From: a virus
Length of the DNA: 64,000 nucleotides
IMG/VR virus record: IMGVR_UViG_3300028840_004184
Coordinates: 106,411 to 170,410 of that record
Direction: 5' to 3' (one strand)
The notes beneath the pieces are model-generated. The model was not told the origin of the DNA and searched no databases. It worked only from the letters and a program-made list of their open reading frames with translations. The translations under genes were made by a program, and so were the position numbers. Below, piece by piece: positions 1 through 64,000 of the stretch. How positions within the stretch are numbered: position 1 is the stretch's first letter; every line of letters begins with the position of its first letter.

Positions 1-105
1 CAAGTATTGTGTTCGAAAAATGAGGTTAAGATTGGTACAGCAGTTACTTATAGACTAAAGTCTTTTGCCAAAGGAAAGCGTATCAGACTGGATACAAGTA
101 AGTGA
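1..105 (+). CDS. C-terminal end of a hypothetical protein (cut by window edge)
   Basis: An open frame enters from the left edge and ends at a TGA at 103-105, leaving 34 basic residues of a C-terminus. No start is visible. The stop region overlaps the first copy of the AGTAAG-N9-TATATAG motif (97-118). No family is recognised. A coding assignment is likely because the frame is open and a gene follows directly. Confidence 0.4.
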   Translation, partial: QVLCSKNEVKIGTAVTYRLKSFAKGKRIRLDTSK

Positions 106-118
106 TCGGAGTATATAG
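97..118 (+). promoter_or_regulatory. AGTAAG-N9-TATATAG motif, copy 1
   Basis: AGTAAG at 97-102 and TATATAG at 112-118, separated by 9 bases. It sits at the end of one gene and just before the start codon of the next (121). It is the isolated first member of a family with at least nine members in the first 10 kb. Function unknown. Confidence 0.5.
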
Positions 119-120
119 AC

Positions 121-255
121 ATGACGTTTCTTGAATGGCTTGGTGAAAAACAGAATCAGGATTTTGTTTTACTGTTGGCAGTTTTGTTTTTTGTGTTTGC
201 GGGTCCTCTCATGGTCGTTATTCGGAAGAACAAAAATGACCTGGATGACGAGTAA
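121..255 (+). CDS. small single-pass membrane protein (44 aa)
   Basis: ATG at 121, TAA at 253-255. The peptide has a hydrophobic segment at about residues 15-33 followed by a positively charged stretch and an acidic tail, the layout of a single-pass inner-membrane peptide. The stop codon overlaps an AGTAAG motif. No obvious Shine-Dalgarno precedes the ATG; the TATATAG of motif copy 1 lies there instead. The role is unknown; small membrane peptides of phages can act in superinfection exclusion or host takeover, but nothing here proves it. Confidence 0.5.
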   Translation: MTFLEWLGEKQNQDFVLLLAVLFFVFAGPLMVVIRKNKNDLDDE

Positions 256-297
256 GTAACTTCTTATATAGCCGCAAGTAAGCGAGATCCTATATAG
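251..297 (+). repeat. AGTAAG-N8-TATATAG motif array, copies 2 and 3
   Basis: Two direct copies 26 bp apart: AGTAAG at 251-256 with TATATAG at 265-271, and AGTAAG at 277-282 with TATATAG at 291-297. The first overlaps the stop codon of the membrane peptide gene. The same arrangement recurs at 6298-6380 and 9740-9815. Function unknown. Confidence 0.65.
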
Positions 298-348
298 GAC
301 CCCGGCCATCATACTTCCTCCTGGCTCCGTAACCTGAATAGAGCCCAC

Positions 349-382
349 CTGCCAAAATGGCAGATCCCAGGCCAGAATGGCA
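349..382. repeat. short palindromes of the TGCCA-TGGCA type (module A)
   Basis: CTGCCA-AAA-TGGCAG at 349-363 is a perfect palindrome around a 3-base centre. A second, GCCAGAATGGC, lies at 371-381. Between the gene ending at 255 and the promoter at 485 nothing codes. The same palindrome type recurs at 6402, 12850 and 12900. They look like protein-binding sites. Confidence 0.5.
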
Positions 383-484
383 CCTGAGCCAAATCTGCAC
401 ACTGCGGATTATACTATTATCATAGTCCCTCACATAGAAAAAAAGTCAAGTGGAAAATAAAAAAAACTTAATTGAGTTTTTTGT

Positions 485-512
485 TTGACTATTTCCTTCT
501 ATGATTTATACT
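485..512 (+). promoter_or_regulatory. sigma70-like promoter for 557-951
   Basis: TTGACT at 485-490, 16-bp spacer, TATACT at 507-512. The first downstream gene starts at 557 with AAGGAG at about 543. Confidence 0.8.
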
Positions 513-556
513 CTTAATGACGAGAAAAATAAGGTTAAACTTAAGGAGTATAAGTT

Positions 557-775
557 ATGTTGCCTGTTACAGTTACAAATCTCGGTACTGGAAAGACTTT
601 GACTTTTGTTGGAATATCACCGAAAAAGGCTGTTGTTTGTGCTTATGAACAATCAAGGGGTAATTTTAATACGTGGACCTATGATGAAAACAAGGCGATT
701 GTTTCAACTAGTGGTGCTACAGTATCTTGCGGTGATTTTTGCAGTATCATTGATAGGAGCAAGATGAAATCATGA
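557..775 (+). CDS. small hypothetical phage protein (72 aa)
   Basis: ATG at 557, 10 bases after an AAGGAG ribosome site. The 72-residue product begins with a beta-rich stretch (VTVTNLGTGKTLTF) followed by an alanine- and tyrosine-containing helix-like part and FNTWTY. I have a faint memory of small phage proteins with this layout, but no function. First gene of a short unit behind the 485 promoter; its stop overlaps the next start (ATGA at 772). Confidence 0.7.
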   Translation: MLPVTVTNLGTGKTLTFVGISPKKAVVCAYEQSRGNFNTWTYDENKAIVSTSGATVSCGDFCSIIDRSKMKS

Positions 776-951
776 ATCCTAATTTAGAAGGTATTATCGG
801 TTTTATTCCAATAAAAGATATTAAGCGTATTTTAACCAGTTATAATGTAGTATTTTATGATGATGATTTAAATTGGCAATTAAGGGCATTATTGTTAGAG
901 AAAATCAAAGACGGCACAATTCCCGATAGTGCTATCCATAATTTTCTTTGA
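772..951 (+). CDS. small hypothetical protein (59 aa)
   Basis: ATG at 772 overlaps the TGA of the upstream gene by four bases, a translational-coupling arrangement; TGA at 949-951. The product is 59 residues, mixed charged and hydrophobic, with no cysteine cluster or membrane segment. It ends 8 bp before the next promoter. No family recognised. Confidence 0.65.
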   Translation: MNPNLEGIIGFIPIKDIKRILTSYNVVFYDDDLNWQLRALLLEKIKDGTIPDSAIHNFL

Positions 952-958
952 TTTATTC

Positions 959-986
959 TTGACTATTGTTTTCTATCTAGTATACT
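959..986 (+). promoter_or_regulatory. sigma70-like promoter for 1031-2151
   Basis: TTGACT at 959-964, 16-bp spacer, TATACT at 981-986. Confidence 0.8.
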
Positions 987-1030
987 CTTAATAACAAAGA
1001 CAAGGATAAGTTTTTTCAGGAGTTTAGATT

Positions 1031-1141
1031 ATGAAACAATGGTACGCCATAGAATATTATGATAAATCTGTTTGGGAAAAAATAGCTAGACAATCTATGG
1101 AGCAAAAAGGGGCTTGTGTCGGTTCATGGGGGGTATCGTAA
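1031..1141 (+). CDS. very small hypothetical protein (36 aa)
   Basis: ATG at 1031 a few bases after CAGGAGTTTAG, TAA at 1139-1141. The 36-residue product is rich in Tyr, Trp and Lys (MKQWYAIEYYDKSVW at the N-terminus). It ends 2 bp before the next start, so translation of the two may be linked. No family recognised. Confidence 0.5.
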   Translation: MKQWYAIEYYDKSVWEKIARQSMEQKGACVGSWGVS

Positions 1142-1143
1142 CA

Positions 1144-1956
1144 ATGAATGCATCTGTTTTTAAAACAAGCCATTACAAACAATTCATTAATGGTAAACGT
1201 CCTAAAAAATGGTCTCCTACCATAAGTATCAATTATGGGAACGAAAAAACTAGACCACGTAAACGTGGCGGGTTTAAGGGAGAATCCCTTGATATTTGGT
1301 CAACCGATGTAACTAAAGGATGTGACAATGGTTGTGTCGAATGCTATGCTGCAAAAATGTCGGCTATGGCTATGCGTAACTTTGGTTGTGTCAAAACCGT
1401 TAAGCTTATTGGTAAACCTAAGGGGAATCCTTTTATATGGACGGCGGGACAAGGGGATATACCTAAGTGTATTATCGATAGCAAGATAGGGGTTATCGTA
1501 ACGGTTGATCCTATGCGGGAAAAATCCTTTGTCGATAATTCTATCAAGGCTGTATTGTCGGTACCACCTAGGCAAGTTTTGATCGGTTTTCGGGTATATC
1601 CTAAAAATATGGTCTCAATAGCTAGATGCTTGAAGCTTGCAAAGTATTTTCGAGCAAAGGGTTACAAGGGCATCTTTCATATGATTGTCCGGATAAACTC
1701 TTTAGAAATGGCTAGCAGGCTTGATTCTATCATATGCCCTAAAGGAAAAGTCAACCGTAAAATCTTCTATGAAGATAACAAAATTCCCGGTCTAGGCCTA
1801 GCTTGTGGGTCAAAGGGTAACGGCACTTGTGCCGATTGCATGTTTTGTTTTAACTATCATAATGCTACGCATAGGGTTGGAACATCTAGCGATCCTCTAA
1901 GATACCCTAAACATCTTGTGTCGGAATTCAAAAGAGTTGGATGGATAAAGTCTTAG
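1144..1956 (+). CDS. putative radical-SAM-type iron-sulfur protein
   Basis: The 270-residue product carries C60-x3-C64-x2-C67 within the context GCDNGCVECYAAK. A CX3CX2C motif of this spacing is the 4Fe-4S ligand signature of radical SAM enzymes. A second cysteine cluster (C-x2-C-x2-C, in TCADCMFCF) lies near the C-terminus and could hold another cluster or zinc. The start at 1144 is preferred over upstream alternatives because of a run of six G about 10 bases before it. Assignment to radical SAM rests on the cysteine motif alone; a plain zinc protein is the alternative. Substrate unknown. Confidence 0.5.
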   Translation: MNASVFKTSHYKQFINGKRPKKWSPTISINYGNEKTRPRKRGGFKGESLDIWSTDVTKGCDNGCVECYAAKMSAMAMRNFGCVKTVKLIGKPKGNPFIWTAGQGDIPKCIIDSKIGVIVTVDPMREKSFVDNSIKAVLSVPPRQVLIGFRVYPKNMVSIARCLKLAKYFRAKGYKGIFHMIVRINSLEMASRLDSIICPKGKVNRKIFYEDNKIPGLGLACGSKGNGTCADCMFCFNYHNATHRVGTSSDPLRYPKHLVSEFKRVGWIKS

Positions 1957-1989
1957 ACGCCGACGGGCTAATAATAAGGAAAAATAACC

Positions 1990-2151
1990 ATGATGGAAAT
2001 TATAAAAATCCTTTGTTTGTTTATAGCAATTTTGTTTACTATATCATGTTTGTTTCGTGCCCATGCTAAGAATGATATTGCATTCCATAACATGGTTATG
2101 ATGAGTATAGGATGGACGGGATTTATTTATTTGCAATTTATTTACAAATAA
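1990..2151 (+). CDS. small membrane protein, two hydrophobic segments (53 aa)
   Basis: ATG at 1990 after AAGGAAAAATAACC, TAA at 2149-2151. Residues about 4-22 are strongly hydrophobic (IIKILCLFIAILFTIS), and a second hydrophobic stretch lies near the C-terminus. A short positively charged loop lies between. Last gene of its unit, before the promoter at 2163. Function unknown. Confidence 0.55.
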   Translation: MMEIIKILCLFIAILFTISCLFRAHAKNDIAFHNMVMMSIGWTGFIYLQFIYK

Positions 2152-2162
2152 TGATTTTTGAT

Positions 2163-2190
2163 TTGACTATCCGAATATGTTGAATATACT
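2163..2190 (+). promoter_or_regulatory. sigma70-like promoter for 2226-2639
   Basis: TTGACT at 2163-2168, 16-bp spacer, TATACT at 2185-2190. Confidence 0.8.
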
Positions 2191-2225
2191 TTTATAACTA
2201 AGTCACATTTAAGGAGTTACGAAGC

Positions 2226-2639
2226 ATGGAATTGATCAATACTCCAGCCGATCAAATCTTTGAAACGGTTGCCGATTATGAAAAGGCAAAAGGTAATTTC
2301 AAAACCCTGAAAAGTGATATTGAAGTCTTTGAAAAGGCTTTGATTGAACAGGCGGGTGAAGGAAAAAGAGACTTTGTTTTTCCTGATGGAATTCTCGTTA
2401 TCCCCGAAAAAGAAAGGTCTGGAGATAGCCCAGCATACAAGGCTATGTTTGAAGCTATTAAGGAGCGTATAAACGACGGCTCTATATGGACGGATAGCAA
2501 AGACGACGTAAGGCTATGGCTTGAAAATCTTTGGAATGATAAAAGAGGAAACAAGTATAAAAGCCGGAAACCCAAGATAAAAAAGGAAATCGCATCTAAG
2601 AGCAAAAGAAAAGCCAAGAAAATGGCATCTGCGAGTTAA
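2226..2639 (+). CDS. hypothetical basic-tailed helical protein (137 aa)
   Basis: ATG at 2226 behind AAGGAGTTACGAAGC. Residues 1-105 are predicted-looking helical and acidic; the last 30 residues are Lys/Arg-rich with alternating Ser and Ala, which could bind nucleic acid. It is the only gene between the 2163 promoter and a strong terminator at 2696, so it is expressed alone. No family recognised. Confidence 0.7.
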   Translation: MELINTPADQIFETVADYEKAKGNFKTLKSDIEVFEKALIEQAGEGKRDFVFPDGILVIPEKERSGDSPAYKAMFEAIKERINDGSIWTDSKDDVRLWLENLWNDKRGNKYKSRKPKIKKEIASKSKRKAKKMASAS

Positions 2640-2695
2640 ATAGATCTCCTCTAACCTCCTTGTCATCGCCGGTTTACATCGGGTAGACCGGTCAA

Positions 2696-2726
2696 GAGAC
2701 CGGGCGAAAGCCCGGTCTCATTTTTT
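2696..2726 (+). terminator. intrinsic terminator, GAAA tetraloop
   Basis: Perfect 10-bp GC-rich stem at 2696-2719 closed by a GAAA tetraloop, followed by ATTTTTTATTT. Ends the 2226 unit. Confidence 0.9.
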
Positions 2727-2740
2727 ATTTAAAAACAAGC

Positions 2741-2768
2741 TTGACGTTTCCGTTTCATGGGATATAAT
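2741..2768 (+). promoter_or_regulatory. sigma70-like promoter for 2815-4493
   Basis: TTGACG at 2741-2746, 16-bp spacer, TATAAT at 2763-2768. Confidence 0.8.
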
Positions 2769-2814
2769 ATACATAACAAGGCAATAAAAGGTTAGTTATT
2801 AAGGAGTTAAGGAT

Positions 2815-3231
2815 ATGTCAAGAGATAATGTCTATGGTTTCTGGGCGGGAAATCTTAAGCTTGATAATAGCAATTCTGGTAAATCTTTGGTTGTTTCCGA
2901 CGGAAAAAACAATTCTATAAGGGTTATCAGAACACAACAGGGTTTGTTAATTGACAATCTTCAAGGTATAGTCAAGGGCTCAAAGGCGGTCATAGACTCT
3001 ATGGAATTTCTTAGGGCTAAGCCTGTTACGGAGCAAAAGAAAGCGGGATTAAGGATTGACATCAAACTATTAGAGAAACAAGCCAATCAAATTGGTATAA
3101 TGCATCAAGAGATGAAAAACGGTCTTTCTGAAAATGATGATGATATGCTTGAAGGGTTATTAAACTTTGTAACTAGTGCTCTATTCCAGCTTAAGGAAAA
3201 TGGGGCTGTAACCCTTATTGTAGCTGATTAA
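2815..3231 (+). CDS. hypothetical protein, paralogue of 4104-4493
   Basis: ATG at 2815 behind AAGGAGTTAAGGAT. The 138-residue product has a beta-rich N-terminal half and a C-terminal half of the form IDIKLLEKQANQIG...LLNF...NGAVTLIV. The same half-domain appears at the N-terminus of the protein at 4104 (IDTKLLSRQLNLIG...NGVMLV), so the two are related and one may be a fusion or deletion of the other. Function unknown. Confidence 0.7.
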   Translation: MSRDNVYGFWAGNLKLDNSNSGKSLVVSDGKNNSIRVIRTQQGLLIDNLQGIVKGSKAVIDSMEFLRAKPVTEQKKAGLRIDIKLLEKQANQIGIMHQEMKNGLSENDDDMLEGLLNFVTSALFQLKENGAVTLIVAD

Positions 3232-3245
3232 GGAGAAAAAGAAAA

Positions 3246-3410
3246 ATGAGATATAAAACGTCTAATACAAAAGAAGCTAAGTATGTCCGACGACATAACG
3301 TCTATCGGTGTATTTGTGGCCGAAAAAAGATTATGCCTTTCAGAACAAAGGTTTTTGAAATGATATGGTGTCCTAGGTGTAAAAAGAAGACTCTTCATGA
3401 AACGCCATAA
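3246..3410 (+). CDS. small zinc-ribbon protein (54 aa)
   Basis: ATG at 3246 after AAGGAGAAAAAGAAAA, TAA at 3408-3410. Two cysteine pairs, CICG and CPRC, 22 residues apart form a classic zinc ribbon in a very basic peptide. It overlaps the next gene by 14 bp. Likely a nucleic-acid or protein-binding zinc ribbon; target unknown. Confidence 0.6.
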   Translation: MRYKTSNTKEAKYVRRHNVYRCICGRKKIMPFRTKVFEMIWCPRCKKKTLHETP

Positions 3411-3648
3411 AAATCAATGGTACAAGGTATTATGGAGAAGAATACATCGGAATATCCGTATTATATACCTTAAAATAAACAAAAAAAGATACAATGAACT
3501 ACTTAAAGAAAGACGGGGAATCGCTTGCAAGGTTATCTTAACCCATAAGGAGGAAAAAGAGTTAAGGAGGATTAATATTTTGTTAGGTAATGGCCCCTTA
3601 TACATATTTTCAAAAAAGGAAATACAGGATGCGTTGCGAAAGATGTAA
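3397..3648 (+). CDS. small basic hypothetical protein (83 aa)
   Basis: ATG at 3397 inside the end of the upstream gene. The product is strongly basic at the N-terminus (MKRHKNQWYKVLWRR) and helical-looking. It overlaps the next gene. No strong ribosome site is seen, so coupled translation is likely. No family recognised. Confidence 0.5.
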   Translation: MKRHKNQWYKVLWRRIHRNIRIIYLKINKKRYNELLKERRGIACKVILTHKEEKELRRINILLGNGPLYIFSKKEIQDALRKM

Positions 3649-3868
3649 ACGACATATAGAGAATGATAAGAATAGGGAAAAAGAAAGAATCTGGTCAAAC
3701 ATAGCTGAATTGACAAACGTGTTAATGTGTCAAGCGGCGTCAATACCTACTTCTTATGGAGAGAAGAGTTATAAAGAAGTTAAGGACCTTATTTATCAAC
3801 AGATTAAGGATATTGTACTAAGAAATGATCAAGAGACTTTGAAGCATTGTTTTAAGGAAGAAGTATAA
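3629..3868 (+). CDS. small hypothetical protein with N-terminal CxxC (79 aa)
   Basis: Start chosen at 3629 (ATG) because AAGGAAAT lies 8 bases upstream and the product then begins MRCERCKRH, a CxxC-type start common in this genome. The rest is acidic and helical. Overlaps the previous gene by 20 bp. Function unknown. Confidence 0.55.
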   Translation: MRCERCKRHIENDKNREKERIWSNIAELTNVLMCQAASIPTSYGEKSYKEVKDLIYQQIKDIVLRNDQETLKHCFKEEV

Positions 3869-3869
3869 T

Positions 3870-4076
3870 ATGCTAATCCCACAACTGATTATAAAAATAA
3901 GCCTTGCGGAGTTATCAATAGGTAAAAATGATTCTTTTGATGGGCAATACGAAACAGCGAGAGTTTTAGAGGCTTTTGCAGAAAAAATAAGGAAAGAAGG
4001 TATACCCGAAGTTTTAGCAGATATAAAAGATAATAAAGATGGAAGAACCGTAGGCTTTGCATATCTTCATTGTTAA
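3870..4076 (+). CDS. small hypothetical protein (68 aa)
   Basis: ATG at 3870 behind AAGGAAGAAGTATAAT; one base after the previous stop. The 68-residue product is acidic with a hydrophobic N-terminal helix. Part of the 2815-4493 unit. No family recognised. Confidence 0.6.
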   Translation: MLIPQLIIKISLAELSIGKNDSFDGQYETARVLEAFAEKIRKEGIPEVLADIKDNKDGRTVGFAYLHC

Positions 4077-4103
4077 ATGTATTAGGTTATGGAGTAAAGA
4101 ATT

Positions 4104-4493
4104 GTGAAAACTTTTAACATAGATACAAAACTATTATCTAGACAATTAAACCTAATAGGACAATTAATCAATACCCTACCAGATGATCATTTCAAGGAAA
4201 GGGATACGGAATTGTTATCTGGTATCCTCGATATGTTTTGTTCTATTGAAGCAAGCATTATGCGGGATAATGGGGTTATGCTTGTTGAACATAAGGAATT
4301 AACAGAAAAGCAAGGGGTTACGGAGCAAGAAAAAACATATTTCATAAAAATACAACAAGAACTAGTATACACAAACAAAGAAACAAATAATAAAAAAGAA
4401 GCAATAGAACATGCAAGGCGAGATATGATCGAAAGGTTACAAAGGGGGGAAATGGACAATTCTATTTTCCACATCATTGAAGTATCATCGTAA
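4104..4493 (+). CDS. hypothetical protein, paralogue of 2815-3231
   Basis: GTG start at 4104 (upstream TATGGAGTAAAG). Residues about 5-60 match the C-terminal half of the 2815 protein in order and spacing (LLxxQxNxIG, then LLxGxL, then NGxxLV). The C-terminal 65 residues differ and are charged and helical. Last gene of the unit; followed by 374 bp of noncoding sequence. Function unknown. Confidence 0.65.
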   Translation: MKTFNIDTKLLSRQLNLIGQLINTLPDDHFKERDTELLSGILDMFCSIEASIMRDNGVMLVEHKELTEKQGVTEQEKTYFIKIQQELVYTNKETNNKKEAIEHARRDMIERLQRGEMDNSIFHIIEVSS

Positions 4494-4639
4494 CAGGGGA
4501 AACAACGGGATTCGGTAGTTTTAAACTAGGTTCATTGTCAACATTATATAAGCCCCTTGTAAATGTACATTAATCCTCGAAGCAAGCGGGATTTTAACGA
4601 AAGGTATCGATAATGCGTGATTAATTCTGAAAAACTGAT

Positions 4640-4667
4640 TTGACTTTTCTTAAGGGCAGGGTATAAT
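4640..4667 (+). promoter_or_regulatory. sigma70-like promoter for structured leader and 4868-5518
   Basis: TTGACT at 4640-4645, 16-bp spacer, TATAAT at 4662-4667. Transcription should begin near 4674, exactly where the structured region starts. The part of the gap before it (4494-4639) shows nothing recognisable. Confidence 0.8.
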
Positions 4668-4673
4668 AAAAGC

Positions 4674-4835
4674 AGAGAAGAGTAGTAGTGAGTAGCTTAA
4701 CTGGGGGACGCGTACCTGACTTACTATAACAAAAGTTAAGCCTTCTCTTTAACTGGGTGATGACGAAAGTCAATATTTCCGGACTCATGATAGTTTGCCG
4801 GAAAAGCCCCTCATGGAAATTGCATGGGGGGGACA
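4674..4835 (+). ncRNA. structured leader or small RNA with three stems
   Basis: Begins at the expected transcription start of the 4640 promoter. Stem 1: AGAGAAG (4674-4680) with CTTCTCT (4742-4748), stacked on CTTAACT (4696-4702) with AGTTAAG (4734-4740). Stem 2: TTTCCGG (4776-4782) with CCGGAAA (4798-4804). Stem 3: CCCCTCATG (4807-4815) with CATGGGGGG (4823-4831), followed by a T-rich stretch. The dense pairing over 160 nt without an open frame suggests a functional RNA, either a regulatory leader of the gene at 4868 or an sRNA ending near 4850. No known class recognised. Confidence 0.5.
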
Positions 4836-4867
4836 CCCTATTTATTTTTAGGTTAAGGAGTTAGGGA

Positions 4868-5065
4868 TTGACTAATTTTAAGCTTAAACTTAAACGCGTA
4901 TTCGCGGGAAGGTATATAACTCATAGTCGCGATTTTATCATTAACAAAGATAAAGACGGGTTGTGGAAAGTCATACCTACGAAAAGCCCGTTGATGCATA
5001 TCCTAGAGGCCGAGACCTTAGGTTTAGTCCGGGCTTATTATGAACAGCATGGAACATTTTACTAG
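4868..5065 (+). CDS. small hypothetical protein (65 aa)
   Basis: TTG start at 4868, behind AAGGAGTTAGGGA, a ribosome site strong enough to support the rare start codon. The product is basic at the N-terminus (LKLKRVFAGRYITH) and would be the first gene after the structured leader. No family recognised. Confidence 0.6.
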   Translation: MTNFKLKLKRVFAGRYITHSRDFIINKDKDGLWKVIPTKSPLMHILEAETLGLVRAYYEQHGTFY

Positions 5066-5074
5066 GAGGTTTTA

Positions 5075-5518
5075 ATGGGCTGGAGTTTTTGTTTTGCACA
5101 CACAAAAAGAAAGATGCTTATTGAAGACTTGTGTCGTAACTGGTCTTATACGGGTTATAGAGGGACCCTCTTAACGATTAGAGTAATAGCCCATTGTTAT
5201 CGCGGAAATCCCGGTAACGGGATATTATGGAGCGTACAGGAGCGATATAATGAGAAGACGGGGGAAATCGAAGATAGGATGATCCGTTGTGATAAGATGC
5301 ATTATAGTCGTTTCGATGGATGTTGGGGCTATAAGCCTATGTGTGAAAGGGAAGGTCCCTATTATTATTCGTGTCCTCAAAGGTATTTAGATATGACTCC
5401 TAAGGAAATTAATCCAGGATTTAATCCATCATGGAGAAATACGGTTGAAGGACTCCATAACATGAAGAAAACAACCAGAAGTTTAAAAAAACTAAATAAA
5501 AGGATTGCGGTGTCATAA
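5075..5518 (+). CDS. hypothetical protein rich in aromatic residues and cysteine (147 aa)
   Basis: ATG at 5075 behind AGGAGG. The product contains many Trp, Tyr and Cys residues, including RCDKMHYSRFDGCWGY in the middle and a basic C-terminus. I have seen phage proteins of this style (substrate and function unknown) but cannot name a family. Ends before a strong terminator at 5541. Confidence 0.7.
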   Translation: MGWSFCFAHTKRKMLIEDLCRNWSYTGYRGTLLTIRVIAHCYRGNPGNGILWSVQERYNEKTGEIEDRMIRCDKMHYSRFDGCWGYKPMCEREGPYYYSCPQRYLDMTPKEINPGFNPSWRNTVEGLHNMKKTTRSLKKLNKRIAVS

Positions 5519-5540
5519 CTCCATTGTTTTCCTCCAATTA

Positions 5541-5567
5541 GGGCCGGAATTTTTCCGGCCCTTTTTT
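5541..5567 (+). terminator. intrinsic terminator
   Basis: GGGCCGGAA (5541-5549), TTT loop, TTCCGGCCC (5553-5561), then TTTTTT. Ends the 4868-5518 unit. Confidence 0.92.
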
Positions 5568-5577
5568 ATTAAAATGT

Positions 5578-5606
5578 TTGACAATGGGCAAAGCCCATGA
5601 TATACT
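5578..5606 (+). promoter_or_regulatory. sigma70-like promoter for 5648-6302
   Basis: TTGACA at 5578-5583, 17-bp spacer, TATACT at 5601-5606. The spacer holds a small palindrome (GGGCAAAGCCC), a possible operator. Confidence 0.8.
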
Positions 5607-5647
5607 CTTAATAGTTAAGAAAAACTAAGCTTTAAGGAGCTAAAATC

Positions 5648-5917
5648 ATGGCAAGGACCATCACACTAAAGTATAGTGGTCGCTGTAAAGATTGCGGTGC
5701 TTTTCTTCCAGCCGGTTCACGGGCTAAGTATTATGGACGTGGACGTATCTATGGGATCGGTTGCCATAGTAAGAAAAACAAAACTGCTTATGAACAAGGT
5801 GATAGATCCCCCGGAGCGATAGCAAGTCATTTTGATCGTACAGGAGTATATAGCTATGATGGGCGGAAAATAGGCTCTACTTGTGGGTGTGAGGATTATC
5901 CTTGTTGCGGTCATTAA
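5648..5917 (+). CDS. small zinc-binding protein (89 aa)
   Basis: ATG at 5648 behind AAGGAGCTAAAATC. A CKDCG pair at residues 13-17 is followed by a basic GRGRIYGIGCH segment; this resembles the zinc-ribbon N-terminus of proteins that read CxxC-(x)n-CxxH. The C-terminus has three more Cys and a final His (CGCEDYPCCGH). Likely structural zinc, function unknown. Confidence 0.7.
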   Translation: MARTITLKYSGRCKDCGAFLPAGSRAKYYGRGRIYGIGCHSKKNKTAYEQGDRSPGAIASHFDRTGVYSYDGRKIGSTCGCEDYPCCGH

Positions 5918-5934
5918 CTCTTAAGGAGCATATA

Positions 5935-6132
5935 ATGATTTTCAAAAATATCATCCATGCAAATTTAGGCATTATACTTGCAAGGGAATCTAAGAAGGCG
6001 AGAGGGGAAAGGCATTACTGCCCAGATTGCGGGAAGGAACTAATCATTGATGATGGGGTAGCTTATTGTCTTATGGAGGAGGGTGGTTGTGGATATTCGT
6101 TTGACCCTAATTATAAAAGGAATATAGGATAA
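5935..6132 (+). CDS. small zinc-ribbon protein (65 aa)
   Basis: Start set at 5935 because AAGGAG lies 7 bases upstream. One zinc ribbon: CPDCG near residue 29 and a Cys pair in YCLMEEGGCGY near residue 45. The second half-site has the CxxxxxxCG spacing of many ribbon domains. Overlaps the next start by one base (TAATG). Target unknown. Confidence 0.65.
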   Translation: MIFKNIIHANLGIILARESKKARGERHYCPDCGKELIIDDGVAYCLMEEGGCGYSFDPNYKRNIG

Positions 6133-6302
6133 TGACTCTTAAGAAAACGCTTGAAGAGAAAAGGGAAGCTTTAGCAAAACGGGATATGGAAATATTAGAT
6201 GGTGAATCTTTGTTCCATATTTTCTTGCATGGATGTACCGGATATAATAATATGTCTGATGAAGAGGTAGAAGAATTGTATCTGATGTTTTTCAGCGAGT
6301 AA
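6132..6302 (+). CDS. small acidic protein (56 aa)
   Basis: ATG at 6132 overlaps the TAA of the upstream gene; TAA at 6300-6302. The product is helical and acidic. Its stop codon lies inside an AGTAAG motif copy, as also happens at 251. No family recognised. Confidence 0.6.
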   Translation: MTLKKTLEEKREALAKRDMEILDGESLFHIFLHGCTGYNNMSDEEVEELYLMFFSE

Positions 6303-6380
6303 GTGAAAACCGTATATAGGTTAAGAGTAAGTGATTTCTGTATATAGAGGGATCGGCAAGTAAGTATCTCTTGTATATAG
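6298..6380 (+). repeat. AGTAAG-N9-TATATAG motif array, copies 4-6
   Basis: Three direct copies, each with a spacer of exactly 9: 6298-6319, 6326-6347, 6359-6380. Repeat starts are 28 and 33 bp apart. Spacer sequences differ while both boxes are invariant, which argues for two separately recognised boxes on one face of the DNA or RNA. Function unknown. Confidence 0.75.
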
Positions 6381-6401
6381 AGACGTAGGAAAACGCCCCC
6401 A

Positions 6402-6471
6402 TGCCATATCGGCAGACCGGTACCGTCATTCTGGCAGTGTGCAGAATTGGCACATGTCACCCTATGGTAAC
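6402..6471. repeat. short palindromes (module B)
   Basis: TGCCATATCGGCA (6402-6414), TGCAGAATTGGCA (6440-6452) and GTCACCCTATGGTAAC (6456-6471). The last is the GTTACC-N4-GGTAAC type seen five times at 9834-9924. The rest of the gap to 6715 is AT-rich with no clear feature except a doubtful small frame. Confidence 0.5.
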
Positions 6472-6552
6472 ATAGGGGATTCCGATCAAGTGTATCATAT
6501 TTAATGAGACAATCAAGGAAAAAATAAAATTTTTTCGGCGGGGTGATTTGGT

Positions 6553-6741
6553 GTGAACAAAATTCTACACCGTCCTGCTATCTTCCCGGCTCTTTATTCC
6601 GGAGTTTCAAGTTTATTTATACTGGTAACTTTTCTTATCCAGTCTTTTGTTTTGTTATCTCTATTATACTATATATCGACATACAATCAAGTAAAATTAA
6701 GATTAAATTTTCATTTGACTACATATTTTTATCGACTATAA
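6553..6741 (+). CDS. doubtful small membrane protein (62 aa)
   Basis: A GTG at 6553 follows GGGGTGATTTG and opens a 62-codon frame with one long hydrophobic segment (about residues 20-41). Against it, the frame ends inside the promoter at 6715-6742, and the region otherwise looks regulatory. Listed for completeness only. Confidence 0.25.
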   Translation: MNKILHRPAIFPALYSGVSSLFILVTFLIQSFVLLSLLYYISTYNQVKLRLNFHLTTYFYRL

Positions 6742-6742
6742 T
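6715..6742 (+). promoter_or_regulatory. sigma70-like promoter for 6787-8233
   Basis: TTGACT at 6715-6720, 16-bp spacer, TATAAT at 6737-6742. Confidence 0.8.
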
Positions 6743-6786
6743 AATGGAAACGAAACAACAGGATAGAATCATAAGGAGTTAATAGT

Positions 6787-7710
6787 ATGAAAAAAACAAA
6801 GCTAAGCTTAACCGAAAAGAAGATAGCAGAAATGCTAACTGAAAATACAGGGACTCATTTTTTAGATTCCGGCGGGGCATATGGTCGAAACTGGGAAAGA
6901 AACCAGGGAAGGAATTTCAAAGCTGAAAATGAAACATCTTTTCGGGCTAGCAACGGCTATCTTGAAATAACGCATAATCTTTTTCACTGGTTATCGGAAC
7001 GGTTGGAATATTCTCCGGAATGGCAAAGAAGATTTTCTAGGTTTGCTAATAGAGAAGAGGAACAAAATAATTCTTGGTTTGAAACGGTTGATAATTTCCT
7101 AGGATACTTAAGAGAAAAGGGGCATGAACTAGGCGGGATATATGGGGAAGGTGAGCCCCTAACCGTTAATACTTATAACGGGGAAGATTTGCTTTCACAA
7201 ACAATTCAATATACTTATTTTACTTATAATGATTCGGAAGTAGTTATTGCTCTTTTCATTCATGGCGGTTGTGATGTTAGGGGGGGATATACAGCACCTA
7301 AATTTTTCACTGAAAATGGCAATTATTCCGAACTAGCTATATTAAATAATGCCGATGCTAGAATATACTGTCAAAACAAAAACGATCGTCATTCATGGTA
7401 TACTGATGATGGTTGTCATTTTTACGGGGATAATCAGGAACCGGATATAAACGGCTTTAGAAATAGCATGGAATTCATTGATTTTACTGATGATGAAAAT
7501 GATTATCCTTTTTCTATTGACAAGAATGAAAAGGGGGATATAATTAATGTATTCCATGAGGGGAAAATTATTGATTCACCTTTGAAATCATTCAAGGGTA
7601 TTCCTTTTAATGAGGTACCGATAGAAGAAAAACTAATTTTGCCTTTCGACGGGGAAACGGGAAAGGCTTTTTGTCCTATATGCGGGGAAGAATTGCTAGC
7701 CCATAGTTAA
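6787..7710 (+). CDS. conserved-looking phage protein of unknown function (307 aa)
   Basis: ATG at 6787 behind AAGGAGTTAATAGT. The N-terminus has FLDSGGAYGRNWERN at about residues 25-39, a glycine- and aromatic-rich signature that I associate with hypothetical phage proteins. The middle is acidic and aromatic (FIHGGCDVRGGYTAPKFF). The C-terminus ends in a half zinc ribbon, FCPICGEEL, giving only one CxxC. By far the largest early-region protein except the radical-SAM-like one. Function unknown. Confidence 0.75.
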   Translation: MKKTKLSLTEKKIAEMLTENTGTHFLDSGGAYGRNWERNQGRNFKAENETSFRASNGYLEITHNLFHWLSERLEYSPEWQRRFSRFANREEEQNNSWFETVDNFLGYLREKGHELGGIYGEGEPLTVNTYNGEDLLSQTIQYTYFTYNDSEVVIALFIHGGCDVRGGYTAPKFFTENGNYSELAILNNADARIYCQNKNDRHSWYTDDGCHFYGDNQEPDINGFRNSMEFIDFTDDENDYPFSIDKNEKGDIINVFHEGKIIDSPLKSFKGIPFNEVPIEEKLILPFDGETGKAFCPICGEELLAHS

Positions 7711-7762
7711 GTCTCAATTGCCGACGGGCTTAATAGGGGGGATTTTAAAAGGAAACGATAAA

Positions 7763-8233
7763 ATGAGCAATGAAGTTTTAGAAACAAGGGTAAAAGGGGT
7801 AAATAATGCTCATAAATACGGAAATGAACTATATCGTATTTTAGTAAAGGTTTTTAAGCCTTTCATAGGTCAAAAGGTTATCAAGAAAACAGGGGGATTA
7901 ATTCAGAAGGTACAAAGGGCTATTGATTCTCTTAATTTACCTTGTAGTGTACCTATACAAGTTTATAGAAATTCATTTAGTGATTATTCCCTTTCATATG
8001 TTGTTAAAACTTGTGAAACATTAAATCAAAGGGCCTATTATTATGAAGTAAGTATCTATATCGGGAACATAGAAAACGGAATCTTAAAAGATATTGATTA
8101 TCCTTTTCCTAATTTTAAAACAGATTATAAAGCGGAAACAATTAGAGAAAACAGGAAAATATATAAGGAACTGCAAGAAAAAGCGGATAAAGCAAAAAGC
8201 AATTTATTTCCTTTTGATACGTATGATAGATAG
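7763..8233 (+). CDS. hypothetical protein (156 aa)
   Basis: ATG at 7763 chosen because AAAAGGAAACG precedes it closely. The product is basic in its first half (FKPFIGQKVIKKTGGL) and has a long helical C-terminus. Cotranscribed with 6787. No family recognised. Confidence 0.65.
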   Translation: MSNEVLETRVKGVNNAHKYGNELYRILVKVFKPFIGQKVIKKTGGLIQKVQRAIDSLNLPCSVPIQVYRNSFSDYSLSYVVKTCETLNQRAYYYEVSIYIGNIENGILKDIDYPFPNFKTDYKAETIRENRKIYKELQEKADKAKSNLFPFDTYDR

Positions 8234-8257
8234 CATGTCTAAATCTTAGTTTTTGAT

Positions 8258-8285
8258 TTGACTTTTCTTTTCGCGGGGATATACT
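8258..8285 (+). promoter_or_regulatory. sigma70-like promoter placed for a leaderless mRNA
   Basis: TTGACT at 8258-8263, 16-bp spacer, TATACT at 8280-8285. The next ATG is at 8292, about 7 bases after the -10 box, so the transcript should start at or within 2 bases of the start codon. Confidence 0.8.
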
Positions 8286-8291
8286 TAGATA

Positions 8292-8501
8292 ATGCCGACA
8301 TATGATTATCAATGTAAAAACTGTGGAAACACATTAGAGAAATTTCAAGGCATAACCGATAAGCCCCTTAAGAGGTGTCCTAGGTGCCGGAAAATGGCTC
8401 TTAAGCGAAAAATAGGACCGGGAAGTGGTTTTATATTCAGGGGGGAGCCGTTTTCAGCCAGTACTGAATATCTAGCAAAAAACAAGGATAAAAACAAATG
8501 A
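8292..8501 (+). CDS. FmdB-type zinc-ribbon protein
   Basis: The N-terminus MPTYDYQCKNCG, then a CPRC pair at about residue 29, is the layout of the FmdB/CxxC_CxxC_SSSS putative regulatory zinc-ribbon family, which is usually 70-110 residues; this one is 69. The remaining residues are basic. No ribosome site can exist because the -10 box ends six bases before the ATG; translation of a leaderless message is inferred. Overlaps the next gene by ATGA. Cellular target unknown. Confidence 0.8.
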   Translation: MPTYDYQCKNCGNTLEKFQGITDKPLKRCPRCRKMALKRKIGPGSGFIFRGEPFSASTEYLAKNKDKNK

Positions 8502-8722
8502 GCAAAGAAAAGGAAACGTATCCTCTAGCTGATTATCATTCAATGGCAAATCGGGCCATTAGAACCGGCGATTTTAGAAAGCCTAAAAAAGGGGAGTGGT
8601 TTCTTAGTGGGGCGATACCAGAGGCATATAAAGCCCCTAATGATTTGTCTGTTGCATATTATATCATGAGACCCGTCAAGGCTAAAACTAAAACCGTATG
8701 GATTATTAAAGAATATTATTAA
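8498..8722 (+). CDS. small hypothetical protein (74 aa)
   Basis: ATG at 8498 overlaps the TGA of the FmdB-like gene, so it is translationally coupled. The product is basic with GEWFLSGAIPEAYKAP in the middle, a segment typical of small soluble phage proteins of unknown role. No family recognised. Confidence 0.6.
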   Translation: MSKEKETYPLADYHSMANRAIRTGDFRKPKKGEWFLSGAIPEAYKAPNDLSVAYYIMRPVKAKTKTVWIIKEYY

Positions 8723-8726
8723 TCTG

Positions 8727-8754
8727 TTGACAAAAAGAAAATCGGGGATATAAT
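8727..8754 (+). promoter_or_regulatory. sigma70-like promoter for 8813-9334
   Basis: TTGACA at 8727-8732, 16-bp spacer, TATAAT at 8749-8754. Confidence 0.8.
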
Positions 8755-8812
8755 TAAATCAACAGGAACAAACCGCCGTTTACTTTTTCAGTTAAAGAGC
8801 AGGGGGTAACAA

Positions 8813-9055
8813 ATGACAAATACAAAGACTCTTAAGGCAGTGATTCAAAAAGAATTCCCGGAATTGACTGATCAATATTTTGATGCTCATGAATCAGATC
8901 TTTATGTTCAATGGGTGCCGGGATTAAGGCATTTTTTGCGGCATAACTTAGGCTTGCCAAGTATTCAAACATTTATGGATGATATAGACGGCTTAGCATG
9001 GCTTGACATTGCTTTTATGAATGATAATTTCTGGGATAGATTTAACTATCTGTAA
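8813..9055 (+). CDS. small hypothetical protein (80 aa)
   Basis: ATG at 8813 behind GCAGGGGGTAACAA. The product is acidic, rich in Asp, Phe and Trp, with a helical DQYFDAHESDLYVQW segment. No cysteines. Followed by a stable hairpin at 9083. No family recognised. Confidence 0.6.
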   Translation: MTNTKTLKAVIQKEFPELTDQYFDAHESDLYVQWVPGLRHFLRHNLGLPSIQTFMDDIDGLAWLDIAFMNDNFWDRFNYL

Positions 9056-9082
9056 AATAAACCCCTTCTTTTCCTGTTGCTA

Positions 9083-9110
9083 TAGGCGGGGGGATTTATC
9101 CCCCTGCCTA
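9083..9110 (+). other. stable intercistronic hairpin
   Basis: TAGGC then a G-run (9083-9093) pairs with a C-run then GCCTA (9100-9110) around ATTTAT. No T-run follows, so it is probably an mRNA stability or attenuation hairpin rather than a terminator. Confidence 0.5.
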
Positions 9111-9130
9111 GGCTCTTAAGAGGAAACAAT

Positions 9131-9334
9131 ATGGATAAATATAATATTCAATGGAAAAATCGAATAATCAATAATCAACCTGGTATATCATTAAAAGAAA
9201 CTGGGTATTATTTTATTGATCATTATGGGTGTTGGCATAAAGTTAAGGTTATTGCTATAACCGATAGCAAAACAGCAAAAAATAAAATAGATGATGAATT
9301 TTATATGATAGGGGAATATCCGGAAAATTATTAA
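9131..9334 (+). CDS. small hypothetical protein (67 aa)
   Basis: ATG at 9131 behind AAGAGGAAACAAT. The product has mixed beta character with several Tyr and Trp (GYYFIDHYGCWHKVKVIAI). Ends 7 bp before the next promoter. No family recognised. Confidence 0.6.
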   Translation: MDKYNIQWKNRIINNQPGISLKETGYYFIDHYGCWHKVKVIAITDSKTAKNKIDDEFYMIGEYPENY

Positions 9335-9341
9335 TTTTTCG

Positions 9342-9369
9342 TTGACAATATAAAACAACAGGGTATAAT
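9342..9369 (+). promoter_or_regulatory. sigma70-like promoter for 9413-9628
   Basis: TTGACA at 9342-9347, 16-bp spacer, TATAAT at 9364-9369. Confidence 0.8.
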
Positions 9370-9412
9370 TGAGTATCGTAACAAAAGGAAGTTTTTTTAG
9401 GGGTCAAAAATT

Positions 9413-9628
9413 ATGAGTACAATCGGAAAAGTCATCATGGGTGCCGGTCGGGAAAAATCGTATACTTCCCCCACCTCCCCCCTCGTTTATCTCCGTCACG
9501 AGGTTGATTTGAACGGGGATTTTATGGAAGAATGGAAAAAGCTCGACGATACCACCAAAGAATGGTATCGAGCCGCCGCTCTGGCGGAAATGGAAGCAAA
9601 TAATATTCCTGTCCAGGGTAAAAAGTAA
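9413..9628 (+). CDS. small hypothetical protein (71 aa)
   Basis: ATG at 9413. The product has a flexible glycine/proline-rich N-terminus (YTSPTSPLVYLRHEV) and a helical, acidic C-terminal half. Single-gene unit between its own promoter and a strong terminator. No family recognised. Confidence 0.65.
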   Translation: MSTIGKVIMGAGREKSYTSPTSPLVYLRHEVDLNGDFMEEWKKLDDTTKEWYRAAALAEMEANNIPVQGKK

Positions 9629-9672
9629 AATTGTTGTAGTGGATTGTAAGCCCCACTAATTTCATGGATAAG

Positions 9673-9707
9673 CCCCGTTGTGGATCGGCCACGGCGGGGT
9701 TTTTTTA
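9673..9707 (+). terminator. intrinsic terminator
   Basis: CCCCG-TTGTGG paired with CCACGG-CGGGG (9673-9699), followed by a run of T (9700-9707). Confidence 0.9.
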
Positions 9708-9739
9708 TTGCTATCTGGGGACCGGGGTAAAGCCCTGCG

Positions 9740-9815
9740 AGTAAGCGGTTTTAAGTTATATCGCGAGTAAGTAGTTTCCCTCTATAGGTGGCAAGTAAGC
9801 GGTTGTCCTATATAG
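9740..9815 (+). repeat. AGTAAG/TATATAG motif array, copies 7-9
   Basis: Copy 9 is perfect (9794-9815, spacer 9). Copy 8 (9766-9787, spacer 9) has TCTATAG. Copy 7 (9740-9763) has spacer 11 and TATATCG. The set lies directly after a terminator, so it is not part of an upstream coding region. Confidence 0.65.
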
Positions 9816-9833
9816 GCACCCTGCCGGGGGGGT

Positions 9834-9924
9834 GTTACCGAGTGGTAACGTTACCGAATGGTGACGCTCAATGTTACCAAAATGTGACTTGTAGTCAAAT
9901 GGCGACATGTTACCGAAAAGTAAC
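9834..9924. repeat. five tandem GTTACC-N4-GGTAAC-type palindromes (module C)
   Basis: Sixteen-base sites start at 9834, 9850, 9873, 9891 and 9909. The first, GTTACCGAGTGGTAAC, is perfect; the others carry one to four changes in the half-sites. Spacing is 16-23 bp, about 1.5-2 helical turns. The array has the look of an operator or iteron cluster. The stretch 9925-10004 shows nothing else. Confidence 0.65.
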
Positions 9925-10004
9925 ATAGGCAGATTTTAGGTATATGTTAGCATTATACAATACAAAAGAAAAATCGTCAATATGAATTTTTTTTTATTAA
10001 GTTA

Positions 10005-10033
10005 TTGACTATATTATTCCGACAATATATAAT
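10005..10033 (+). promoter_or_regulatory. sigma70-like promoter for 10085-10418
   Basis: TTGACT at 10005-10010, 17-bp spacer, TATAAT at 10028-10033. Confidence 0.75.
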
Positions 10034-10084
10034 AGTATTATGTTTTTTTGTTATTTGACAAATCATCTTTTAAGGAAAAGCATT

Positions 10085-10270
10085 ATGGCGAAAAAAGGAA
10101 AGGCTAGCAACAAAACGGAAATGCTTTGCAATGAATGTAACCATACTTTCAAACGTGTTATAGGTAAAAATACGTTTGAGGTTAGATGCCCTAAATGTAA
10201 AGGGTATGATACGGAACCAAGCGGTTACATATTGGTTGTGAATCCTTTACGTACCAACACAAGAGGATAA
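10085..10270 (+). CDS. small zinc-ribbon protein (61 aa)
   Basis: ATG at 10085 chosen for the AAGGAAAAGC site 5-12 bases upstream. CNECNH and CPKCKG, 19 residues apart, form a zinc ribbon between a basic N-terminus and a short beta-rich tail. A small DNA- or RNA-binding adaptor is plausible; target unknown. Confidence 0.7.
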   Translation: MAKKGKASNKTEMLCNECNHTFKRVIGKNTFEVRCPKCKGYDTEPSGYILVVNPLRTNTRG

Positions 10271-10271
10271 C

Positions 10272-10418
10272 ATGGAAAAGACTAAACTCATTTTGTTACA
10301 AGAGGATATATCCTCTAGGTTAAGGCTCTTAAAAAGGTTTAACGGAAATCCTGATAGAATCAAAGAGTTATCCGAAAAAAACAAAGCCTTATCGGATCAA
10401 ATCAAACGTAAAGCCTAG
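10272..10418 (+). CDS. small helical protein (48 aa)
   Basis: ATG at 10272 one base after the previous stop, TAG at 10416-10418. The product is a single long amphipathic, charged helix by appearance. Cotranscribed with the zinc ribbon gene and followed by a hairpin terminator. No family recognised. Confidence 0.5.
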   Translation: MEKTKLILLQEDISSRLRLLKRFNGNPDRIKELSEKNKALSDQIKRKA

Positions 10419-10429
10419 CAACACAAAAA

Positions 10430-10465
10430 TTTAGCCCCTAAAAAAATTTTTAGGGGCTAAATTAT
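10430..10465. terminator. hairpin terminator, A/T-flanked on both sides
   Basis: TTTAGCCCCTAAAAA pairs with TTTTTAGGGGCTAAA (10430-10461). The flanking A and T runs allow it to act in either direction. Confidence 0.85.
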
Positions 10466-10539
10466 TTTATCCTTCATTTTACCCGTTTATCGGTCGATAA
10501 TATATATTAGTCAAGGAAAATTAACAAAAGGGGTTAAAA

Positions 10540-10650
10540 ATGAAACACTTAATCGATAAAGCAAAACTTTACAGTACTATCCCGGTTATCGCAATAGTTA
10601 TTTATATTTTTGCGAGAATAGCAATAACCCTTAGTACTGTAACCCGATAA
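10540..10650 (+). CDS. very small membrane peptide (36 aa)
   Basis: ATG at 10540 behind AAGGGG, TAA at 10648-10650. Residues about 13-31 are hydrophobic (IPVIAIVIYIFARIAITL). The flanking DNA repeats AGTACTAT/TTAGTACTG. Function unknown. Confidence 0.45.
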   Translation: MKHLIDKAKLYSTIPVIAIVIYIFARIAITLSTVTR

Positions 10651-10664
10651 AGGGGTTATCATAA

Positions 10665-10871
10665 ATGATGATTATCGAAGCTAAAATGCTAGTCTTGTCT
10701 AGCATTTTAGACGAAAACGTTTATCAGACTAGTGTTATATCATCATTAATTAATGATGAAACGCATATTAAACTTTTAGATATTTTTGAAAAACTACAAG
10801 ATACATATGGATTAGAAAAATCCATTAACTTTTTCCGTAAATATAGGGGAGAAAAGCCTTTAGATTTTTAA
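10665..10871 (+). CDS. small hypothetical protein (68 aa), related in its N-terminus to 12199-12468
   Basis: ATG at 10665 behind AGGGGTTATCATAA. The N-terminus MMIIEAKMLVLSSILDE resembles the MLRPIEAKLLILYCI start of the 12199 protein, suggesting paralogues. The C-terminal GEKPLDF recalls GEKPIEY in the 12468 protein. Codons 6-15 carry a perfect 12-bp inverted repeat (10681-10710). Function unknown. Confidence 0.6.
   Translation: MMIIEAKMLVLSSILDENVYQTSVISSLINDETHIKLLDIFEKLQDTYGLEKSINFFRKYRGEKPLDF
10681..10710. repeat. perfect 12-bp inverted repeat inside a coding start
   Basis: CTAAAATGCTAG (10681-10692), TCTTGT loop, CTAGCATTTTAG (10699-10710). It lies 16-45 bases after the start codon of the 10665 gene. 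In RNA it would make a strong hairpin; in DNA it could be an operator. Confidence 0.6.
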
Positions 10872-10880
10872 GGGGTTAAA

Positions 10881-11087
10881 ATGGCGAAAATTCCGGATAT
10901 GTCAAAATGGCCTAGTTTTCACGTTCCTATGAATCATCATAAAACTAGTGGAATAAAACCTTTAACCCCTAGACAAGAAAAACTTTTGCAACTAGTTAGA
11001 ATGTACCGAAAAGCAAAATCTAAAAACGTTAAATCAAGAATATTAGACAAGATACATCAGATTGAATTAAACCCCTTAAGAGATTAA
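10881..11087 (+). CDS. small basic hypothetical protein (68 aa)
   Basis: ATG at 10881 behind AAGGGGTTAAA. The product has a helical basic middle (PRQEKLLQLVRMYRKAKSKN), a layout compatible with nucleic-acid binding. No family recognised. Confidence 0.6.
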   Translation: MAKIPDMSKWPSFHVPMNHHKTSGIKPLTPRQEKLLQLVRMYRKAKSKNVKSRILDKIHQIELNPLRD

Positions 11088-11147
11088 GGGGCTTTTGTCA
11101 TTATTGATTGAACATTGACAAATGATTTTCCTAATAAGGGGCTTTGT

Positions 11148-11291
11148 ATGCTCAAAAATGACCGAAAAAGACGATTCAGGCGAAAAGCCTTCAATACCCT
11201 TATCAAGCTTAAGAATAGGCTTAAAGGGGTTATCAGGGGCTTTTGTGAAGGTTTATTTGATCAAGATGAAAGGGGTTATTTCATCAAATAA
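11148..11291 (+). CDS. small highly basic protein (47 aa)
   Basis: ATG at 11148 behind AATAAGGGGCTTTGT, TAA at 11289-11291. The N-terminal half is Arg/Lys-rich (KNDRKRRFRRKAFNTL). A longer overlapping frame (11122-11313) has no ribosome site and an unlikely composition. Likely nucleic-acid-associated; function unknown. Confidence 0.5.
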   Translation: MLKNDRKRRFRRKAFNTLIKLKNRLKGVIRGFCEGLFDQDERGYFIK

Positions 11292-11303
11292 GGGGTTTCA
11301 AAA

Positions 11304-11513
11304 ATGGGAATAGTTATGAAAACATTTTGTACATCTAACAAAAAATCATTTCTTGGAAGAATAGAAAGATTATCCCTTGAACTAGAAAACCATTTCAAGA
11401 GGATAACCGTTATTCCAGATAAAAAGACTAGGATCAAGAAAAGGGATGAAATCAATTTTTTGACGGATTTTCTATATCGGGATATGAAATATAATCCTCT
11501 TGAAAATCACTAG
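11304..11513 (+). CDS. small helical hypothetical protein (69 aa)
   Basis: ATG at 11304 behind AATAAGGGGTTTCAAAA. The product looks like a helical hairpin with a basic centre (IPDKKTRIKKRDEINFL). Last gene before a terminator at 11537. No family recognised. Confidence 0.6.
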   Translation: MGIVMKTFCTSNKKSFLGRIERLSLELENHFKRITVIPDKKTRIKKRDEINFLTDFLYRDMKYNPLENH

Positions 11514-11536
11514 CGAAAACTGTACCAAACAAATAG

Positions 11537-11570
11537 AAAACCCGGATTTATCCGGGTTTTTTATTTTTTA
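11537..11570 (+). terminator. intrinsic terminator
   Basis: AAAACCCGGA (11537-11546) pairs with TCCGGGTTTT (11551-11560), followed by TTATTTTTTA. Confidence 0.9.
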
Positions 11571-11786
11571 TATTGTTAATTATTGGTATACCTTTTGCTA
11601 TGCCCTAATCTATACCCTAAAATCTGGGATTCGTTTTGATACATGATTTTGATACGTTATTAGAGCCCCATATTTAGCCCCTATCGCATATTAACACCTA
11701 GGACGTATCTTAACCCTATTTTCTGGAGAATTCAATTTATACCTAATAAACCCCTAACAAAAAAAGAAAATAAATTTATTTTGTTT
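11571..11786. other. noncoding gap after a terminator
   Basis: No open frame with a ribosome site. It contains several TACCCTA/TATACC/TGCCCTA half-sites and a 19-bp stretch at 11582-11600 that recurs inverted at 12740-12758 (16 of 19 matches). Otherwise nothing recognised. Confidence 0.4.
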
Positions 11787-11814
11787 TTGATTTTTTATTT
11801 AGGTTAGGTATACT
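11787..11814 (+). promoter_or_regulatory. sigma70-like promoter for 11851-12650
   Basis: TTGATT at 11787-11792, 16-bp spacer, TATACT at 11809-11814. Confidence 0.65.
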
Positions 11815-11850
11815 TAATAGACGATATAAAGGAATGAAGGGAAAAAGAAA

Positions 11851-12090
11851 ATGAATAGATTATCAGATGAAATTATTTTACGTGATAATGATCATTTTGA
11901 AGGGGAAATAATAAGGTATCCGATTGATTTCATGTTTGAAAACTTTGGACCTTATGAAACCCTTGACGGAAAAACGGTACCGATACAACAATATCGTTTT
12001 TATATGAATGTAGGTTGTACCGGTAACAAATGGCAAGCTTGCTATATTTGGGATATTAACTCTAGGCAATGGACATTAGGGGCTAATTAG
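11851..12090 (+). CDS. small hypothetical protein (79 aa)
   Basis: ATG at 11851, with AAGGAATGAAGGG 10-20 bases upstream. The product is beta-rich and acidic, with many aromatic residues toward the end (YRFYMNVGCTGNKWQACYIW). Followed by a long-loop hairpin. No family recognised. Confidence 0.6.
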   Translation: MNRLSDEIILRDNDHFEGEIIRYPIDFMFENFGPYETLDGKTVPIQQYRFYMNVGCTGNKWQACYIWDINSRQWTLGAN

Positions 12091-12098
12091 ACAATCGA

Positions 12099-12184
12099 TA
12101 GGAATAGGGGAGAATAGGGTTATAAAAGGAACTAGAAAGCCTTTGAATCCTGATAATTTCTAAGATCCTATTCCTAGTTTTTTA
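12099..12184 (+). terminator. long-loop hairpin followed by a T-run
   Basis: TAGGAATAGG (12099-12108) pairs with CCTATTCCTA (12167-12176), followed by GTTTTTTAT. The large loop makes this a weaker terminator candidate, or a structured leader of the 12199 gene. Confidence 0.4.
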
Positions 12185-12198
12185 TAAAAGGGGTTTTT

Positions 12199-12468
12199 GT
12201 GTTACGTCCTATCGAAGCAAAATTATTGATTCTCTATTGTATTATGTCTTTCGATGTTTTGCCTAATTTTACATCAAATCATTTTACTTTAGTCAATAAT
12301 AGATTTGCCTTATTGGAATCGGAATATAATAAACCGGTTGATGATTATCACACCGATAGATTAATCGATAAATATGCTGCCTATTATGAATATCCCGATT
12401 TGTTTGAAATAGGGGTAGAATACGATAGATTCGGGAATAGATGGTATACAGGAAAAGAGGATAAATAA
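12199..12468 (+). CDS. small acidic hypothetical protein (89 aa), related to 10665-10871
   Basis: GTG start at 12199 behind AAAAGGGG. The N-terminus shares IEAKxLxLxxI with the 10665 protein. The rest is rich in Asp, Tyr and Asn. The stop overlaps the next start (TAATG). Function unknown. Confidence 0.6.
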   Translation: MLRPIEAKLLILYCIMSFDVLPNFTSNHFTLVNNRFALLESEYNKPVDDYHTDRLIDKYAAYYEYPDLFEIGVEYDRFGNRWYTGKEDK

Positions 12469-12650
12469 TGGTATACTTTAGAGAATTGAAAGGCGAAAAG
12501 CCTATTGAATATGATAATCAAAGATGGTTATATGTTCATGATATTAAAGAAGGAAAAAACACATATTTGCATCTAAACTGCGATTGTCAAGTTGATGAAG
12601 AGGGATATTGTCTTTTATGCGGTTGTCCTAGTCCAATAGTGATTAAATAA
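12468..12650 (+). CDS. small zinc-binding protein (60 aa)
   Basis: ATG at 12468 overlaps the previous stop. The C-terminal half has five Cys (NCDCQ...YCLLCGC), enough for one zinc site. The N-terminal FRELKGEKPIEY echoes the end of the 10665 protein. Last gene of the early plus-strand region. Confidence 0.6.
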   Translation: MVYFRELKGEKPIEYDNQRWLYVHDIKEGKNTYLHLNCDCQVDEEGYCLLCGCPSPIVIK

Positions 12651-12680
12651 AAAATACTCCTTTTCCCATTTCCTGATTTT

Positions 12681-12711
12681 AGCCCCTGGATTAAATCCAG
12701 GGGCTTTTTTT
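12681..12711 (+). terminator. intrinsic terminator closing the early plus-strand region
   Basis: AGCCCCTGGA (12681-12690), TTAAA loop, TCCAGGGGCT (12696-12705), then a T-run. Confidence 0.9.
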
Positions 12712-12788
12712 ATTGTCTAGTCATATCCTAATAATACCCTAGCAAAAAGCATACCAAACCACTAATAAAATTAAATTTATTTTTTGTC

Positions 12789-12914
12789 TTGACGTATTCC
12801 AATGCGTCAAGATGTTACCATATGGTAACGGTCATTTTGACATGTCAACCTGCCAGCTTGGCAGGGTACCCGGTTTTTTAATTTCCTGCCATTTTGACAC
12901 TGCCATTTTGGCAG
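12789..12914. repeat. palindrome cluster at the convergent junction (module D)
   Basis: TTGACG...CGTCAA (12789-12810), GTTACCATATGGTAAC (12814-12829, perfect), GTCATTTTGAC (12831-12841), CTGCCAGCTTGGCAG (12850-12864) and CTGCCATTTTGGCAG (12900-12914). It mixes both palindrome types found in the three upstream modules. It lies between the end of the plus-strand early genes and the end of the minus-strand block. Confidence 0.6.
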
Positions 12915-13016
12915 CCGGGGGGGCCATCTATCAACGCCCCGCCTCGGCGTGAGCCGAGTTGCTCACCCAAGTTGTCAAAAATCGATGACCCCCCGGTTCA
13001 AAAAAGTTGCTCACCT

Positions 13017-13043
13017 AAGGGGGACACCCCCTTAAAACCCCCG
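13017..13043 (-). repeat. GC-rich hairpin repeat CGGGGGTT...AAGGGGG-TGT-CCCCCTT, copy 1
   Basis: On the minus strand: CGGGGG, TTTT, then AAGGGGG-TGT-CCCCCTT, a perfect 7-bp hairpin. Closely similar copies lie on the plus strand at 15003, 18183 and 25398. Here it is just past the last minus-strand gene and may also help termination. Confidence 0.6.
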
Positions 13044-13060
13044 GCTTCTTAACTACACAT

Positions 13061-13300
13061 TCATGTATTTTGTGCAGACTCACAATAGCATGGTCTGTGT
13101 GCTATATCTGCAATATCACCACACCTCATATGTAATGCTTTAATTTCTTCGTATATCGAATCCAGTATAGCAAGTATATCACCAGCAGGGACGTTCTCAC
13201 TTTTATGGTTGTTTAACCATACTGCCCAGCAGTGTACACAGTTTGTTTTTCGTAACGGCTTCCTGACACCTTTATATTTGGTGTGTTTAGGGCATTCCAT
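13061..13300 (-). CDS. small zinc-type phage protein (79 aa)
   Basis: Begins MECPKHTKYKGVRKP and continues to NCVHCWAVWL. A C-x2-H near the start and C-x2-C about 18 residues later suggest one zinc site. I recognise this C-PKH-x-KYKG...C-x2-CW pattern as common in small phage proteins of unknown role. ATG at 13300 behind AAAGGAAATAATA. Last gene of the minus-strand block. Confidence 0.7.
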   Translation of the reverse strand: MECPKHTKYKGVRKPLRKTNCVHCWAVWLNNHKSENVPAGDILAILDSIYEEIKALHMRCGDIADIAHRPCYCESAQNT

Positions 13301-13316
13301 TATTATTTCCTTTCAG

Positions 13317-13634
13317 TTAACCTATCCCAAATGATATAATTTGTTTCAAAACCCCCGGCTTGGGTGTGGTTTTGTAACAATGGGAAGCTTTATCCCACTT
13401 ATACCACGTTTCATATTCTGGAAGCGGGGGGAGGGCGTATGTCCCTTCGGGGACTTTTTCAACAACAGCGAAGCTATAATATCCACCATCATTGATATCA
13501 AGATCATTTCGTATAACCATTTTTTCGGCTATACTCTTTTCAGAATACCAGCCAACCAACCTGCTGCGTTTGATGGGATAACTACCATCACTCAATTCGA
13601 TCATGGTGATCGTGTAGATATATTTAGTGGTCAT
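13317..13634 (-). CDS. hypothetical protein (105 aa)
   Basis: ATG-led frame ending at 13317. Mixed alpha/beta appearance with a beta-rich N-terminus (KYIYTITMIEL) and a proline-rich segment (ALPPLPEYETWYKW). The C-terminal part includes a CCGGGGGTTTT stretch related to the hairpin repeat. No family recognised. Confidence 0.6.
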   Translation of the reverse strand: MTTKYIYTITMIELSDGSYPIKRSRLVGWYSEKSIAEKMVIRNDLDINDGGYYSFAVVEKVPEGTYALPPLPEYETWYKWDKASHCYKTTPKPGVLKQIISFGIG

Positions 13635-13705
13635 ATTTAAGACTTTCTCTTCTCTGATGGCATCGCTGTGCGTTCGTGACCCAATTGCCCACTTCCTTTC
13701 TTTTG

Positions 13706-13903
13706 TTAAGGAGTAATATCGGTATCACCGGTATATTCCTTATACGCATCATCAATTTGTTGCTTAGTAATACCCTTATCACATGATTCACATCTGATAA
13801 AAACAAGCTGTTGTTTTTCAAAAGCCTGGATATTAATTATCGGTATAGGTTGATTACAATGTGGACAATATAAAGTTGATAAATTAGAATCGTCACGGAC
13901 CAT
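13706..13903 (-). CDS. small zinc-ribbon protein (65 aa)
   Basis: CPHC at about residue 13 and CESC at about residue 38 form a zinc ribbon; the C-terminal part is acidic. An overlapping frame at 13624-13821 is rejected because it lacks any such motif. Target unknown. Confidence 0.65.
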   Translation of the reverse strand: MVRDDSNLSTLYCPHCNQPIPIINIQAFEKQQLVFIRCESCDKGITKQQIDDAYKEYTGDTDITP

Positions 13904-13948
13904 TATAAATGAAGCCTTTCTGTTTCACCGCTCATAAAACCATCTCTT

Positions 13949-14041
13949 CTAAAAGCACCCTTCTACTGGTTGCATAAAAAAGAAACTATTAAACCAATCT
14001 ACAACATCCAAGGCCCTTATAAGCCTATCTTCGAAAATCAT
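13949..14041 (-). CDS. possible coupled micro-protein (30 aa)
   Basis: ATG at 14041 overlaps the TGA of the upstream gene by ATGA, the coupling pattern used elsewhere in this genome; TAG at 13949-13951. The 30 residues contain LIRALDVVDWFNSFFF, an amphipathic helix. Short, so only tentatively called. Confidence 0.35.
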   Translation of the reverse strand: MIFEDRLIRALDVVDWFNSFFFMQPVEGCF

Positions 14042-14241
14042 ACTTGTCTTTTAAGCCACCCAATACATCTACGACACTCGACCCAACTATACACAATATC
14101 ATAAGCACACCATTGGTATACTGCCCTTTTAGACATATGAGTACCACAAGCGGGTTTACCATCTTGTACGATGTGAACCTTCCCGCCATTCCTGCCCGGA
14201 ATACCAAAGTATCCTGTTTCGTAATTACCTTTGTCTTTCAA
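14038..14241 (-). CDS. small Cys/His protein (67 aa)
   Basis: Contains VHIVQDGKPACGTHM and later VECRRCIGWL. One His, one Cys, then a CxxC pair give a plausible zinc site of a type common in small phage proteins (H-x-G-x-CG ... C-x2-C). The overlapping frame at 14025-14207 is rejected. Function unknown. Confidence 0.6.
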   Translation of the reverse strand: MKDKGNYETGYFGIPGRNGGKVHIVQDGKPACGTHMSKRAVYQWCAYDIVYSWVECRRCIGWLKRQV

Positions 14242-14488
14242 AATATATATCCAAAGTATAAGTCAATACACCATATGGAATCTTAGTTCCATTTACCTTA
14301 TGAAAACCGTCTACCTTAGACGTGTCTCTCCATCTACTATTTATAAAGTGATTCAAATATTTATCGTTATCACCCAACGTGTCTTTTATAGCCCTCCATG
14401 CCAATTGGTCCCAATCTAGTTGGGTGAGAACCCCATAATTTTCAGGATGCTTCCGGTATTTTTTCAGTACTATGGTTATTTTTTTCAT
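14225..14488 (-). CDS. hypothetical protein (87 aa)
   Basis: Basic N-terminus (MKKITIVLKKYRKHPENYG), then a Trp-rich middle. Overlaps the next gene downstream by 17 bp and shares its start region with the stop of the upstream gene. No family recognised. Confidence 0.55.
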   Translation of the reverse strand: MKKITIVLKKYRKHPENYGVLTQLDWDQLAWRAIKDTLGDNDKYLNHFINSRWRDTSKVDGFHKVNGTKIPYGVLTYTLDIYFERQR

Positions 14489-14958
14489 CTAAGTTGTCCA
14501 TTGATCATTTTTTCCCAAAACTCATGAATAACTTTTAGTTCACTCTTTGTGAATCTTATTTCAGCGGTAGAACTCGTTTTTGTAAACACGGCTCCCCATT
14601 GAGGGGCTGCTTTGCTATTTATTATACACAACCCATCTTGACTATAGTTACTATCCCAGACTGGTACCTGAATAGCATTGTTATGATCAAAAAAGAGCCA
14701 TCTTTGTTTTACTATCTTTTCAATATCACTTCTACGAAAGAACCATTCTATTGTACTATTTAACACACTAACCCTGAAAAACGTATTTTCCGAACGATAC
14801 GAAAAGAGAACACCATTTACATCGATGACGGTATTAGATGCGGAAGATATTTTATCATTAGAAGAACATTTTTCACAGACACAACTTGTCAGCAAGGGAA
14901 TCATTTTATTTCCGCAAACTGGACATATCTTTTCACATTTAGTTCGCCTTGTTACCAC
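14485..14958 (-). CDS. zinc-ribbon L-[LI]-T-S family protein (157 aa)
   Basis: The start is set at the GTG at 14958 because AAGGAG lies 7 bases upstream of it; a longer frame reaches 14991. The N-terminus carries CPVCGNKMIPLLTSCVCEKC, the module shared by six proteins of this block (C-x2-CG ... L-[LI]-T-S ... C-x2/3-C). The C-terminal 120 residues are beta-rich with several Trp and differ from the other members. The module may be a common docking domain; function unknown. Confidence 0.7.
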   Translation of the reverse strand: MVTRRTKCEKICPVCGNKMIPLLTSCVCEKCSSNDKISSASNTVIDVNGVLFSYRSENTFFRVSVLNSTIEWFFRRSDIEKIVKQRWLFFDHNNAIQVPVWDSNYSQDGLCIINSKAAPQWGAVFTKTSSTAEIRFTKSELKVIHEFWEKMINGQLR

Positions 14959-15002
14959 GGAACACTCCTTAACAAAAAAATATAGCGGCAAAACAGATCA
15001 CG

Positions 15003-15030
15003 CGGGGGTTCCAAAGGGGGTATCCCCCTT
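15003..15030 (+). repeat. GC-rich hairpin repeat, copy 2
   Basis: CGGGGGTTCCAAAGGGGG-TAT-CCCCCTT. Intergenic, 45 bases upstream (in minus sense) of the start of a zinc-ribbon LLTS gene. Confidence 0.6.
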
Positions 15031-15031
15031 T

Positions 15032-15235
15032 TTAGTCGTTTGGATCTACCTCACTGACGCCCTCGCCCTTTACCTGATCTTTAATCCTCTCTACGAGAAT
15101 ATACCACCAGTCTTTTTGGCTTCTATCAGACAAGCTGTTTATAAATTTAAAACCCGCCTCCTCTATAGAATCATTTTCATAAGGACACAAAAAGCCTGCT
15201 TTGTGGCGAAGCCTATCTTTTTTCTTCTTTTTCAA
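15032..15235 (-). CDS. small hypothetical protein (67 aa)
   Basis: TTG start at 15235 overlapping the TGA of the DHH gene (TTGA). Lys-rich N-terminus (KKKKKDRLRHKAGFLC), then a helical middle with QKDWWYILVERIKD. A frame consistent with coupled translation. No family recognised. Confidence 0.5.
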   Translation of the reverse strand: MKKKKKDRLRHKAGFLCPYENDSIEEAGFKFINSLSDRSQKDWWYILVERIKDQVKGEGVSEVDPND

Positions 15236-16107
15236 TTGGTTGTTCCATTTCCATCGAATAAAGTAAAAGGAGTTTCCTTACACTGAAAGCCAGATGCCCC
15301 CTTATGTCCGCCACCGCCGTGCTTTTTGGCGATATCCCCAACATTTACATCACCCTTCGTAGAATACATGGTCACAACCCAGTGTTTGCCATTCTTGTTA
15401 TAATAAACCATCATTGCATCATGTTTGTCGGGATCATACACAGAGTCGAACAACTTGGACCCAGGCATACAGGCGTTCGCCGCTATGAAACGAAGGCCCT
15501 CAAATTCGAACTCATAACACAGTGGACCACACAAGAATTCGTTTTGTTTATTAACATACTTTTGAATTGTACGACCTTCACTGACAATATCCATAACAAG
15601 CGTATAAGAAGGCAGCATTTTGTTACCATCAAACAATATATGCCACAAACGATCGTCATCTTCCGGATTCGTGTCTCGTTGCTTGATGCCATACTGAAAC
15701 GGCAGTACGTCCATGTCTTTATGATCCCAAACGTCATACCTACCCAACAGAAAGACAGAGCGAGGCATTACTTGGTTAGGGAACAGATATTGCCACGTAA
15801 GTTCACATGCCGCGAATTTCGTATCACGTATACCGGCTATAGCAATTTCGAATGCATTGACGCCGTTTATAGCTGTTTCGTGATGATCAATCCAAACCAA
15901 GTCACAATGATTAAACAATGTGATCATATCTTCGTGTGGCTGCAAGGAAAAATCGACCATAAAGACAATTTCGCCTTCTGTAATAGAATCCCACGGAAAT
16001 TCTTCTCCGTAATCCATGCCGATCATTTCGCATTCTGGATATTTATGTTTGACAATTGCACCAGCACAGTGGCCGTCAAGGTCTGTTGAATGATAAAAAC
16101 ATTTCAT
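15232..16107 (-). CDS. DHH/DHHA1 family phosphoesterase
   Basis: D9-L-D11-G-H at the N-terminus, D52, then D74-H-H near residue 75, followed near residue 265 by GGGGHKGASGF: the metal-binding motifs and DHHA1 glycine-rich motif of DHH phosphoesterases. At 291 residues it is the size of NrnA-type nanoRNases and c-di-NMP/pAp phosphatases rather than RecJ. It would hydrolyse phosphodiester bonds of short oligonucleotides or a (cyclic) dinucleotide with Mn ions in the cytoplasm. A role in nucleotide salvage or in destroying a host defence signal is possible but inferred. Confidence 0.85.
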   Translation of the reverse strand: MKCFYHSTDLDGHCAGAIVKHKYPECEMIGMDYGEEFPWDSITEGEIVFMVDFSLQPHEDMITLFNHCDLVWIDHHETAINGVNAFEIAIAGIRDTKFAACELTWQYLFPNQVMPRSVFLLGRYDVWDHKDMDVLPFQYGIKQRDTNPEDDDRLWHILFDGNKMLPSYTLVMDIVSEGRTIQKYVNKQNEFLCGPLCYEFEFEGLRFIAANACMPGSKLFDSVYDPDKHDAMMVYYNKNGKHWVVTMYSTKGDVNVGDIAKKHGGGGHKGASGFQCKETPFTLFDGNGTTN

Positions 16108-16126
16108 TGCTCAGTCGCCGCAAGGC

Positions 16127-16564
16127 TTAGTTGCAGCCTCCATTTTCTAACACAATTTTTCTTATAAAATTACCTATACGTTTAACGCCATTGTTTTTAA
16201 TAACTATAGAGTCTTTAAAAAGACGAACCCCTACGTCTGGCATCACTATCTTGCTAGCAATCGTTAATTTGCCAAACAGTATGGTAAAATATATCTCTCC
16301 AACACGCAATTTAGATGATGAAACTTCACTTAATAAAAAATCAGCTATTCTTGTTGCTTCTTTTTTAGAAAAATATACCCCTCTGGTATTTAGCATATCA
16401 CATGACAATACCAATACATAATCTTCATGATCAGAATGTGACCATCGAGCATCATCAGTTATAATAGTTTTATCTGATGAGGTTGCTTTTTTATCGCATT
16501 CTTTGGAACAGTAAAACGAAGTTAGTAACAAAAGCATGTCTGCTCCGCATACAGGGCATTTCAT
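16127..16564 (-). CDS. zinc-ribbon L-[LI]-T-S family protein (145 aa)
   Basis: Begins MKCPVCGADMLLLLTSFYCSKEC, a clean example of the shared zinc module. The remaining 115 residues are beta-rich, ending in a helical basic tail, and resemble no family I know. Its start is one base from the stop of the upstream gene at 16565. Confidence 0.7.
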   Translation of the reverse strand: MKCPVCGADMLLLLTSFYCSKECDKKATSSDKTIITDDARWSHSDHEDYVLVLSCDMLNTRGVYFSKKEATRIADFLLSEVSSSKLRVGEIYFTILFGKLTIASKIVMPDVGVRLFKDSIVIKNNGVKRIGNFIRKIVLENGGCN

Positions 16565-17296
16565 TTATTTTTTCCTCAGGGAGATAAGGAAATCATAGAT
16601 TTCCTTTATGTCTTGCATCGCGAATGTATAAAAACTGTTTCTTTTTTTGCGACCGAAAGCATCTGGGGCTGTATATTTTACCTCAAGACTGGCTTCGGAT
16701 TTATGGTGTTTCGAGACTGGACGATAATTAAAAGAGACATTTTTATATCCACATTGGCTTAGAAGAGTCCATTTATATAACTTTTCGTTAGAAAGAATAT
16801 ATTCCAGGTTTTCGGCTAGTACATGTGTATGGTTTTCACCGAATTCTAAAATATCCCTTAAGTCATGTCTAGAAATAGAAAGTTGACCATCTCCGTATCT
16901 GAAACACACTTCGTTGTGTAGTATCAGTCGTTTATAGTTATGTGTACGACATTCTTGTTGTATAACATTTTTGTTGTCCGTTGGTGATGGCTCGACCAGG
17001 ACTTCACTACGGCAGCTCATTTGATGATGACAAGCCGTGCAATTTAATAGACAATAGTCAAGACTACTCCAATTATTTTGTGAGCATAACGAATTGTTTC
17101 TGTATAGAATGTCTTCGATGGCTGCTTTACGAGTTTCGATGGACTGATTCCATAAATGTCTTGCTAATGGTTCATCAACGGCTTTTGGCCCCTTGATACC
17201 ACACTCACTACAGGTATAATTATTATGAAAACCCATTTCACGATTTAAAACGGCCAACCCACCACATAAACATTTGTCAAGGAAAGTCGCATCCAT
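16565..17296 (-). CDS. Lar-like zinc-ribbon protein (243 aa)
   Basis: The N-terminal 55 residues read CLCGG...YTCSECGIKG...PLARHLWNQ. This CxCGG / CxxCG / xxWN order matches the zinc ribbon of restriction-alleviation (Lar)-like proteins. A middle Cys/His cluster (CLLNCTACHHQMSC) may bind a second zinc. The C-terminal 110 residues are beta-rich. An anti-restriction role would follow from Lar kinship but is inferred from a short motif. Confidence 0.5.
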   Translation of the reverse strand: MDATFLDKCLCGGLAVLNREMGFHNNYTCSECGIKGPKAVDEPLARHLWNQSIETRKAAIEDILYRNNSLCSQNNWSSLDYCLLNCTACHHQMSCRSEVLVEPSPTDNKNVIQQECRTHNYKRLILHNEVCFRYGDGQLSISRHDLRDILEFGENHTHVLAENLEYILSNEKLYKWTLLSQCGYKNVSFNYRPVSKHHKSEASLEVKYTAPDAFGRKKRNSFYTFAMQDIKEIYDFLISLRKK

Positions 17297-17574
17297 TAGA
17301 ATCCATCTCCTATTTTAAAACCACGGATATAATTATCGTCGTCGCCACATGGGTTATAGTCAGGATTGGGCTCTACTGGTCCATGTATATGTTTTTTAAT
17401 ATGTATAGGGAAACATGGGATGATACAAATCCATATGTCTGTTGATATATGTCGTCTATGTTTTGGTGTCGCTCCTGGATGTGTTTGTCCAGTATAGTTA
17501 TATGTTTTTTTCCAGTATACACCAATCCACATATCCCGTAGATTAAATTCCCATTTTACGCTTGTATTTTTCAT
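17296..17574 (-). CDS. hypothetical protein, Trp/His-rich (92 aa)
   Basis: Start at 17574 chosen for AAGGAAAATC directly upstream; it lies inside the end of the upstream gene. The N-terminus SVKWEFNLRDMWIGVYWK and a central IWICIIPCFPIHIKKH resemble small phage proteins described only as hypothetical. No function assigned. Confidence 0.6.
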   Translation of the reverse strand: MKNTSVKWEFNLRDMWIGVYWKKTYNYTGQTHPGATPKHRRHISTDIWICIIPCFPIHIKKHIHGPVEPNPDYNPCGDDDNYIRGFKIGDGF

Positions 17575-17800
17575 GATTTTCCTTAAGTGCTTTATATGCT
17601 GGGTCATTAGTGTCAGCTTTGCCTAATGCCGACAGGATGTTAAGTTTTAGTACTTCTGGTATTCCTCGCCAATAACATATGTTGCCGCAACCATCCTGAC
17701 ACTTAATATATTCTTCGCCATCCTCACCCTTGGAGAAGAACAAGGCATAATGCTTGCAAAAGGGACACTTTACTTTATCACCATGATCTGGTTTTAACAT
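17543..17800 (-). CDS. small zinc-ribbon protein (85 aa)
   Basis: Start ATG at 17800 overlaps the TAA of the upstream gene (TAATG) with AAAGG in range. CPFC near residue 12 and CQDGCG near residue 35 form a ribbon; the C-terminal half is a lysine-rich helix. Could be a further Lar-like ribbon. Function unknown. Confidence 0.6.
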   Translation of the reverse strand: MLKPDHGDKVKCPFCKHYALFFSKGEDGEEYIKCQDGCGNICYWRGIPEVLKLNILSALGKADTNDPAYKALKENHEKYKRKMGI

Positions 17801-18282
17801 TATAGAAACCTTTTCCATATATCGTGTTCGTTGTCAAGCTTGCTTTTAGTTCGCCGACCACGGATATTGTTGATAAGTTTGAATTCATTTGTTATACGAT
17901 TTATCATAAGGCTATGTTTGCCTTTCATAAAAGCTTCTGATAGACCAGGCGGATCGGGCGGACACGACATCCAATTATTTATTCTTTCTTTTGTAGAATA
18001 ACATATGGTCCATTCCGAGGTATCACTATTATTTATCATACCAAGCGGGAGGCCGTCTATATTAACAGATTTGGCATGTATAATAGAATAACATTCGCCT
18101 ATGTATTCCCAGTCTGAATCTTTTAATTCTATGCCATATGGCCTTTGTTGATACTGTGTTTTGAATATATTTCTATCCACATCGGGGGTTTTTGAGGGGG
18201 TCCCCTTAATGCATCCCTTGGGGCAATATGTCGAAGTCAGCAGCATTTCTAGCTCAGAACCACATACACTACACTTTTCCAT
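17800..18282 (-). CDS. zinc-ribbon L-[LI]-T-S family protein (160 aa)
   Basis: Begins MEKCSVCGSELEMLLTSTYC, then PKGC. The linker just after the ribbon (GTPSKTPDV) is encoded by copy 3 of the GC-rich hairpin repeat. The C-terminal 120 residues are unlike the other family members. The fusion of one conserved ribbon to variable partners suggests module shuffling. Confidence 0.7.
   Translation of the reverse strand: MEKCSVCGSELEMLLTSTYCPKGCIKGTPSKTPDVDRNIFKTQYQQRPYGIELKDSDWEYIGECYSIIHAKSVNIDGLPLGMINNSDTSEWTICYSTKERINNWMSCPPDPPGLSEAFMKGKHSLMINRITNEFKLINNIRGRRTKSKLDNEHDIWKRFL
18183..18207 (+). repeat. GC-rich hairpin repeat, copy 3 (inside a gene)
   Basis: CGGGGGTTTTTGAGGGGG-T-CCCCTT within the coding region of the 17800-18282 gene, immediately after its zinc-ribbon codons. 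Confidence 0.55.
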
Positions 18283-18445
18283 TGAAGTCTCCGAATATAT
18301 TACTAAACATACCAGAAGTCATCATCGCTGCTTGAACTTTACGTATAAGGTCTTCAAGCCTTGCCCTGTGTGTAGGATCTCGTGTCACACTAAATTCGAT
18401 GCTAAGCTTCTCGTTAAACGTTTTTAATGTTTGTCTGATGTTCAT
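18269..18445 (-). CDS. small helical protein (58 aa)
   Basis: ATG at 18445 with TGGAG upstream. The product is one long charged helix. It is the first gene after the structured leader at 18481-18628 and overlaps the next gene by 14 bp. No family recognised. Confidence 0.5.
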   Translation of the reverse strand: MNIRQTLKTFNEKLSIEFSVTRDPTHRARLEDLIRKVQAAMMTSGMFSNIFGDFNGKV

Positions 18446-18480
18446 ATGGCTCCATAATGAAAAAAATAGCGGAGATTGAT

Positions 18481-18628
18481 GCATCTATAACGGTGCTCTC
18501 TGCCATCAAGTGGCAGCAGCATTCCCGGCTTAATAGGCAATAGAAGGAAGATGCAATATAGCCGCTCATATTAACAGAGGTAATTATAACACCTAAATTT
18601 ATCTTTAGAAGGAAGATGTTATATAGCC
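18481..18628 (-). ncRNA. tandem structured leader element (second copy of the TerD-gene leader)
   Basis: Given on the plus strand for reading: GCATC (18481-18485) pairs with GATGC (18550-18554), enclosing a stem TGCT/AGCA extended by CTGCCA (18500-18505) with TGGCAG (18511-18516); AGAAGGAAG (18542-18550) precedes the closing strand. A second unit ends with AGAAGGAAG at 18607-18615. Both features recur at 20960-21114. On the minus strand the region lies between a TATAAT box and the 18445 start, so it would be a 5' leader. The stretch 18665-18760 shows nothing else. Confidence 0.55.
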
Positions 18629-18636
18629 TCTTTTTT

Positions 18637-18664
18637 ATTATATAAAGTAGCCTTTATATTTCAG
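18637..18664 (-). promoter_or_regulatory. probable promoter for 18269-18445 and following genes
   Basis: Minus strand: CTGAAA (18659-18664), 16-bp spacer, TATAAT (18637-18642). The -35 box is weak, but the sequence after the -10 box resembles that after the stronger promoter at 21126-21153. Confidence 0.5.
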
Positions 18665-18760
18665 GTCGGTCGGGGACAAGATTCGATACTTGTCATATCG
18701 GGGATCAGCCGCAGTTTATCTTAACCTACCCGCCGAGTTTGTTTGTTATCAAGGATCATC

Positions 18761-20923
18761 TTACAAAAACTCTCCCATAATAACATCATCATCAAAATGA
18801 GTTACTACACGAGCACCTTCTTTAAGAGGCAGGGAGTTCACGTCGTCAACGACAGTAAATATGGTGTCGGCTTCTTCGATACTGACGAGTTCGCCGCGAG
18901 CCTCTACGTGTAAATTGAATAGATCGAAGAGAGTGGGTTTTACACAGATGAAGTTAGACATAGCTTTGCCCATGGCGATCATGCCTCTCTGGTTACTCTC
19001 GACGTTGTTCCCGCTCCACGAAGGTCTTTTCTTAAGAGCAAGATCGGTCCAAATCACCTTATTATTTTTAAGGTCTATAATCATAGGAATACAGATGCGA
19101 GTATTGGCGGTTAGATCGATTTTGTTTTCTACCGTCTTGGGCTCGTAAATTTCTCCGGAGCCAGGTTCTTCTCTGCTCATCCAACCCATAAAACATTCAG
19201 GGACCTTACAGAATGGCTGACCGCTATATGAAAGTACCGACCATACGATGTAACGAACACCATATCGTCTAGCGGACTCGATATCTATATCAATGAATTC
19301 GCTTGCTCCATTGGGAGCATTAGTAATATCTCCGCTATGACATGCTTTATAAGCGTTTGACCTTATGCGTGTATATGATATATGCTCCTTATAATTCCAG
19401 TCGTCGTCGTATAGAACAGCGGACGAATCAATATCAACGCGATTACTAGCGGATATGTTTTTCCAATGGATAAAGCTGCGTAAGGTTTTCATATTTTCCG
19501 GCATATCCACCTGTGATCCACGAGTAATGGTCCGGAATGCACCGCTTGCCGACCTCTGAGAAAATGGAACGAGGTAGCTAGCAAGCCTTTCGTCGATATG
19601 TACGTTACCTAGACTACCCCTTTCCTTAAATATTGTACATAGTGCTTTATCGCACACTGTTACTACTCTTTGACAAATATCATCATCAATCTCGGGCAGA
19701 TGATTATCCATACTAAAGGCTTTAGCTATTGTTCTTTTGGGGAAAAACACCCTTGTATTATGCTCAAGGCTATTCCTGCCGCGAAAATGAGCCATAACCT
19801 GTAGCAACACCGGGACGGAGACCTTGCTGGCTACGGCAGCAAATCGAGCAATTATATTGCCGGGCCTCGCGGTCATTCTCATTAAATGATCGAGTCTACG
19901 GGCGAATTCTCCCGGCCTCTGCTTAAGGAGATCGGCCGCCACGCGGGTTTCCCCTTGTGACAGGGCTGTTTCGACCTTACCATTAAAAGTCTTGATTTTC
20001 CTATGATTGTTACGGAGATTCCAGAAAGCACTATAAGCCTTTTCAAAACGCCCTTTATAATCACCAGGATGTAATTTTTCACCAAGACGAATCCATTTCA
20101 TGGTGTAACGCTTCATGTCTTCTTCAAGAAGCCCACACGCATGCTCTAATAGACCAAGTAGTAGTTTTCTTTCTGAGCGATTGAAATTACGATAATTGGT
20201 GTTGGTAGCAAGACTTATATCACCATCTGACATGGATGTTGCCAGCCTCAAAACGTCGGTAGCTGTTTTGAAATAAGGTTTTAGAAACGTTATAGCGGCA
20301 TCGTCAACCTGAATATTTTCAAGAACACACTTTGAAACCAGGGCTACGTTTTCTTTAAGAGGAATGGCATCAGGCAATAGTCGTTCAAGATCATTTTTGT
20401 AGTATTCGACGTACCACATTACGTCAGTCTTATCGGTTTCCGACAGAGAAGTTTTTGAGTTGATTAGATTTTGTCCTATCTCCACAAACTCTTTTTCTGT
20501 ACCTAGACCAATACCCTTGGGCTTGTGTGTTTCTAAAGACGGAAATCTTTCTTTGACTTCATATTCTGGAATCCATTCGCCGAAAGTCAGATAGTGAAAA
20601 ATGGCATTAATGTAAAGTTCAGCTTCAACCATTTCCATTACTTGCTGGGGGAAATTGGGATACATGGGTTTGTGACGAACGTTGGCACCCACCATCTTTT
20701 TAAGGTTTGCGGCTATGTTCACGTAAAAAGTTTTAGCCTGATCGATGGATAATGTCCTTAGGGCGTTAACTAGATCTTTTGAGAAAGTAAAACCAAGGTT
20801 TTCGATATTACGCATCATAGTTGCGATGTACTGATCGGGAAGACAGTTGCTTTTGAACATTCTACTGGTTCCAGTGGGAATAAACACCTTTAGTTTTCTT
20901 CTCAGATAAATTTCGTTTCTCAT
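18761..20923 (-). CDS. large protein with C-terminal TerD-like domain
   Basis: 720 residues. About residues 485-640 read HWKN...VDIDSSAVLYDDD...YTRIR...HSGDITNAPNGASEFIDIDI...GVRYIVWSV, the strand pattern and calcium-site style of the TerD domain (VDLDxSAxLxD, HSGD, DExIxVDL). The helical N-terminal 480 residues, with RSFIHW just before the TerD part, match my recollection of long TerD-fused bacterial proteins (MXAN_6230/SCO0854 type). Bacterial Ter proteins act in stress, tellurite and phage-resistance contexts. The gene has its own promoter (21126-21153) and a tandem structured leader; it is alone in its unit. Function in the phage unknown. Confidence 0.7.
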   Translation of the reverse strand: MRNEIYLRRKLKVFIPTGTSRMFKSNCLPDQYIATMMRNIENLGFTFSKDLVNALRTLSIDQAKTFYVNIAANLKKMVGANVRHKPMYPNFPQQVMEMVEAELYINAIFHYLTFGEWIPEYEVKERFPSLETHKPKGIGLGTEKEFVEIGQNLINSKTSLSETDKTDVMWYVEYYKNDLERLLPDAIPLKENVALVSKCVLENIQVDDAAITFLKPYFKTATDVLRLATSMSDGDISLATNTNYRNFNRSERKLLLGLLEHACGLLEEDMKRYTMKWIRLGEKLHPGDYKGRFEKAYSAFWNLRNNHRKIKTFNGKVETALSQGETRVAADLLKQRPGEFARRLDHLMRMTARPGNIIARFAAVASKVSVPVLLQVMAHFRGRNSLEHNTRVFFPKRTIAKAFSMDNHLPEIDDDICQRVVTVCDKALCTIFKERGSLGNVHIDERLASYLVPFSQRSASGAFRTITRGSQVDMPENMKTLRSFIHWKNISASNRVDIDSSAVLYDDDWNYKEHISYTRIRSNAYKACHSGDITNAPNGASEFIDIDIESARRYGVRYIVWSVLSYSGQPFCKVPECFMGWMSREEPGSGEIYEPKTVENKIDLTANTRICIPMIIDLKNNKVIWTDLALKKRPSWSGNNVESNQRGMIAMGKAMSNFICVKPTLFDLFNLHVEARGELVSIEEADTIFTVVDDVNSLPLKEGARVVTHFDDDVIMGEFL

Positions 20924-20959
20924 CTTAGTTCGTCCTTATAATAAATAAAAAAGGAAATT

Positions 20960-21114
20960 GACGCCTCTAATAAGGTAGCTCCCAAAGCTACTGGCGAATC
21001 GCCAGTGATAGAAGGAAGAAGCGTCGTGGCCTTAAAATTTTTAAAGCAGCAGGAAATTTTCCTATCTAATAACAATATAATGAATAGTTTTTAGAAGGAA
21101 GATAAGATGTAGTC
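20960..21114 (-). ncRNA. tandem structured leader element of the TerD-like gene
   Basis: Read on the plus strand: GACGC (20960-20964) pairs with GCGTC (21021-21025). Inside are GTAGC/GCTAC (20975-20979/20987-20991) and TGGCG/CGCCA (20992-20996/21000-21004), a clean three-way junction. AGAAGGAAG (21010-21018) precedes the closing strand. A second AGAAGGAAG unit lies at 21093-21101. On the minus strand this is the leader between the 21126 promoter and the 20923 start. Related to 18481-18628. No known riboswitch class recognised. Confidence 0.6.
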
Positions 21115-21125
21115 TGCTTGTTTTT

Positions 21126-21153
21126 ATTATATACAATTTTCCAAGAAAGTCAA
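21126..21153 (-). promoter_or_regulatory. sigma70-like promoter for the TerD-like gene
   Basis: Minus strand: TTGACT (21148-21153), 16-bp spacer, TATAAT (21126-21131). Confidence 0.8.
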
Positions 21154-21171
21154 GTAAAAAATCTAGAAATA

Positions 21172-21600
21172 TTATGAAGTAGTTACTGGTATAATACCTC
21201 CGACCATCATTTGAGCCTTACAGGTAGTACACTTAACTTTACATGTGAATTTAAGACCTTTGGTTACATCATAGTCGCTTGGGTTTACTTTGTCATTCCA
21301 CCATCCAGCAGCTTCTTCATCAGGCAGAGTTTGGCTACCGCCGTGATTACCTAGTTCTCCATCAGCGGTTCGATCATCATTGAAAATACATGTCCAGTCG
21401 CCTTCACCGTCTTTGGCGTCAGGGTCCCATGCGAAAATTTTCCAGTAATATATCCATTTTGGATTGTCACATAGTTGGACGCAATTAAAGCTGGCCGTCC
21501 ATACAAAACCCTCTCCGTATACCAGAGGATTAGGATCTAGTATCATCTCTTTTCTATTCCACGCACACATTTTAACTTGTGGGTTCGGATTATAGTCCAT
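21172..21600 (-). CDS. hypothetical protein, Trp/Cys-rich (142 aa)
   Basis: Start at 21600 chosen for AAAGGAAAC upstream. The protein is rich in Trp, Asp and Asn with a beta look (FVWTASFNCVQLCDNPKWIYYW) and ends with a CKVKCTTC cluster. It resembles small secreted-type or carbohydrate-binding beta domains in composition, but has no signal peptide. No family recognised. Confidence 0.6.
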   Translation of the reverse strand: MDYNPNPQVKMCAWNRKEMILDPNPLVYGEGFVWTASFNCVQLCDNPKWIYYWKIFAWDPDAKDGEGDWTCIFNDDRTADGELGNHGGSQTLPDEEAAGWWNDKVNPSDYDVTKGLKFTCKVKCTTCKAQMMVGGIIPVTTS

Positions 21601-21647
21601 AATCGTTGTTTCCTTTCTATCGACAGGATAGTTGTGCAAACAAAGTA

Positions 21648-21899
21648 TTATGTGTTCTCTTTGCACATCTTGCCTGATTCGATCATTTTGAATATCTCAC
21701 ACGCCATATCTTCGGCGTCACCGATGGTAACATGGCTTGGTAAATAGGTCCATAGCAACTCATTAATGGTTTTTTTCAGTTCTGTGGTATCTGGTTTATC
21801 GAGTGCTCTTTTAACAACGCTTCTATGTATTTTGGGACATTTACATGGTTTTGTACCACATACACAACAAGAGTGATCTCCGTCGAATCGTTTATCCAT
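21648..21899 (-). CDS. small zinc-type protein (83 aa)
   Basis: Start at 21899 (AGAGGGG upstream) overlaps the stop of the CCA-adding enzyme gene by 8 bp. SCCVCGTKPCKC near residue 11 gives four or five Cys for a zinc site; the C-terminal half is helical. Target unknown. Confidence 0.55.
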   Translation of the reverse strand: MDKRFDGDHSCCVCGTKPCKCPKIHRSVVKRALDKPDTTELKKTINELLWTYLPSHVTIGDAEDMACEIFKMIESGKMCKENT

Positions 21900-23178
21900 A
21901 TGTACGCCCCTCTCTATATATTTTGAATGCATCAACTCTTCTCTGGAAGAGGGCACCGCCGAGATTAGGTCCTTCTTCGTACCCCTCTTCAATAAGTTGT
22001 TTGCCCGTAATGGTAGCCTCTATTTCAAAAGCTTTGTCGATGATATCTTCTGCATAATCTAGCCATATCAAAATATCTAAATACTGTGCTCCTTCGCGAT
22101 ATATAGAGTCCAAGGAGGATAGATGCATCAGGCTTTTTATGAATTTTTTATTATTCAAAATCCACCTGAGTAACTTCCCTGGACGCATTTCCTGGATGGT
22201 TTTGATACGCATATGATGTTTTGCACAGAAAACACCGAAGTTCCTAAATTCGTTAGGTATTTTGAGCCTATCACAAAAATCATTAACGGGCTTTTCGCCC
22301 ATTTTGCCATGACCATGGTGAGCGGGATGTATTTCTTTGGGAGTACATCCTTTTCCAAAGTCATGCACCAAGGCTCCAAATCTCATCAAAGGTGTATCAC
22401 TAAAAGTTAAAATATTCATAGTATGGTTAAATGCCGTACCATCATGTTTATCGAAAACATTTAGGGCAGCTACTTCTTTAAAGTGAACATCTAGAACATC
22501 GATACTCTTAAGTACTTCGAAAAAACGCCTTGGGTTAGGTGTCTTCAATACCTTTTCAAATTCAATCCAAACCCGTTCCGGAGTTAAGGTCTCAAGCTGT
22601 TTCTTCATATTATGCATTAATACAAGAGTATGCATATCAATGTCAAATCCAAGCTGAGCCGCAAATCTGGCGGTTCTGTAAACACGGAGCGGATCTTCCT
22701 CGAAAGCTTCCGTGGTATGTCTCAAAATTCTGGACTCAATGTCCTTTTCACCACCAAAAGGGTCAACTACGGCAGACACATCATCCGGGATACAACATTT
22801 TTGCATATGAATCGCTATGGCGTTCATGGTCAGATCTCGTCTGGCTAAATCATCATGAATAGTGACATCTTTGCCTGTAAAAAATGTAAATCCTTTGTAG
22901 CCTACACCGTCTTTTTTCTCCTTACGAGCCATGGCTACTTCACATTTTTTGCCACCAATTTCTACAAGAAATACAGGAAAGTCATCACCGACTACCTTTT
23001 CAAAGGGCATGTCTGTAATATCAATACCCGTAACAACATAGTCCTCATCATTAGAGTTTATACCTAAAAAAGAGTCGCGTACCGCTCCTCCAACCAACCA
23101 AAGATGACCACCTAGCGAATCTATGAAGTTGGCGAATTCTGTTGTGTGTTCAAAGGTTTTTGTTTTCTTTTTTTTCAT
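21892..23178 (-). CDS. cca: CCA-adding tRNA nucleotidyltransferase with HD domain
   Basis: The N-terminus has LVGGAVRD (28-35) followed by DED (44-46), the class II nucleotidyltransferase head with its metal-binding carboxylates. RRDLTMNAIA and EDPLRVYRTARFAAQLG are the standard tRNA NTase/poly(A) polymerase motifs. An HD-type motif (HDFGKG, about residue 270) makes it the longer bacterial type with a phosphohydrolase domain. It would add or restore CCA at tRNA 3' ends. All five tRNA genes of this window already encode CCA, so a repair role is more likely. Start at the ATG at 23178, overlapping the upstream stop. Confidence 0.93.
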   Translation of the reverse strand: MKKKKTKTFEHTTEFANFIDSLGGHLWLVGGAVRDSFLGINSNDEDYVVTGIDITDMPFEKVVGDDFPVFLVEIGGKKCEVAMARKEKKDGVGYKGFTFFTGKDVTIHDDLARRDLTMNAIAIHMQKCCIPDDVSAVVDPFGGEKDIESRILRHTTEAFEEDPLRVYRTARFAAQLGFDIDMHTLVLMHNMKKQLETLTPERVWIEFEKVLKTPNPRRFFEVLKSIDVLDVHFKEVAALNVFDKHDGTAFNHTMNILTFSDTPLMRFGALVHDFGKGCTPKEIHPAHHGHGKMGEKPVNDFCDRLKIPNEFRNFGVFCAKHHMRIKTIQEMRPGKLLRWILNNKKFIKSLMHLSSLDSIYREGAQYLDILIWLDYAEDIIDKAFEIEATITGKQLIEEGYEEGPNLGGALFQRRVDAFKIYREGRTYG

Positions 23179-23387
23179 CAAAGTACCCCATACGAACGGT
23201 ATTTTTTATATTCTCTTCTTGATATTGGTTGCCAGGACAACAGTGTTACTGGTATATCCTTAGTCGGGTCTTCTTCTCTTTTCTCCATGATTCTCTTAAA
23301 GGCCATAAACCAGTCTATTGGATGCTGATTTATGACTTTACAGCTTAATTTAGGGCCACTACGATAACTTATAAAATAGTATTTCAA
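23178..23387 (-). CDS. small hypothetical protein (69 aa)
   Basis: TTG start at 23387 overlapping the upstream TGA, with GAGGAAAA ahead. Contains WFMAFKRIMEKREEDP and ends in a basic YKKYRSYG. Couples the upstream gene to the CCA-adding enzyme. No family recognised. Confidence 0.55.
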   Translation of the reverse strand: MKYYFISYRSGPKLSCKVINQHPIDWFMAFKRIMEKREEDPTKDIPVTLLSWQPISRREYKKYRSYGVL

Positions 23388-23635
23388 TTTTCCTCAGCCT
23401 CCTTTTCTATAGCGTTTATAATGGCTTGACGAATATCTGTAGTGCCACCAGGTTTACTGGTTTCATGCAATCTCCATCCATGCCCAGTAGACGAACGTCT
23501 ACAAATTATTTTACCGGTATATTCTCTCATTTTACTTTGCAGCCAGTCTAGTAGCTCTGTGTCCGAATATTGAGATAGAGAATTTGTTTCTGGTATAGAT
23601 ATTTTTAAATTTGGTTTTGGAAGCCCATTATTCAT
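23384..23635 (-). CDS. small hypothetical protein (83 aa)
   Basis: ATG at 23635 behind GGAGCACGCC. Acidic N-terminus and a conserved-looking GKIICRRSSTGHGWRLHET segment, then a helix. No family recognised. Confidence 0.6.
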   Translation of the reverse strand: MNNGLPKPNLKISIPETNSLSQYSDTELLDWLQSKMREYTGKIICRRSSTGHGWRLHETSKPGGTTDIRQAIINAIEKEAEEN

Positions 23636-23647
23636 TATGGCGTGCTC

Positions 23648-24253
23648 CTATTCTATTTCTAGTGCCTGTTTTATTGGCCATTTTAGTTGATTAATTCTGG
23701 CTTTAACCTTGTTGTAATCTAGACAAAGACTTTCACACCATTCCTTGAGGCATTTGGTGACATTATCGATAGTAATCATTTTGCTAGTACGCCTATTGCG
23801 TGCTTGTGTTTTACGTGTGGTCCATCGACAGTTTTTCTTGTTATAATTGCCATTATTGTTAATCCTGTCAAGTGTTAGCCCACTTGGACACTCCCCCATG
23901 TCTGACAGAAAATTTTCAAATTTTAACCATGTTTTACAAACCGTGATACCGCGAGAACCATAGTGTTTATAAGCTCTATTATGAGGATTGTTGCAACGCT
24001 GAATCATACTGGCCCACGAGCGATATGTTGTTGTATTTTCATAACCATGTTTTATATTGGGTTTTACTTGTTTATTCCAACATCCGCAGCTTTTAGTATT
24101 ACCACTACGAAGGTTATACCCAAGTACTATTGGTCGATTACCGCATTTGCACCGACACAATCAACGCAACTTACCACGACTACAATTAGTTACACGACCT
24201 AAGACGATCAGATAATGAAACTTTTGTCCGGTTAAGTCAACCAATTTACCCAT
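23648..24253 (-). pseudogene. HNH-like homing-endonuclease-type gene with an in-frame TGA at codon 31
   Basis: From an ATG at 24253, directly after a good promoter (24267-24294), the frame encodes MGKLVDLTGQKF... and is stopped by TGA at 24161-24163. It continues in the same frame to 23648. The intact relative at 32271-32870 has Trp at exactly residue 31 (MWLCRCKCG), so TGG became TGA. Downstream motifs (SCGC, YKHYGSRGI, LTLDRINNNGNY, NCRWTTRK) are all intact. Either a recent nonsense mutation, readthrough, or a re-initiation at TTG 24160. The family resembles phage HNH/DNA-binding mobile genes. Confidence 0.75.
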
Positions 24254-24266
24254 AATTATCTCTTAT

Positions 24267-24294
24267 ATTATGACATATATTCAGAAAATGTCAA
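24267..24294 (-). promoter_or_regulatory. sigma70-like promoter for 23648-24253 and following genes
   Basis: Minus strand: TTGACA (24289-24294), 16-bp spacer, CATAAT (24267-24272). The ATG of the interrupted gene is only 14 bases past the -10 box. Confidence 0.7.
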
Positions 24295-24308
24295 GTAAAT
24301 TTTATTTA

Positions 24309-24614
24309 TTATTCTACGATTTCCTTATCCCCGTTTACCCAACCCTCCTGATAATCAATATCATCAGAATCTCTCACTCGCACAGCCTTGGCCGCAACGT
24401 CTGTCCAATCCATATTGTTTTCTGCCCAATCTTCGATATCACATGAATATTGTTCAAAAAATGGCCATGTATCTTCTTCAAGCGAACGACCTATATCGTT
24501 GTCAAATTCATGCTTGTAGTAATCCGCCCTATGTTTTGCTATTACGGAGACGGGAATATCCCATTTCGATCCGTCAGACATAGTAACTCGTAGCTTAGCT
24601 TTTCTTATGTTCAT
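24309..24614 (-). CDS. hypothetical protein (101 aa)
   Basis: Start at 24614 inside the end of the upstream gene (an alternative ATG lies 15 bases further up). N-terminal KAKLRVTMSDGSKWDIPVSV, then an acidic, Trp-rich helix region. I recall small phage proteins with this TMSDGSKWDVP start; their function is unknown to me. Confidence 0.65.
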   Translation of the reverse strand: MNIRKAKLRVTMSDGSKWDIPVSVIAKHRADYYKHEFDNDIGRSLEEDTWPFFEQYSCDIEDWAENNMDWTDVAAKAVRVRDSDDIDYQEGWVNGDKEIVE

Positions 24615-25506
24615 TTGGATTTGGCTCACAATAAAACATATTTTCGTATTCTTGAAGTATTCGTTGTTCTGTTTGTTCGATTAATTTTTTTATCATATCT
24701 TTGTCTATTATTTTATTATGCTCTAAGCATGTAGTAACCCCTGGTGGTGGCCAGAAGAATTTTTCTTCGGACCAATTAATGGCTTTAAAATCTTCTTTAT
24801 CTATTTTTTCTGATTCTTTTACGGGTGTAAGGAGATCTTTTATCTCTGGTGTTAAAAAGCCTTTGTTGTCAAGTATTTGTTTGCACTCCTCGGCAAAAAT
24901 AACGTGAAGCTGAGATATAAAAGAGTTAATCGATATCATGCCCTTTTGCAAAGCTTCTTTAAGAGACTCTTTTTTTCTTTCATCCCACGTTTTGTGACAT
25001 GGCCACTCATGTGTCTGTTTCCAGTTTCTGCGGTCATGTAGCCGACCCCATTCCGCGATAGCTTCTTTTTCAGTTGGCATAGCTCCTGCATGTATACCAC
25101 AATTATAACACCCTACACGGACTCTGTGTTTTAAATGCATTAAATATACACTGTCTCTGCCACTACACCCCCAACACCGCTTATAGGGTTCAGGAAGTTC
25201 ATATTGATGAATAGATGTTTTTGATCCAACACCCCATTTCCGATCAAGTGTAGCCTCAAGGCTGGGATTTTTTAAATGAGTGTCACCTTTCAATATTGTT
25301 TCTTTAGTTTCAGCATCTACAACTTCAAAAGACCACTTACTTATCGCATCAAAGGTTTCTTTCATTGCTTGTTGATAACCAGGCTCCTCACAAAAACCGG
25401 GGGTTTCCAAGGGGGTGTCCACCTTGTTGCAATTGTTAGGACACACTCCCCCCGAAGTCAAAAGATCAATAAGTTCTGCCCCACATATATCACACTTAGT
25501 ATGCAT
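24595..25506 (-). CDS. zinc-ribbon L-[LI]-T-S family protein with Lar-like ribbon (303 aa)
   Basis: Starts MHTKCDICGAELIDLLTS, the shared zinc module, followed by a linker (DTPLETPGF) encoded by hairpin repeat copy 4. At about residues 112-160 a second ribbon reads CWGCSG...VGCYNCGIHAGAMPTEKEAIAEWGRL, close to the Lar restriction-alleviation pattern (CxxC, CxxCG, then EAIxxWN). The C-terminal 140 residues are helical. The Lar relation suggests interference with host restriction, but this is inference. Confidence 0.65.
   Translation of the reverse strand: MHTKCDICGAELIDLLTSGGVCPNNCNKVDTPLETPGFCEEPGYQQAMKETFDAISKWSFEVVDAETKETILKGDTHLKNPSLEATLDRKWGVGSKTSIHQYELPEPYKRCWGCSGRDSVYLMHLKHRVRVGCYNCGIHAGAMPTEKEAIAEWGRLHDRRNWKQTHEWPCHKTWDERKKESLKEALQKGMISINSFISQLHVIFAEECKQILDNKGFLTPEIKDLLTPVKESEKIDKEDFKAINWSEEKFFWPPPGVTTCLEHNKIIDKDMIKKLIEQTEQRILQEYENMFYCEPNPNEHKKS
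25398..25425 (+). repeat. GC-rich hairpin repeat, copy 4 (inside a gene)
   Basis: CCGGGGGTTTCCAAGGGGG-TGT-CCACCTT, inside the 24595-25506 gene immediately after the zinc-ribbon codons, the same relative place as copy 3. Confidence 0.55.
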
Positions 25507-26224
25507 CTTTATCTCCGAACACGAACTCTATTCTATATTGATCAAAATAGTCACTCTCCTTTTCTCTTTTTCCATAAAGGATCATTTTTTCAAAGCCACT
25601 ATGTTCATCATGTGTAAGCCCCAGCATTATGGCCAAAATATCTGAGTCGGTTATTTTAACATCGCAAGTATCAAATGTACAAGTCACAAGTGTACCATTA
25701 GACATTCTATCACCAACCTCGATGGTTACGTCAAGTCGTTCGTTGGTTTTATGCATTATGGACTCAGCCTCACCTAACATAAATTGTTCCTCAAGATCAT
25801 GTGTGCCATGCATATTGATAGAATCTATCGGACCAAGTTCTTCCCAGCCTTGTTCTTGTTGTAATAATTTATTCCAATGTCGTTTGGCTTTCCTAATACT
25901 AGAAAACCCCTTGGTGGCTAATTTAGTTTTACAATCACATGACACACATGTTATAGTGGAAAATGAATATACTTCCTTGTTGTCGATTTTTGTGACATGT
26001 AAATCCGGAAAAGACCCACATTCACAACGCCATAATCCTATATTCATAACATCTAGTGGGCTGCCATCATTGCGTTCTAGCTCAAAACTTGACTCACACG
26101 AAACATTGTTTTGGTCTTCGTGTACAAAATCAGCACCGCTTTGATCCTGCTGATGACAATCCGCAGGACATACCCATGATGTAATAAGTTGAATCATTTC
26201 TTCACCACACTTGGGGCATTTCAT
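25496..26224 (-). CDS. zinc-ribbon L-[LI]-T-S family protein with second ribbon (242 aa)
   Basis: Starts MKCPKCGEEMIQLITSWVC, then PADC. A second ribbon near residues 65-115 reads CECGSFPDL...ITCVSCDCKT...AKRHWNKL, again Lar-like in order. The C-terminal 120 residues are beta-rich (VTIEVGDRMSNGTLVTCTF). It overlaps the start of the downstream gene by 11 bp and the stop of thyX by 4 bp. Confidence 0.65.
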   Translation of the reverse strand: MKCPKCGEEMIQLITSWVCPADCHQQDQSGADFVHEDQNNVSCESSFELERNDGSPLDVMNIGLWRCECGSFPDLHVTKIDNKEVYSFSTITCVSCDCKTKLATKGFSSIRKAKRHWNKLLQQEQGWEELGPIDSINMHGTHDLEEQFMLGEAESIMHKTNERLDVTIEVGDRMSNGTLVTCTFDTCDVKITDSDILAIMLGLTHDEHSGFEKMILYGKREKESDYFDQYRIEFVFGDKDAY

Positions 26225-27003
26225 TTACTTTGTTCCTTTATTTTATCGGCCAAAAGTTTTATTGTTGGTAAATTATAAAACCCATCATCAAAAGAGCTTA
26301 ATGCTCTTTTTATTTGTTCAATGGTATATTTCTTTTTCTTTGCCTTAGGCGGCTTTCCACCACATTTATATTTCCACGCCACAGTATCAAAAATAGGCGG
26401 ATATAGTATCGCAAATTCCTTAAGTAAAGGCAGCATCAAATTACGGATATCTGGATGGGCACCCTTAGAACACCGAAGATTAAACACATGGTTCCATTCA
26501 CGGAAATTGGCTGACATAACAATTTCTGTTTTAAGATCATTGGGTAGTATACCCCTAGCTTGCTGTGGCGATAAACCTATCAAAACGAGTTGTAAATACC
26601 TTTCTTCATCTTGTTCTATGGCATCCATCCACAGTTTACGACATTCTTCTGAATACTCACTCCATGTACTTGGTCGTACAAATGTTAATTGATTATCAAA
26701 TTTATCATTTGAATAATTACAGTATCTAGTACTTTCTTGGGAATAGGCAGCAATGCGATGCCGAACAAGTTCGTGGGTTACGCCACGGTTAGTGATAAAT
26801 CGGACAGATGCATCCGAGTGCTCTATGACAGATAAATGACCACGGCCCATAATGCGACTCAAAAATTCGTCCGACTGTTCGGGCGAAACGTCCATCATAT
26901 TTTCTGTTTTATAGCATGTCCTGGCCGCTCTTTCGATCCGCTTTAGTGCGATCTCCGGTTCCGGCTTCCATTCCCATCCGTAATATTGCTTTACTATTTT
27001 CAT
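26221..27003 (-). CDS. thyX: flavin-dependent thymidylate synthase ThyX
   Basis: R81-H-R83 followed by IAAYSQESTRY is the ThyX motif (RHRxxSxxxxSxR) that binds dUMP and FAD; GRGHLSVIEH ahead of it is also typical. At 260 residues it is of normal ThyX length. It makes dTMP from dUMP with methylene-tetrahydrofolate, FAD and NADPH, supplying thymidylate for phage DNA synthesis. Overlaps the upstream gene by 4 bp. Confidence 0.95.
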   Translation of the reverse strand: MKIVKQYYGWEWKPEPEIALKRIERAARTCYKTENMMDVSPEQSDEFLSRIMGRGHLSVIEHSDASVRFITNRGVTHELVRHRIAAYSQESTRYCNYSNDKFDNQLTFVRPSTWSEYSEECRKLWMDAIEQDEERYLQLVLIGLSPQQARGILPNDLKTEIVMSANFREWNHVFNLRCSKGAHPDIRNLMLPLLKEFAILYPPIFDTVAWKYKCGGKPPKAKKKKYTIEQIKRALSSFDDGFYNLPTIKLLADKIKEQSK

Positions 27004-27284
27004 TCTGGGTCTTCCTGATCGGAAGGAGGAGGAACACTACCGACTTCCTGAGAAAGATGTACGTGAATAGGATCATCGATACTAATATCTACCTTTTCAT
27101 TGTGACCTAGGTCTCTGTCGGCAGGAGTTTTGAAGAAAATTTGTAGACCAGTAACCCTAGTCTTGCCCGTAATTACTCTTTTAAGACGCAAATATTCTAC
27201 TATATCATTCTCGTCCAGTGTTATAACGTCTTTTTTGATTTGTACATATTCAGTTTTTACTTTAACTTTTTTCTTGTCTGTCAT
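27000..27284 (-). CDS. hypothetical protein (94 aa)
   Basis: Basic N-terminus (MTDKKKVKVKTEYVQIKK) and acidic, proline-rich C-terminus (PPPSDQEDPE). A beta-rich middle. No family recognised. Sits between a zinc-ribbon gene and thyX, overlapping both. Confidence 0.6.
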   Translation of the reverse strand: MTDKKKVKVKTEYVQIKKDVITLDENDIVEYLRLKRVITGKTRVTGLQIFFKTPADRDLGHNEKVDISIDDPIHVHLSQEVGSVPPPSDQEDPE

Positions 27285-27531
27285 TTTCCTTTTCCTTTCC
27301 TAAAAGTTCTGTCGGTATACAAAATGCCTCTATTATTTCTTTTTCTATGCGTGTACGAATATTTATTAAATCGTCCCATTCAGGGACGACAGCAAATTCT
27401 ATAAACTCTATGGATTGAAGATTTTTGAACGTACAAGATATTGAGGAAATCATTTTATCACATTCCTTTGGGCATACCCACGAAGTCAATAATGGAACCA
27501 TTTTAGACCCGCATATCTCACATTTGTTCAT
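27262..27531 (-). CDS. zinc-ribbon L-[LI]-T-S family protein, short form (89 aa)
   Basis: Start at 27531 (ATG) inside the end of the upstream gene, so that the product begins MNKCEICGSKMVPLLTSWVC, then PKEC. Only about 60 further residues follow, making this the smallest member of the family: almost the ribbon alone plus a short helical tail. Confidence 0.65.
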   Translation of the reverse strand: MNKCEICGSKMVPLLTSWVCPKECDKMISSISCTFKNLQSIEFIEFAVVPEWDDLINIRTRIEKEIIEAFCIPTELLGKEKENDRQEKS

Positions 27532-27928
27532 CGTAACTATCATCTCCGACATGTGGTAGGTTACCATAGAACATTTCAGTTATGTTTGCTGCGGTAGCCA
27601 ATATAAAGCGTCTTATTGGTATTAATTCTGGATGAGCAACCAAAAAAGACAATAATTGACCCATTTGTCCTGTGGTTAATTTTAATTCTTGATTATTCTC
27701 AACAATTTTTGGGTCTTTATCCTTACAGTCCTCTGCCCACACATTCATAGCGTTCCATATTAAACTAGCCGCAACATACATGCTTGTTTTCACAGACATT
27801 GCTTCGGCAAAGGCATGTTTTTTAAGATGTTCGTTATATGCCTTTAATTGATTTTTTTCTTTTTCACTTAACGGCTGTAAAAGATATGGAAATTCATTGT
27901 ATACATCAGCGTCATCATTTATTTCCAT
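27518..27928 (-). CDS. hypothetical helical protein (136 aa)
   Basis: Start at 27928 chosen because AAAGGAGAAGG precedes it. The product looks mainly helical (SEKEKNQLKAYNEHLKKHAF, then SMYVAASLIWNAMNVW). No family recognised. Confidence 0.6.
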   Translation of the reverse strand: MEINDDADVYNEFPYLLQPLSEKEKNQLKAYNEHLKKHAFAEAMSVKTSMYVAASLIWNAMNVWAEDCKDKDPKIVENNQELKLTTGQMGQLLSFLVAHPELIPIRRFILATAANITEMFYGNLPHVGDDSYDEQM

Positions 27929-28229
27929 CAGCCTTCTCCTTTGATTCAAAGCCAGTACACTCCTCTAACCATACCGGATCGAAATTCCATGGATGATTAA
28001 ACCACCCTCGTTCAATGCCATGCGGATTACCTTTAACATATATATCTGCGTCGGTGCTATCAGCCTGTATGGGCGATATACGACCGACACCAGCAAATAT
28101 ACCAAGAATTTGACCTAGTGGATCATCCATCGCGGATGCAAAATCCGGATGTTTACAGCATGAATGAGCATTACCAGCCAGCCCACCACGAAATTTACAT
28201 TCGTAGCAATTCGGTTTGTTTTTGTTCAT
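27915..28229 (-). CDS. small Cys-rich protein (104 aa)
   Basis: The N-terminus CYECKFRGGLAGNAHSCCKHP gives four Cys and a His for zinc or an Fe-S site. I recall this CxxCxFRxxLxGxxHxxCxHP pattern in phage and bacterial hypothetical proteins. The remaining part is Pro/Gly/Trp-rich. Function unknown. Confidence 0.65.
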   Translation of the reverse strand: MNKNKPNCYECKFRGGLAGNAHSCCKHPDFASAMDDPLGQILGIFAGVGRISPIQADSTDADIYVKGNPHGIERGWFNHPWNFDPVWLEECTGFESKEKADGNK

Positions 28230-28522
28230 CTTCTTCTTAACCCAAAAATACTATGCTGGGACGACCTCTTGTTTCTTCTGATAGTGATGTTTCTGCGACT
28301 ATGTTTGCCATAACTAGCTCTCGAACGGGTCATCCTATTCATTTTGTACTTTAGAAAATATTCGCTTCTGCATCTTGAGTACCGTTTATGTATTAGGCTA
28401 CGATGCCCCTTACATACTACGACAACACGAACATTTGTCTGTCTGCTGCTACGACTTTGGGCCATTACTGGTACGGCTATTAGTGATAAAAATAAAATTA
28501 CGATAAATACTTTTAGTTTCAT
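28226..28522 (-). CDS. small secreted Arg-rich protein (98 aa)
   Basis: The first 22 residues (MKLKVFIVILFLSLIAVPVMAQ) are a clear Sec signal peptide with a cleavage site after AQ or MA. The mature part is extremely Arg/Ser/His-rich. Its start overlaps the stop of the beta-helix gene (TAATG), so the two are made together. A secreted cationic protein is unusual in a phage; it could coat DNA, polysaccharide or membranes. Function unknown. Confidence 0.65.
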   Translation of the reverse strand: MKLKVFIVILFLSLIAVPVMAQSRSSRQTNVRVVVVCKGHRSLIHKRYSRCRSEYFLKYKMNRMTRSRASYGKHSRRNITIRRNKRSSQHSIFGLRRR

Positions 28523-29892
28523 TATCTCGCTCCTCTGGGGAAGGCCACGAATCCTGCTTCATCAGCACCCATATCTACGGTCCCCTGATATATACGGGAC
28601 TCTTGATCAATATCTTTAGCCGCTATATAACTTGCATTATTATTACCGATATTAATAACTGGTGATGACCTAAGACCAATATGATAATCATCATTGTAAT
28701 AATGCATGAAAATAGGGTCTATATTTACATTTCCACTTCCCCATGTAAGGGTGCTTCCTGTTTGTACCGTACAAGATCCAGTTCCTCCATCAACATCCGT
28801 ATAGCTTATGGTTATAGAGGAGTGGAAGAAAAACCCATCACCAACAAGCATCTCGTCTGCTGCTGGGACCGCACATACATTACCCCATAAAATCCCGTTA
28901 ACTACTTCGGCGGCAATACCATAAAATGTCATACCTGCACCAAAACCTCCCCAAACAGCAGAACTGTAATTATCCGCGATTGTATTATTGACAAATACTG
29001 TGTCAGTTGTATAAGTCAGCGTGGGGCCATAAACCATTACACCGGCACCGAAGCCATAATAATCCAGCGTGTTTTTACAAATCATATTGTTTTGAAAAAC
29101 ATTAGTTGTATTTGGGAAAGCGAATAACGCGAGTCCACCACCCTCTATATGTGCCGTGTTCTCGAAGATGCGATTATCGCGGCATGTAATCTCCGAGCAT
29201 CCTTCGAAACATAACCCTCCTCCGCTGCCGTTCGCAAATGTGGTGAAACCGTAGACATAATTATCTTCGATCCAGTTACGGAGCACAACAGCTTTACTAC
29301 AATATTCTACACAAACCCCACCACCCTTAACATAACAAGTGTTATTATAGATGGTATTATTAATAATTTTAGCCGTCCCAGTGAATAGTACCTGCCAATC
29401 GTCTGCTGGGCCGACATAAATTCCTCCGCCAAAGCTATGATGCTGGTCCCCGGCTAAATTATTGCCGTGTATTACATTGTTACGGAGAATAGGGGACGAA
29501 TTTTTACAGTAGATACCGCCACCTACATATAGATAAACAACAGGTAAACCACCCATATTAAACTGAGTACCAGTCCCGTTAGTTATAGTGAAACCATCCA
29601 GGATAGACGTATTTGTTTCACCGTTATCAAACGTTACTACCGAGCCACTTTGGTTACCATCAATAATACAATTGTATGGACTACCGAGGTGTTCAACCTT
29701 GATAGCTTTACCAAGAAAATTAATATTTTCTGTGTAAGTACCATCAGATACACGAACAGTATCACCGTTTGATGCTGCGTTGATAGCTGCTTGGATTGTT
29801 GAATATCCGGATGGTACGTAAAGAATACTACCGCTGGCCGTGGAAAATAATCCTAATAATAGTCCGATGACTAAGATAATTACATTACGCAT
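28522..29892 (-). CDS. secreted right-handed beta-helix protein (456 aa)
   Basis: A Sec signal peptide (MRNVIILVIGLLLGLFSTASG) is followed by YSTIQAAINAASNGDTVRV, the hallmark N-cap of pectate-lyase-like right-handed parallel beta-helices. Repeats of the type NNxI.xN.....GGGI follow through residue 400. Relatives act as polysaccharide lyases, adhesins or outer-surface proteins. With a signal peptide it would be exported by the infected cell and not be a virion spike. Polysaccharide degradation or surface modification is inferred. Could be acquired from a host. Confidence 0.75.
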   Translation of the reverse strand: MRNVIILVIGLLLGLFSTASGSILYVPSGYSTIQAAINAASNGDTVRVSDGTYTENINFLGKAIKVEHLGSPYNCIIDGNQSGSVVTFDNGETNTSILDGFTITNGTGTQFNMGGLPVVYLYVGGGIYCKNSSPILRNNVIHGNNLAGDQHHSFGGGIYVGPADDWQVLFTGTAKIINNTIYNNTCYVKGGGVCVEYCSKAVVLRNWIEDNYVYGFTTFANGSGGGLCFEGCSEITCRDNRIFENTAHIEGGGLALFAFPNTTNVFQNNMICKNTLDYYGFGAGVMVYGPTLTYTTDTVFVNNTIADNYSSAVWGGFGAGMTFYGIAAEVVNGILWGNVCAVPAADEMLVGDGFFFHSSITISYTDVDGGTGSCTVQTGSTLTWGSGNVNIDPIFMHYYNDDYHIGLRSSPVINIGNNNASYIAAKDIDQESRIYQGTVDMGADEAGFVAFPRGAR

Positions 29893-29918
29893 AATTGTTT
29901 ACTCCTTTTAAAAAATTA

Positions 29919-30212
29919 TTAGCCCCATCTGTAGCCACAGCTATTACAAGTGTGGCCATGTCCATCTAGTGTTCGGGTTACATTTGAACTATTGCATACG
30001 GGGCACCAGATGTTGTTTGACCAAAATTCTGCAATATCATTTGGATCGTCTGTTTGAAATTCAAATGGATTATCTATCATATCAATACCTTGCTGTAAAC
30101 ATTTTTTGCATAGTGTTATGTCAGTTAATCTGATTGATATCTTCAGACATTTGCCCATGAATAGGCAATTTGCACAATTACCACTTTCCTCTACTTCGAA
30201 CAAGTCAACCAC
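29919..30212 (-). CDS. small double zinc-ribbon protein (97 aa)
   Basis: NCANC at residue 12, LCKKC near 34, then CPVC near 71 and CNSC near 88. The last two pairs make a typical ribbon (CPVCNSSN...HTCNSCGYRW). One or two zinc sites. Function unknown. Confidence 0.65.
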   Translation of the reverse strand: MVDLFEVEESGNCANCLFMGKCLKISIRLTDITLCKKCLQQGIDMIDNPFEFQTDDPNDIAEFWSNNIWCPVCNSSNVTRTLDGHGHTCNSCGYRWG

Positions 30213-30218
30213 TCCCCT

Positions 30219-30794
30219 TTAGGTCCATAATCTATTTCTCACTTTTATAAGCCTACACATCATTTCTTCTTCTTTTGCCACTAATTTATCTTCCATTATC
30301 TGAACCGCACGACATAAGTTACTAAATGTTTGGTTAGTGTCCGTCTTTCTGTGCCGTTGATAATATCCATCGGGCATTTTAACCATCTCATATGGGATGT
30401 GTTTTCCCATATCATCATATATATCATCTATCTCTTGTTGAAATTTTGGATAATCATCTTTCCACCAACGATATATTTTATGAATTTCAATAGCATCGTC
30501 CACTTGTGTTCTGAATATTCTTTTAGCTATTTCGTTTTCTTGTTTTTCTGCCTCGTTGCGTAATTCAGCTACTTTCCCATCAAGGATCATATGGACATCC
30601 CATGGTTCTTGGTATTCAACATAATGACATAAGATTTCCATCATTCCGTGTAACATGCGTTCATGGTCTTCATGCATTTTCCATTTACTTAATCTACGTA
30701 ATGGAATCATGAAGTGTTTATACTTAAACCTACATCTCAGGCGATAAGGGATATCACCTATCAGCCGAAAGATTCTCATGATTTTATTGATCAT
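30219..30794 (-). CDS. hypothetical helical protein (191 aa)
   Basis: Start at 30794 chosen because AGGGGTGA lies 5 bases upstream and the longer frame would overlap the upstream gene entirely. The product is basic and helical (RRLSKWKMHEDHERMLHGM). No family recognised. Confidence 0.6.
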   Translation of the reverse strand: MINKIMRIFRLIGDIPYRLRCRFKYKHFMIPLRRLSKWKMHEDHERMLHGMMEILCHYVEYQEPWDVHMILDGKVAELRNEAEKQENEIAKRIFRTQVDDAIEIHKIYRWWKDDYPKFQQEIDDIYDDMGKHIPYEMVKMPDGYYQRHRKTDTNQTFSNLCRAVQIMEDKLVAKEEEMMCRLIKVRNRLWT

Positions 30795-30804
30795 TTTTTC
30801 ACCC

Positions 30805-31056
30805 CTATTCATATGAGGGTTCGTGTATCGGTCCAGCAAACAATCCACCGAAGCCTTCGCTTCGTCCAATATCTTGACAGTGAAAAAATCTAATCTTGGG
30901 ACACTCCATAACAACAAAACAGGCGAGGGTGCCACGGCCATCCCTGATTTTCTTAACCCGGATAATCGCATAGTCCCTCGGGTTCATGTCAGTGTCCGTC
31001 CTGCGATAAAAGTACAGTCCGGGCCTCTTAGGAAGATCTTTGGTCCATTTATACAT
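30805..31056 (-). CDS. small hypothetical protein (83 aa)
   Basis: Start at 31056 (ATG with AGGTGA upstream). The product begins MYKWTKDLPKRPGLYFYR; the phrase P-x-PGxYFYR is common in small phage proteins that I know only as hypothetical. Beta-rich. Confidence 0.6.
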   Translation of the reverse strand: MYKWTKDLPKRPGLYFYRRTDTDMNPRDYAIIRVKKIRDGRGTLACFVVMECPKIRFFHCQDIGRSEGFGGLFAGPIHEPSYE

Positions 31057-31816
31057 CGTTTTCACCTATAGCTACTTTTTCCAACAATTCTTCGGCAAAT
31101 ATCATGAATGTATTGAAGTCATACGCTTCTTCGGAACGCTGTTTTAGCTCTTCAACTACCACAGTCAAATAGCTGATATCTATGCCTCTCAATTGATTGG
31201 CTAAGGCGTCAAAATTGTACAGCGGTAGACTATGTACCTTAAGAGCCATCTTGACTATTTCCATTGCCGAAATTCTGTACCCACGCTCGATATACTTCCT
31301 AACGCGGAACAGTGAGGCGATAGGGAATTCAGACTTAGTGTTATAAACCAACCTCTTTGACGCCAAATGATGCATGAAATCTTTATGAAACCAAAACTGA
31401 TCCTGTTTGATGCCATACATAGCCATGCAAACCGTGAAATCGAAATTATCAAATACGTGAGACGAAAAACACGCCTCTGCCAGGTCGGGTTTTAAGAAGC
31501 GGTCCATAATGATGACTTGTAGAACGCACTTGTCCCATTTGTACGTAACTGCTGTATCCGTATGGGTTAATTCTACTACCCTTTCATGGTCCTTACCCTT
31601 GGTTAAGATATAAAGCTGAACATCTTTCAGAAATTGGTCCCGATGTTCTCGTAGCTGAAAATATACGTCCAGATCTTTAATCCGGCTACGGCTAAAAGCG
31701 GCGGTTATAGCACCGCCAGCGATGCACGCACAGTTTTTGCTTAAGAGCCTCCATAGCTCATCAGGGACATATTGTCTAATAATATATTTTTCTCTTTGAT
31801 ATTCCATTATTCGCAT
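31049..31816 (-). CDS. nucleotidyltransferase-like protein (255 aa)
   Basis: Residues about 33-55 read CIAGGAITAAFSRSRIKDLDVYF: a GG-(x)n-S...DxDxxF arrangement typical of polymerase-beta-type nucleotidyltransferases, in particular of the tRNA NTase head. The rest is helical. One of three such enzymes in the minus-strand block. Substrate unknown; a poly(A) polymerase-like or tRNA-modifying role is possible. Confidence 0.65.
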   Translation of the reverse strand: MRIMEYQREKYIIRQYVPDELWRLLSKNCACIAGGAITAAFSRSRIKDLDVYFQLREHRDQFLKDVQLYILTKGKDHERVVELTHTDTAVTYKWDKCVLQVIIMDRFLKPDLAEACFSSHVFDNFDFTVCMAMYGIKQDQFWFHKDFMHHLASKRLVYNTKSEFPIASLFRVRKYIERGYRISAMEIVKMALKVHSLPLYNFDALANQLRGIDISYLTVVVEELKQRSEEAYDFNTFMIFAEELLEKVAIGENDV

Positions 31817-32268
31817 TCCACTGTATCTACGCCCTGCTCATTAGTATATGGTTGCCCGGTGGCTTTAAATTCTTGTTTGCTGCCATTAAATACAGGTTTT
31901 CCGTTATATTCGAACATACGAAAAGTATCTCCAGTCTGTAACTGAAGCATCGAGTCGAGCCGTTCCCATGTGTCGTCAGGTCGTTTTCTTTCGATTATTC
32001 GAGTATTTTTACTTGGATCGGACTGGACGCCGTCTTCTGTTAAAATTTCGACTTCTGCCTGCGGCAGGTTGTCCTTAATAGCCTTTGTGACGATCTCCAT
32101 GACTTTTTCTTCAAAAGCCTCGGGTTCCATATTTATATCAAGGCCATATGGACCAACGAGGTTAGTAGCTCGCTCAGAGAGATCTGGCGGCAAAGGTACA
32201 CCATGTTTGCTCGTATAATGGAATAAGCCACGTATAATTTTGATTGCTTCAGCTAATGATACATCCAT
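31807..32268 (-). CDS. hypothetical protein (153 aa)
   Basis: Helical N-terminal half and a beta-rich C-terminal half with LQTGDTFRMFEYNGKPVFNG near residues 109-128. I recall this TGDTFRMFE...NG pattern in other large phages without a function. Overlaps the next gene by 10 bp. Confidence 0.6.
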   Translation of the reverse strand: MDVSLAEAIKIIRGLFHYTSKHGVPLPPDLSERATNLVGPYGLDINMEPEAFEEKVMEIVTKAIKDNLPQAEVEILTEDGVQSDPSKNTRIIERKRPDDTWERLDSMLQLQTGDTFRMFEYNGKPVFNGSKQEFKATGQPYTNEQGVDTVECE

Positions 32269-32270
32269 GT

Positions 32271-32870
32271 CTATTTCTCCAATTCAAACGTTTCTTGAAT
32301 AGAACATCCGCGTCTTAATCGTCCATACACTGTTTGACGATTTAAGCCAAATATATCGCACCATTCTGTGATACATTTTGTTTGGTTATTAATTGTAATC
32401 ATTCTATTTCTACGATAATTAGTGTTTTGTTGTTGTCGTGTAGCCCATCTACAATTTTCTTTACAATAATCTCCATTGTTATCGATTCGGTCGAGAGTTA
32501 AACCGTCTGGTTTTTCTCCCATATCTTTAAGAAAGTTTTCAAATTTTAGCCATGCTTTGCAGATACAGATGCCGCGACCACCATAGTTTTTATATGATTT
32601 ATGATTAGAATTTGTACAACGCTGAATCATTTCTTTCCATATATTATGTATATCTGTGTTGGTATAGCCATGTTTATAGATATTTTCTTTATTTAGACAT
32701 CCGCAACTTTTTGTGTGGCCACTTTTAAGATTATCACTTTGTACGGTCGTATAATTACCGCATTTACATCTACATAGCCACATTGCGTGTTTTTTAGTAT
32801 TATTATTAATACGCTTTATAACTGTTAGTCGATAAAATGTTTTATCAATTAAATCTACTATTCTGGGCAT
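32271..32870 (-). CDS. HNH-like homing-endonuclease-type protein (199 aa)
   Basis: The N-terminal 60 residues carry CRCKCGNYTTV...SGHTKSCGC, a zinc site. The middle has YKNYGGRGI, then LTLDRIDNNGDY and NCRWATRQQQNTNYRRN, and the C-terminus looks like a helix-turn-helix (TEWCDIFGLNRQTVYGRL). This order is typical of stand-alone phage mobile genes annotated as HNH or AP2-type endonucleases. Intact relative of the interrupted gene at 23648-24253. Confidence 0.75.
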   Translation of the reverse strand: MPRIVDLIDKTFYRLTVIKRINNNTKKHAMWLCRCKCGNYTTVQSDNLKSGHTKSCGCLNKENIYKHGYTNTDIHNIWKEMIQRCTNSNHKSYKNYGGRGICICKAWLKFENFLKDMGEKPDGLTLDRIDNNGDYCKENCRWATRQQQNTNYRRNRMITINNQTKCITEWCDIFGLNRQTVYGRLRRGCSIQETFELEK

Positions 32871-32879
32871 ATATTTTAC

Positions 32880-33233
32880 CTATCTATTATCCCCATCACC
32901 ATGTAATTGGTTTCGTTTCATCCTACTCATTAGTTTCGTTATGTTTGTTTCTGCGACATCACTTAATTTTATATCAAAGTGAGCAGATAGTCTACTATGA
33001 TACCATAGAATATCACCAAGTTCTTTTTTGACCGATTCTTTAAATTCAGGAGTTACTTTTCCTTGATTGTCTCGAAATAGTTTCTTGATTTTTTCAAGAA
33101 GTTCTCCTGTTTCTCCACCAAGGCCGAGAACATAATATAACCATCCGACAGGCTTTAATGAGTCTTGTGCTGCTGTTCCGAGATCTGTCAGAGCAGCTTT
33201 TTCTTGATATTCATTGAATCCCATGTCTTCCAT
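32880..33233 (-). CDS. MazG-like nucleotide pyrophosphohydrolase
   Basis: GLGGETGELLEKIKK and later KELGDILWYHSRL are the EExxE...ExxD metal-binding helices of the MazG superfamily. About 117 residues with the start at 33233 (AAGGAGAG eight bases upstream). It would hydrolyse an NTP or dNTP to NMP and pyrophosphate, either to shape nucleotide pools or to lower an alarmone. Preceded by a palindromic operator-like site at 33270-33287. Confidence 0.8.
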   Translation of the reverse strand: MEDMGFNEYQEKAALTDLGTAAQDSLKPVGWLYYVLGLGGETGELLEKIKKLFRDNQGKVTPEFKESVKKELGDILWYHSRLSAHFDIKLSDVAETNITKLMSRMKRNQLHGDGDNR

Positions 33234-33250
33234 AATATACAACTCTCCTT

Positions 33251-33287
33251 TTGTACGATGAATTTGTTGTACGATAATTTTATCGTA
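33251..33287. promoter_or_regulatory. operator-like palindrome and direct half-sites
   Basis: TACGATAA-TT-TTATCGTA (33270-33287) is a perfect 8-bp palindrome. A direct repeat TTGTACGAT occurs at 33251-33259 and 33267-33275. It lies between the Thg1-like gene stop and the MazG-like gene start. Confidence 0.5.
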
Positions 33288-33289
33288 TA

Positions 33290-34084
33290 TTAACTCCTGA
33301 TGATTTGTTTGTGGATTCTGTTCGGCGAAGATATAATCCCCTGAATGAGATTATCATGTAGATCACCGACAGGTAATGTATCATCAATACGAATTCTTCT
33401 ACGAAGCACTTCTACCTTTTCTTGAGTCTTGGGATTAAAACCTTCCTTGGGTTTTAGCATCCAGTAGGCCCCGGTGCCGTTTCTTTTCCAGCTTTCAAGT
33501 TCGTCGAAATTGACGTTATTTCGTAGAAGCATATTTTTCTTCTCTGCAACACCTGTACCATTCATCCATGATGCCGCTTTTCTGCGTGACATATTTTCAA
33601 GGCTTACAAGAGTCCAGAATGCAGCAGAGTTCAACGCATTTCTTTGGGCATCCGCCATACGCCATCTGAAATAATCTTTCACGTCTGCGACGTGAGGTAA
33701 TAGTACAATTCGGCAATCGAATACGAGCGGAGAGCCAGCTATCATTGTCATATGAGCACTTGCTTCTCCGGCAAGGACAGAGATCCATTTACGAATTTTG
33801 CGGTCGAATGAATCGTCATACGGATCGATCAACAATGAAATCTCATCGCTTTGTGTATACCCGTACAAAATATTGAATCCACGATTGTTCATCAGATATC
33901 CCAACGTAGTTGTCATAGCTACGTGAAAATTGTCATCAAACGGTTTAGTATAACCAGATTTTTCAAGCAGCTTGGTGAAACCACGACCATCCAACCTCGC
34001 GATAGCATACGTACCTGGTATAACTGATGGATCATCCGCCTTTTCAAAAGCACGCATTCTTGCGTCGAATTCTTTGAACTTCAT
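33290..34084 (-). CDS. Thg1-like 3'-5' RNA polymerase (tRNAHis guanylyltransferase family)
   Basis: R30-LDGRGF (D32) and S79-D80-E81 are the two metal-binding motifs of the Thg1 fold, and the surrounding text (GYTQSDEISLLI, ILAGE-like helix, W-rich tail) matches the family; 264 residues is the usual length. Thg1 adds G to the 5' end of tRNAHis; Thg1-like proteins repair 5'-truncated tRNAs by 3'-5' addition. No tRNAHis gene is present, so repair is the better guess. ATG at 34084 behind AAGGAAG. Confidence 0.88.
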   Translation of the reverse strand: MKFKEFDARMRAFEKADDPSVIPGTYAIARLDGRGFTKLLEKSGYTKPFDDNFHVAMTTTLGYLMNNRGFNILYGYTQSDEISLLIDPYDDSFDRKIRKWISVLAGEASAHMTMIAGSPLVFDCRIVLLPHVADVKDYFRWRMADAQRNALNSAAFWTLVSLENMSRRKAASWMNGTGVAEKKNMLLRNNVNFDELESWKRNGTGAYWMLKPKEGFNPKTQEKVEVLRRRIRIDDTLPVGDLHDNLIQGIISSPNRIHKQIIRS

Positions 34085-34099
34085 TTCATCTTCCTTTTT

Positions 34100-34705
34100 T
34101 TAATGCATATAAGGTTCTTTAAATACCTTTTCGTACATTTCCATAGCGTAAATATTTCCAAGCTTCATAGCTAAGAAACAAAAGATGCTACGCTTAAAAA
34201 GCGTCACCGCCTCGTCTACATAATTCAATCCCATTTGATTGGCAAGGACATGAGTGCAACGCATATAATGTTTTTCCCAACCTATTTGATCAGCAAAAGC
34301 TTTTTCGTTGTCGTAGAATACTTGTGACACTTTGCGAAGCTCAGCATAACGCTTATAGCCAAACTTGCGTTCGGCAGGCGACATACCATACCAGTCCGCG
34401 AAGAAACCGTCCGCAGGCGTTTTTTCTCTATAGTCATATATGCCATGGCTTGCCAGTATATCTACGACTACATTGATAAACCAGTCATCATTTGCTATCC
34501 ATGTTATTTCAACATATGGCTCAAAAAACCACCATATGTGCTTAATGCCCCATCTTGGATCTTCAGAAGCATCCATGATATCTTTTATAATGGGGTAATA
34601 CTTCCTACAGTCCCGAAATCCATCGGGGTAATCGATGTCTTCTCCTCCAAATTCGACGCGATAATTATTGCATACATCTTTGTCTTCTTTGGAATCCCAT
34701 GTCAT
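34100..34705 (-). CDS. hypothetical protein (201 aa)
   Basis: Acidic, with many Trp and Tyr residues; a possible helical C-terminal half (EAVTLFKRSIFCFLAMKLGNIYAME). No cysteine cluster. Lies between the Thg1-like gene and the small basic gene at 34708. No family recognised. Confidence 0.6.
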   Translation of the reverse strand: MTWDSKEDKDVCNNYRVEFGGEDIDYPDGFRDCRKYYPIIKDIMDASEDPRWGIKHIWWFFEPYVEITWIANDDWFINVVVDILASHGIYDYREKTPADGFFADWYGMSPAERKFGYKRYAELRKVSQVFYDNEKAFADQIGWEKHYMRCTHVLANQMGLNYVDEAVTLFKRSIFCFLAMKLGNIYAMEMYEKVFKEPYMH

Positions 34706-34707
34706 AG

Positions 34708-34998
34708 TTAGTGATCCTTACAATCTTTCTTTTTATTTTTCTTTTTGGGCTTTAATTCTTTAACGATTCTCTCAGCAGCCTGATCGGCCTCGAACTTACC
34801 TGCCTGTACTTCAAACGGGCTATAATCTTCGATAGTTATTTCTTCGCCACGAGACTTTTTTGCTTCACGCCACTGGCTATAACAAACGCCAGCCCTTTGC
34901 TTTTGCTTAGGGAATTCTTTTTTCATGGAATCATTTCCCATACAGCGAGATATAAATTTTTGTTTTGTTTCCTTTCCTTTTGGGCTAGGTATAGGCAT
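34708..34998 (-). CDS. small Lys-rich phage protein (96 aa)
   Basis: Start at 34998 because GGAGGT lies 7 bases upstream. The N-terminus MPIPSPKGKETKQKFISRCM, continuing to KKEFPKQKQRAGVCYSQW, is a motif I know from the N-termini of phage and prophage proteins (MPxPxxxExxxxFxxRCM...QRxAVCxxxW), often linked with head genes. The C-terminal tail is Lys-rich. Function unknown. Confidence 0.6.
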   Translation of the reverse strand: MPIPSPKGKETKQKFISRCMGNDSMKKEFPKQKQRAGVCYSQWREAKKSRGEEITIEDYSPFEVQAGKFEADQAAERIVKELKPKKKNKKKDCKDH

Positions 34999-35003
34999 TT
35001 TGT

Positions 35004-35486
35004 CTACCTCCATCCTTCTGGGTCTATGAAAATTATTGGCTTATCTTTTTCTCTGGCATATTTAATTGTAGAACCTGTGCCGCTTTTCCAGTCACCACCA
35101 AACACCGCAACCAATATTTGACATTTATCCACCATAAACCTATCTCTAATATGCATTTTTTCTGGAGAATATCCGCCTTCAGAAACGTACACTGGTGTAA
35201 CTATTTTGTCACGTAAGATATCATGATATTTACTTTGTTGATAATGTGGCCACTTAGATTCTTGGCCCTTAAAAGGTATAGCTGCTATAAGACTTACTCT
35301 ATATTTGATGGCTTTTTCTGCCCACAATGTATCGCTGCCTAATGCCATACCACTAATCATTTCTGTTGGTTTAAGCAATAATATAATTTCTTCCATTTTC
35401 TGCAAAACGTAATTGCTATATGGTCCTCTGTGACCCCATTCGTTGCCAAGTCTATTCGGTCTATGTCCAGTTATCGCTACTCTCAT
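35004..35486 (-). CDS. SLOG-superfamily (YpsA/DUF1273-like) protein
   Basis: GHRPNRLG at the N-terminus, SGMALGSDTLWAE in the middle, then RDRFMVDKC and GGDWKSGTGSTIKYA: the Rossmann-like nucleotide-binding signature of YpsA-type SLOG proteins. 160 residues fits. SLOG domains bind nucleotides, and some act in defence signalling or DNA uptake. Here it may sense or process a nucleotide signal; inferred only. Confidence 0.82.
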   Translation of the reverse strand: MRVAITGHRPNRLGNEWGHRGPYSNYVLQKMEEIILLLKPTEMISGMALGSDTLWAEKAIKYRVSLIAAIPFKGQESKWPHYQQSKYHDILRDKIVTPVYVSEGGYSPEKMHIRDRFMVDKCQILVAVFGGDWKSGTGSTIKYAREKDKPIIFIDPEGWR

Positions 35487-35869
35487 TATTTCTCTTTCTC
35501 CGGAGCCGGGGCCTGCATACTATTCAACCTCGCTGTTTCAAACTCTATGCATCTTGCAAGGATTTCCAGTGCATTTTGAGGATCGTCCCTGTGTAGAAGA
35601 AGACTGATGATTTGACCATATTGATATATATGTAAATCATACATTGCATGAATTGCTTCATCTCCTGTGACACCAGATTCTTCTATACCATCTCTTGCTC
35701 GCTGATCCCACCAGTCCACATAAGACTGTATCCCACCCATTAATGCTTTTATGGCAACAGAAAGACTAACATTAGATTCATTAATTATATTTTGAAACTT
35801 GGTAACTAGATTTCTAGCCTGCTCTATTTCTTCATCTGTTGCTTGTTGAAATAAATCATTAGTATTCAT
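35486..35869 (-). CDS. hypothetical helical acidic protein (127 aa)
   Basis: ATG at 35869; the downstream start at 35486 overlaps its stop (TAATG). The product is helical and acidic, rich in Gln. No family recognised. Confidence 0.6.
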   Translation of the reverse strand: MNTNDLFQQATDEEIEQARNLVTKFQNIINESNVSLSVAIKALMGGIQSYVDWWDQRARDGIEESGVTGDEAIHAMYDLHIYQYGQIISLLLHRDDPQNALEILARCIEFETARLNSMQAPAPEKEK

Positions 35870-35890
35870 ACCGTATCAGCCCAATAAGCT

Positions 35891-38200
35891 TCATCCTTTT
35901 AGTACTGCTAGTGTTCTTAATTTAACCACAGGTTCTACTAGATCTTTTTGTGCCTCCATAACTTCATCGATATTTTTATATGCCTGTGGTGCTTCACTTA
36001 AGTCATATCTTGTGCCAGGCAATGTAGCACTTCTTTTTATTCTTCCTCTGCTTCTTTTAAAGCCGTCCCATACAATACCATCCATTGCTGTATCACATTC
36101 CTCTTTACTGAATGTGGCTGATGCCTGGGTTCTACTCATAGTTCTCCCTGCTCCGTGAGAACATGATTTAAAAGACTGTTCGTTACCAAGTCCCTTAACA
36201 ATATAAGAAAAACTTCCCATTGCACCAGGAATTATACCAAATTGTCCTAGTTTGGCAGAAGTAGCACCTTTACGGTGAATCCAAAGATTTTTACCAAAGT
36301 GATTTTCTATGGTTGCATAGTTATGATGTATGTTTACTTCCATACCAAATTTAACATCGTTGAATATTTCAGCTATACTTGTTTTGACAACTTGCATCAT
36401 ACGCGTTCTGTTTTCCTCAGCATAAGCCAATGCAAAATTCATATCATAAATATAGTGAACACCCCAAACACTATCCGTCGGTAAAAAAGCTAAGTCGTTA
36501 CATGGTAAAACAGAATGCCATTGTTTGTTTAATTCTTTTGCAGTATCATTCCAGTGCTTAGCTATTTGATAACCTAGATTCCTCGACCCAGAATGCAACA
36601 TAATCCACACAAACCCATCATCACCTGCCTGTATTTCAATAAAATGATTACCACCACCCAGTGTGCCAAGGTTCCGTTTTGCTAATTCCCACATTTTTTC
36701 ATTATACCATCCGCCCATTATCGGTGGTGCTTCTGGGGTCTGGCTATAGCCATGCGATTTTTTGAATGTGTCCATACCTGTCCATTCTTGTGGATGAGCA
36801 TGAGCATGACCTTCTCCCATAGGAACACGCAATTTAATTTTATTAATAATTTCACGCAATTGTTGTTTTTTAATAGATGTTAATGTGGTTCTGACTGCAC
36901 ACATGCCGCAACCTATGTCTACTCCAACGGCATTTGGAATTACAGCATTGTGACAAGCGATCACACCACCTATAGGCATGCCGTATCCTTGATGACAGTT
37001 CCCGGTGACAAAAGTTAAACCATTTTGCCTTGCTATAAAAAAACCAGAATCACATGATAAACATACTACGTTATCACTATAGTCTATTTGGTTTTTAACC
37101 AATATGCTGTTATGAATACCATTGCCGGATTCTATGACATTATTTTTATCAATAGATGATAAATAATGCATCTTGATATTTTGATATCCTTCGCTTAATC
37201 TAGTATTGTCGTTAGCAATACCAGTATGTATAGCTATCAGTGATGATATAAAATTAACATCACTTGTTCTTTTCGAATTATATCTTTTAGCACCGGTTTT
37301 TTGATAGTTAAGCCAGTCACCGTCCACCTTTAATATTTCTTCTAATAATATTGTAGCTTGATTATCCGATAGGCTTGTGATAAAATCTACCGGATATTCT
37401 TTATTTACACCAATATACTCAATGATTTTTGCACTATATTTAGTGTGTATTTCTATAGATGTTTGTTGATTATCTATTCTTATGTTATATGTATAACCTA
37501 ATGATGTTAATAATTGTATTATCCTATTTATCTTACGTTCCTTTGTTAAACCAAACCTAATAATAATACTGCTGAAGGTTCCATCTGGTTTTTTATTATT
37601 TTTCTTTAGATTGCCATCACCCACAACCCAGGCGATTAGACATAATAGTTCATACTGTATATCAAGATAAGGCTTGTTTGTGTCTGTTTTACTTTTTTTA
37701 ATACCATTGCCACTCCATATATAATGTGATATAAATGTTTTGTCTGGTATATCTAATACTCTAGTATCATAGTGTTTGCCATTATATGGCTTATATGTCA
37801 TTCTATGATTTTCTGTAACAACAATATTCTTATCTAGAAACGTAGATATAAATTCAAATACTTTTTCGTCTTTTCTTAGCGGACGATTGATAATAGCTGT
37901 TGGGTGCATAAAATATATCTTACCATCATCTGGGTCATAGTTAGCTACCTTGTCGTCATATGACAATTCACTGATTAATTTAAAACCACAAGATGTTAAA
38001 ACTTCTGTATTATTAGATAAACAATCTGCCATTAATGCAACATGATTTCTAATCACCGGATGATGTGCTAAATTCTTAGCCTGCTCAAGTGCTCCATCTT
38101 CCAAATCTTTACACCATGACTTGATATTTATATTGCTATTTTTACCACCATCTATGAAACGCATTGATACTTTTTCCCATTGAAGCATCGGTGCGGCCAT
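35891..38200 (-). CDS. rtcB: RtcB-type RNA ligase interrupted by an intein
   Basis: Extein parts (residues 1-59 and 402-769, 427 residues after splicing) match RtcB: CHQGYGMPIGG, ACHNAVIPNAVGVDIGCGM, GTLGGGNHFIE, LHSGSRNLG, HRKGATSA and GSFSYIVKG. RtcB joins 2',3'-cyclic phosphate (or 3'-P) to 5'-OH RNA ends with GTP and Mn. The intein (residues 60-401) sits directly before the metal-binding Cys of CHQGYG, the strongest place to block activity before splicing. Reseals cleaved tRNA or mRNA; in this phage likely counters anticodon nucleases. Confidence 0.93.
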   Translation of the reverse strand: MAAPMLQWEKVSMRFIDGGKNSNINIKSWCKDLEDGALEQAKNLAHHPVIRNHVALMADCLSNNTEVLTSCGFKLISELSYDDKVANYDPDDGKIYFMHPTAIINRPLRKDEKVFEFISTFLDKNIVVTENHRMTYKPYNGKHYDTRVLDIPDKTFISHYIWSGNGIKKSKTDTNKPYLDIQYELLCLIAWVVGDGNLKKNNKKPDGTFSSIIIRFGLTKERKINRIIQLLTSLGYTYNIRIDNQQTSIEIHTKYSAKIIEYIGVNKEYPVDFITSLSDNQATILLEEILKVDGDWLNYQKTGAKRYNSKRTSDVNFISSLIAIHTGIANDNTRLSEGYQNIKMHYLSSIDKNNVIESGNGIHNSILVKNQIDYSDNVVCLSCDSGFFIARQNGLTFVTGNCHQGYGMPIGGVIACHNAVIPNAVGVDIGCGMCAVRTTLTSIKKQQLREIINKIKLRVPMGEGHAHAHPQEWTGMDTFKKSHGYSQTPEAPPIMGGWYNEKMWELAKRNLGTLGGGNHFIEIQAGDDGFVWIMLHSGSRNLGYQIAKHWNDTAKELNKQWHSVLPCNDLAFLPTDSVWGVHYIYDMNFALAYAEENRTRMMQVVKTSIAEIFNDVKFGMEVNIHHNYATIENHFGKNLWIHRKGATSAKLGQFGIIPGAMGSFSYIVKGLGNEQSFKSCSHGAGRTMSRTQASATFSKEECDTAMDGIVWDGFKRSRGRIKRSATLPGTRYDLSEAPQAYKNIDEVMEAQKDLVEPVVKLRTLAVLKG
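36998..38023 (-). mobile_element. intein with LAGLIDADG-type endonuclease in rtcB
   Basis: 342 residues from Cys60 to Asn401 of the precursor, followed by Cys402. Block A: CLSNNTEVLTSCGFKLISEL; block B: VTENHRM; end: SGFFIARQNGLTFVTGN. Two LAGLIDADG-like helices, LLCLIAWVVGDGN (residues 185-197) and LLEEILKVDGDWL (285-297), indicate a homing endonuclease. The penultimate residue is Gly rather than His, as in some other inteins ending in TGN. Confidence 0.88.
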
Positions 38201-38224
38201 AACGACCGCACCGATTTAGTTATA

Positions 38225-38569
38225 CTACACTTCTCTTGAAGGAGCAGGCGGAGGTGGAGGAGGTGGATTGAATCCTGGTCCTGGTTGTCCGACAGGTACA
38301 ACTGGTGTCCCAGGAGGAGGTGAAAAGATAGCTCCTTTGTCCTGCATCTCCTTGACAAACCTCGCGTGTTCTTGCTGCTTGCTTTTCCCGTTGTCGGCAA
38401 TTCCCTGGCCGAGAATTTGTACACCAAACAAACCGGCGGTAGTCGGGATTAACATCATTAATGCTTCAGGCTTTGGAAAAAATACGCCGAAAAGCAAATA
38501 TTCAATGATAATTAGCCCCACACCGATAGCAGCCGACTGAAACTTTTTACTTCCAAACAAATCTGACAT
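38225..38569 (-). CDS. small membrane protein with Pro-rich tail (114 aa), holin candidate
   Basis: Two hydrophobic segments at about residues 13-31 and 36-57, a short charged linker, then a C-terminal tail of about 35 residues dominated by Pro and Gly (with FNPPPPPPPAPS near the end). Two-helix membrane proteins of this size include holins, but no endolysin is seen nearby. Function inferred only. Confidence 0.45.
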   Translation of the reverse strand: MSDLFGSKKFQSAAIGVGLIIIEYLLFGVFFPKPEALMMLIPTTAGLFGVQILGQGIADNGKSKQQEHARFVKEMQDKGAIFSPPPGTPVVPVGQPGPGFNPPPPPPPAPSREV

Positions 38570-38596
38570 CTTTCTTACTCTCCTTAACGAAAAAAA

Positions 38597-38830
38597 TTAG
38601 TCGCCATTTCCATTTCTCGGATCACGCAACGGCACATAACGCACAGGTCTAGTAATTTCCCAGTATGCATCACAGGGACCGTCTTCTATCTGCCTTTTTT
38701 CCCAGACACGATAAACGTCATAGGCCGCCTTTTCCGAGGAAAACAACAGCGGTCCATTCATTGGGTCGAATATTACCCAGATCTCTCGCGGGATACGCAT
38801 GTCTTTTTGTGCTCTTTTTCCTTTCTTCAT
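38597..38830 (-). CDS. small hypothetical protein (77 aa)
   Basis: Start at 38830 for GAAAGG upstream; one base from the upstream stop. Basic N-terminus, with EIWVIFDPMNGPLLFSS and a C-terminal EITRPVRYVPL. No family recognised. Confidence 0.6.
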   Translation of the reverse strand: MKKGKRAQKDMRIPREIWVIFDPMNGPLLFSSEKAAYDVYRVWEKRQIEDGPCDAYWEITRPVRYVPLRDPRNGNGD

Positions 38831-38831
38831 A

Positions 38832-39635
38832 CTACCTTTCTCCAAATTGATAAATAAACTGACGGAATATTTTATTAAGCTGTTTTGTTTGAGTTTTAAG
38901 ATCTGGTTTGCCTGAGTGTATAGTTTTGAAATCTATTTTATCAAGACGAGCCATTTCATTATCGATAAAAGCGTGTATATTATTTATCCTACGCCCTATA
39001 GATAATTCCTTTCCATTACGTTTATTCTCTACAAGTTGATCAATCGACTTACGGAGCCCGGCAGGCAAATCTATAGCATCCACCAAAGTTTCGAAATCGA
39101 CAGGTACAGTATTTGTACGATTATTTTCTATCCATTTACATGCAAGCATTGGGCGAAGGACATAAAAATATTTCTTAGTCCATACCTCGTCGCCTTTAAG
39201 ATATTCCCGGTAGTTGCCCTTTCCCATATTAAAGTAATGATAAATGCATGATACCGGCGAGTAAAACTCAGGTAGTATTTGCTTAAGAGCCGCTGATAGA
39301 TCCCACAAGCCTGGTCCCACTTTGTCAATATACACTATCGGTGAGTGGAGCCATTCTAAAAGAGGAGGATTAGATTTTCGAAATAATCGGAGTGCTTTGC
39401 TAAGTTCCCAACCAGCAAAATCTAGTGGTTCTTCCATTCGCTCAATAACGTCTTTTTTTTGTCGATCGATATCGATATACCATGATTCGTCATGAGCATA
39501 TATGAATCTCACGTCATAATCACTGTCTTTGGACTGGAAGCCCCAGGCACGCGAACCAGCTTCGCACGCAAACAAAATGCGGACACCTTTTTCTTGCTCT
39601 GTCTTTTTGAGCATATCCAAAATTTTATCACGCAA
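38832..39635 (-). CDS. YcgL-type nucleotidyltransferase (COG3541-like)
   Basis: The N-terminus has FACEAGSRAWGFQSKDSDYDVRFIY: GSRxWGFxSxDSDYDxR is the active-site signature of the YcgL family of polymerase-beta-type nucleotidyltransferases, with the two Asp as metal ligands. 267 residues fits. TTG start at 39635 behind AAGGAACTAGTG. Substrate unknown; the family is common in large phages. Has its own promoter (39671-39699). Confidence 0.85.
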   Translation of the reverse strand: MRDKILDMLKKTEQEKGVRILFACEAGSRAWGFQSKDSDYDVRFIYAHDESWYIDIDRQKKDVIERMEEPLDFAGWELSKALRLFRKSNPPLLEWLHSPIVYIDKVGPGLWDLSAALKQILPEFYSPVSCIYHYFNMGKGNYREYLKGDEVWTKKYFYVLRPMLACKWIENNRTNTVPVDFETLVDAIDLPAGLRKSIDQLVENKRNGKELSIGRRINNIHAFIDNEMARLDKIDFKTIHSGKPDLKTQTKQLNKIFRQFIYQFGER

Positions 39636-39670
39636 TTCACTAGTTCCTTAAATAATTGGTATATGAAATC

Positions 39671-39699
39671 ATTCTATCATATCAAAATTAGAATGTCAA
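39671..39699 (-). promoter_or_regulatory. sigma70-like promoter for 38832-39635 and following genes
   Basis: Minus strand: TTGACA (39694-39699), 17-bp spacer, TAGAAT (39671-39676). Lies between the 3' end of tRNA-Gln and the start at 39635. Confidence 0.75.
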
Positions 39700-39719
39700 G
39701 CTGTTTTTGAAATAATTTT

Positions 39720-39796
39720 TGGCACGGGGAGCAGGATTCGAACCTGCATTATTCAGCTTCAAAAGCTGATAGGTTAGCCAATTACCTCATCCCCGC
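39720..39796 (-). tRNA. tRNA-Gln (anticodon TTG)
   Basis: 77 nt including encoded CCA. Acceptor GCGGGGA with TCCCCGT (first pair G-U), T-arm GCAGG-TTCGAAT-CCTGC, anticodon stem TCAGC/GCTGA with loop TTTTGAA, anticodon TTG. Confidence 0.93.
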
Positions 39797-39799
39797 TTT

Positions 39800-40195
39800 A
39801 TCCATTTGCGTATTGTGTTGCTACTTACGCCATATTTGGTTGCTGTTTTTTCATAATTGGTTGCTTTGATTTCTTCTGTCAATACCTCGATCGATGGTCT
39901 TTGTGTCTTTCTTCTTGATTTATCAAAGCATGTTTTACATAATCCTGTTAATCAGTATTTCATTTAATGGTCTTGGTTTACCTATTTTTTCAGTACGTTT
40001 TTTATTAGCCCTTTTTCTAAGTTCAGAGATGTCTATGTTGTCGTAATTGACCCTATTTATAAAAGTGCGGAAATTTCCACCCTTATTTAATAGGCCAAAA
40101 TGTTTCAAAACATCACTTATAGTATCAGAGACAGATATAATTTCAATAAGGCGATCTCTTGGTATCTTCCATATGATACTTCTTCGTTTACGCAT
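39800..40195 (-). pseudogene. degenerate HNH-type homing endonuclease between tRNA genes
   Basis: An ATG at 40195 opens 86 codons resembling the N-terminal part of phage HNH endonucleases (IWKIPRDRLIEIISVSDTIS...LKHFGLLNKGGNFRTF). The frame stops at 39935. Shifted by one base, the sequence continues as CKTCFDKSRRK...TEEIKATNYEKTATKYGVSSNTIRKWIK, the C-terminal zinc/HTH part of such enzymes. The HNH core between them is missing. So it is an inactive remnant with a deletion and frameshift, lodged between tRNA-Gln and tRNA-Phe. Confidence 0.7.
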
Positions 40196-40266
40196 ACATA
40201 ACCCTTTTATTATGAAGCAAAAAAAATTATACTGTGCAGTAGAATTCTACTGAGCAGTGGAATAAT

Positions 40267-40340
40267 TGGTGGGCGGAGAAGGAATCGAACCTCCGTGGGT
40301 AGGTCTTCAGCCTACAGCCTTACCACTAGGCTATCCGCCC
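40267..40340 (-). tRNA. tRNA-Phe (anticodon GAA)
   Basis: 74 nt including encoded CCA. Acceptor GGGCGGA/TCCGCCC, anticodon stem GTAGG/CCTAC with loop CTGAAGA, T-loop TTCGATT. Confidence 0.95.
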
Positions 40341-40342
40341 AT

Positions 40343-40418
40343 TGGTGGACCGTGTAGGACTTGAACCTACCACCTACCGCTTAAAAGGCGGTTGCTCTAC
40401 CTGATGAGCTAACGGTCC
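40343..40418 (-). tRNA. tRNA-Lys (anticodon TTT)
   Basis: 76 nt including encoded CCA. Acceptor GGACCGT/ACGGTCC, anticodon stem ACCGC/GCGGT with loop CTTTTAA. Only two bases separate it from tRNA-Phe. Confidence 0.95.
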
Positions 40419-40473
40419 AGGTAGTTAAATTTTCGCCTATATTTCTTCATTATGTAGCCTCTTTTTTGAGTTT

Positions 40474-40547
40474 TGGAGGCTCTGGGAGGAATCAAACCTC
40501 CGTACAGCGGTTAACAGCCGCACGCTAAGTCACTCAGCTACAGAGCC
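40474..40547 (-). tRNA. tRNA-Asn (anticodon GTT)
   Basis: 74 nt including encoded CCA. Acceptor GGCTCTG/CAGAGCC, anticodon loop CTGTTAA. The T-loop reads TTTGATT rather than the usual TTCRANY, a small deviation. Confidence 0.92.
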
Positions 40548-40554
40548 TTGTGTT

Positions 40555-40631
40555 TGGTAGCCCCACCAGGACTCTAACCTGGAACTTACGGTTTAGAAGA
40601 CCGTTACTCTATACGGTTGAGTTATGGGGCT
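40555..40631 (-). tRNA. tRNA-Arg (anticodon TCT)
   Basis: 77 nt including encoded CCA. Acceptor AGCCCCA/TGGGGCT, anticodon stem ACGGT/ACCGT with loop CTTCTAA. It reads AGA codons, which are frequent in this genome. Confidence 0.93.
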
Positions 40632-40637
40632 TTAGAA

Positions 40638-41087
40638 TTATTTTTTCGGAAAAACAGCACATATACCATCTAGATGATCTATCTCGTGCTGAATTATTCT
40701 AGCAATGTTTTTGTCATCGAACCAGGCAGTATGACATTCAAAGTTTTGATCATAGTATTTAACACTAACTTTGGGATATCTTTTAACAAAAGAATGTGTG
40801 CCTGGTAAACTTAGGCACCCCTCATGAGACCTAAAAGTGTTGCCGTCTCTGTCAATGATCTCTGGATTAATCAGAACTAATTCGCTCTTTCTCTTTGGTG
40901 GTCTTGGATTTATAACGCACAGCCTTACTAACCACCCCACTTGTGGTGCAGCCAAACCGACTCCACCATAGGCGTAAGTTAAATTAAATATTTGTCGAAT
41001 TTTTTCTTCCAGATTCGTAACCTGGTTTTTCTCAAGTAGTTCTGCTTTTTTGAAGAGGTCTTGATGCGGATAAAGTAAAATTTGCAT
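40638..41087 (-). CDS. def: peptide deformylase
   Basis: The three signature motifs are intact: GVGLAAPQ (42-49), EGCLS (89-93) and HEIDH (134-138), giving the Cys and two His that bind the catalytic metal and the general base Glu. It removes the formyl group from nascent N-terminal Met. 149 residues, shorter than most bacterial enzymes, as is usual for phage versions. Cotranscribed with the tRNAs on the minus strand. Confidence 0.95.
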   Translation of the reverse strand: MQILLYPHQDLFKKAELLEKNQVTNLEEKIRQIFNLTYAYGGVGLAAPQVGWLVRLCVINPRPPKRKSELVLINPEIIDRDGNTFRSHEGCLSLPGTHSFVKRYPKVSVKYYDQNFECHTAWFDDKNIARIIQHEIDHLDGICAVFPKK

Positions 41088-41255
41088 ATTTGTGTCCTTT
41101 TCAGTTATATCAGCTAAAATGATTTATTTGAACATTATTTTTTTTAAAAAAATTTTATGCTATAAAATTATGCTGATCCTATGCTTGTGTGTACCATTTA
41201 ATACGTAAAATATTTTTTACTTGACTTTTGGGTATTTTCTGGTATCACTATAATA
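41088..41255. other. divergent gap, left part
   Basis: AT-rich. A TTGACT at 41221 and a TATAAT at 41249 occur, but the spacer is 22 bp, too long for a normal sigma70 promoter. No open frame with a ribosome site. Confidence 0.4.
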
Positions 41256-41393
41256 GCCGCCGTGAGGCGGCCTAGGCTTAGCCATCGGCCAAGCCGTTAA
41301 GTCTAGATGTGCTCTTAACAAAAACTTCTCCATAACCTAAAAATATAGGGGGTAAAAAGAGCACATCAAAGTCTAGAAACCTAATCTAGGTTT
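41256..41393. other. hairpin-rich noncoding region between the divergent blocks
   Basis: Four stem-loops in 138 bp: GCCGCC-GTGA-GGCGGC (41256-41271); GGCTTAGCC-ATC-GGCCAAGCC (41275-41295, one mismatch); GATGTGCTCTT (41306-41316) with AAGAGCACATC (41357-41367); and AAACCTA-ATC-TAGGTTT (41376-41392). GTCTAGA flanks the long stem on both sides (41301, 41371). It may be a structured RNA, an origin or a packaging site; none can be proved here. Confidence 0.5.
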
Positions 41394-41458
41394 ATCAACT
41401 ATTATATCAAAGATTTTCCAAAAGTCAACAAAAAAAGTGAAATAATTTTATAAATTAC

Positions 41459-41486
41459 TTGACTTTACGTATTATTATGATATAAT
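41459..41486 (+). promoter_or_regulatory. sigma70-like promoter upstream of the late block
   Basis: TTGACT at 41459-41464, 16-bp spacer, TATAAT at 41481-41486. It would produce a 125-base leader before the gene at 41618, running through late motif copy 1. Confidence 0.75.
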
Positions 41487-41565
41487 ACTATTGTTGACAG
41501 AGGGAAAGAACATATCGTTGATACACACATCTTAAATCTTCGTTTTATAATTCTGTCTTTTATTT

Positions 41566-41575
41566 TTAGTGTATA
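41566..41575 (+). promoter_or_regulatory. late motif TTAGTGTATA, copy 1
   Basis: TTAGTGTATA 43 bases before the ATG at 41618. First of six copies, all in gaps of the late block and in the coding direction. Confidence 0.6.
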
Positions 41576-41617
41576 TTTAATTTGGATATATACATTTTTA
41601 TTTTTTGAGGTAGGATT

Positions 41618-41908
41618 ATGTCTGAGCAAAATGAACCTAGGTATAAGGTTATAATGATTCCTGAAGATAATGTCACGCAGATGTCGGAAACAAAGTTCGA
41701 ACCTGGCAAGGGCGAAACTTTGGTTTTTGTTAAAATAGTGGCCATGAATCAGCCGTGTATTAAAAGCAGGAACCATGATATCCCGAGTGCTTTCGCTGAT
41801 AAGGGGCATTTGGTATTTGGCGAGGTTGATGAGGTTCGTAGATTTTTGGTTGATATGCTAAATGAGACAATGGATCAGGCGAAGAAAGATGCCGAACTAA
41901 ATCCATAA
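41618..41908 (+). CDS. hypothetical protein, first gene of the late block (96 aa)
   Basis: ATG at 41618 behind GAGGTAGGATT. Acidic, mixed alpha/beta. Preceded by both a sigma70-like promoter and the late motif, so it may be expressed in more than one phase. No family recognised. Confidence 0.65.
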   Translation: MSEQNEPRYKVIMIPEDNVTQMSETKFEPGKGETLVFVKIVAMNQPCIKSRNHDIPSAFADKGHLVFGEVDEVRRFLVDMLNETMDQAKKDAELNP

Positions 41909-41917
41909 GGAGGAAGG

Positions 41918-42112
41918 ATGGAGCCTAATAGGAGTTACGCACAACCTAGTCCGGAGGCAAAAGAGTTTGATAATGTCGAGGACAGATCAAATGCTTCCGA
42001 AGCAGACACGAAGAAAAGGCGTGCTAAGGCCATGGCCGATCACGAAGTCCAGGTTAACGATGAGGACCGTAAGCCGTTGATTACTTCGCGTGATGAGGTG
42101 GAGGACGGGTAA
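41918..42112 (+). CDS. small acidic disordered-looking protein (64 aa)
   Basis: ATG at 41918 behind AAGGAGGAAGG. Rich in Glu, Asp, Lys and Ser with no hydrophobic core; probably unstructured. Its stop is directly followed by the TTG start of the sigma-like gene. Function unknown. Confidence 0.6.
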   Translation: MEPNRSYAQPSPEAKEFDNVEDRSNASEADTKKRRAKAMADHEVQVNDEDRKPLITSRDEVEDG

Positions 42113-42733
42113 TTGGTTAACGGTAGTGGTATTGCTGCCTGGCGTAGTAGTGAAGGTTTGTATAGTCAGACTAGTGGTGTTATAGATAATATTATACATC
42201 ATTATCTTATTATACAAAGAATAACAATTCCAGACATGGATGCTGAGGATATTGCACAAGAAATACGATTTAAGTGTATACAAGCCCTTCTATCACCCAA
42301 GTTTGACCCAGATAAAGTTGGGACATCTCCGTATAGTTTTTTACATCGTGTTATTCATAATCATGTTTATAATCTCAAGAGGGGTGTATGGACTGTAAAC
42401 AACCCACCGTGTGTCAGGTGTGAGTATTGGGATAAAGATGTTAGAAAATGCTTGGCACAAGTTAATCATTGTGATAAAATGTTAGCTTATCAAGATGATA
42501 TGCAGAAGAAGGCCGCGTTACGCACTCCTGTTGGGTTTGAGAAGGATTATGTGGAAAATCAAGCCTTCGAGGTTAGTTCTATAGATGACTATATTCTAGA
42601 TGACCATGTTATTAGTAGATTGCCCGAGAATCTACGCAGCTTTTATATTGATTTAAAAAAGGGGCTTGATATACCTCATCTTATACGTAAAGAATTGCGT
42701 CGTCGTATTATGAGAATTATTAAGGAGGATTAA
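42113..42733 (+). CDS. sigma-70-like transcription factor with zinc insertion
   Basis: TTG start at 42113 behind GGAGGACGGG. Residues about 43-90 read DAEDIAQEIRFKCIQALL...YSFLHRVIHNHVYNLKRG, a region-2-like helix pair of sigma-70 proteins (core binding and -10 recognition). It is followed by a Cys cluster (CVRCEYWDKDVRKC...HC) that may bind zinc, and a C-terminal basic helix (LRSFYIDLKKGLDIPHLI...RRIM) in the place of region 4. Phage-encoded sigma-like proteins direct late transcription; the six TTAGTGTATA sites are natural candidates for its targets. Confidence 0.65.
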   Translation: MVNGSGIAAWRSSEGLYSQTSGVIDNIIHHYLIIQRITIPDMDAEDIAQEIRFKCIQALLSPKFDPDKVGTSPYSFLHRVIHNHVYNLKRGVWTVNNPPCVRCEYWDKDVRKCLAQVNHCDKMLAYQDDMQKKAALRTPVGFEKDYVENQAFEVSSIDDYILDDHVISRLPENLRSFYIDLKKGLDIPHLIRKELRRRIMRIIKED

Positions 42734-42735
42734 TA

Positions 42736-42915
42736 GTGTGTCTTGTGTATGAGGTTTTTGATTGTGGTCAGGGGGTACACTATAGTTTGATGGATGGTCG
42801 TTGTATTGAAGCTAGTCAGGACGTTGACACTTCTTATATCTATCACTGTTCTTGTAGTGAGTGTGAGATTTTGAGAGAGGAGATGCGTGAACAAAGTGGC
42901 ATCGAAGAGATTTGA
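42736..42915 (+). CDS. small Cys-rich protein (59 aa)
   Basis: GTG start at 42736 behind AAGGAGGATTAATA, TGA at 42913-42915. It carries CSCSEC near residue 38 and three further Cys, enough for a zinc site. It overlaps the next gene start by 29 bp. Confidence 0.6.
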   Translation: MCLVYEVFDCGQGVHYSLMDGRCIEASQDVDTSYIYHCSCSECEILREEMREQSGIEEI

Positions 42916-43711
42916 TCCAGAAAGAATCAGAGAGCTTTTTAATGAAGGCTTTGATGATAAAAGAATAGCATTACAACTTGGTCATAATGCTGTTAATGCC
43001 TGGCGAACGGTGCAGAGAATACGTATCAAAAATGGCTGGACTAGGAAGCGTGGTGTTAAAAAGAAGCCGTCGAATCCAGTTGATAATAGCTCATCTCCTG
43101 TGAATCAAAACATTAAAAAAACTGCTATCGCTGATTTTAGTCGCATGAATCCCGATGAGCGAGTTGATTTTTTACGTGAGCGTTTTAAAAAGAGTGCTAG
43201 ATTCAGTCGTTTTTCTAAGACGATGAGTGAGGACGAAATGGAGGTGTTTCAGGAGGAATACTTTAATATTATACGTGATATAGATGATGTTAGTCTGACA
43301 GAAGAGCAGGCCTTGTTTTTTGCAATATATGATTTGATATTAGCTATGCGTGCTCAGGTTCGTCGTCAGGAAGAGGAAGATATATTAGACAGGTGTAGAA
43401 GCGGCGAAATACCTCAGGTTGATCTACGCTATATTGTTACTATTGATGATAGGTGGGATAAGGAGTATAATAGTCATATTAAGTCTTATAAGGAATTTAT
43501 TGATAATCTTAAGTTGTCGCGTAAACAGCGTTTGGATAAACAGAAAAAAACGAAGAAAACAATTTTAGATTTTGTTGTAGAATTGGCTGATCACGACAAC
43601 CAGACTTCTGTAGCAGAAACTATTAGACAATTGGAAAAAGAAAGCGATGCTGAGTTGTCACGTCTAGTGGAGAACGATCTGTTATTGGGGTATTTTGAGG
43701 GAGCTAAGTAG
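42887..43711 (+). CDS. candidate small terminase subunit (274 aa)
   Basis: GTG start at 42887 behind GAGAGGAG. The N-terminal 50 residues look like a helix-turn-helix (PERIRELFNEGFDDKRIALQLG...AWRTVQRIR), followed by a basic linker and a long helical, coiled-coil-like part. A DNA-binding N-terminus plus oligomerising helices upstream of the large terminase is the layout of small terminase subunits. Three genes separate it from the usual neighbour, so the call is tentative. Confidence 0.4.
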   Translation: MNKVASKRFDPERIRELFNEGFDDKRIALQLGHNAVNAWRTVQRIRIKNGWTRKRGVKKKPSNPVDNSSSPVNQNIKKTAIADFSRMNPDERVDFLRERFKKSARFSRFSKTMSEDEMEVFQEEYFNIIRDIDDVSLTEEQALFFAIYDLILAMRAQVRRQEEEDILDRCRSGEIPQVDLRYIVTIDDRWDKEYNSHIKSYKEFIDNLKLSRKQRLDKQKKTKKTILDFVVELADHDNQTSVAETIRQLEKESDAELSRLVENDLLLGYFEGAK

Positions 43712-43714
43712 ATT

Positions 43715-44500
43715 ATGGTTTGGACAAGTAATTATGTAGTATTAGATACTGAGACCACTGGTCTTTCTAAAAATCCGCTTGCTGAGGTTATTGAAGTTGG
43801 TGTGATCGCCTTAGATAGAAATGGTTTGTCTGAGATAGGTAGATTCCAGTCTCTTATTAAACCAGCAAATATTGATTTAAATAAACCGTTACCGGATTGG
43901 TCTAAGAAGGCTTTTGAGAAGCATCAGATATCTGTTGAAGAATTGATGGTTGCACCATCTCCCGAAGATGTGTGTCATAAGATTATTGGTTTGTTGAAAA
44001 AATTAAGCAAGCCTATTCTGGTTGGACAGAATATCGATTTTGATGTTCGTATGCTAAGAAGACTTTTTAGGTCCTGTGATGAGGATTTTGATGAATACTT
44101 TTTTAGCCCTATAATAGATTTGTATTCTATTTCTTACATGTTTTGGCGTGACGATGCTGATATGCCTAATGTACAACTTGGCACGGTTGCTGAAAAACTA
44201 AAGATTAAGCCGGGTGAGGCACATCGTGCGTTAGGGGACTGTGAGACATCTGTGCCTGTATTTAAGAAGTTTATGGATTTTATTGGTCAGTATGCTGGTG
44301 TTATTTCTGATGTAAAAATAAAAGACCCCAAGCGGATGACTGGGAAGTATGCTTGTCCTATGTGTGGTTATGGTCTATCATTGCGGACGGCCAAGAGGGG
44401 CGTTAATAAGAATAATAAATTTTATGGATGTAAGGGATTTCCTTCATGTCGTTTTACGTGTCAGTTGAATGAGATTGAGCAATACGAGAGGAATGAATAA
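43715..44500 (+). CDS. DnaQ-like 3'-5' exonuclease with C-terminal zinc finger
   Basis: D11-T-E13 in VVLDTETTGL (Exo I), GQNIDFDVRML (Exo II) and HRALGDCE (Exo III) give the DEDDh catalytic set. After about residue 205 comes CPMCGYGLSLR...FYGCKGFPSCRFT, a topoisomerase-type C4 zinc finger that binds single-stranded DNA. So it is an exonuclease tethered to DNA. Its place in the late block suggests a role in DNA processing before packaging or in recombination. Confidence 0.85.
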   Translation: MVWTSNYVVLDTETTGLSKNPLAEVIEVGVIALDRNGLSEIGRFQSLIKPANIDLNKPLPDWSKKAFEKHQISVEELMVAPSPEDVCHKIIGLLKKLSKPILVGQNIDFDVRMLRRLFRSCDEDFDEYFFSPIIDLYSISYMFWRDDADMPNVQLGTVAEKLKIKPGEAHRALGDCETSVPVFKKFMDFIGQYAGVISDVKIKDPKRMTGKYACPMCGYGLSLRTAKRGVNKNNKFYGCKGFPSCRFTCQLNEIEQYERNE

Positions 44501-45396
44501 TGAAGATTGCTGTATTGGCTGCTTTTCATAGCCTAGATAAAGGATGGTCGTGCCCGTTGTCATTAATTAATCAGCTTGAATCTATGGGACATCAGGTGAT
44601 TATGTTCAATCTTTATCAGCTTAATAATGAGAATGTTGGTGTCAGTTATACCGACAATGGCTTGAAGAAATTTTTAGATCAGCAAAATGATTTTGATTTA
44701 TTCTTGCATATGGATTATGGTATGTTTTATAGTCCCCTTTTAAAAGATGTTAAGATTCCTTCTATAGGTGAAATGGGTGATGATCCTCAGGCATTTTCAC
44801 GTAATTTGCCTAAAGCGAATTTTTTCGATTTAGTTTTTTCGCCTGACAAACGCTGTGTTCAACAGTATAAAAATCATGGGATCAAAGCTGTGTGGCTTAC
44901 GCATTGGGCCGATCCGTCTATTCATATGCCTATTTCTGATATAGTCCCCGACAAATTTGTTGTTACTACTTGTGAGACCGGCAGGGGGAACGGCATGATA
45001 AATATAATGCGTCAGCAACTTGGTGGTGATATTTGGCTAGATGATAGATATTATTACGCGTTTGAACATACAAAATTTATGCATCGTGGACATGTTGTTT
45101 TTCAAAAAAGTCAATGGGGTGAGATCACACGCAGGCCGTTTGAGGCCGCAGCGTGTAGAAAAATGGTTATGCTTGATGAACTAGAGGCTGATACTGGCAT
45201 TAAAAACATATTCAGGGATGGTGTAGACGCGGTATATTATCATAGCTGGGAAGATGCTGTTGATAAAATCAATTATTATAAAAGCAGACTAGATGAAGTA
45301 GCAGATATAGCAAAAAGTGGGTACGAAAGGGTGATTAGCGGACATACCGTCGAGCACCGTGCTAATCGTATTCTTGATTTAGTGGAGACATTATAA
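44500..45396 (+). CDS. CgeB-like glycosyltransferase (GT-B fold)
   Basis: The C-terminal half has the typical GT-B/CgeB run RRPFEAAACRKMVMLDE...GIKNIFRDGVDAVYYHSWEDAVDKINYY, with the E of PFEAAACR as the sugar-nucleotide contact. 298 residues. Adjacent to a second glycosyltransferase. The target could be DNA bases, virion proteins or a host glycan; not determined. Confidence 0.75.
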   Translation: MKIAVLAAFHSLDKGWSCPLSLINQLESMGHQVIMFNLYQLNNENVGVSYTDNGLKKFLDQQNDFDLFLHMDYGMFYSPLLKDVKIPSIGEMGDDPQAFSRNLPKANFFDLVFSPDKRCVQQYKNHGIKAVWLTHWADPSIHMPISDIVPDKFVVTTCETGRGNGMINIMRQQLGGDIWLDDRYYYAFEHTKFMHRGHVVFQKSQWGEITRRPFEAAACRKMVMLDELEADTGIKNIFRDGVDAVYYHSWEDAVDKINYYKSRLDEVADIAKSGYERVISGHTVEHRANRILDLVETL

Positions 45397-46194
45397 ATGA
45401 CCTTGCCCAGGATACCTGACGGACAAGCAATTGACAGGAACAAACAGGTTTATAGAGATATCATCGATCCATATTGTGAGCCTGGTCTTATTTCTATTAT
45501 GTTTCTGGGGTGTGGTAGACATAATGTGACACGGATATCACTTGATAAACTTTTGTTGTCGTTGAGAAAATATGATGGTCCGACTGAATGGGTTTTTCTA
45601 GAGCAGGGATGGGATATTGATAATGATGGTGCCACTAAGAATCTGACGTTATTTAAGAATATCAGTTCTTTGTTAGATAGGTCTATTATTTTGTGTCCAA
45701 ATAGGAATTATGGTATTAATGTAGCTATTAATCAAATGAATAGTGTGGCGAGAGGACAATATTCTTTATTGATCGAAAATGATTGGATGTGTCATCAAAC
45801 TACGTCAAAATGGTTATATGATAGTAAGCAAATTTTAGATGAGTATCTTAATATCGGTGTTGTCCAGCTTCGTGCCATAAATGATCCTAACGATAACTAC
45901 GGTGTGGGAAAAGTCATGTTTAATCCTTTTTCTATACCTATGTGCGAGCATGTTGCCGAACTTGTCGTTTCTTGTGGTACAAAATTTTTATTAGCTAATC
46001 ATAAGTTTGCTGGTATTAATAACAACCCTAGTTTAATTCGTAAAGAAGTTCATCTTGAGCTTGGTTTTATGCGTGAGCCCGAACTGTGGTCTGACCTTAG
46101 GCATGGTGAGACTGATAGAGAAAAGAAGTATATGCAAACAAATTGGAAAACAGCACATTTGATAGATGATGTTTTTTTTCACTACAAACCGTAG
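45397..46194 (+). CDS. GT-A-type glycosyltransferase (265 aa)
   Basis: The central ARGQYSLLIENDWMC is a D/ExD-type metal site at the end of a Rossmann-like half (CPNRNYGINVAINQMNS), typical of GT-A (family 2-like) enzymes. Follows the CgeB-like gene directly. Together they could glycosylate a shared target. The motif is weaker than in standard family 2, so the fold call is moderate. Confidence 0.6.
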   Translation: MTLPRIPDGQAIDRNKQVYRDIIDPYCEPGLISIMFLGCGRHNVTRISLDKLLLSLRKYDGPTEWVFLEQGWDIDNDGATKNLTLFKNISSLLDRSIILCPNRNYGINVAINQMNSVARGQYSLLIENDWMCHQTTSKWLYDSKQILDEYLNIGVVQLRAINDPNDNYGVGKVMFNPFSIPMCEHVAELVVSCGTKFLLANHKFAGINNNPSLIRKEVHLELGFMREPELWSDLRHGETDREKKYMQTNWKTAHLIDDVFFHYKP

Positions 46195-46201
46195 GTATTA
46201 T

Positions 46202-46684
46202 ATGGGTAGCAAGAAGGAAAGAGAATTCACTGTAGCTGTTGACACCAGGGAAAAAATTCCATTATGGGATGTAGATGATAAAAAATTTTTCATAGTACAC
46301 CAGAAGGTAGATGCTGGTGATTATGCGTTTGCTGATGATGAAATAAAGCACCTTATAACTATTGAACGCAAGAAAAGCTTTAATGAGTTATATGCTAATT
46401 TTACACGACACCGTGAACGTTTTTACAATGAAATTAACAGGATGAAAAAGTATAAGAGGCGTTTCATTGTTATCGAACAAAATGCTTCTGATGCACTTAA
46501 TCCTTTTTCATATAGAACGACCGCAAGTAAACGCAGAGCTGCTATTGCTATTGTTTTGTCGTCAATTATTAATTTGATGCTTCTGCATGATGTACATGTT
46601 GTGTTTGCTGGTGATAGTGCCAAGTCTATTATTAGGCAGCTTTTTGTTAAGACATATGAATATTATAAAAAAAATAAGTTATAG
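46202..46684 (+). CDS. ERCC4/XPF-type nuclease
   Basis: V13-D14-TREK and later ERKKSFNEL are the XPF nuclease motifs (D...ERKxxxD-type), with GDY between them. 160 residues with the ATG at 46202 preferred over an upstream start that lies within the previous gene. Such nucleases cleave branched DNA; beside a terminase they may resolve branches before packaging. Confidence 0.75.
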   Translation: MGSKKEREFTVAVDTREKIPLWDVDDKKFFIVHQKVDAGDYAFADDEIKHLITIERKKSFNELYANFTRHRERFYNEINRMKKYKRRFIVIEQNASDALNPFSYRTTASKRRAAIAIVLSSIINLMLLHDVHVVFAGDSAKSIIRQLFVKTYEYYKKNKL

Positions 46685-46695
46685 GAGGCGAAGCC

Positions 46696-46935
46696 TTGGA
46701 CGGTGAGGAACTGAGGAGTAGATTGCGTCGTATAAAAACTGTTATCATCGAAGCTGACAGACGTGCCGACGAAGCGGTTAAAGCTAGAGACGATGCATTT
46801 TCTGAGTTGCTGTCGCGATTGAATCAAAAACATGATGAAGCTGTTAGAATAGTCCAAATAGCTCGTTACGAGGCTGTTTTTAAAAGTTTATTAAAGAATG
46901 AGAACGAAGAGAATGAAGAGGAGTTCGGTGGGTAG
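46696..46935 (+). CDS. small helical protein (79 aa)
   Basis: TTG start at 46696 behind AGGAGG. Nearly the whole product is a charged helix (RRADEAVKARDDAFSELLSRL), ending in a Glu-rich tail. Directly before the large terminase. No family recognised; another possible small terminase partner. Confidence 0.55.
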   Translation: MDGEELRSRLRRIKTVIIEADRRADEAVKARDDAFSELLSRLNQKHDEAVRIVQIARYEAVFKSLLKNENEENEEEFGG

Positions 46936-46937
46936 AT

Positions 46938-48905
46938 ATGCCAGCTATTTGCACCGATGAGGTTTTAGATGTTTTTGATTCGGAAAGCACGCCCGTACAT
47001 GCCATGGTACGAATGGGGCAATTTTCGTGGACATGGTTGATCTCCCAGATATACCGTAATCAGAGGGGCAAACCTCTCCGGTTGCTACCCTTTCAGTCTG
47101 TGATGTTTGATATTCTATGGAATAAGAAATTTCCTATGATTATGGCATCTCGTGGCGGTGGGAAGACTTTTTTGCTTGGATTATATGCCTTAACCCGTGC
47201 TATTTTTTGTCCTGGTAGTAAAATTATTATTGTTGGTGCTGGCCTTAGGCAGTCTGCTAAAGTATTTTCTTATGTCCAGGATTTGTACAATCAGAGCCCC
47301 ATTATACAAGAGGCATTGCATCATTTCGGTGGGCCGAGAATTGTTACTACCGGGCCGTATATTAAGGTTGGGGAGTTATCTAGTATTATAGCGTTGCCTA
47401 TCGGCGATGGGGAAAAAATTAGAGGTCAAAGAGCTACTCATATATTGTGTGATGAGTTTGGATCGATCCCGGAAGCGATTTATGAAACTGTTATCAGTCC
47501 TTTTGCATCTGTACATGCTGATCCAGAAGAAAGGGTTATGGTTGAGAATTTCTGCTCAAGAGTAGGGGGGCTAGGTGCTGATGATGCATTGCTGGATAAA
47601 ATACGCGAGATACAGGGCTATGGAAACCAGATAGTTATTTCAGGTACTGCAACATATGAGTTTAATCATTTTTATCGAAATTATATGTCATATAAGATGA
47701 TTGCAGATTCGCACGGAGATCCCGAGCTTATTCGAAAAGCTATGGAGTATAGACGTAGAACAGATATGCATTCTAATGTTGGGGAAATAGATCCAGAGAC
47801 CATCAAAATCTTATCAAAGGGATGGAAGAACTATGCTATTCTTCAGATGCCTTATCAACATATTCCCGCTGGATTTTTAGATAATGAAATTATTGCTAAG
47901 GACAAGGCGACATTTTCATCTGTAAGGTTCGGCATGGAGTACGAATGTAAATTTGCTAAAGATTCTGATGGCTTCATTAAGAGGTCCTCTATTTTTGATG
48001 CCACACCTCAGGACGAGGCTGCTTTCGATATAGAGCTATATGGAGAAGATGGCTTTGATTATGTTATGGGTCTTGACCCAGGTAGACATAATGATAATTT
48101 TGGCCTTGTTGTATTGAAGCTTATACCAGGTGGTTCTAAATTAGTATATGCGGACGCGTGGCACGGAAAGGCCTCTCCTCAGACTGGGCGGAAGATACGC
48201 CAGATTATGAACCGCTTCAATATAGTCAGAATAGCAATGGATAAGGGTGGTGGCGGTGACTACGTGTCTGATATTTTAGCGTTGCGGGAGCTATGCGAGG
48301 AGGGCGAGCTACCTATTTTTCTTGTTAGGGAGCAAATAGAGAACAAAGCGATGCTTGGTGAAGAGGGGTATCATATTCTTGAGTTGGTTAGTTGGCAGGG
48401 TTGGATTTCTCAGGCTGCTCATAGTATTAGTGGTGATATTCAGCATAATCGTTTGTTGTTTCCCACATATCCTGATATTGAGCGTATTTATGCCAAGTAT
48501 GCTACCCATGTATTGAGGCATAGGCGAGCAATGTCTGATGAGGAAAAAATTGAAGTTGATATAATGGTTTTTGGGAAGGATAATGAGGATTTTGAAAAGG
48601 TCCAGCTTGGTGTGTGGGACAACGTAGAGGCCACGGTGGATGAAACATGTGCGATCCAGTTAATGGTTACTCCTGGTGGCGTTGAGAAGTTTGAGTTGCC
48701 TCCTTTAGCTGAGCAGCCAGATGGTATGGATATACGTAGGCGTGATAGATGGTCGGCTCTTGTGTTAGCGGCTTATGCAGCAAGGGTTTATAGAAACCAA
48801 GAGCGAACCAATAAGCCTTTGCCGCCCGGAGGATCTCCCAGTTCTATTTTGTCTGGTAAGAAACGATATAGAAAGGTGAGGAGAAAAGGAAGTGTTATGT
48901 ACTAG
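46938..48905 (+). CDS. terL: terminase large subunit
   Basis: Walker A-like ASRGGGKT (70-77), Walker B HILCDEFG (168-175) with the catalytic acid, and a nuclease motif VMGLDPGRHNDNFGLVVL starting at D380. This is the ATPase-plus-RNase H-like nuclease layout of large terminases that pump and cut phage DNA at the portal. 655 residues is normal. Ends two bases before late motif copy 2. Confidence 0.92.
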   Translation: MPAICTDEVLDVFDSESTPVHAMVRMGQFSWTWLISQIYRNQRGKPLRLLPFQSVMFDILWNKKFPMIMASRGGGKTFLLGLYALTRAIFCPGSKIIIVGAGLRQSAKVFSYVQDLYNQSPIIQEALHHFGGPRIVTTGPYIKVGELSSIIALPIGDGEKIRGQRATHILCDEFGSIPEAIYETVISPFASVHADPEERVMVENFCSRVGGLGADDALLDKIREIQGYGNQIVISGTATYEFNHFYRNYMSYKMIADSHGDPELIRKAMEYRRRTDMHSNVGEIDPETIKILSKGWKNYAILQMPYQHIPAGFLDNEIIAKDKATFSSVRFGMEYECKFAKDSDGFIKRSSIFDATPQDEAAFDIELYGEDGFDYVMGLDPGRHNDNFGLVVLKLIPGGSKLVYADAWHGKASPQTGRKIRQIMNRFNIVRIAMDKGGGGDYVSDILALRELCEEGELPIFLVREQIENKAMLGEEGYHILELVSWQGWISQAAHSISGDIQHNRLLFPTYPDIERIYAKYATHVLRHRRAMSDEEKIEVDIMVFGKDNEDFEKVQLGVWDNVEATVDETCAIQLMVTPGGVEKFELPPLAEQPDGMDIRRRDRWSALVLAAYAARVYRNQERTNKPLPPGGSPSSILSGKKRYRKVRRKGSVMY

Positions 48906-48906
48906 T

Positions 48907-48916
48907 TTAGTGTATA
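48907..48916 (+). promoter_or_regulatory. late motif TTAGTGTATA, copy 2
   Basis: Between the terminase stop (48905) and the portal start (48969), 52 bases before it. Confidence 0.65.
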
Positions 48917-48968
48917 TCCTTGAGTAGATAGCATATAAGCATTTCTTGGCGAAAGGATTAAAATAATA

Positions 48969-51386
48969 ATGAAGAAAAAAGGTGCTAAGGAATCGAATAG
49001 ACGTAAAAAGAAGTCTACAGCCGTGATTGTGGAAAATGAGCCTTCTAAGGCTATTAAGTCTAGGAATACGTCTGCAAAACGAAGTTCTAAGACACAATAT
49101 AAGTATCCGTCTGCCGATGCAATTATGCGTGTTAACGCACGTCTTATGGGGGTTGCCACTGGTTCTTATGAGCCCGGTCAGATAGGTGACGCTGTTGAGA
49201 GACGTATTATCGAGAAGTATAATACTGTTTTAGGCGAAGATCCTTTGTCTTCGAATGAGAAGTCACGGGGTGAACAAATACAGATTTTGAAAAGACTTGC
49301 CACTAGTGACAAAATGAATCATGCCATTATGTCGCAATGTCATATAGCTTATTTGAGTTATGGTATTGTCCGTGTTGTTGTCGATTTGTATGCCGATTTT
49401 GCCACTGAGGGTCTTGAGATTTTACACCCAAATAAAAGTGTAGAGAATTTTTATAGAGCTTGGGCAACAAAAGTACATCTTAAAGAGCGTGTCAATAGAT
49501 TCTTTACCGACCTGTTCGTGTCTGCTAACGTTTTTATTCACAAGATTCGTGCTAAGATTAATCCAGAAGAGGAGCGTAGTATGAGGCGTGCTCAGGCGAA
49601 TAATGTTGAATTACTTGATGCAAATACGCTGCTTATACGTGGTGGTGGCAATAGTATAGATGTGTGTGTGTCGCCCAATTTGGTGTTGGATAGTGAGCTT
49701 ACTCCGTTTTTTAAGTTATGTGATGTAGCTGATAAACAGATAAAAAATGGTAATGCAATATGTTCTATTGCTGAGTCACCGGATGTTACTATTGATGTAA
49801 ATAAGAGGAAAATTCCATGGGAATATATTTCTCTTCCTCCCGTTAATATAGAGAGTCGAGATAGAAATTTTGCTAATCGTGGTAGATGGGTGCTTGTGCT
49901 TAATAAAGACGACGTTAGTTCTGTTTCTAATTTTTTACGCATGGTATATGACCCTCATAATAAAAAAACCAAGATTAAGCTACCCCCATCATTATCGGGT
50001 AAGCTTGCGAAATATGAAGGTAAATCAAGATATTATAAGGCCGAGGTGTCATTACCGCCTGATGATGTTTATGTTGTCCAGGATAAGAAGTTTGATAATT
50101 GGACTTGGGCTATCCCATTTGTTTTTCCTTCATTACGCTGTTTACGTTTTAAGGATAATCTGAGAAACATGGAGAAAAAGTTTTGTAATAGTGTTATTAA
50201 TTCTATTACGCTTTGGGAGCTTGGAGATCCTGAGAATGGTATATTTCCGGAGGATGAGCATTTTGAAAGACTTGCTGATATGTTGCAGCAGCCTGGTCAA
50301 GCTATGAATTTGATATGGCCAGCCCCAATCAAAGGTAGTGTTATCGAGCCGAGGTCCTCGAATGCTCTTGATCCTCGTAAACATGAATCGATTGATAGAG
50401 ACACTCTTGTATCTCTTGGCATTCCTGATGTTTTGATTGGTGGCAAGGGCAGTAATTTTTCCAACTCTTTTATTTCTGTAGCTACTACTCTTAAGAAACT
50501 TGAGGTTGCTCGTGATCGGATAGAAGCATGGCTTATGAATGAGCTTAAAGAGATTGCTGAAGCAATGGGGTTTCGTAAGCTTCCTAGGATTAAGTGGGGC
50601 AAAAGTAGCTTGCGTGATAAGAAATGGGAGCAGCAGTTTAAACTTCAATTATTCGATCGTGGCGTTTTGTCTGCCGAAGCGTTACTCAAGGAGGCTGATG
50701 AGCACCTTGATACCGAGGTACAGAGGCAGAAAAATGAGAAAAATATCGCCGATTCTACCGGCGTTGGTGTTCTTGATAAACACACTCCTTATTATCGTCC
50801 AGCCGATTTGGTCAAGGTTGGTATTATGCCTCCTGGTTGGAAGCCAGAGCGTAACATGTTAGATATTAAGGAGCAAGAAGCCGAGGTTGATATTAAGATA
50901 GACAAGAAAAGAAATGATACACTTAATCCAGAAGGTGGTGATGACAAGAAGCCCACTAAACCAGAAGGAAGACCGCCGGGCAAGCAAGACACTCAAAAAA
51001 GAAAGAAAAAGGAACCTGTCCCTCGTGGAAATAATGTAGCTGCTTTTATCAAATTTGATTCGCTTAAGGAGCAGGGAGCCAAGTTATTGGATACGGTCGG
51101 CTCTATGCTAAAGACCAAGGGGAAGCGGGGGCCTGTGTCTGAGAAATTACTTTACTCTGTCGTAAGTAATTTAACTGCTGGTTGCTCGAAGACAGATATC
51201 ACAAAGACTATCAAAAGTCTTAAGAGCATAAAAAATAATAAGATAAATGCGTCGGTTAATAAACCTTATGAGTTTTTAGTTAATTATTATAGGGTGAAGT
51301 CTATTGACAATAAATTATCTAAAGACCAAAAACGAGATATATTTATTTATGCTTGGGCGGTAGCAAATATGATTAATCTGTTGTAA
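48969..51386 (+). CDS. portal protein
   Basis: 805 residues directly after the large terminase. Residues about 465-560 read LVSLGIPDVLIGG...VATTLKKLEVARDRIEAWLMNELKEIAEAMGFRKLPRIKWG, the stem/wing signature of phage portal proteins. The N-terminus is basic and the C-terminus has a Lys/Pro-rich linker (KKPTKPEGRPPGK) and a helical tail. It forms the dodecameric DNA channel at one capsid vertex. Confidence 0.82.
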   Translation: MKKKGAKESNRRKKKSTAVIVENEPSKAIKSRNTSAKRSSKTQYKYPSADAIMRVNARLMGVATGSYEPGQIGDAVERRIIEKYNTVLGEDPLSSNEKSRGEQIQILKRLATSDKMNHAIMSQCHIAYLSYGIVRVVVDLYADFATEGLEILHPNKSVENFYRAWATKVHLKERVNRFFTDLFVSANVFIHKIRAKINPEEERSMRRAQANNVELLDANTLLIRGGGNSIDVCVSPNLVLDSELTPFFKLCDVADKQIKNGNAICSIAESPDVTIDVNKRKIPWEYISLPPVNIESRDRNFANRGRWVLVLNKDDVSSVSNFLRMVYDPHNKKTKIKLPPSLSGKLAKYEGKSRYYKAEVSLPPDDVYVVQDKKFDNWTWAIPFVFPSLRCLRFKDNLRNMEKKFCNSVINSITLWELGDPENGIFPEDEHFERLADMLQQPGQAMNLIWPAPIKGSVIEPRSSNALDPRKHESIDRDTLVSLGIPDVLIGGKGSNFSNSFISVATTLKKLEVARDRIEAWLMNELKEIAEAMGFRKLPRIKWGKSSLRDKKWEQQFKLQLFDRGVLSAEALLKEADEHLDTEVQRQKNEKNIADSTGVGVLDKHTPYYRPADLVKVGIMPPGWKPERNMLDIKEQEAEVDIKIDKKRNDTLNPEGGDDKKPTKPEGRPPGKQDTQKRKKKEPVPRGNNVAAFIKFDSLKEQGAKLLDTVGSMLKTKGKRGPVSEKLLYSVVSNLTAGCSKTDITKTIKSLKSIKNNKINASVNKPYEFLVNYYRVKSIDNKLSKDQKRDIFIYAWAVANMINLL

Positions 51387-51398
51387 AATCATGTGTTG

Positions 51399-51408
51399 TT
51401 AGTGTATA
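51399..51408 (+). promoter_or_regulatory. late motif TTAGTGTATA, copy 3
   Basis: Between the portal stop and the gene at 51469, 60 bases before its start. Confidence 0.65.
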
Positions 51409-51468
51409 ATGTTATAGCATATTATTTTTGTACATATTTTTGACCTATAAAGAAGGCAGGTGATATAT

Positions 51469-52206
51469 GTGGCTAATGCAGCTAAAGAAGGTCAAACTGA
51501 TCCTAAAGCAAAGGTTAGGAATCGTGGCAAAGTAATTTTTCCCGCCAGTTCTAATAAGGTCAAAGACAGCAAGGACCATTTCCCAATCAACGATGCAAAT
51601 CAGGCACGTAACGCACTTTCTCGTGTATCTCAGTATACTTCAGTTCCGAAATGGTATAGTGGGACTCTTAATGAGTTGCAGAAGGTGGTCTGTAGTGCCG
51701 TTAAGAATGCATATTCTGATATCGAGGTTAGTATGAAGAAAAAATCTAAGTCTTTTCGTCTCATGGATTATGAGGAATATCAAAATCTGATTAAGAGTGA
51801 GTTTTTTATCATGGTCACATCTCCAGATCCGGAGGATGGACATACACATATTGTCTGGGTAGATAAAAAGGGTAATGGTATGACATCGCCTTATCCAGAA
51901 GAAGAAAGTTATTCTAGACATCAGCACGTTATCGTTGGCAAAGATGTTGTACCGTTCACTAACGGATACAGCGTTTCGTTTCATTCTGGATTGCAAGACG
52001 CAACAGAGGCTGATTTGAAGGACTCTCTTTCTTGTGGTAGGCGTCGTGACAATAATGATGGGTGTCGTGAGGCGGCAGCAGGTCTAGTTGGTAGGGGTAT
52101 TCCTGATACTCAAGAGCAGGAAGCCGATGAGCGTATCAGTGGTTATCGCAGGAGTTTAGACAAGATAATTCGTGATAGGCTTAAAAATAAAAAGAAAAAG
52201 AAGTAG
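51469..52206 (+). CDS. hypothetical His-rich head-region protein (245 aa)
   Basis: GTG at 51469 chosen for AGGTGAT six bases upstream; GTG at 51460 is the alternative. The middle holds PDPEDGHTHIVWVDKKGNGMTS, then SRHQHVIV and a GYSVSFHSG: three H-x-H or H-x-G elements that could bind metal. The C-terminus is basic and helical. Position between portal and protease suggests a head role. Confidence 0.6.
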   Translation: MANAAKEGQTDPKAKVRNRGKVIFPASSNKVKDSKDHFPINDANQARNALSRVSQYTSVPKWYSGTLNELQKVVCSAVKNAYSDIEVSMKKKSKSFRLMDYEEYQNLIKSEFFIMVTSPDPEDGHTHIVWVDKKGNGMTSPYPEEESYSRHQHVIVGKDVVPFTNGYSVSFHSGLQDATEADLKDSLSCGRRRDNNDGCREAAAGLVGRGIPDTQEQEADERISGYRRSLDKIIRDRLKNKKKKK

Positions 52207-52215
52207 GTGATGTGA

Positions 52216-52458
52216 ATGGCCTCTCCATTGAACCCGAATTTTGTGAATAGAGTGAATTTGATTGCCGTTGGTCAATCACATAATGCCGCTTTGTATACCG
52301 ATGGTAGAGCTTTGTCAAGTGGTATTGCTGGTGGTCTTGCTCCTGATGGTGCTCCAGCTAGATCTAAGGTTAATCAAACTTTTACTGGTCCTGAATTACC
52401 AGAGAGATCCGAGGTATATTCTTTGCCTGGTTCTGGTTCGTTTAACCCGGAGGTGTAA
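52216..52458 (+). CDS. small hypothetical protein (80 aa)
   Basis: ATG at 52216 behind AGGTGATGTGA. Low-complexity look, rich in Gly, Pro, Ser and Asn. No family recognised; possibly a minor head component. Confidence 0.6.
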   Translation: MASPLNPNFVNRVNLIAVGQSHNAALYTDGRALSSGIAGGLAPDGAPARSKVNQTFTGPELPERSEVYSLPGSGSFNPEV

Positions 52459-52464
52459 TAATTT

Positions 52465-52728
52465 ATGGCTAGATGTACTAAGTGTGGGGCTGTTCTTTAT
52501 ACAACTGAGCGTGGTAATATTACTATGGACACCGAGTCTAGGTGTGGGTTTAAACACAAAAGTTGTGATAAAGCTATCGGTGTTAAGAAGTTAACAAAGG
52601 ATATTGTTCCTGTTGTGACGCCGAAAAAGAAAAAAGTTTTTCCTCGTTCATCAGGTGGTGTTGGTGAAACTAGGTCTTCTAAGTTGGATAATGAGAACAA
52701 AAATAATGATATAGAAAAAGAAACTTAG
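52465..52728 (+). CDS. small zinc-binding protein (87 aa)
   Basis: CTKCG at residue 4, a Cys in RCGFKH near residue 28 and one in SCDK near 34 make a single zinc site. The rest is basic and then acidic. Its stop codon overlaps late motif copy 4. Confidence 0.6.
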   Translation: MARCTKCGAVLYTTERGNITMDTESRCGFKHKSCDKAIGVKKLTKDIVPVVTPKKKKVFPRSSGGVGETRSSKLDNENKNNDIEKET

Positions 52729-52734
52729 TGTATT
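52725..52734 (+). promoter_or_regulatory. late motif TTAGTGTATT, copy 4
   Basis: Overlaps the stop of the zinc gene, 20 bases before the protease-scaffold start at 52755. Confidence 0.6.
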
Positions 52735-52754
52735 AAACACTTTGGAGGTAGAGT

Positions 52755-54419
52755 GTGAGTGACAAGAAACCCTTTAAGACATATGCTTTAGCTAAGGCTA
52801 CCTTATTTGAACCTAATGATAAGGCCATAGCTAAGACTAATGCTGCTCTTAAGCAAATTGGCGGGGAAAAAACCAAGAATCTTCTTCCACAAACTGATCT
52901 TTTATATGTCAAATCCGTTCTTGTTACTGCTGGAATGAATGCTAATGATGATGTTTTTTTTGTAGACGAACTATGGGATGCTCGTTACTCACCTATATTA
53001 AAGCCACTTGATTGGCTTCATAACGAACAAGAGATTATTGGCGTTATGTATAATGTTTCTGCTCGCGATATAAATGATGGAGCGGGTATTGATTTAGAAC
53101 TTGAGCATTATGATAAGCCTTTCGAAATTATATCAGAGGGTGTTGTTTATAAACTTTTGTTCGCCGATCGTGCTAACGAGATTGTTAGGGGAACCAAGGC
53201 TGGTGACTTGTTTGTTAGCATGGAGTGCTGGTTTGATAATTATGATTATGTTGTGTTTAATAATGGTAATATAGAGCGTATTATTAAACGCAGTGGTGAT
53301 ACATCGTTTTTAGATGCATCACTTAAGGCTTTCGGGGGCAGCGGCTTTTTTGATGATCCCGATAGCGATGGTTTCAAACGTATTGGAAGAGGGTTACGCA
53401 ATTTAACCTTTGGTGGTTGTGGATTTGTACCGCGTCCTGCTAATAAGAGATCTGTTATTGAGGTAGTGGGTGATACGGAAGAACCTCATGAGAATAAGGT
53501 GATTGAAAGTGACGCAGAACAGAATTTGGTGTGTGCTGATAGTAATAAGGAGGATGTAATGACCAACGAAAAAGATCTGGTTAAAGCGTCGGTTAAAGAG
53601 GTTTTAGATGAGCAGGCTGAGGTTAGCCGCATCAAAGATCTTGAAAAGAAAGCAAGGACGCTAGCTACTGTACAAGAAGAAAAAAATAGTCTTGAAGCTC
53701 AGATCGAGCTTATGACAAGACAGCGTGATAATATTTTGTCTGCATTTACTGATACAATGCAGGAAATTGTAAAAATCGTTGCCGCTGAGGCTCCGCCTGA
53801 GATCGCAGCCATCGATGCCGCAAGCGATGATGTCGAAGCTGCATTCCAAGCAAAGTTGTCGTGGATTCAGAAATCTGTTGGTTCTATGGCCGAAAAAGTT
53901 GAGGCTGCTTCTGAGTATAAAGAGAAGCTTGATGCTTTGGCCAAAGATGCACGCAGAAGTGAAGTAAACGAACTACTTTGTGATGTGAATGTGGGGGATG
54001 AAGCACTTTCTGGTCTTATTGAAAATGCACTTGCTATGTGTGACGAGGATTATACCAAGTGGTTCGATGAGAAAAAATTACTTATCGATAGTATGAAGGC
54101 GGAGTCTTCAGATAATTCTGAGGATGAAGAGTCTGCTGCTGATGGTGGTGAAGATAGTGCCGAAGCGTCTTCTGACGAGAACAACTCTGACGGAGACGAG
54201 ACTGATAGTGCCGAAGCTGATGAAAATGAAGTCAGCGAAAAGGTGTTGGATAATGTGGAAGAAGATGACCAGCCGAATTTGGCTGGTGCCACTAGTGAGC
54301 CTGAAGATAATGATCCAGATGGCGTAAAACAGCTTGCGGCTGATCTTCACCCCACAGAAGAGAACGAGGACAATGAAGACGAAAAGTCTGAGTTTGATTT
54401 TCTTAACCATGATGAATAA
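52755..54419 (+). CDS. prohead protease fused to a scaffold domain
   Basis: GTG start at 52755. Residues about 40-170 carry the pattern of phage prohead proteases: WLHNEQEIIG with H89 and DLFVSMECWF with S155 as likely catalytic pair, spaced like T4 gp21. Residues about 265-554 are acidic, coiled-coil-rich and end in a long Glu/Asp/Ser tail, the composition of capsid scaffolds. A second start inside (53559) could make the scaffold alone. Lies directly before the decoration and major capsid genes. Confidence 0.72.
   Translation: MSDKKPFKTYALAKATLFEPNDKAIAKTNAALKQIGGEKTKNLLPQTDLLYVKSVLVTAGMNANDDVFFVDELWDARYSPILKPLDWLHNEQEIIGVMYNVSARDINDGAGIDLELEHYDKPFEIISEGVVYKLLFADRANEIVRGTKAGDLFVSMECWFDNYDYVVFNNGNIERIIKRSGDTSFLDASLKAFGGSGFFDDPDSDGFKRIGRGLRNLTFGGCGFVPRPANKRSVIEVVGDTEEPHENKVIESDAEQNLVCADSNKEDVMTNEKDLVKASVKEVLDEQAEVSRIKDLEKKARTLATVQEEKNSLEAQIELMTRQRDNILSAFTDTMQEIVKIVAAEAPPEIAAIDAASDDVEAAFQAKLSWIQKSVGSMAEKVEAASEYKEKLDALAKDARRSEVNELLCDVNVGDEALSGLIENALAMCDEDYTKWFDEKKLLIDSMKAESSDNSEDEESAADGGEDSAEASSDENNSDGDETDSAEADENEVSEKVLDNVEEDDQPNLAGATSEPEDNDPDGVKQLAADLHPTEENEDNEDEKSEFDFLNHDE
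53559..54419 (+). CDS. nested in-frame scaffold protein (286 aa)
   Basis: ATG at 53559 in the same frame as the 52755 gene (residue 269), preceded by AAGGAGG at 53547-53553. The ribosome site is as strong as those of independent genes. The product would be the acidic coiled-coil part alone, as lambda Nu3 is made from within gene C. No frame change is needed. Not proved without protein data. Confidence 0.65.
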   Translation: MTNEKDLVKASVKEVLDEQAEVSRIKDLEKKARTLATVQEEKNSLEAQIELMTRQRDNILSAFTDTMQEIVKIVAAEAPPEIAAIDAASDDVEAAFQAKLSWIQKSVGSMAEKVEAASEYKEKLDALAKDARRSEVNELLCDVNVGDEALSGLIENALAMCDEDYTKWFDEKKLLIDSMKAESSDNSEDEESAADGGEDSAEASSDENNSDGDETDSAEADENEVSEKVLDNVEEDDQPNLAGATSEPEDNDPDGVKQLAADLHPTEENEDNEDEKSEFDFLNHDE

Positions 54420-54442
54420 TGTGTGAAGGAGGTGTTAAGTAG

Positions 54443-54883
54443 ATGGCTCTTAAAGAGGATCGTCAAATTTTTGAAACAAGTGTAAGCTTTGCTTCATCTG
54501 GTACTATGGAGAGAGGTGGAGTGGCAAGTATTATCCCGTGGGCTGATGGGCTCGTGTATTATGCTGCTGGTAGTGGACAAACGCCTCATGGTATCGTACT
54601 TGATGACATTGAGTCTTTGAATCCTATGACGCAACCCGAGTATCTGCAAAGAAATGTTTCTCCTGCGGGTGCAGCAGTTGGCATCGTGACGAGAGGTGAG
54701 GTCAAGACAGATATGATTGATACTGGCAATACTACTTATGCTGCTGGTCAGCCTTTGTATCTGTTAGGTAATGGAAGAATCACTAACATTGCTTCTGTTG
54801 TCGGGACGTTGGATGTGCGTGTTGGCACTTGTTTGTCAACTAGGGATTCGCAAGGTTTTATCAAGATGAGAGTTGAATTATAA
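54443..54883 (+). CDS. putative head decoration protein (146 aa)
   Basis: ATG at 54443 behind AAGGAGG. Beta-rich, small, Gly-rich, immediately before the major capsid gene, the usual place of decoration proteins. It shares the elements ERGGV, RGEVxTD, GTxLS and a final KxRxEL with the 57667 protein, suggesting one fold. Function by position. Confidence 0.55.
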   Translation: MALKEDRQIFETSVSFASSGTMERGGVASIIPWADGLVYYAAGSGQTPHGIVLDDIESLNPMTQPEYLQRNVSPAGAAVGIVTRGEVKTDMIDTGNTTYAAGQPLYLLGNGRITNIASVVGTLDVRVGTCLSTRDSQGFIKMRVEL

Positions 54884-54901
54884 GAAGGGGGTGAAAAATA
54901 G

Positions 54902-55933
54902 ATGTCTTATGCAAAGAAGTATAGCGAAAAATCAAAGGATGCTCTTAGGAGAGCGGCTTCTGCTAACAAGGAGATTCGTGAGGATGCTCAACAAGCTCTT
55001 GCTCAGGCACTGACCGTCCCTCTTCGTAAAGCTATTTTCGACAGGGATAGTCTTGGTGAGATCTTCGTAAAAGAAGTTCTTGAGCCGGGTGGACAGGCCA
55101 ATTATCCGCTTGATTTCATCAAGCCTGGATACGAGGACGAGTTTGTCGCTTTTACTCTTCCTAAGCAGGGGAGAATACCGGAGAGACATGTGGAAGGCGA
55201 CGAGCTTTGGGTCCAAACTTTTCGCGTTGGTAATACCATCGATTGGGATATTTCTTACGCTGAAAATGCTCGCTTTAACGTTATTGAGAGATGTATCCGT
55301 GCTTATGAAGACGGCTATATCCGCAAGAATAACAGTGATGGATGGCGTACTATCCTAGCTGCTGCTGATGGTCGTGGCTTGATTGTTTCCGCTACGGGTG
55401 CGGCTCCTTTTACTGGGGCGACAGTTGTTCCTACTGCTGCTGCCGGTCAGTTTACTAAAGAGCTTGTGTCTCGTATGAAGACTGCCATGATGAGAGGTGC
55501 TGGCGGGAATGGGCCTTACGCTGGACGTTTGACCGATCTTTATCTGAGCCCTGAGGCTATGGAAGACATCCGTGCCTGGGACGCGGACGAGGTTGATGAG
55601 TTCACACGTCGTCAAATCTTCGTTAACGAGGAATATGGTCTGGCAAGTATTTATGGGGTAACCCTCCATGAGATGACCGAGTTCGGTATCGGACAGGAAT
55701 ATCAGAACTTCCTTACTAACGTTACTAGAACTTCTTTTCCTGGAAGCGAAGTTGAGTGGTGCGTAGGTCTTGACTTGTCTACCAAGGATTCGTTCCTGAT
55801 GCCTATTCGTAGAGAGCTAGAAACTCTTGATGATCCTACACTTTACAGGCAGATGAGAATGGGTATTTATGGCTGGATGGAACATGGCTTTGCCGCTTTG
55901 GACCCTCGTAGGGTAATCCTGGGCTGCTTCTAA
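54902..55933 (+). CDS. major capsid protein (HK97 fold)
   Basis: 343 residues after protease/scaffold and decoration genes, with a strong ribosome site (AAGGGGGTG). The N-terminal helix (KSKDALRRAASANKEIREDAQQ) and the central run (DLWV-type GDELWVQTFRVGNTIDWDISYAENARFNVIERC) resemble HK97-type capsid proteins of large phages. Followed by a terminator. A capsid call by context and length more than by a diagnostic motif. Confidence 0.8.
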   Translation: MSYAKKYSEKSKDALRRAASANKEIREDAQQALAQALTVPLRKAIFDRDSLGEIFVKEVLEPGGQANYPLDFIKPGYEDEFVAFTLPKQGRIPERHVEGDELWVQTFRVGNTIDWDISYAENARFNVIERCIRAYEDGYIRKNNSDGWRTILAAADGRGLIVSATGAAPFTGATVVPTAAAGQFTKELVSRMKTAMMRGAGGNGPYAGRLTDLYLSPEAMEDIRAWDADEVDEFTRRQIFVNEEYGLASIYGVTLHEMTEFGIGQEYQNFLTNVTRTSFPGSEVEWCVGLDLSTKDSFLMPIRRELETLDDPTLYRQMRMGIYGWMEHGFAALDPRRVILGCF

Positions 55934-55964
55934 GGTTATGTCATTTATTACAGTTTAGCAATAT

Positions 55965-55999
55965 ATAGAGAGGGATAATATCTCTCTCTATTTTTTTTT
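55965..55999 (+). terminator. intrinsic terminator after the capsid gene
   Basis: ATAGAGAG pairs with CTCTCTAT around GGATAATAT, followed by a run of T. Confidence 0.8.
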
Positions 56000-56001
56000 A
56001 T

Positions 56002-56011
56002 TTAGTGTATA
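56002..56011 (+). promoter_or_regulatory. late motif TTAGTGTATA, copy 5
   Basis: Directly after the capsid terminator, 92 bases before the gene at 56103. The position after a terminator strongly suggests a promoter. Confidence 0.7.
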
Positions 56012-56102
56012 TACATACATCAAGTCTTACTTTACAATCGGTCCCTTATGGCCGGTGGGGTGGAGGCGAAGAAAACAAGATATGATGGAGGAGGTTTTAG
56101 AT

Positions 56103-56711
56103 ATGGGTATGAGAGGTACACTTAACGCGAGAGGTTCTCAGTTTCTTCGTGGTGTTGCTTATGTGAGGCATTTGGGAGATGAGGGGTCTGCTGGTAGTCC
56201 AGCCGGTCACGTCGCATTAAGACCTGATACAGACCATGTTGTTGGGTTTACATCAGGTATCCCATCAACTGCCGCGACGGCTGGTAGTGGTATCACAGTT
56301 CCAGCACAGGGCGTTTATAAAGCCAAGGCTTTTGTGCATGTATCTGGTATGGCTCCCGTGCCTGCTGTTGTGACTCAGGCTGGTCCTCAGTATGGTATTG
56401 GTTTTACTCTTGATGGTGCTCCTATTCAGCAATCTCGCAATATTTTCAACGCCGCTTCTGGTGTCGGTAGTAATGGCGTAGCAGCGAGTTCTCCTCAAGT
56501 TACAAGACTCGAAGCAGAAGCCACTTTCTTTGCTCGTAAGAATGATGTTCTTCGGGTTGTCATCCGTGGCAATGGAGACGCTGGTGGATTTACTCTAGTC
56601 GGACAAGATGAGCTTAGCGGTGCTAATGTGCCGATGACTGTTCCTGCCGCTTTTGTACATCTACAAAGAATACCTACTAAGGAGCTTGGTTCTGACACAT
56701 ACCTTGTCTAA
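56103..56711 (+). CDS. C1q/TNF-like jelly-roll structural protein (202 aa)
   Basis: Start at 56103 for GGAGGAGG eight bases upstream. The pattern GVYKAKAFVHV, YGIGFTLDGAPI, FFARKNDVLRVVIRG and AFVHLQRI is that of the trimeric C1q/TNF-type jelly roll found in phage head fibres and decoration proteins. Expressed as its own unit. Probably a virion surface protein. Confidence 0.6.
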   Translation: MGMRGTLNARGSQFLRGVAYVRHLGDEGSAGSPAGHVALRPDTDHVVGFTSGIPSTAATAGSGITVPAQGVYKAKAFVHVSGMAPVPAVVTQAGPQYGIGFTLDGAPIQQSRNIFNAASGVGSNGVAASSPQVTRLEAEATFFARKNDVLRVVIRGNGDAGGFTLVGQDELSGANVPMTVPAAFVHLQRIPTKELGSDTYLV

Positions 56712-56723
56712 CAGCTTATAATG

Positions 56724-56747
56724 GGGTGACTCCATAAGGAGTCACCC
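56724..56747 (+). terminator. hairpin between late genes
   Basis: GGGTGACTCC-ATAA-GGAGTCACCC, a perfect 10-bp stem. The T-run after it is poor (TAATACTCTTA), so termination may be partial. Confidence 0.6.
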
Positions 56748-56778
56748 TAATACTCTTAGATTAGGAGGAGTGTGAATC

Positions 56779-57318
56779 ATGACTACCTTAACGGGTGATG
56801 GTGGCATTTATGATGCTGTACGTATCGACGCAGGCGATCCTGATGGGGTTGTATTCGTTGATGCTTTTTTGAATCGTGTGCTACAGAAAGCTGTGCGTAG
56901 ACTCAATAATACGCTTGGTTTGTCTGTGACTAATCGACCAAGAGGCGTTCATGGATACAAATCTCTGAGTGTCGCTCCTATCACATATAACATCTCAGGT
57001 AACAGTATTGACCCAGACAACGACGAGCTTGCTGACATGATAGTATTGATGATGGAATATATTATCAAAAAAGGCGAGGTCGCTGCTCTTAAGAGACTCA
57101 ATGCTGCTTATGGGGGGGCATTTTCCACCAATGCGGAAGCAGATGATATATCTGTAAAAAATGCTGATGGTGTTGATGTAAGGATGGGGGCAAACAGACT
57201 TGCTACTAGAGCAAGATTATTTACTCTTGATTTAGAAACAATCATAAAAGAGTTAAATGAAGCGATAAAAAGATTTTTATTTCGTCAAACTGGTAATTAT
57301 AGTAAGTTGGTTTATTAA
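56779..57318 (+). CDS. putative head-tail connector protein (179 aa)
   Basis: ATG at 56779 behind AGGAGGAGTG. Mostly helical (DAFLNRVLQKAVRRLNNTLG and DELADMIVLMMEYIIKKGEVAALKR). Helical adaptor proteins of this size usually follow the capsid gene in tailed phages. Call by position and helicity. Confidence 0.45.
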   Translation: MTTLTGDGGIYDAVRIDAGDPDGVVFVDAFLNRVLQKAVRRLNNTLGLSVTNRPRGVHGYKSLSVAPITYNISGNSIDPDNDELADMIVLMMEYIIKKGEVAALKRLNAAYGGAFSTNAEADDISVKNADGVDVRMGANRLATRARLFTLDLETIIKELNEAIKRFLFRQTGNYSKLVY

Positions 57319-57323
57319 ATGTT

Positions 57324-57662
57324 ATGCTTGTTTGGTTGCGAAGCCCATTTGCTATTGGTCTTATTCCCGAGACTGGTGGTAGAATATATGGATATAGGCT
57401 ATGCTATGATCCTTGTGAAATATCTTATGAGCTATACAAGAGACATAAGAAGATTTTTAAATTAGCTCCTTATACTACTAAGTGGCTACGCGAGAATTAT
57501 GGTGCAGATTTTACTCCAATTTTTTTTACGTATGATGAGGTTATGGATATGCCTTATAAGGCATTACATAGGCTCGCTTATGAAATGAATCTAGGATTTC
57601 GTGGTAATCCATCTATTAAAAAACTTAGGCTTGCTATTCGTAGATCATTAAGGAGCAAATAA
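57324..57662 (+). CDS. small hypothetical neck-region protein (112 aa)
   Basis: ATG at 57324, 5 bases after the previous stop and without a clear ribosome site. Basic, with many aromatic residues (SYELYKRHKKIFKLAPY) and a helical end. No family recognised; in the neck gene region. Confidence 0.5.
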   Translation: MLVWLRSPFAIGLIPETGGRIYGYRLCYDPCEISYELYKRHKKIFKLAPYTTKWLRENYGADFTPIFFTYDEVMDMPYKALHRLAYEMNLGFRGNPSIKKLRLAIRRSLRSK

Positions 57663-57666
57663 CTAT

Positions 57667-58257
57667 ATGGGACTGAAGCCACTAAGGACACAATACATGA
57701 CAAATAGGGATGATTTTTGTCATCCTCGCACAAGCGAGCGTGGTGGTGTTTTAACTGCTGTCACTGTGTCTGGTGTTGAGTACGCTGATTATTCTGCTGA
57801 TCCAAGTGGACTCGGCATTTTAGGTATTAAAGCGAATGATCATGAGTGGATGGAGTTTGATAGACAGGTGTCTAACTATGGTGATGTTAGACGCGTAGCC
57901 CAACTAGATGATATAGCTTATATAATAACTGGTGGTGAAGTTGTAACTGATTGGGTCCATCCAGATTACGCCTCTTCTATAAAAGCGGGTGATGCTGCTT
58001 ATGCTGGTCCTTCTGGTTTGTTGGTAAATGACCAATCTTTTGCTGGTCGAAAAGTGGGCACTTTTCTTTGTAGTGTTGGTTCAACGCAATTTAATTTACA
58101 GAGACATGATACTTATCTTGTTTTATATGGAGGCGGTGGACTAAGTTATGTATGGACCGATCCACAAACAAAAGAAATAGAAGAAGTAAATACGACTAAG
58201 GTATTTTTATCTGTTGCTGGGTGGGTTAAATTAAGAATAGAACTGAGTAGTGGTTAA
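57667..58257 (+). CDS. beta-rich structural protein related to the 54443 protein (196 aa)
   Basis: ATG at 57667 behind AAGGAGC. Shares ERGGV, GGEVVTD, GTFLxS and a final WVKLRIEL with the 54443 protein in the same order, with extra loops between. Suggests two variants of one decoration or plug-type fold within the head-neck genes. Confidence 0.5.
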   Translation: MGLKPLRTQYMTNRDDFCHPRTSERGGVLTAVTVSGVEYADYSADPSGLGILGIKANDHEWMEFDRQVSNYGDVRRVAQLDDIAYIITGGEVVTDWVHPDYASSIKAGDAAYAGPSGLLVNDQSFAGRKVGTFLCSVGSTQFNLQRHDTYLVLYGGGGLSYVWTDPQTKEIEEVNTTKVFLSVAGWVKLRIELSSG

Positions 58258-58259
58258 TT

Positions 58260-58784
58260 ATGGTATTATTGCCAACAAAAGAGGATTTTTCTCAGGCTTC
58301 AGGCACGATACCTTTTGGTATTATGGAGCGTTATTACGAGGCTATTATGGACAAAACCTATGTCCAGAATAGTGGCATAGCTCGTCAAATTATATTACAT
58401 CTTGAGCCATCACGTACTGAAGATAAAACAGTGCAGGCACAGAACAATCCTGGGGCTTTTAATCCGTATTTTCAGGGGGCGATGAGACCTACTGCTGGTG
58501 GTAAAAATAGGAGTGTTGAAATAACTCCTCGCGATATACCGTATATGGCCCAGATTAGACATGGACCTAAACCAGATGATGATACAAATGGAATCGGTGC
58601 GTTAGCACAAGATGAGTGTGCTACTACTTTAGCTATTGAATGTTTGCCTGATTTGGAATCTTGTTTGTCAGCTACGATTGATGATATGCGATTTACTAGA
58701 TTGGGTGGGCATAGGCCAATTGGTTTTATGACTAAAAAATTTGTTATACAGAAGTGGAAACGTAAACAGGAGACTGTGGTGTAA
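58260..58784 (+). CDS. hypothetical neck/head-closure protein (174 aa)
   Basis: ATG at 58260, directly after the previous stop. Mixed alpha/beta, with RQIILHLEPSR and a basic C-terminus (FVIQKWKRKQE). Located where head closure or tail completion proteins usually are. No diagnostic motif. Confidence 0.45.
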   Translation: MVLLPTKEDFSQASGTIPFGIMERYYEAIMDKTYVQNSGIARQIILHLEPSRTEDKTVQAQNNPGAFNPYFQGAMRPTAGGKNRSVEITPRDIPYMAQIRHGPKPDDDTNGIGALAQDECATTLAIECLPDLESCLSATIDDMRFTRLGGHRPIGFMTKKFVIQKWKRKQETVV

Positions 58785-59422
58785 TGGTTGAGATTTCTAT
58801 TGATTTAAATAAAAGATCTAATAGGAGATCTCTTATGTTTGCTGTTACTAATAAATGGAACAAGGCTGTTGTTCTGGCTGCTCCTGCGATTCAAAAGGAG
58901 TTGCGTAGTCAGTTGATTACTGGTGGCGGAGCGATGATTCCATTTAATAAAACGCTTGTTTGGACATATATGCATCAGCCAGGAATTTTGGCTGAGCTTG
59001 GTTTTATGTCGCTTAAACCATTTGATGATTTGTTAGATGCTTTACGTAGTACTATTGATGTATATACATCTCGTGCTAAGCGTAAAATGTTAGTTATCAA
59101 TATGTTTTCTTTGAGTGCTATCGCTGGGATGACAATTCATCCTTCTGCTGGGACTGGTCAGCTAGGTGAGGTTTCTTGGTTTGTTGATTGGGTTGTTCGG
59201 GGTAGACCTATCCGCAGATATGATTTTAAGACTACCGGACCTCCTGTACCAAGGTCATCTAGGTTGGCAGGCCCAGAAGCTGGTTTGATGGTTCCTGCTC
59301 GTGGTGGATTTTGGAGCATACCTCCTTTTAAGGATGATATTTTGAGGTGGTTGGATAATAACGGAAGTCATATAAAGTCTTTGATTATTAGTCAAATTAG
59401 GAAAGCTGTGAAGCGGGTATAA
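58784..59422 (+). CDS. hypothetical tail-completion-region protein (212 aa)
   Basis: ATG at 58784 overlaps the previous stop. N-terminal basic helix region (NKRSNRRSLMFAV), a central hydrophobic stretch, then a Pro/Gly-rich part and a C-terminal helix (ILRWLDNNGSHIKSLIISQIRKAVKR) of the style seen in HK97 gp10-like neck proteins. Function by position. Confidence 0.45.
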   Translation: MVEISIDLNKRSNRRSLMFAVTNKWNKAVVLAAPAIQKELRSQLITGGGAMIPFNKTLVWTYMHQPGILAELGFMSLKPFDDLLDALRSTIDVYTSRAKRKMLVINMFSLSAIAGMTIHPSAGTGQLGEVSWFVDWVVRGRPIRRYDFKTTGPPVPRSSRLAGPEAGLMVPARGGFWSIPPFKDDILRWLDNNGSHIKSLIISQIRKAVKRV

Positions 59423-59424
59423 TT

Positions 59425-60474
59425 ATGGGTTTATATAAGCATAGATCGTTATTAAAATTAAATATGAAAATGCTTCTTGATTATGAGTTTGTCAGAGATG
59501 GTAGATATAGTAATGTTGCTTCTGGTCAGCAATATTATGATGGTTCGGACATGAGTATTTTGCAGTGTGATACAGAGGCGTCTAACCAGTTTGGTATGCA
59601 GGCCGGTCAGGTATGGCAAAGCATTTCTCGTAATTGGGTTTATGAATCTGGTGTTGTTCTTAACGACACGATAGGTATCAGGGATAATGCCCTACCTATT
59701 GTTTGTTCCGGTGTTTATGTCGATGGTATTTTTAAGGCTACCGCGTCTTCTCATCCAGATCATGATGTTTCGTATTCGCATCACGTTGATTGGATCAACG
59801 GGCGTGTTATTTTTGATTCTCCTGTATCTTTAACGTCTAATGTACAGGCTGCTTTTGCTTATAAACATGTTCGTGTTACCTTTGAGGATGATTTTAATAA
59901 TGAATTACAGCAGGGGTATTTAGAGTCGAAGTATTTGACTAATCCGTTAGTGTCTAATAATTTAGCTTATCCGTCTGGTATGGCACAGCCTTTTCCGGCT
60001 GTTTTTGTCGAGACTGCTAGTCGTAGATGGAAACCGTATGAGCTTGGTAATAGGAGCTTAACGGCTCATGATAGAGTTATTTTTCACGTATGGACACTTG
60101 ATGGTATGACGAGGGATGATGTTATGGATATTATTTCTTATCAGGAAAGAAAGAGTATCCCTATGATTGACTTCAATTTAGCACCATTGCCTTTGTCTGG
60201 TATTTATAATGAGATTTCTCCTGAGTATATACCTTATCAGGAGTTGTTGAAAAATCCGGTTGTTAATGTAATAGGTTCTACGTATGGGACGGCACATGCT
60301 ATTGGTTACAATATGTTTATAGAAGATACGGAATCTATGAATGATGCAAGGTATGCCGATTTTGAGCGTGGTCGTGTCGAATGTATAGCTATTGTGCATC
60401 AATTTCATCCTAATTTGCCTATAGGAATAAATACTGGCTCTTTTGGATTTAAGGGCGGGAATGAGAACTTTTAG
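59425..60474 (+). CDS. hypothetical neck or tail protein (349 aa)
   Basis: ATG at 59425. Acidic, rich in Tyr, Asp and Ser, mainly beta (VNGRVIFDSPVSLTSNVQAAFAY-type stretches). Last gene before the tail-tube-like gene; a tail terminator or baseplate-like role is possible. Its stop overlaps late motif copy 6. Confidence 0.45.
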   Translation: MGLYKHRSLLKLNMKMLLDYEFVRDGRYSNVASGQQYYDGSDMSILQCDTEASNQFGMQAGQVWQSISRNWVYESGVVLNDTIGIRDNALPIVCSGVYVDGIFKATASSHPDHDVSYSHHVDWINGRVIFDSPVSLTSNVQAAFAYKHVRVTFEDDFNNELQQGYLESKYLTNPLVSNNLAYPSGMAQPFPAVFVETASRRWKPYELGNRSLTAHDRVIFHVWTLDGMTRDDVMDIISYQERKSIPMIDFNLAPLPLSGIYNEISPEYIPYQELLKNPVVNVIGSTYGTAHAIGYNMFIEDTESMNDARYADFERGRVECIAIVHQFHPNLPIGINTGSFGFKGGNENF

Positions 60475-60480
60475 TGTATT
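60471..60480 (+). promoter_or_regulatory. late motif TTAGTGTATT, copy 6
   Basis: Overlaps the stop of the previous gene, 50 bases before the tail-tube-like gene at 60530. Confidence 0.6.
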
Positions 60481-60529
60481 GTATTAAAGACGGTTAGTTT
60501 AATTAGCTGACAGAAGGAGGTGTAGTAGA

Positions 60530-61876
60530 GTGGCAAACAAGAGAGTTTTTTACGCTATTGAACAAGTGGCGGTAAAAGATAACTCAGCGAACCCTACCAA
60601 CGAAGTGGCTTGGTGGACTGCGAAGGAATTTCCTACCGGATCTATGGCTTCTGGTGTAGATAGTGTCGGTGGTATTTGGGAAGTACCTCGTGGTATGCAG
60701 TCCGTTGGTATGTCAACTACTTTCAACCTTGAAGAGACTTTCGAGCTTGGTCAAGTTGAAGTATATGAGCAGTCAGAGCGTCAACCGGATGTTGAGTGGA
60801 CGCTGAATAGGGTTGTTGATGGTACGAAGCCGCTGTGGTTTATGTTAACCGATCCCGCTTATGGTAATAACCTTGTGGGACGAACAGCAGATTACCGTGT
60901 TGATGTGATGTTAACCATTTATCCTGATACGCAGTATCGTGCTGATAACGATCCTCTGTCCGCATGTCTTGGTTCCGGTATGTATTTTTCTAGTATGACT
61001 TATACATTTCCTGTAGACGGTGCGGTTACTGAGGAAGCCAGTCTTATTGGTAATGACAAGATATGGTCTGTGCTTGATTCAAGCATTTCTGGTCTTGATG
61101 AAGATGTCTTGTCGGCCCCTCAAACTGGTTATGAATGGGAGGCTCCTGTTGGTATTCCTTCCGGTGTTTTTGGCTGGGATAATATTGCTGGGGCACAGGA
61201 AGTTGCTGGTCCTCCTTCGAGTGCTGGAACTATCGTGATGGGTTCTGGTGTACAGAGACGCGAGGAAGTTGATCTTCGTAGATCTGTTTTGCCTAACGAT
61301 ATCCCAGGTGTGTTGACGGCTTCTTTTTCTGGTTTAGCTTCTGTTTATCTTGATGGTATACCAGATAATAATGGTCAGCCGACTCGGACAGTTCAGGTTG
61401 GTGATTCTAATATCGATTATGTTGCCGAGCATATTCAGAATATAACATGTACTGTTGATTTAGGGCGTTCTGATATTTTTGAACTTGGTTCAAAGCGTGC
61501 TTATCACCGTGCTGTTTCTTTCCCGGTTGAGGTTACTTGTTCTGTGGAAGTTATTACAGCAGATGGTGATTTGATTGATGCCAGAGCGTTGGATTCTGAG
61601 GATAACACGGTAGCAAACAATACTATTATTATACGTACCGTGGACGGTCTCCAGGTAGACCTTGGTGATTCTAATCGTCTTGTTTCTGTTGATGTCGCTG
61701 GCGGCGAGGCCGGTGGTGACAACCTGACAGTGACTTATAATTATCAATCTTTTAACGTTTTTAACGTTACTCATGATGCATGGAATCCTAATCATAGGGT
61801 TATCATTTTCGAGACTGGTAATTCTAGGTTCAACCAGGGTGCTCCTTCTTATAAACGTACCGATTTCGGTATATAA
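60530..61876 (+). CDS. tail-tube-like protein (448 aa)
   Basis: GTG at 60530 behind AAGGAGGTGTAGTAGA. Acidic, beta-rich, with CLGSGMYFSSMTYTFPVDGAVTEEASLIGNDKIW near residues 140-185; the 'ssxsytfpvdGxxtEexsLxGnxxiW' style is typical of tail tube proteins of myo- and siphophages. The double length suggests an extra domain. No tail sheath gene is found upstream, so the tail type is not decided. Confidence 0.6.
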   Translation: MANKRVFYAIEQVAVKDNSANPTNEVAWWTAKEFPTGSMASGVDSVGGIWEVPRGMQSVGMSTTFNLEETFELGQVEVYEQSERQPDVEWTLNRVVDGTKPLWFMLTDPAYGNNLVGRTADYRVDVMLTIYPDTQYRADNDPLSACLGSGMYFSSMTYTFPVDGAVTEEASLIGNDKIWSVLDSSISGLDEDVLSAPQTGYEWEAPVGIPSGVFGWDNIAGAQEVAGPPSSAGTIVMGSGVQRREEVDLRRSVLPNDIPGVLTASFSGLASVYLDGIPDNNGQPTRTVQVGDSNIDYVAEHIQNITCTVDLGRSDIFELGSKRAYHRAVSFPVEVTCSVEVITADGDLIDARALDSEDNTVANNTIIIRTVDGLQVDLGDSNRLVSVDVAGGEAGGDNLTVTYNYQSFNVFNVTHDAWNPNHRVIIFETGNSRFNQGAPSYKRTDFGI

Positions 61877-61887
61877 TATTTATGATT

Positions 61888-61922
61888 GTGGGGGAGGATT
61901 TTCCTCCCCCATTTTCTGTTTT
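61888..61922 (+). terminator. intrinsic terminator after the tail-tube-like gene
   Basis: GGGGGAGG (61888-61895) pairs with CCTCCCCC (61901-61908), followed by ATTTTCTGTTTTTT. Confidence 0.88.
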
Positions 61923-61938
61923 TTGGAAGGGTTGTGTT

Positions 61939-62070
61939 ATGATTAAGAAAATAGTTTGCATATTTTGTTTAGTGTGTGCTATATTTGGGGCTATTTGTCT
62001 GAGTGGTTGTGTTGATATTGATGAAGCAATGCCTCATTACGGTATGAAGAACCAATATTCTAGTAATTAA
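61939..62070 (+). CDS. small lipoprotein (43 aa)
   Basis: Start at 61939 (ATG), since an upstream frame begins inside the terminator. MIKKIVCIFCLVCAIFGAICLSGC is a signal peptide ending in the lipobox LSGC, so the mature part (about 20 residues) would be lipid-anchored. Spanin or exclusion lipoproteins of phages look like this, but it stands alone among tail genes. Confidence 0.6.
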   Translation: MIKKIVCIFCLVCAIFGAICLSGCVDIDEAMPHYGMKNQYSSN

Positions 62071-62106
62071 TATTTATATCATATATAAGTATAAACAAGG
62101 TACAAA

Positions 62107-63249
62107 ATGGAATACGATAAGATCGAAGAATATATCGCTAAGATTCTGTGGGGGAGGCGTATAGTCATCTTAGATGATGAGGCGTATGTTTTTCGACCTT
62201 TAACTATTGATGAAAGAAATCGTGCATTATTTGTGTACGAAAAAGCATGCCAAGATTACCAATCAGCACTTCTTTCCAGCGATCAACTTATTAGAAAAGC
62301 CCGTGAACAAGGGGCATGGTCTAGTGTCGATGATAACTATTATAATAAATTTGATGAACTTATAAAAGTTGCTAGTGATCAACTAGAAAACGCTAGTGTA
62401 GCACAAAAGAAACGTATTGAGAAACAGATTAAGAAAGCAGAAGACAGAAGAAATTCTGTTATTTCTCGTTATAACCATATTACGTCTCATAGTATTGAAC
62501 AACAAGCAAATGAAGATAAGTTAAAATATATTATTCGGTGTGTTACAGAGGACCTAGATGGTAACCCCGTATGGGGATCTGGTCGTTGTTTTGATGACGA
62601 CACGGATCATACTTTGTTAGTCAGGCTGATATCTGCTTATATAGAAAAGAAAAATGATGTTTTTGATGTAGCTACTATGAGAGCTATAGCACGCTCTCCG
62701 CAATGGCGTATTCGGTGGAATATAGGTAAGAAAGACCCGAAGACGCTTTTTGGTTCTGATATTAGGGACATTGGAGACGTTCAGCTTGGGCTTATATATT
62801 GGAGTCAAGTTTATGATGGTGTTTATAGTATGGTAGACGGACCATCTGATGAGATAATAGAAGACGATAAGCGTTTAGATGAGTGGTTGAAAAAGCATCA
62901 AGAAGAGGAAAAGACGCGTAAGGTTAACAGGGCATTAGATAAAGAAGGAAAGACCAAAGGCTTTTTCGATCGAAAAGGTAAATTTCATGCACACGGCAAG
63001 GGGGCGTTGAACCACAAAGAGGTTGGTTGCTGCTTAAATGGATATTATAACGAGGATGGTTTTTTTGTTCGTTATTCCAAAGAAGAGAAGCAGGATATAT
63101 TAAACGAATTACATCAGCGAAATAATCCAGCGGTTAGACAGATTTTGGGTAGTGAATACAAAAAGCTTAAGGACGATGGCGGATCATTAAGAGAGGAAAG
63201 ATTGCGAAAGGGACGAAATCGTATGCTTATGAGTAAAGTTACTCAATAA
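62107..63249 (+). CDS. putative tail assembly chaperone (380 aa)
   Basis: ATG at 62107. Acidic and helical, with a long coiled-coil stretch (residues about 85-130) and a RIRWNIGKKDPKTLFGSD segment. Lies after the tail tube and before another helical protein, the usual place of tape-measure chaperones. No programmed frameshift site was found. Function by position. Confidence 0.5.
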   Translation: MEYDKIEEYIAKILWGRRIVILDDEAYVFRPLTIDERNRALFVYEKACQDYQSALLSSDQLIRKAREQGAWSSVDDNYYNKFDELIKVASDQLENASVAQKKRIEKQIKKAEDRRNSVISRYNHITSHSIEQQANEDKLKYIIRCVTEDLDGNPVWGSGRCFDDDTDHTLLVRLISAYIEKKNDVFDVATMRAIARSPQWRIRWNIGKKDPKTLFGSDIRDIGDVQLGLIYWSQVYDGVYSMVDGPSDEIIEDDKRLDEWLKKHQEEEKTRKVNRALDKEGKTKGFFDRKGKFHAHGKGALNHKEVGCCLNGYYNEDGFFVRYSKEEKQDILNELHQRNNPAVRQILGSEYKKLKDDGGSLREERLRKGRNRMLMSKVTQ

Positions 63250-63265
63250 TTAAGGAATTCTATTG

Positions 63266-63814
63266 ATGTATAAAACACGGACTATTTCTAAGAATATCAG
63301 CGGACGGACCAAGTTTTTGTCGGCTAGAATGTTTCAGTTGATTGAACTCAGTATGCCAGATATCATAGAACGAAAAGAGTGGCATGATGTAAGAAAAAAA
63401 ATACTTGATGTTATGAATCAGATTTTGAGGGGAAACAAAGAAGACCTCAAAGACTGTGATATTGTTTATAGACCGATAGCTGTTAATAATAATGGCAGAG
63501 TTAAAGTAAAAGCATCATCTGATATAATTAATTTATTCAGAAAATTAGATTTTCAAAGTGATCCGTTTTTAGTTTTATTGAAATCAAGTATGCATGATAT
63601 AGATATTATGACTAGTGTATGTGATGAGTTTGGTTTTGGCAAAGTCACATTTGACGCAGACAATAATGTTTATTATACTATTGTTGGTGAGCAGTGCTTG
63701 GATGTTTTGTCAATTTTCGATCTTATAGTACTTCCACAAGAAGTCAAGAAAAAGTATTTAGATTGGCGTAAAAAATTAAAGGCATTTTATCAGGAGAATA
63801 ATAATGCAAGATAG
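63266..63814 (+). CDS. hypothetical tail-region protein (182 aa)
   Basis: ATG at 63266 (TTG at 63263 is an alternative) behind AAGGAATTC. Helical and basic in its first half, mixed later. Ends with a short overlap into the next gene. May be a second chaperone. No family recognised. Confidence 0.5.
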   Translation: MYKTRTISKNISGRTKFLSARMFQLIELSMPDIIERKEWHDVRKKILDVMNQILRGNKEDLKDCDIVYRPIAVNNNGRVKVKASSDIINLFRKLDFQSDPFLVLLKSSMHDIDIMTSVCDEFGFGKVTFDADNNVYYTIVGEQCLDVLSIFDLIVLPQEVKKKYLDWRKKLKAFYQENNNAR

Positions 63815-64000
63815 TGATAATGTAAGTAAAATTATTAAGACAAAGGACGCTGATGGTAAAGACATAGATTTGTGTTTGCTTCCTAATAGTTTTGAAGTAT
63901 CACGTAAATGTGATATTGAATTTCGTAAAGCGTTTGCTGGTGCTCTTCAGGAGGGTGTTTATATACATGATGTTTTAAAAGAAGTTTTTGAGAAGCAAGG
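63804..64000 (+). CDS. partial gene cut by the window end
   Basis: ATG at 63804 behind CAGGAGAATA, overlapping the previous stop by 11 bp. The visible 65 residues are acidic and mixed (SKIIKTKDADGKDIDLCLLP, then EFRKAFAGALQEG). Probably another tail assembly gene. No stop inside the window. Confidence 0.55.
   Translation, partial: MQDSDNVSKIIKTKDADGKDIDLCLLPNSFEVSRKCDIEFRKAFAGALQEGVYIHDVLKEVFEKQ

Follow-up and report, generated by a model that had tools for sequence, protein, structure and literature searches.

Arrangement of the locus

Genes for predicted RNA-processing enzymes lie close to tRNA genes in the virus record studied here, and this raises the question of whether they serve the phage as a kit for repairing RNA, in particular tRNAs cut by host defences. 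The window, i.e. the whole stretch of DNA that was analysed (64,000 nucleotides), corresponds to bases 106411-170410 of a record of 170,410 bp. The locus probably serves a large tailed phage for RNA maintenance, as an RNA-repair kit against tRNA-cutting defences, an explanation to which, taken as a whole, we give a probability of about 0.6. The features concerned are listed below, in window coordinates unless stated otherwise.

21892..23181, minus strand: predicted class II CCA-adding enzyme containing an HD region (tRNA 3'-end repair)
31049..31816, minus strand: Gad2-like nucleotidyltransferase, CCA-enzyme fold
33290..34084, minus strand: Thg1-like protein (TLP type), 3'-5' polymerase
35891..38200, minus strand: rtcB, RNA ligase gene with intein (769 aa unspliced)
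36998..38023, minus strand: intein in RtcB, 342 aa, residues 60-401
38832..39635, minus strand: RlaP nucleotidyltransferase (YcgL family)
39720..39796, minus strand: tRNA-Gln (ttg), CCA encoded
40267..40340, minus strand: tRNA-Phe (gaa), CCA encoded
40343..40418, minus strand: tRNA-Lys (ttt), CCA encoded
40474..40547, minus strand: tRNA-Asn (gtt), CCA encoded
40555..40631, minus strand: tRNA-Arg (tct), CCA encoded
Record 79580-80902, outside the window: ATP-dependent RNA ligase (probable Rnl5/DRB0094 type), adjoining the main tRNA cluster
Record 87122-87197, outside the window: tRNA-His, G at -1 and C73 encoded

The first-pass annotation described one minus-strand block. Strand and coordinates are correct for RtcB, RlaP, the Thg1-like protein, the CCA-adding enzyme, the 31049 nucleotidyltransferase and the five tRNAs. 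However, the kit genes are spread over about 18 kb and mixed with ThyX, MazG, HNH nucleases, a SLOG protein and others, and they are not a dedicated operon. The chance of finding four such genes within 17.7 kb is, as a post hoc figure, 0.4% with uniform placement in the record and 4% if the genes are confined to an 80-kb accessory region. PADLOC gave zero matches for the tested kit proteins; the neighbouring SLOG protein matches ShosA. Megablast returned zero close relatives of the region among 50,697 phage records. As the terminase has only distant relatives (about 23% identity, for the most part in Bacillus phages), no host was assigned.

Identity of the predicted enzymes

The CCA-adding enzyme, the Thg1-like protein, RtcB and RlaP all have intact sequence motifs. 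The assignment of cca at 21892 is confirmed by matches to PolyA_pol (6e-17) and PolyA_pol_RNAbd (6e-12) in Pfam, to the tRNA nucleotidyltransferase family phrog_2244 (7e-97) in PHROGs and to multifunctional CCA PRK10885 (3e-93) in NCBIfam. CCA addition is a predicted activity, as the best NCBIfam matches are CCA enzymes with scores under the curated cut-offs. The class II motifs GGAVRD, DED, RRD and EDPLR and the RNA-binding neck are all present.

The Thg1-like protein, also correctly recognised in the first pass, matches Thg1 (9e-27) and Thg1C (4e-15) in Pfam and PDB entry 5axk (E 4.5e-26). Its nearest relative is an archaeal TLP, and its metal-binding carboxylates D32, D80 and E81 are invariant in 8 phage proteins. 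The HINNLYN motif is absent (DAQRNALNSAAFW in the window versus DCHINNLYNTVFW in 3otb), so a eukaryotic tRNA-His guanylyltransferase (Thg1 proper) was rejected and the protein was classed as a TLP.

RlaP, which lies 632 bp from RtcB, matches PF10127 (3e-81; 273 bits versus a cut-off of 23) and carries the nucleotidyltransferase motif GS...DxD as GSRAWGF...SDYDVRF. Its earlier label, YcgL-type nucleotidyltransferase, is acceptable in view of the PF10127 protein in B. subtilis and of phage records that name the gene YcgL.

RtcB is well matched by Pfam (9e-102) and by P. horikoshii RtcB in the PDB (E 2e-34), as expected from the first pass, which nevertheless overlooked the intein that interrupts the gene. 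Residues D428, C431, H519, H536, H626 and H682 align with the P. horikoshii positions of the Mn-binding Asp/Cys/His and of the GMP-accepting His; the metal- and GMP-binding residues are in place in the predicted ligase.

The intein, delimited by its splice junctions and by alignment, starts with C60, has TENH (TxxH) as block B and ends with N401 followed by C402, its penultimate residue being Gly instead of the usual His. The TGN|C ending is common to this RtcB, Pseudomonas phage PS119XW and the contigs G027 and G059. The intein matches inteins in other phage genes, and its LAGLIDADG signal is weak (LAGLIDADG_3, E 0.02). It is inserted at MAD|C. A search for DNA encoding N-C-H-Q-G-Y-G at this site, covering viral contigs and 84,980 species with one genome apiece, gave 49 matches, 0 of them in an RtcB reading frame; a site with a different downstream sequence would escape it.

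The fifth enzyme, at 31049, had been called nucleotidyltransferase-like, which is borne out, and its family includes Gad2, whose anti-Gabija action has been verified by experiment (PMC10767833, PMC12904381). It also has relatives in phage families to which no function is assigned. Over 209 aa, the N-terminal nucleotidyltransferase domain, it is 33% identical to Gad2, and this domain of Gad2 from Bacillus phage SPbetaL7 is homologous to it. In contrast to Gad2 (400 aa), the 31049 protein has 255 aa and is without the C-terminal half, which is not encoded by a neighbouring gene either; its identification as Gad2 proper was rejected for this reason. A tentative alternative is that the gene stands outside the RNA-repair kit and encodes a Gad2-type inhibitor of Gabija defence among other counter-defence genes. 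The identity to a verified inhibitor agrees with this, as does the fact that many large phage contigs with a Gad2-like gene are without RtcB (33/35). Against it stand the missing half and the predicted structure, which is best matched in the PDB by CCA-adding enzymes. Moreover, at 12 of 80 loci, representing about six independent lineages, the Gad2-family member has a gene for an RNA ligase, an RlaP-like protein or a CCA enzyme no more than 5 kb away, compared with 1 of 111 random loci.

tRNA genes, a second ligase and the proposed repair pathway

Five tRNAs, as first annotated, is right for the window, whereas the full record contains 24 tRNA genes (ARAGORN), covering every amino acid except Cys. 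The observation that all five encode their CCA holds and extends to 24/24. Likewise, tRNA-His is lacking from the window but present in the record. The earlier deduction that the CCA-adding and Thg1-like enzymes are not needed for normal maturation survives this wrong premise: since G-1 of tRNA-His and the CCA of the 24 tRNAs are encoded, neither enzyme is needed in ordinary maturation.

This also bears on a rather unlikely alternative, namely that the enzymes mature and maintain the 24 phage tRNAs while host tRNA and mRNA decay in a long infection, with RtcB mending general RNA damage and no dedicated host tRNA nuclease being needed. The nearly complete tRNA set fits this explanation, as do the role of the CCA enzyme as an all-round 3'-end quality-control enzyme of tRNAs and the position of RlaP, which adjoins tRNAs in the window and lies near tRNAs in four IMG/VR loci (L020, L023-L025). 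Nevertheless, the tRNA genes already encode CCA and G-1 and RtcB and RlaP are not known to take part in ordinary bacterial tRNA maturation.

The first pass had seen no Pnkp/Rnl1 pair. Indeed, no PF13671 kinase was found in the whole record and no Rnl1 match among its ORFs, but the record does encode a second, ATP-dependent RNA ligase. The latter scores 150.6 bits with TIGR02306, just under the cut-off of 151.15 (E 5e-44), and exceeds the cut-offs of Pfam RNA_ligase (2e-18) and of the PHA02142 OB fold (8e-34). Pfam scans that covered 35 proteins of the arm with the tRNA cluster and 29 proteins of the window revealed no kinase, KptA, macro domain, 2H phosphoesterase or PTH2.

In the repair pathway that we favour, host enzymes would cut tRNA anticodon loops, leaving 2',3'-cyclic-phosphate and 5'-OH ends. 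Spliced RtcB could rejoin the halves without requiring a kinase, RlaP putting back, ahead of ligation, a nucleotide lost from an end. The CCA enzyme would mend damaged tRNA 3' ends and the Thg1-like enzyme 5' ends, the probable Rnl5-type ligase may seal 5'-phosphate/3'-OH breaks, and the 24 phage tRNAs would be replacements for nearly every amino acid. We infer that cleaved tRNA is the substrate of the enzymes, that they function jointly and that what the phage gains is resistance to tRNA-cutting defences. Counter-defence RNA repair is a plausible reading and has been put forward in print for jumbo phages, the same repair role having been proposed in PMC7824862 and PMC2904730, and retron-Eco7 and PrrC170 are defeated by phage tRNAs (PMC11555353). 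As Thg1 is thought to require a 5'-phosphate (PMC2904730) and no PF13671 kinase was found in the record, direct action of Thg1 on 5'-OH halves would not be possible. The repair kit suggested in the first pass is partly supported, namely by the enzyme identities, the catalytic motifs and the recurrence in phages, but its picture of five tRNAs and no ligase pair is not.

Recurrence in other phages

RtcB, RlaP, CCA and Thg1 were proposed as RNA repair in jumbo phages by Iyer et al. 2021 (PMC7824862). The jumbo-phage sets combine RtcB or ATP-dependent ligases with RlaP, a CCA-adding enzyme, Thg1 and many tRNAs, and a counter-defence role was proposed for them; the authors do not name Rnl5/DRB0094 in their main text. 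Here, in contrast, the record is 170 kb, the four genes fit into 18 kb and the rtcB gene contains an intein. Phage T4 Pnkp-Rnl1, which restores tRNAs after cuts by a host anticodon nuclease, is an analogy only, as its ligase chemistry is different.

All four enzymes are found in the Brevundimonas phages Gurke and Marchewka, the Caulobacter phage CcrColossus and an IMG/VR contig (G015). FLC9, BM15 and BcepSauron have three of them. In the three named phages with the full set, the genes extend over roughly 80-130 kb and the RtcB matches are uninterrupted. RlaP adjoins or lies near RtcB in FLC9, the Pawinskiviruses and three IMG/VR loci (L023-L025). The Pawinskiviruses PS119XW and HPP-Temi, both Pseudomonas phages, resemble this record in having RlaP close to RtcB, two small genes away, but have no Thg1 or CCA match and have NAD salvage genes adjacent. 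RtcB of PS119XW has an intein too, located at the active-site cysteine (GVDIG|C) instead of MAD|C. Phage contig G027, whose genes are largely different from those of this record, has Gad2-like, RlaP-like, CCA and intein-bearing RtcB genes together with a tRNA, all on one strand and in the space of 13 kb.

Co-occurrence in related phages had been proposed as a check in the first pass. RtcB was found in 4/11 contigs that bear RlaP and measure 100 kb or more, versus 2/35 control contigs, a small sample of mutually related phages with controls picked by their Gad2-like gene and so not fully independent of the question. In the same comparison, neither Thg1 (2/11 versus 9/35) nor CCA (1/11 versus 9/35) is enriched with RlaP. 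A random 14-mer sample was dropped as a size-matched control, since very few of the contigs listed from it reached 100 kb. ThyX and Thg1, each used as a single protein to scan IMG/VR, gave no match, and alignments were used instead. For the nearest 80 viral RtcB genes, RlaP lies within 10 kb in one case and Thg1 or CCA in none, and RtcB therefore often works without partners.

These counts are relevant to a still less probable explanation, an accidental grouping, in which accessory genes pile up in one genome arm and the enzymes act separately or are passengers of homing elements (HNH genes, intein). The interspersed unrelated and HNH genes, the absence of Thg1 enrichment beside RlaP and the majority of viral RtcB genes that stand alone are all in line with it, whereas the proximity of RtcB and RlaP in several phage groups and the similar cluster in G027, with its different backbone, argue against it. 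The interleaving here and the usual scattering in other phages also count against a joint kit.

Implications

Sets of such enzymes are already known from giant phages, and the locus is a good new example and no new kind of system. Its least familiar details are the intein site and the Gad2-like enzyme. On a very unlikely reading, the Gad2-like family, 31049 included, would be phage RNA- or tRNA-end-modifying enzymes of the CCA-enzyme fold belonging with RNA ligases and RlaP, and Gad2 would block Gabija by an RNA-directed reaction; in addition, RtcB would be active only once freed of an intein at a site seen in no other RtcB searched. The presence of a Gad2-like enzyme in these neighbourhoods hints that anti-Gabija proteins may be connected with RNA-end chemistry, a link tested in no paper that we found. 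Combining the two ligase chemistries with an almost full set of tRNAs, the locus would be a compact example of how large phages may survive tRNA-cutting immunity by repair and replacement. As the same guild occurs across differing phage backbones, the repair idea can be tested gene by gene.

Gene content of the proposed tRNA-repair block

The best reading of the kit genes (CCA-adding enzyme, Thg1-like protein, RtcB and RlaP) and the phage tRNAs is that they would repair and replace tRNAs damaged during infection, the enzyme activities being those expected from their families. The source record is linear (170,410 bp, the window spanning its bases 106411-170410), and all kit genes lie in a block of minus-strand genes at window 14,485-41,087.

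Kit genes (window coordinates)
21892-23181, minus strand, class II CCA-adding enzyme with neck and HD regions
33290-34084, minus strand, Thg1-like protein
35891-38200, minus strand, RtcB ligase
38832-39635, minus strand, RlaP nucleotidyltransferase (Pfam PF10127, E 3e-81), the "YcgL-type" enzyme of the first-pass annotation

HNH-type endonuclease genes are observed amid the kit genes and tRNAs (window 23648-24160, 32271-32870 and 39935-40195, the last short and perhaps truncated), and a SLOG-fold protein (YpsA/DprA-like; PADLOC match, ShosA) lies near RtcB at 35004-35486.

Directly upstream of RlaP are five tRNA genes (Gln, Phe, Lys, Asn and Arg). This earlier count holds for the window but not for the phage, as 19 further tRNAs at 82-92 kb of the record bring the total to 24, covering 19 amino acids with Cys as the sole gap. 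The encoded CCA, previously noted for the window's five, is present in all 24. A tRNA-His gene, thought to be missing, is found outside the window (record 87122-87197); it encodes C73 and the G at position -1, so Thg1 is still unneeded for making G-1. The Rfam tRNA model, but not ARAGORN, recognises a tRNA-like element at record 83537-83632 (L014:3537-3632, in a stretch of the record; 29.8 bits). This element has about 30 nt between anticodon-arm CCAGT and ACTGG and lacks CCA; tRNA-Cys is the only one otherwise missing from the phage.

An ATP-dependent RNA ligase (record 79580-80902; NCBIfam TIGR02306, E 5e-44, slightly below cut-off; Pfam RNA_ligase, 2e-18) adjoins the main tRNA cluster. The reported absence of a Pnkp/Rnl1 pair must be qualified by this ligase; neither a PF13671 kinase nor an Rnl1 was found in the record.

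Thg1-like protein and RtcB

The closest solved structure to the Thg1-like protein is 5axk (E 4.5e-26), the Thg1-like protein (TLP) of Methanosarcina acetivorans. The sequence has no HINNLYN motif, a mark of eukaryotic Thg1, and keeps the metal-binding residues. This pattern agrees better with a polymerase for 5'-end repair than with a tRNA-His enzyme. Those Thg1 proteins that have been characterised act on 5'-phosphate ends (PMC2904730), so this protein would not directly act on the 5'-OH halves joined by RtcB.

The unspliced RtcB reaches 769 aa owing to an intein at residues 60-401 (nt 36998-38023), which begins with Cys and ends with Asn followed by Cys (insertion point MAD/C...GN/CHQGYG). 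The predicted spliced protein has 427 residues and retains the metal- and GMP-binding residues. RtcB inteins are already known as such, with families in NCBIfam; this one matches, over its whole length, inteins of other phage genes, including nicotinamide phosphoribosyltransferase, ribonucleotide reductase and terminase. The RtcB of Pseudomonas phage PS119XW, of IMG/VR contig G027 and of G059 carries its intein at a different site, the active-site cysteine beginning CGM. No intein was found in the 80 closest IMG/VR RtcB genes (ORFs of 382-456 aa), nor the N-CHQGYG junction in other RtcB from IMG/VR and one genome per species (84,980 species). Between Pseudomonas phages HPP-Temi and PS119XW, of one genus, the active-site intein is present in one and absent in the other, which fits a mobile element, as expected.

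Recurrence in other phages

Family searches of whole records recovered all four genes in Brevundimonas phages Gurke and Marchewka, Caulobacter phage CcrColossus and a 278,859-bp IMG/VR contig. RtcB, RlaP and Thg1 occur together in Burkholderia phages FLC9 and BcepSauron and Bacillus phage BM15, and Thg1, RlaP and CCA in Cronobacter phage GAP32. In FLC9 (LC667451.1, ~202.8-212.1 kb) the three genes lie inside ~9 kb; they are annotated merely as hypothetical proteins. G027, which has few other genes in common with this phage, exhibits in succession on one strand, within 13 kb, a Gad2-like gene, an RlaP-like gene, CCA, a tRNA and the intein-bearing RtcB.

When only contigs of 100 kb or longer were compared, RtcB was present in 4/11 RlaP-bearing contigs versus 2/35 controls (Fisher p 0.02, uncorrected, the phages being related), whereas Thg1 and CCA showed no enrichment, and most phage RtcB genes have no RlaP, Thg1 or CCA nearby. 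Linkage is thus supported for RtcB with RlaP, and the wider set forms a loose guild, not an operon.

Other nucleotidyltransferase-like proteins

One broad phage family (phrog_18122, phrog_4400 and others) takes in both the protein encoded at 31049-31816 and Gad2 of Bacillus phage SPbetaL7, which share 33% identity over 209 residues. The literature lists Gad2 among the anti-Gabija proteins verified by experiment, with its mechanism unknown (PMC10767833, PMC12904381); unlike it, the 31049 protein and many of its nearest relatives lack the C-terminal half. The predicted structure of the 31049 protein (mean pLDDT 86.8) best matches CCA-adding enzymes (5hc9: E 6.8e-8, TM-score 0.54 on query). Of 80 such IMG/VR genes, 12 have a gene for an RNA ligase, an RlaP-like protein or a CCA enzyme within 5 kb, leaving out a thirteenth match that is probably the gene itself, versus 1/111 random loci; as the 12 loci represent about six lineages, this excess is only suggestive.

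At least 10 otherwise different proteins share a short zinc ribbon at their N-terminus, a tag resembling MKCPKCGxxMxxLLTSWVCPxxC. One of them, at record 73766-74737, is a possible nucleotidyltransferase-like protein (323 aa; IAGGAGLFAEGYTNNYGDVDVF) with no match in Pfam or NCBIfam.

Zinc-ribbon-tagged proteins
Window: 14485-14991, 16127-16564, 17800-18282, 24595-25506, 25496-26224, 27262-27567
Outside the window (record start): 73766, 74940, 84276, 104150

Proposed role of the kit

RtcB would seal breaks with cyclic-phosphate/5'-OH ends and RlaP would refill a lost nucleotide, while the CCA and Thg1-like enzymes would restore the two tRNA ends. The ATP-dependent ligase, probably of Rnl5 type, would seal 5'-phosphate breaks, and the 24 phage tRNAs could replace those that are lost. 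Phage tRNAs have been demonstrated to defeat retron-Eco7 and PrrC170 (PMC11555353). As the same role has already been proposed for the same enzymes in jumbo phages (PMC7824862), the kit is a further case of known gene sets rather than a new type, and from these two studies we infer that it may benefit the phage in counter-defence.

Follow-up and report, generated by a model that had tools for sequence, protein, structure and literature searches.

A probable single-element late promoter, and a candidate phage sigma factor to read it, in a group of large uncultured phages

RESULTS

Six copies of a 10-bp word lie at gene junctions in the window

The window, by which we mean the whole 64-kb stretch of DNA analyzed here, is the last part of a 170,410-bp IMG/VR virus record (G000:C1:106411-170410). 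Its plus strand carries the genes for a phage sigma factor (42113..42733), the terminase large subunit (46938..48905), the portal protein (48969..51386), and the major capsid protein (54902..55933). The portal label, first given in a sequence-only reading of this DNA, is borne out by a PHROG match (1e-8), and the capsid label finds weak support (PHROG, 6e-7); two further labels from that reading, “C1q-like” and “tail-tube-like”, are backed by neither PHROGs nor Pfam.

The same reading reported six copies of the word TTAGTGTATW, all on the plus strand, and their coordinates and sequences proved exact. The copy at 41566..41575 (TTAGTGTATA) stands 42 nt before gene 41618, which belongs to an operon with the sigma gene. 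The next, at 48907..48916 (TTAGTGTATA), falls between the genes for the terminase large subunit and the portal, the portal gene being the first behind it, and has a syntenic copy in nearly all relatives; the copy at 51399..51408 (TTAGTGTATA) lies behind the portal gene and ahead of the gene at 51460. At 52725..52734, the word (TTAGTGTATT) overlaps the stop codon of ORF 52465-52728, and a GGAGG begins 9-10 nt downstream. The copy at 56002..56011 (TTAGTGTATA) directly follows the hairpin and T-run of the capsid gene upstream of it, as the earlier reading had said, and is also syntenic in relatives. Finally, the copy at 60471..60480 (TTAGTGTATT) overlaps the stop codon of ORF 59425-60474 and precedes the gene at 60530. 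The claim that the copies occupy gaps before genes thus holds insofar as they lie at gene junctions, but it has to be relaxed for 52725 and 60471, which overlap the ends of upstream ORFs (stops 52728 and 60474). Outside the window, the copy at 5870 falls within the final codons of an ORF of 1713 aa, and the one at 8554 has no clear next start.

The record also contains 16 TTGAC(A/C/T)-TATAAT sites with 16-17 nt spacers. Two of these are divergent TTGACT-N16-TATAAT early promoters located just before the element at 41566: a plus-strand promoter of the sigma-70/A type with a TG before the -10 (41459..41486), upstream of the sigma operon, and a minus-strand promoter (41401..41428) serving the minus-strand block. 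As originally proposed, the late word differs from these early promoters, being a single block of ~10 bp without a -35 element.

Dinucleotide shuffles of the window predict 0.41 copies of TTAGTGTATW, and six or more were reached in none of 100 shuffles. When one mismatch is allowed, the excess disappears (20 copies versus 14.6 expected), indicating that the signal resides in the exact word. The sequence-only reading would have been refuted by a word equally common inside genes and on the opposite strand, and we put this to the test. Across the whole record there are 12 copies, 11 on the plus strand and 1 on the minus strand (reversed-pattern control, 3 and 1), and the sole minus copy (72239-) is situated 39 nt ahead of a gene with a GGAGG site that opens a minus-strand gene block. 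The 8-mer core of the word, TTAGTGTA, has 8 of its 14 copies directly upstream of genes, in 3.6% of the sequence.

The word is the top-ranked upstream 8-mer across relatives

We searched for relatives with the terminase large subunit (40-48% identity), which yielded mostly contigs of 91-178 kb. Six further relatives of 110-183 kb were found with an alignment of the sigma factor and were held out of motif definition; the sigma sequence alone, used as a query, found no match in viral contigs. Without assuming a motif, we ranked all 8-mers by their sense-strand enrichment in the ~3.5% of sequence that immediately precedes ORFs, which were called mechanically, so that individual start codons are approximate. 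In the window's phage, TTAGTGTA ranked first. It also ranked first when ten relatives were pooled (3.3% of the sequence containing 56 of 84 copies; log10 P, -61) and again in the six held-out relatives (40 of 63 copies; log10 P, -41), all of which carry the motif and in which control words were not enriched. These P values are optimistic, as copies were treated as independent and some genomes (G007, G008) are close kin, although the effect stands without them. Over 16 genomes combined, 103 of 160 copies fall in 3.4% of the sequence, and a minority are intragenic or distant from any start. When phiEco32 was ranked in this way as a positive control, its experimentally established AATGTATA came out in the top ten.

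The word precedes virion genes in the 170-kb phage and in at least 15 relatives, and two junctions are syntenic even at 40-48% terminase identity: that between terminase and portal and that behind the capsid terminator. In nearly every relative outside one branch, represented by G003, the terminase/portal junction is marked by TTAGTGTATT, TTAGTGTACT, TTAGTGTAAT, or a near match such as CTAGTGTATT (L031) or TTAGTGTATC (L120), frequently in overlap with the stop codon of the terminase gene. The same is true of two contigs binned with a Nitrospirales MAG and a Hydrogenophaga MAG. Among isolated phages we found no close homologue of the sigma factor and no near-identical DNA, and none of the literature matches listed describes the word in a phage. 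The element, the sigma lineage, and the phage group appear to be undescribed.

Anatomy of the element is consistent with a transcription start close downstream

In an alignment of 79 nonredundant copies, the conserved block consists of TTAGTGTA followed by T/A/C and then T, giving TTAGTGTAWT overall; in the window's phage the last position is A in most copies, and most copies read TTAGTGTATA. Over the 60 nt upstream of the block, every column stays at or below 0.15 bits. Since this logo was gathered with the first eight letters fixed, tolerance was measured separately on one-letter variants in 16 genomes. Enrichment was clearly kept only for changes at positions 1 (mainly A), 5 (mainly A), and 6 (mainly T), and was abolished by changes at positions 2, 3, 4, 7, and 8. 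The element thus resembles the single-element late promoters of phages both in its form, one block of ~10 bp with no -35 element, and in its placement upstream of virion and other late genes in the coding direction.

Shine-Dalgarno sequences begin no closer than 6 nt to the block: 20 of 93 lie at offsets of 6-9 nt and none at 0-5. This minimum and the pile-up beyond it suggest, indirectly, a transcription start ~6 nt behind the element. A -10-type element would place the transcript start at such a distance, which also equals the 6-8 bp measured for phiEco32 gp36 promoters (PMC8948821). Taken with the strong excess of the word, its orientation to the downstream gene, and its synteny, the spacing also speaks against repeats arising by chance and against a DNA site bound by a repressor or used in replication or packaging. 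Short nonpalindromic words can have many uses, but we regard this explanation as exceedingly improbable.

GC-rich hairpins that end within 15 nt before the element were found at 30 of 131 copies compared with 63 of 1679 controls (P ~1e-13), using a strict terminator detector that replaced a looser first version with 24% background. Such an excess is expected if a new start follows a terminator. Could the word instead form the tail of an intrinsic terminator? Among the relatives, roughly a dozen copies have a GC-rich stem that abuts the element (0 nt between), and in some of these the TTAG of the element can pair with a CTAA preceding the stem. However, 101 of the 131 copies have no such hairpin, the word at the terminase/portal junction is mostly kept without one, and terminator tails do not require the invariant TAG..TA. 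We therefore give almost no credence to the word being a terminator tail. A site for RNA processing or mRNA stability at the 5' ends of late transcripts would likewise be strand specific and upstream of genes, and several leaders do contain hairpins behind the element. As a class, however, leaders are no more structured than controls, and we rejected the idea that 5' hairpins characterize them. The copies directly behind terminator-like hairpins, where a new start is needed, and the 6-nt Shine-Dalgarno minimum also fit a promoter better, making an RNA site very unlikely.

The 42113-42733 protein is a sigma factor without a recognizable region 4

The sequence-only reading described the product of 42113-42733 as sigma-like, and closer analysis identifies it as a true sigma region 2 protein. 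It matches Pfam Sigma70_r2 at 5.6e-6, above the curated cutoff, as do 10 of 10 aligned family members, whereas none of the 10 matches a Pfam region 4 model at an E value of 1. Behind region 2 is a four-cysteine insertion (C100, C103, C113, and C120), in which NNPPC..C and two further cysteines are invariant in the alignment, followed by a short helical C terminus. AlphaFold models the protein with middling confidence overall (pLDDT 72, pTM 0.42) and with high confidence over approximately residues 21-90 and three short C-terminal helices; some sigma structures align over both ends. Residues 12-93 of the model superpose on T4 gp55 in a promoter open complex (7d7c_F; Z 7.0, rmsd 3.2, 77 residues), and its top fold matches are sigma factors; Z values of this size are not proof by themselves, according to the tool's own note, but they agree with the Pfam result. 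Foldseek returned no significant E value (best, 0.06), with sigma factors, or complexes and models containing them, in the top rows. Isolated phages yielded only a weak match, to a Paenibacillus phage sigma factor (5e-3).

A homologue of this protein is encoded in all 17 long records, comprising a first set of 11 and the six found through sigma. We found no multisubunit RNA polymerase in eight of these phages, with controls working, and host core polymerase is therefore the likely partner of the phage sigma factor, with a T7-type enzyme a conceivable alternative. Two ORFs of 96 and 64 aa before the sigma gene were considered as gp33-like partner candidates, and neither matched an ORF at that place in a relative.

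Element and sigma factor change together in one branch

The G003 sigma factor is the most divergent, with 23-25% identity to that of the window's phage. G003 has no copy of TTAGTGTA; it has six copies of TTATCGTATA in 113 kb, five of them on the late strand, at sites that include the terminase/portal junction, the region preceding the presumed scaffold gene, and the site that follows the capsid terminator. An 18-kb sister contig keeps TTATCGTATA at two junctions and encodes a sigma factor 80% identical to that of G003, its DNA being ~69-74% identical over the main alignments. In genomes other than G003, TTATCGTA is not enriched upstream of genes. This joint change, seen in a single branch and two contigs, is supportive of a pairing between sigma factor and element, though it is not proof.

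We considered whether the word is a late promoter read by some other factor, be it another phage sigma, an alternative sigma of the host, or an activator. An additional weak sigma-like ORF is present in G005, G006, and G010, and phiEco32 employs an extra activator, gp79 (PMC8948821). Against this, the window's phage and most relatives show no sigma match besides the 42113 homologue, which is present in every long record and diverges along with the element in the G003 branch; its missing region 4 fits the missing -35 element. Dependence on another factor thus seems rather unlikely.

DISCUSSION

The enrichment and synteny of the word, its spacing from Shine-Dalgarno sequences, and its co-occurrence and covariation with the sigma factor make a late promoter used with the 42113-42733 protein, as first proposed from the sequence alone, the best-supported reading. 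We consider it probable that the word is a single-element, -10-like late promoter directed by a phage sigma-2-type factor on host RNA polymerase. What we infer are the start sites, the timing, the recruitment of host core polymerase, and the direct reading of the element by the 42113 protein. Host holoenzyme would transcribe the early genes, the sigma operon included, from the TTGACT-N16-TATAAT promoters. The 42113 protein would then bind host core RNA polymerase and, presumably with no other factor involved, recognize and melt the 10-bp element by region 2 alone, with transcription beginning ~6 nt downstream. The portal, scaffold, post-capsid, tail, and other late genes would be switched on in this way. 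At the sigma operon, the order of early promoter and then late element would let the host enzyme produce sigma first and the late element boost it afterward, and in the window's phage the element may therefore provide positive feedback. In the relatives examined, the sigma gene had no exact late element shortly before it, which suggests that such feedback may be special to this phage.

More tentatively, the data raise the possibility of a widespread uncultured phage group with its own single-element sigma/promoter pair, in which a four-cysteine, possibly zinc-binding, insertion replaces region 4, specificity has switched from TTAGTGTAT to TTATCGTAT in one branch, and terminator and promoter are fused into modules with the stem running into TTAG. 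For this group of 90-183 kb phages, known here from metagenomes alone, the 10-bp word would offer a handle at the level of the regulon, by which late transcription units could be called from sequence. The matched change of element and sigma factor may offer a naturally occurring test of DNA recognition by sigma region 2.

The proposed system would add a further case of a phage sigma factor working with a -10-like element alone, and it can be compared with several known ones. Large phages of the SPO1/Twort type (Herelleviridae) also use a phage sigma cascade, but their late sigma factors recognize two-element promoters, unlike the single block here; the 42113 sigma factor had no sequence match in the phage collection. 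The T4 late promoter element is TATAAATA, which is unlike the word described here. A bacterial-type beta clamp was sought in our phages, and none was found. In other respects the T4 gp55/gp33/gp45 system is similar: its late promoter is one -10-like element with no -35, read by a sigma factor with region 2 homology (PMC2988020), and it is on gp55 that our sigma-2 domain superposes. Phage 7-11 also redirects host polymerase to late genes with a phage sigma factor, SaPh711_gp47, but this protein has region 4, and its late promoters are bipartite, GTAAtg-(16)-aCTA (PMC8948821).

The phiEco32 system is likewise built on a single element without a -35 and a phage sigma factor without region 4. In this Kuravirus, the middle and late promoters of phi32_gp36 consist of tAATGTAtA (PMC8948821; PMC4281155), lie upstream of late genes (PMC8948821; PMC4281155), and have start sites 6-8 bp downstream (PMC8948821). 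Comparing TAGTGTATA with TAATGTATA gives one mismatch in nine positions, namely, the G that TAGTGTATW has as the third letter of the shared nonamer. In our genomes, this G (position 4 of the 10-mer) cannot be exchanged for A without loss of enrichment (4 of 120 copies upstream), which separates the element from the phiEco32 promoter proper. The sigma factors are hardly alike, with 13% identity, a BLAST E value of 0.07 over 9 residues, and an hhalign probability of 2.6, so that the 42113 protein does not group with the phi32_gp36 family; it also differs in its four-cysteine insertion and its C terminus. That two promoter words are identical at eight of nine positions despite such distant sigma factors may reflect convergence or a remnant of shared origin.

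A single minus-strand copy of the late element (the 10-bp word TTAGTGTATW, a candidate -10-like late promoter) was found in G000, the full viral record, at position 72239. Because this sole copy precedes a minus-strand gene block (9624 to 12190 of L012, a stretch of G000) that includes a RuvB-like ATPase (RuvB_C match, 3e-14), the arrangement suggests late expression for some of the recombination genes. Another late element, at G000 78333, stands in front of a gene for a trypsin-like protease (L012 18420 to 19202; Trypsin_2 match, 1e-24). In the parts scanned for tRNA genes (G000 80 to 100 kb, which is L013, and window 39720 to 40631), 24 were found, 19 of them grouped in one cluster.

Among the related phage genomes, late elements also occur in conserved pairs approximately 305 bp apart (G002 41295/41601, G007 38525/38833, G009 51493/51797, G014 53633/53948, G015 131960/132266, G017 75987/76291, and G018 45586/45898), and the short stretch between the two copies holds an ORF and a hairpin. 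In several relatives, perfect GC-rich stems stand directly against the late element, with a spacing of 0 nt (G002 41601, G004 91549, G005 85170, G006 116395, G009 101980, G015 82905 and 131969, G017 58623 and 76291, and G019 156692). Several of these copies have a CTAA 5' of the stem that could pair with the TTAG of the late element, and predicted terminator and candidate promoter therefore overlap.

Immediately 3' of the late element, apparently covarying leader hairpins precede a gene of ~220 aa, with stem halves GCGTTGGTA..TACCATAGC and GCATTGAT..ATCATAGC. A second type, GAGGCRTAGCG..CGCTTAGCCT, precedes a gene of ~158 aa; the two types together are found at G007 49402, G008 66218, G009 62602, and G005 127680. 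A AATCTAATCGCAATCTAATCA-like sequence recurs in the relatives' portal leader, between the late element that follows the terminase large subunit gene (48907 type) and portal (e.g., contig L024 from 11986).

Two relatives are binned in bacterial metagenome-assembled genomes, L184 (NZ_JAILWB010000012.1) with Hydrogenophaga and L183 (JAJDBS010000089.1) with Nitrospirales, which may reflect contamination or hint at the host. Some relatives also carry extra weak sigma-like ORFs (G005 70023 and 115499, G006 80917, and G010 7604; E values of about 1e-4 to 7e-4).
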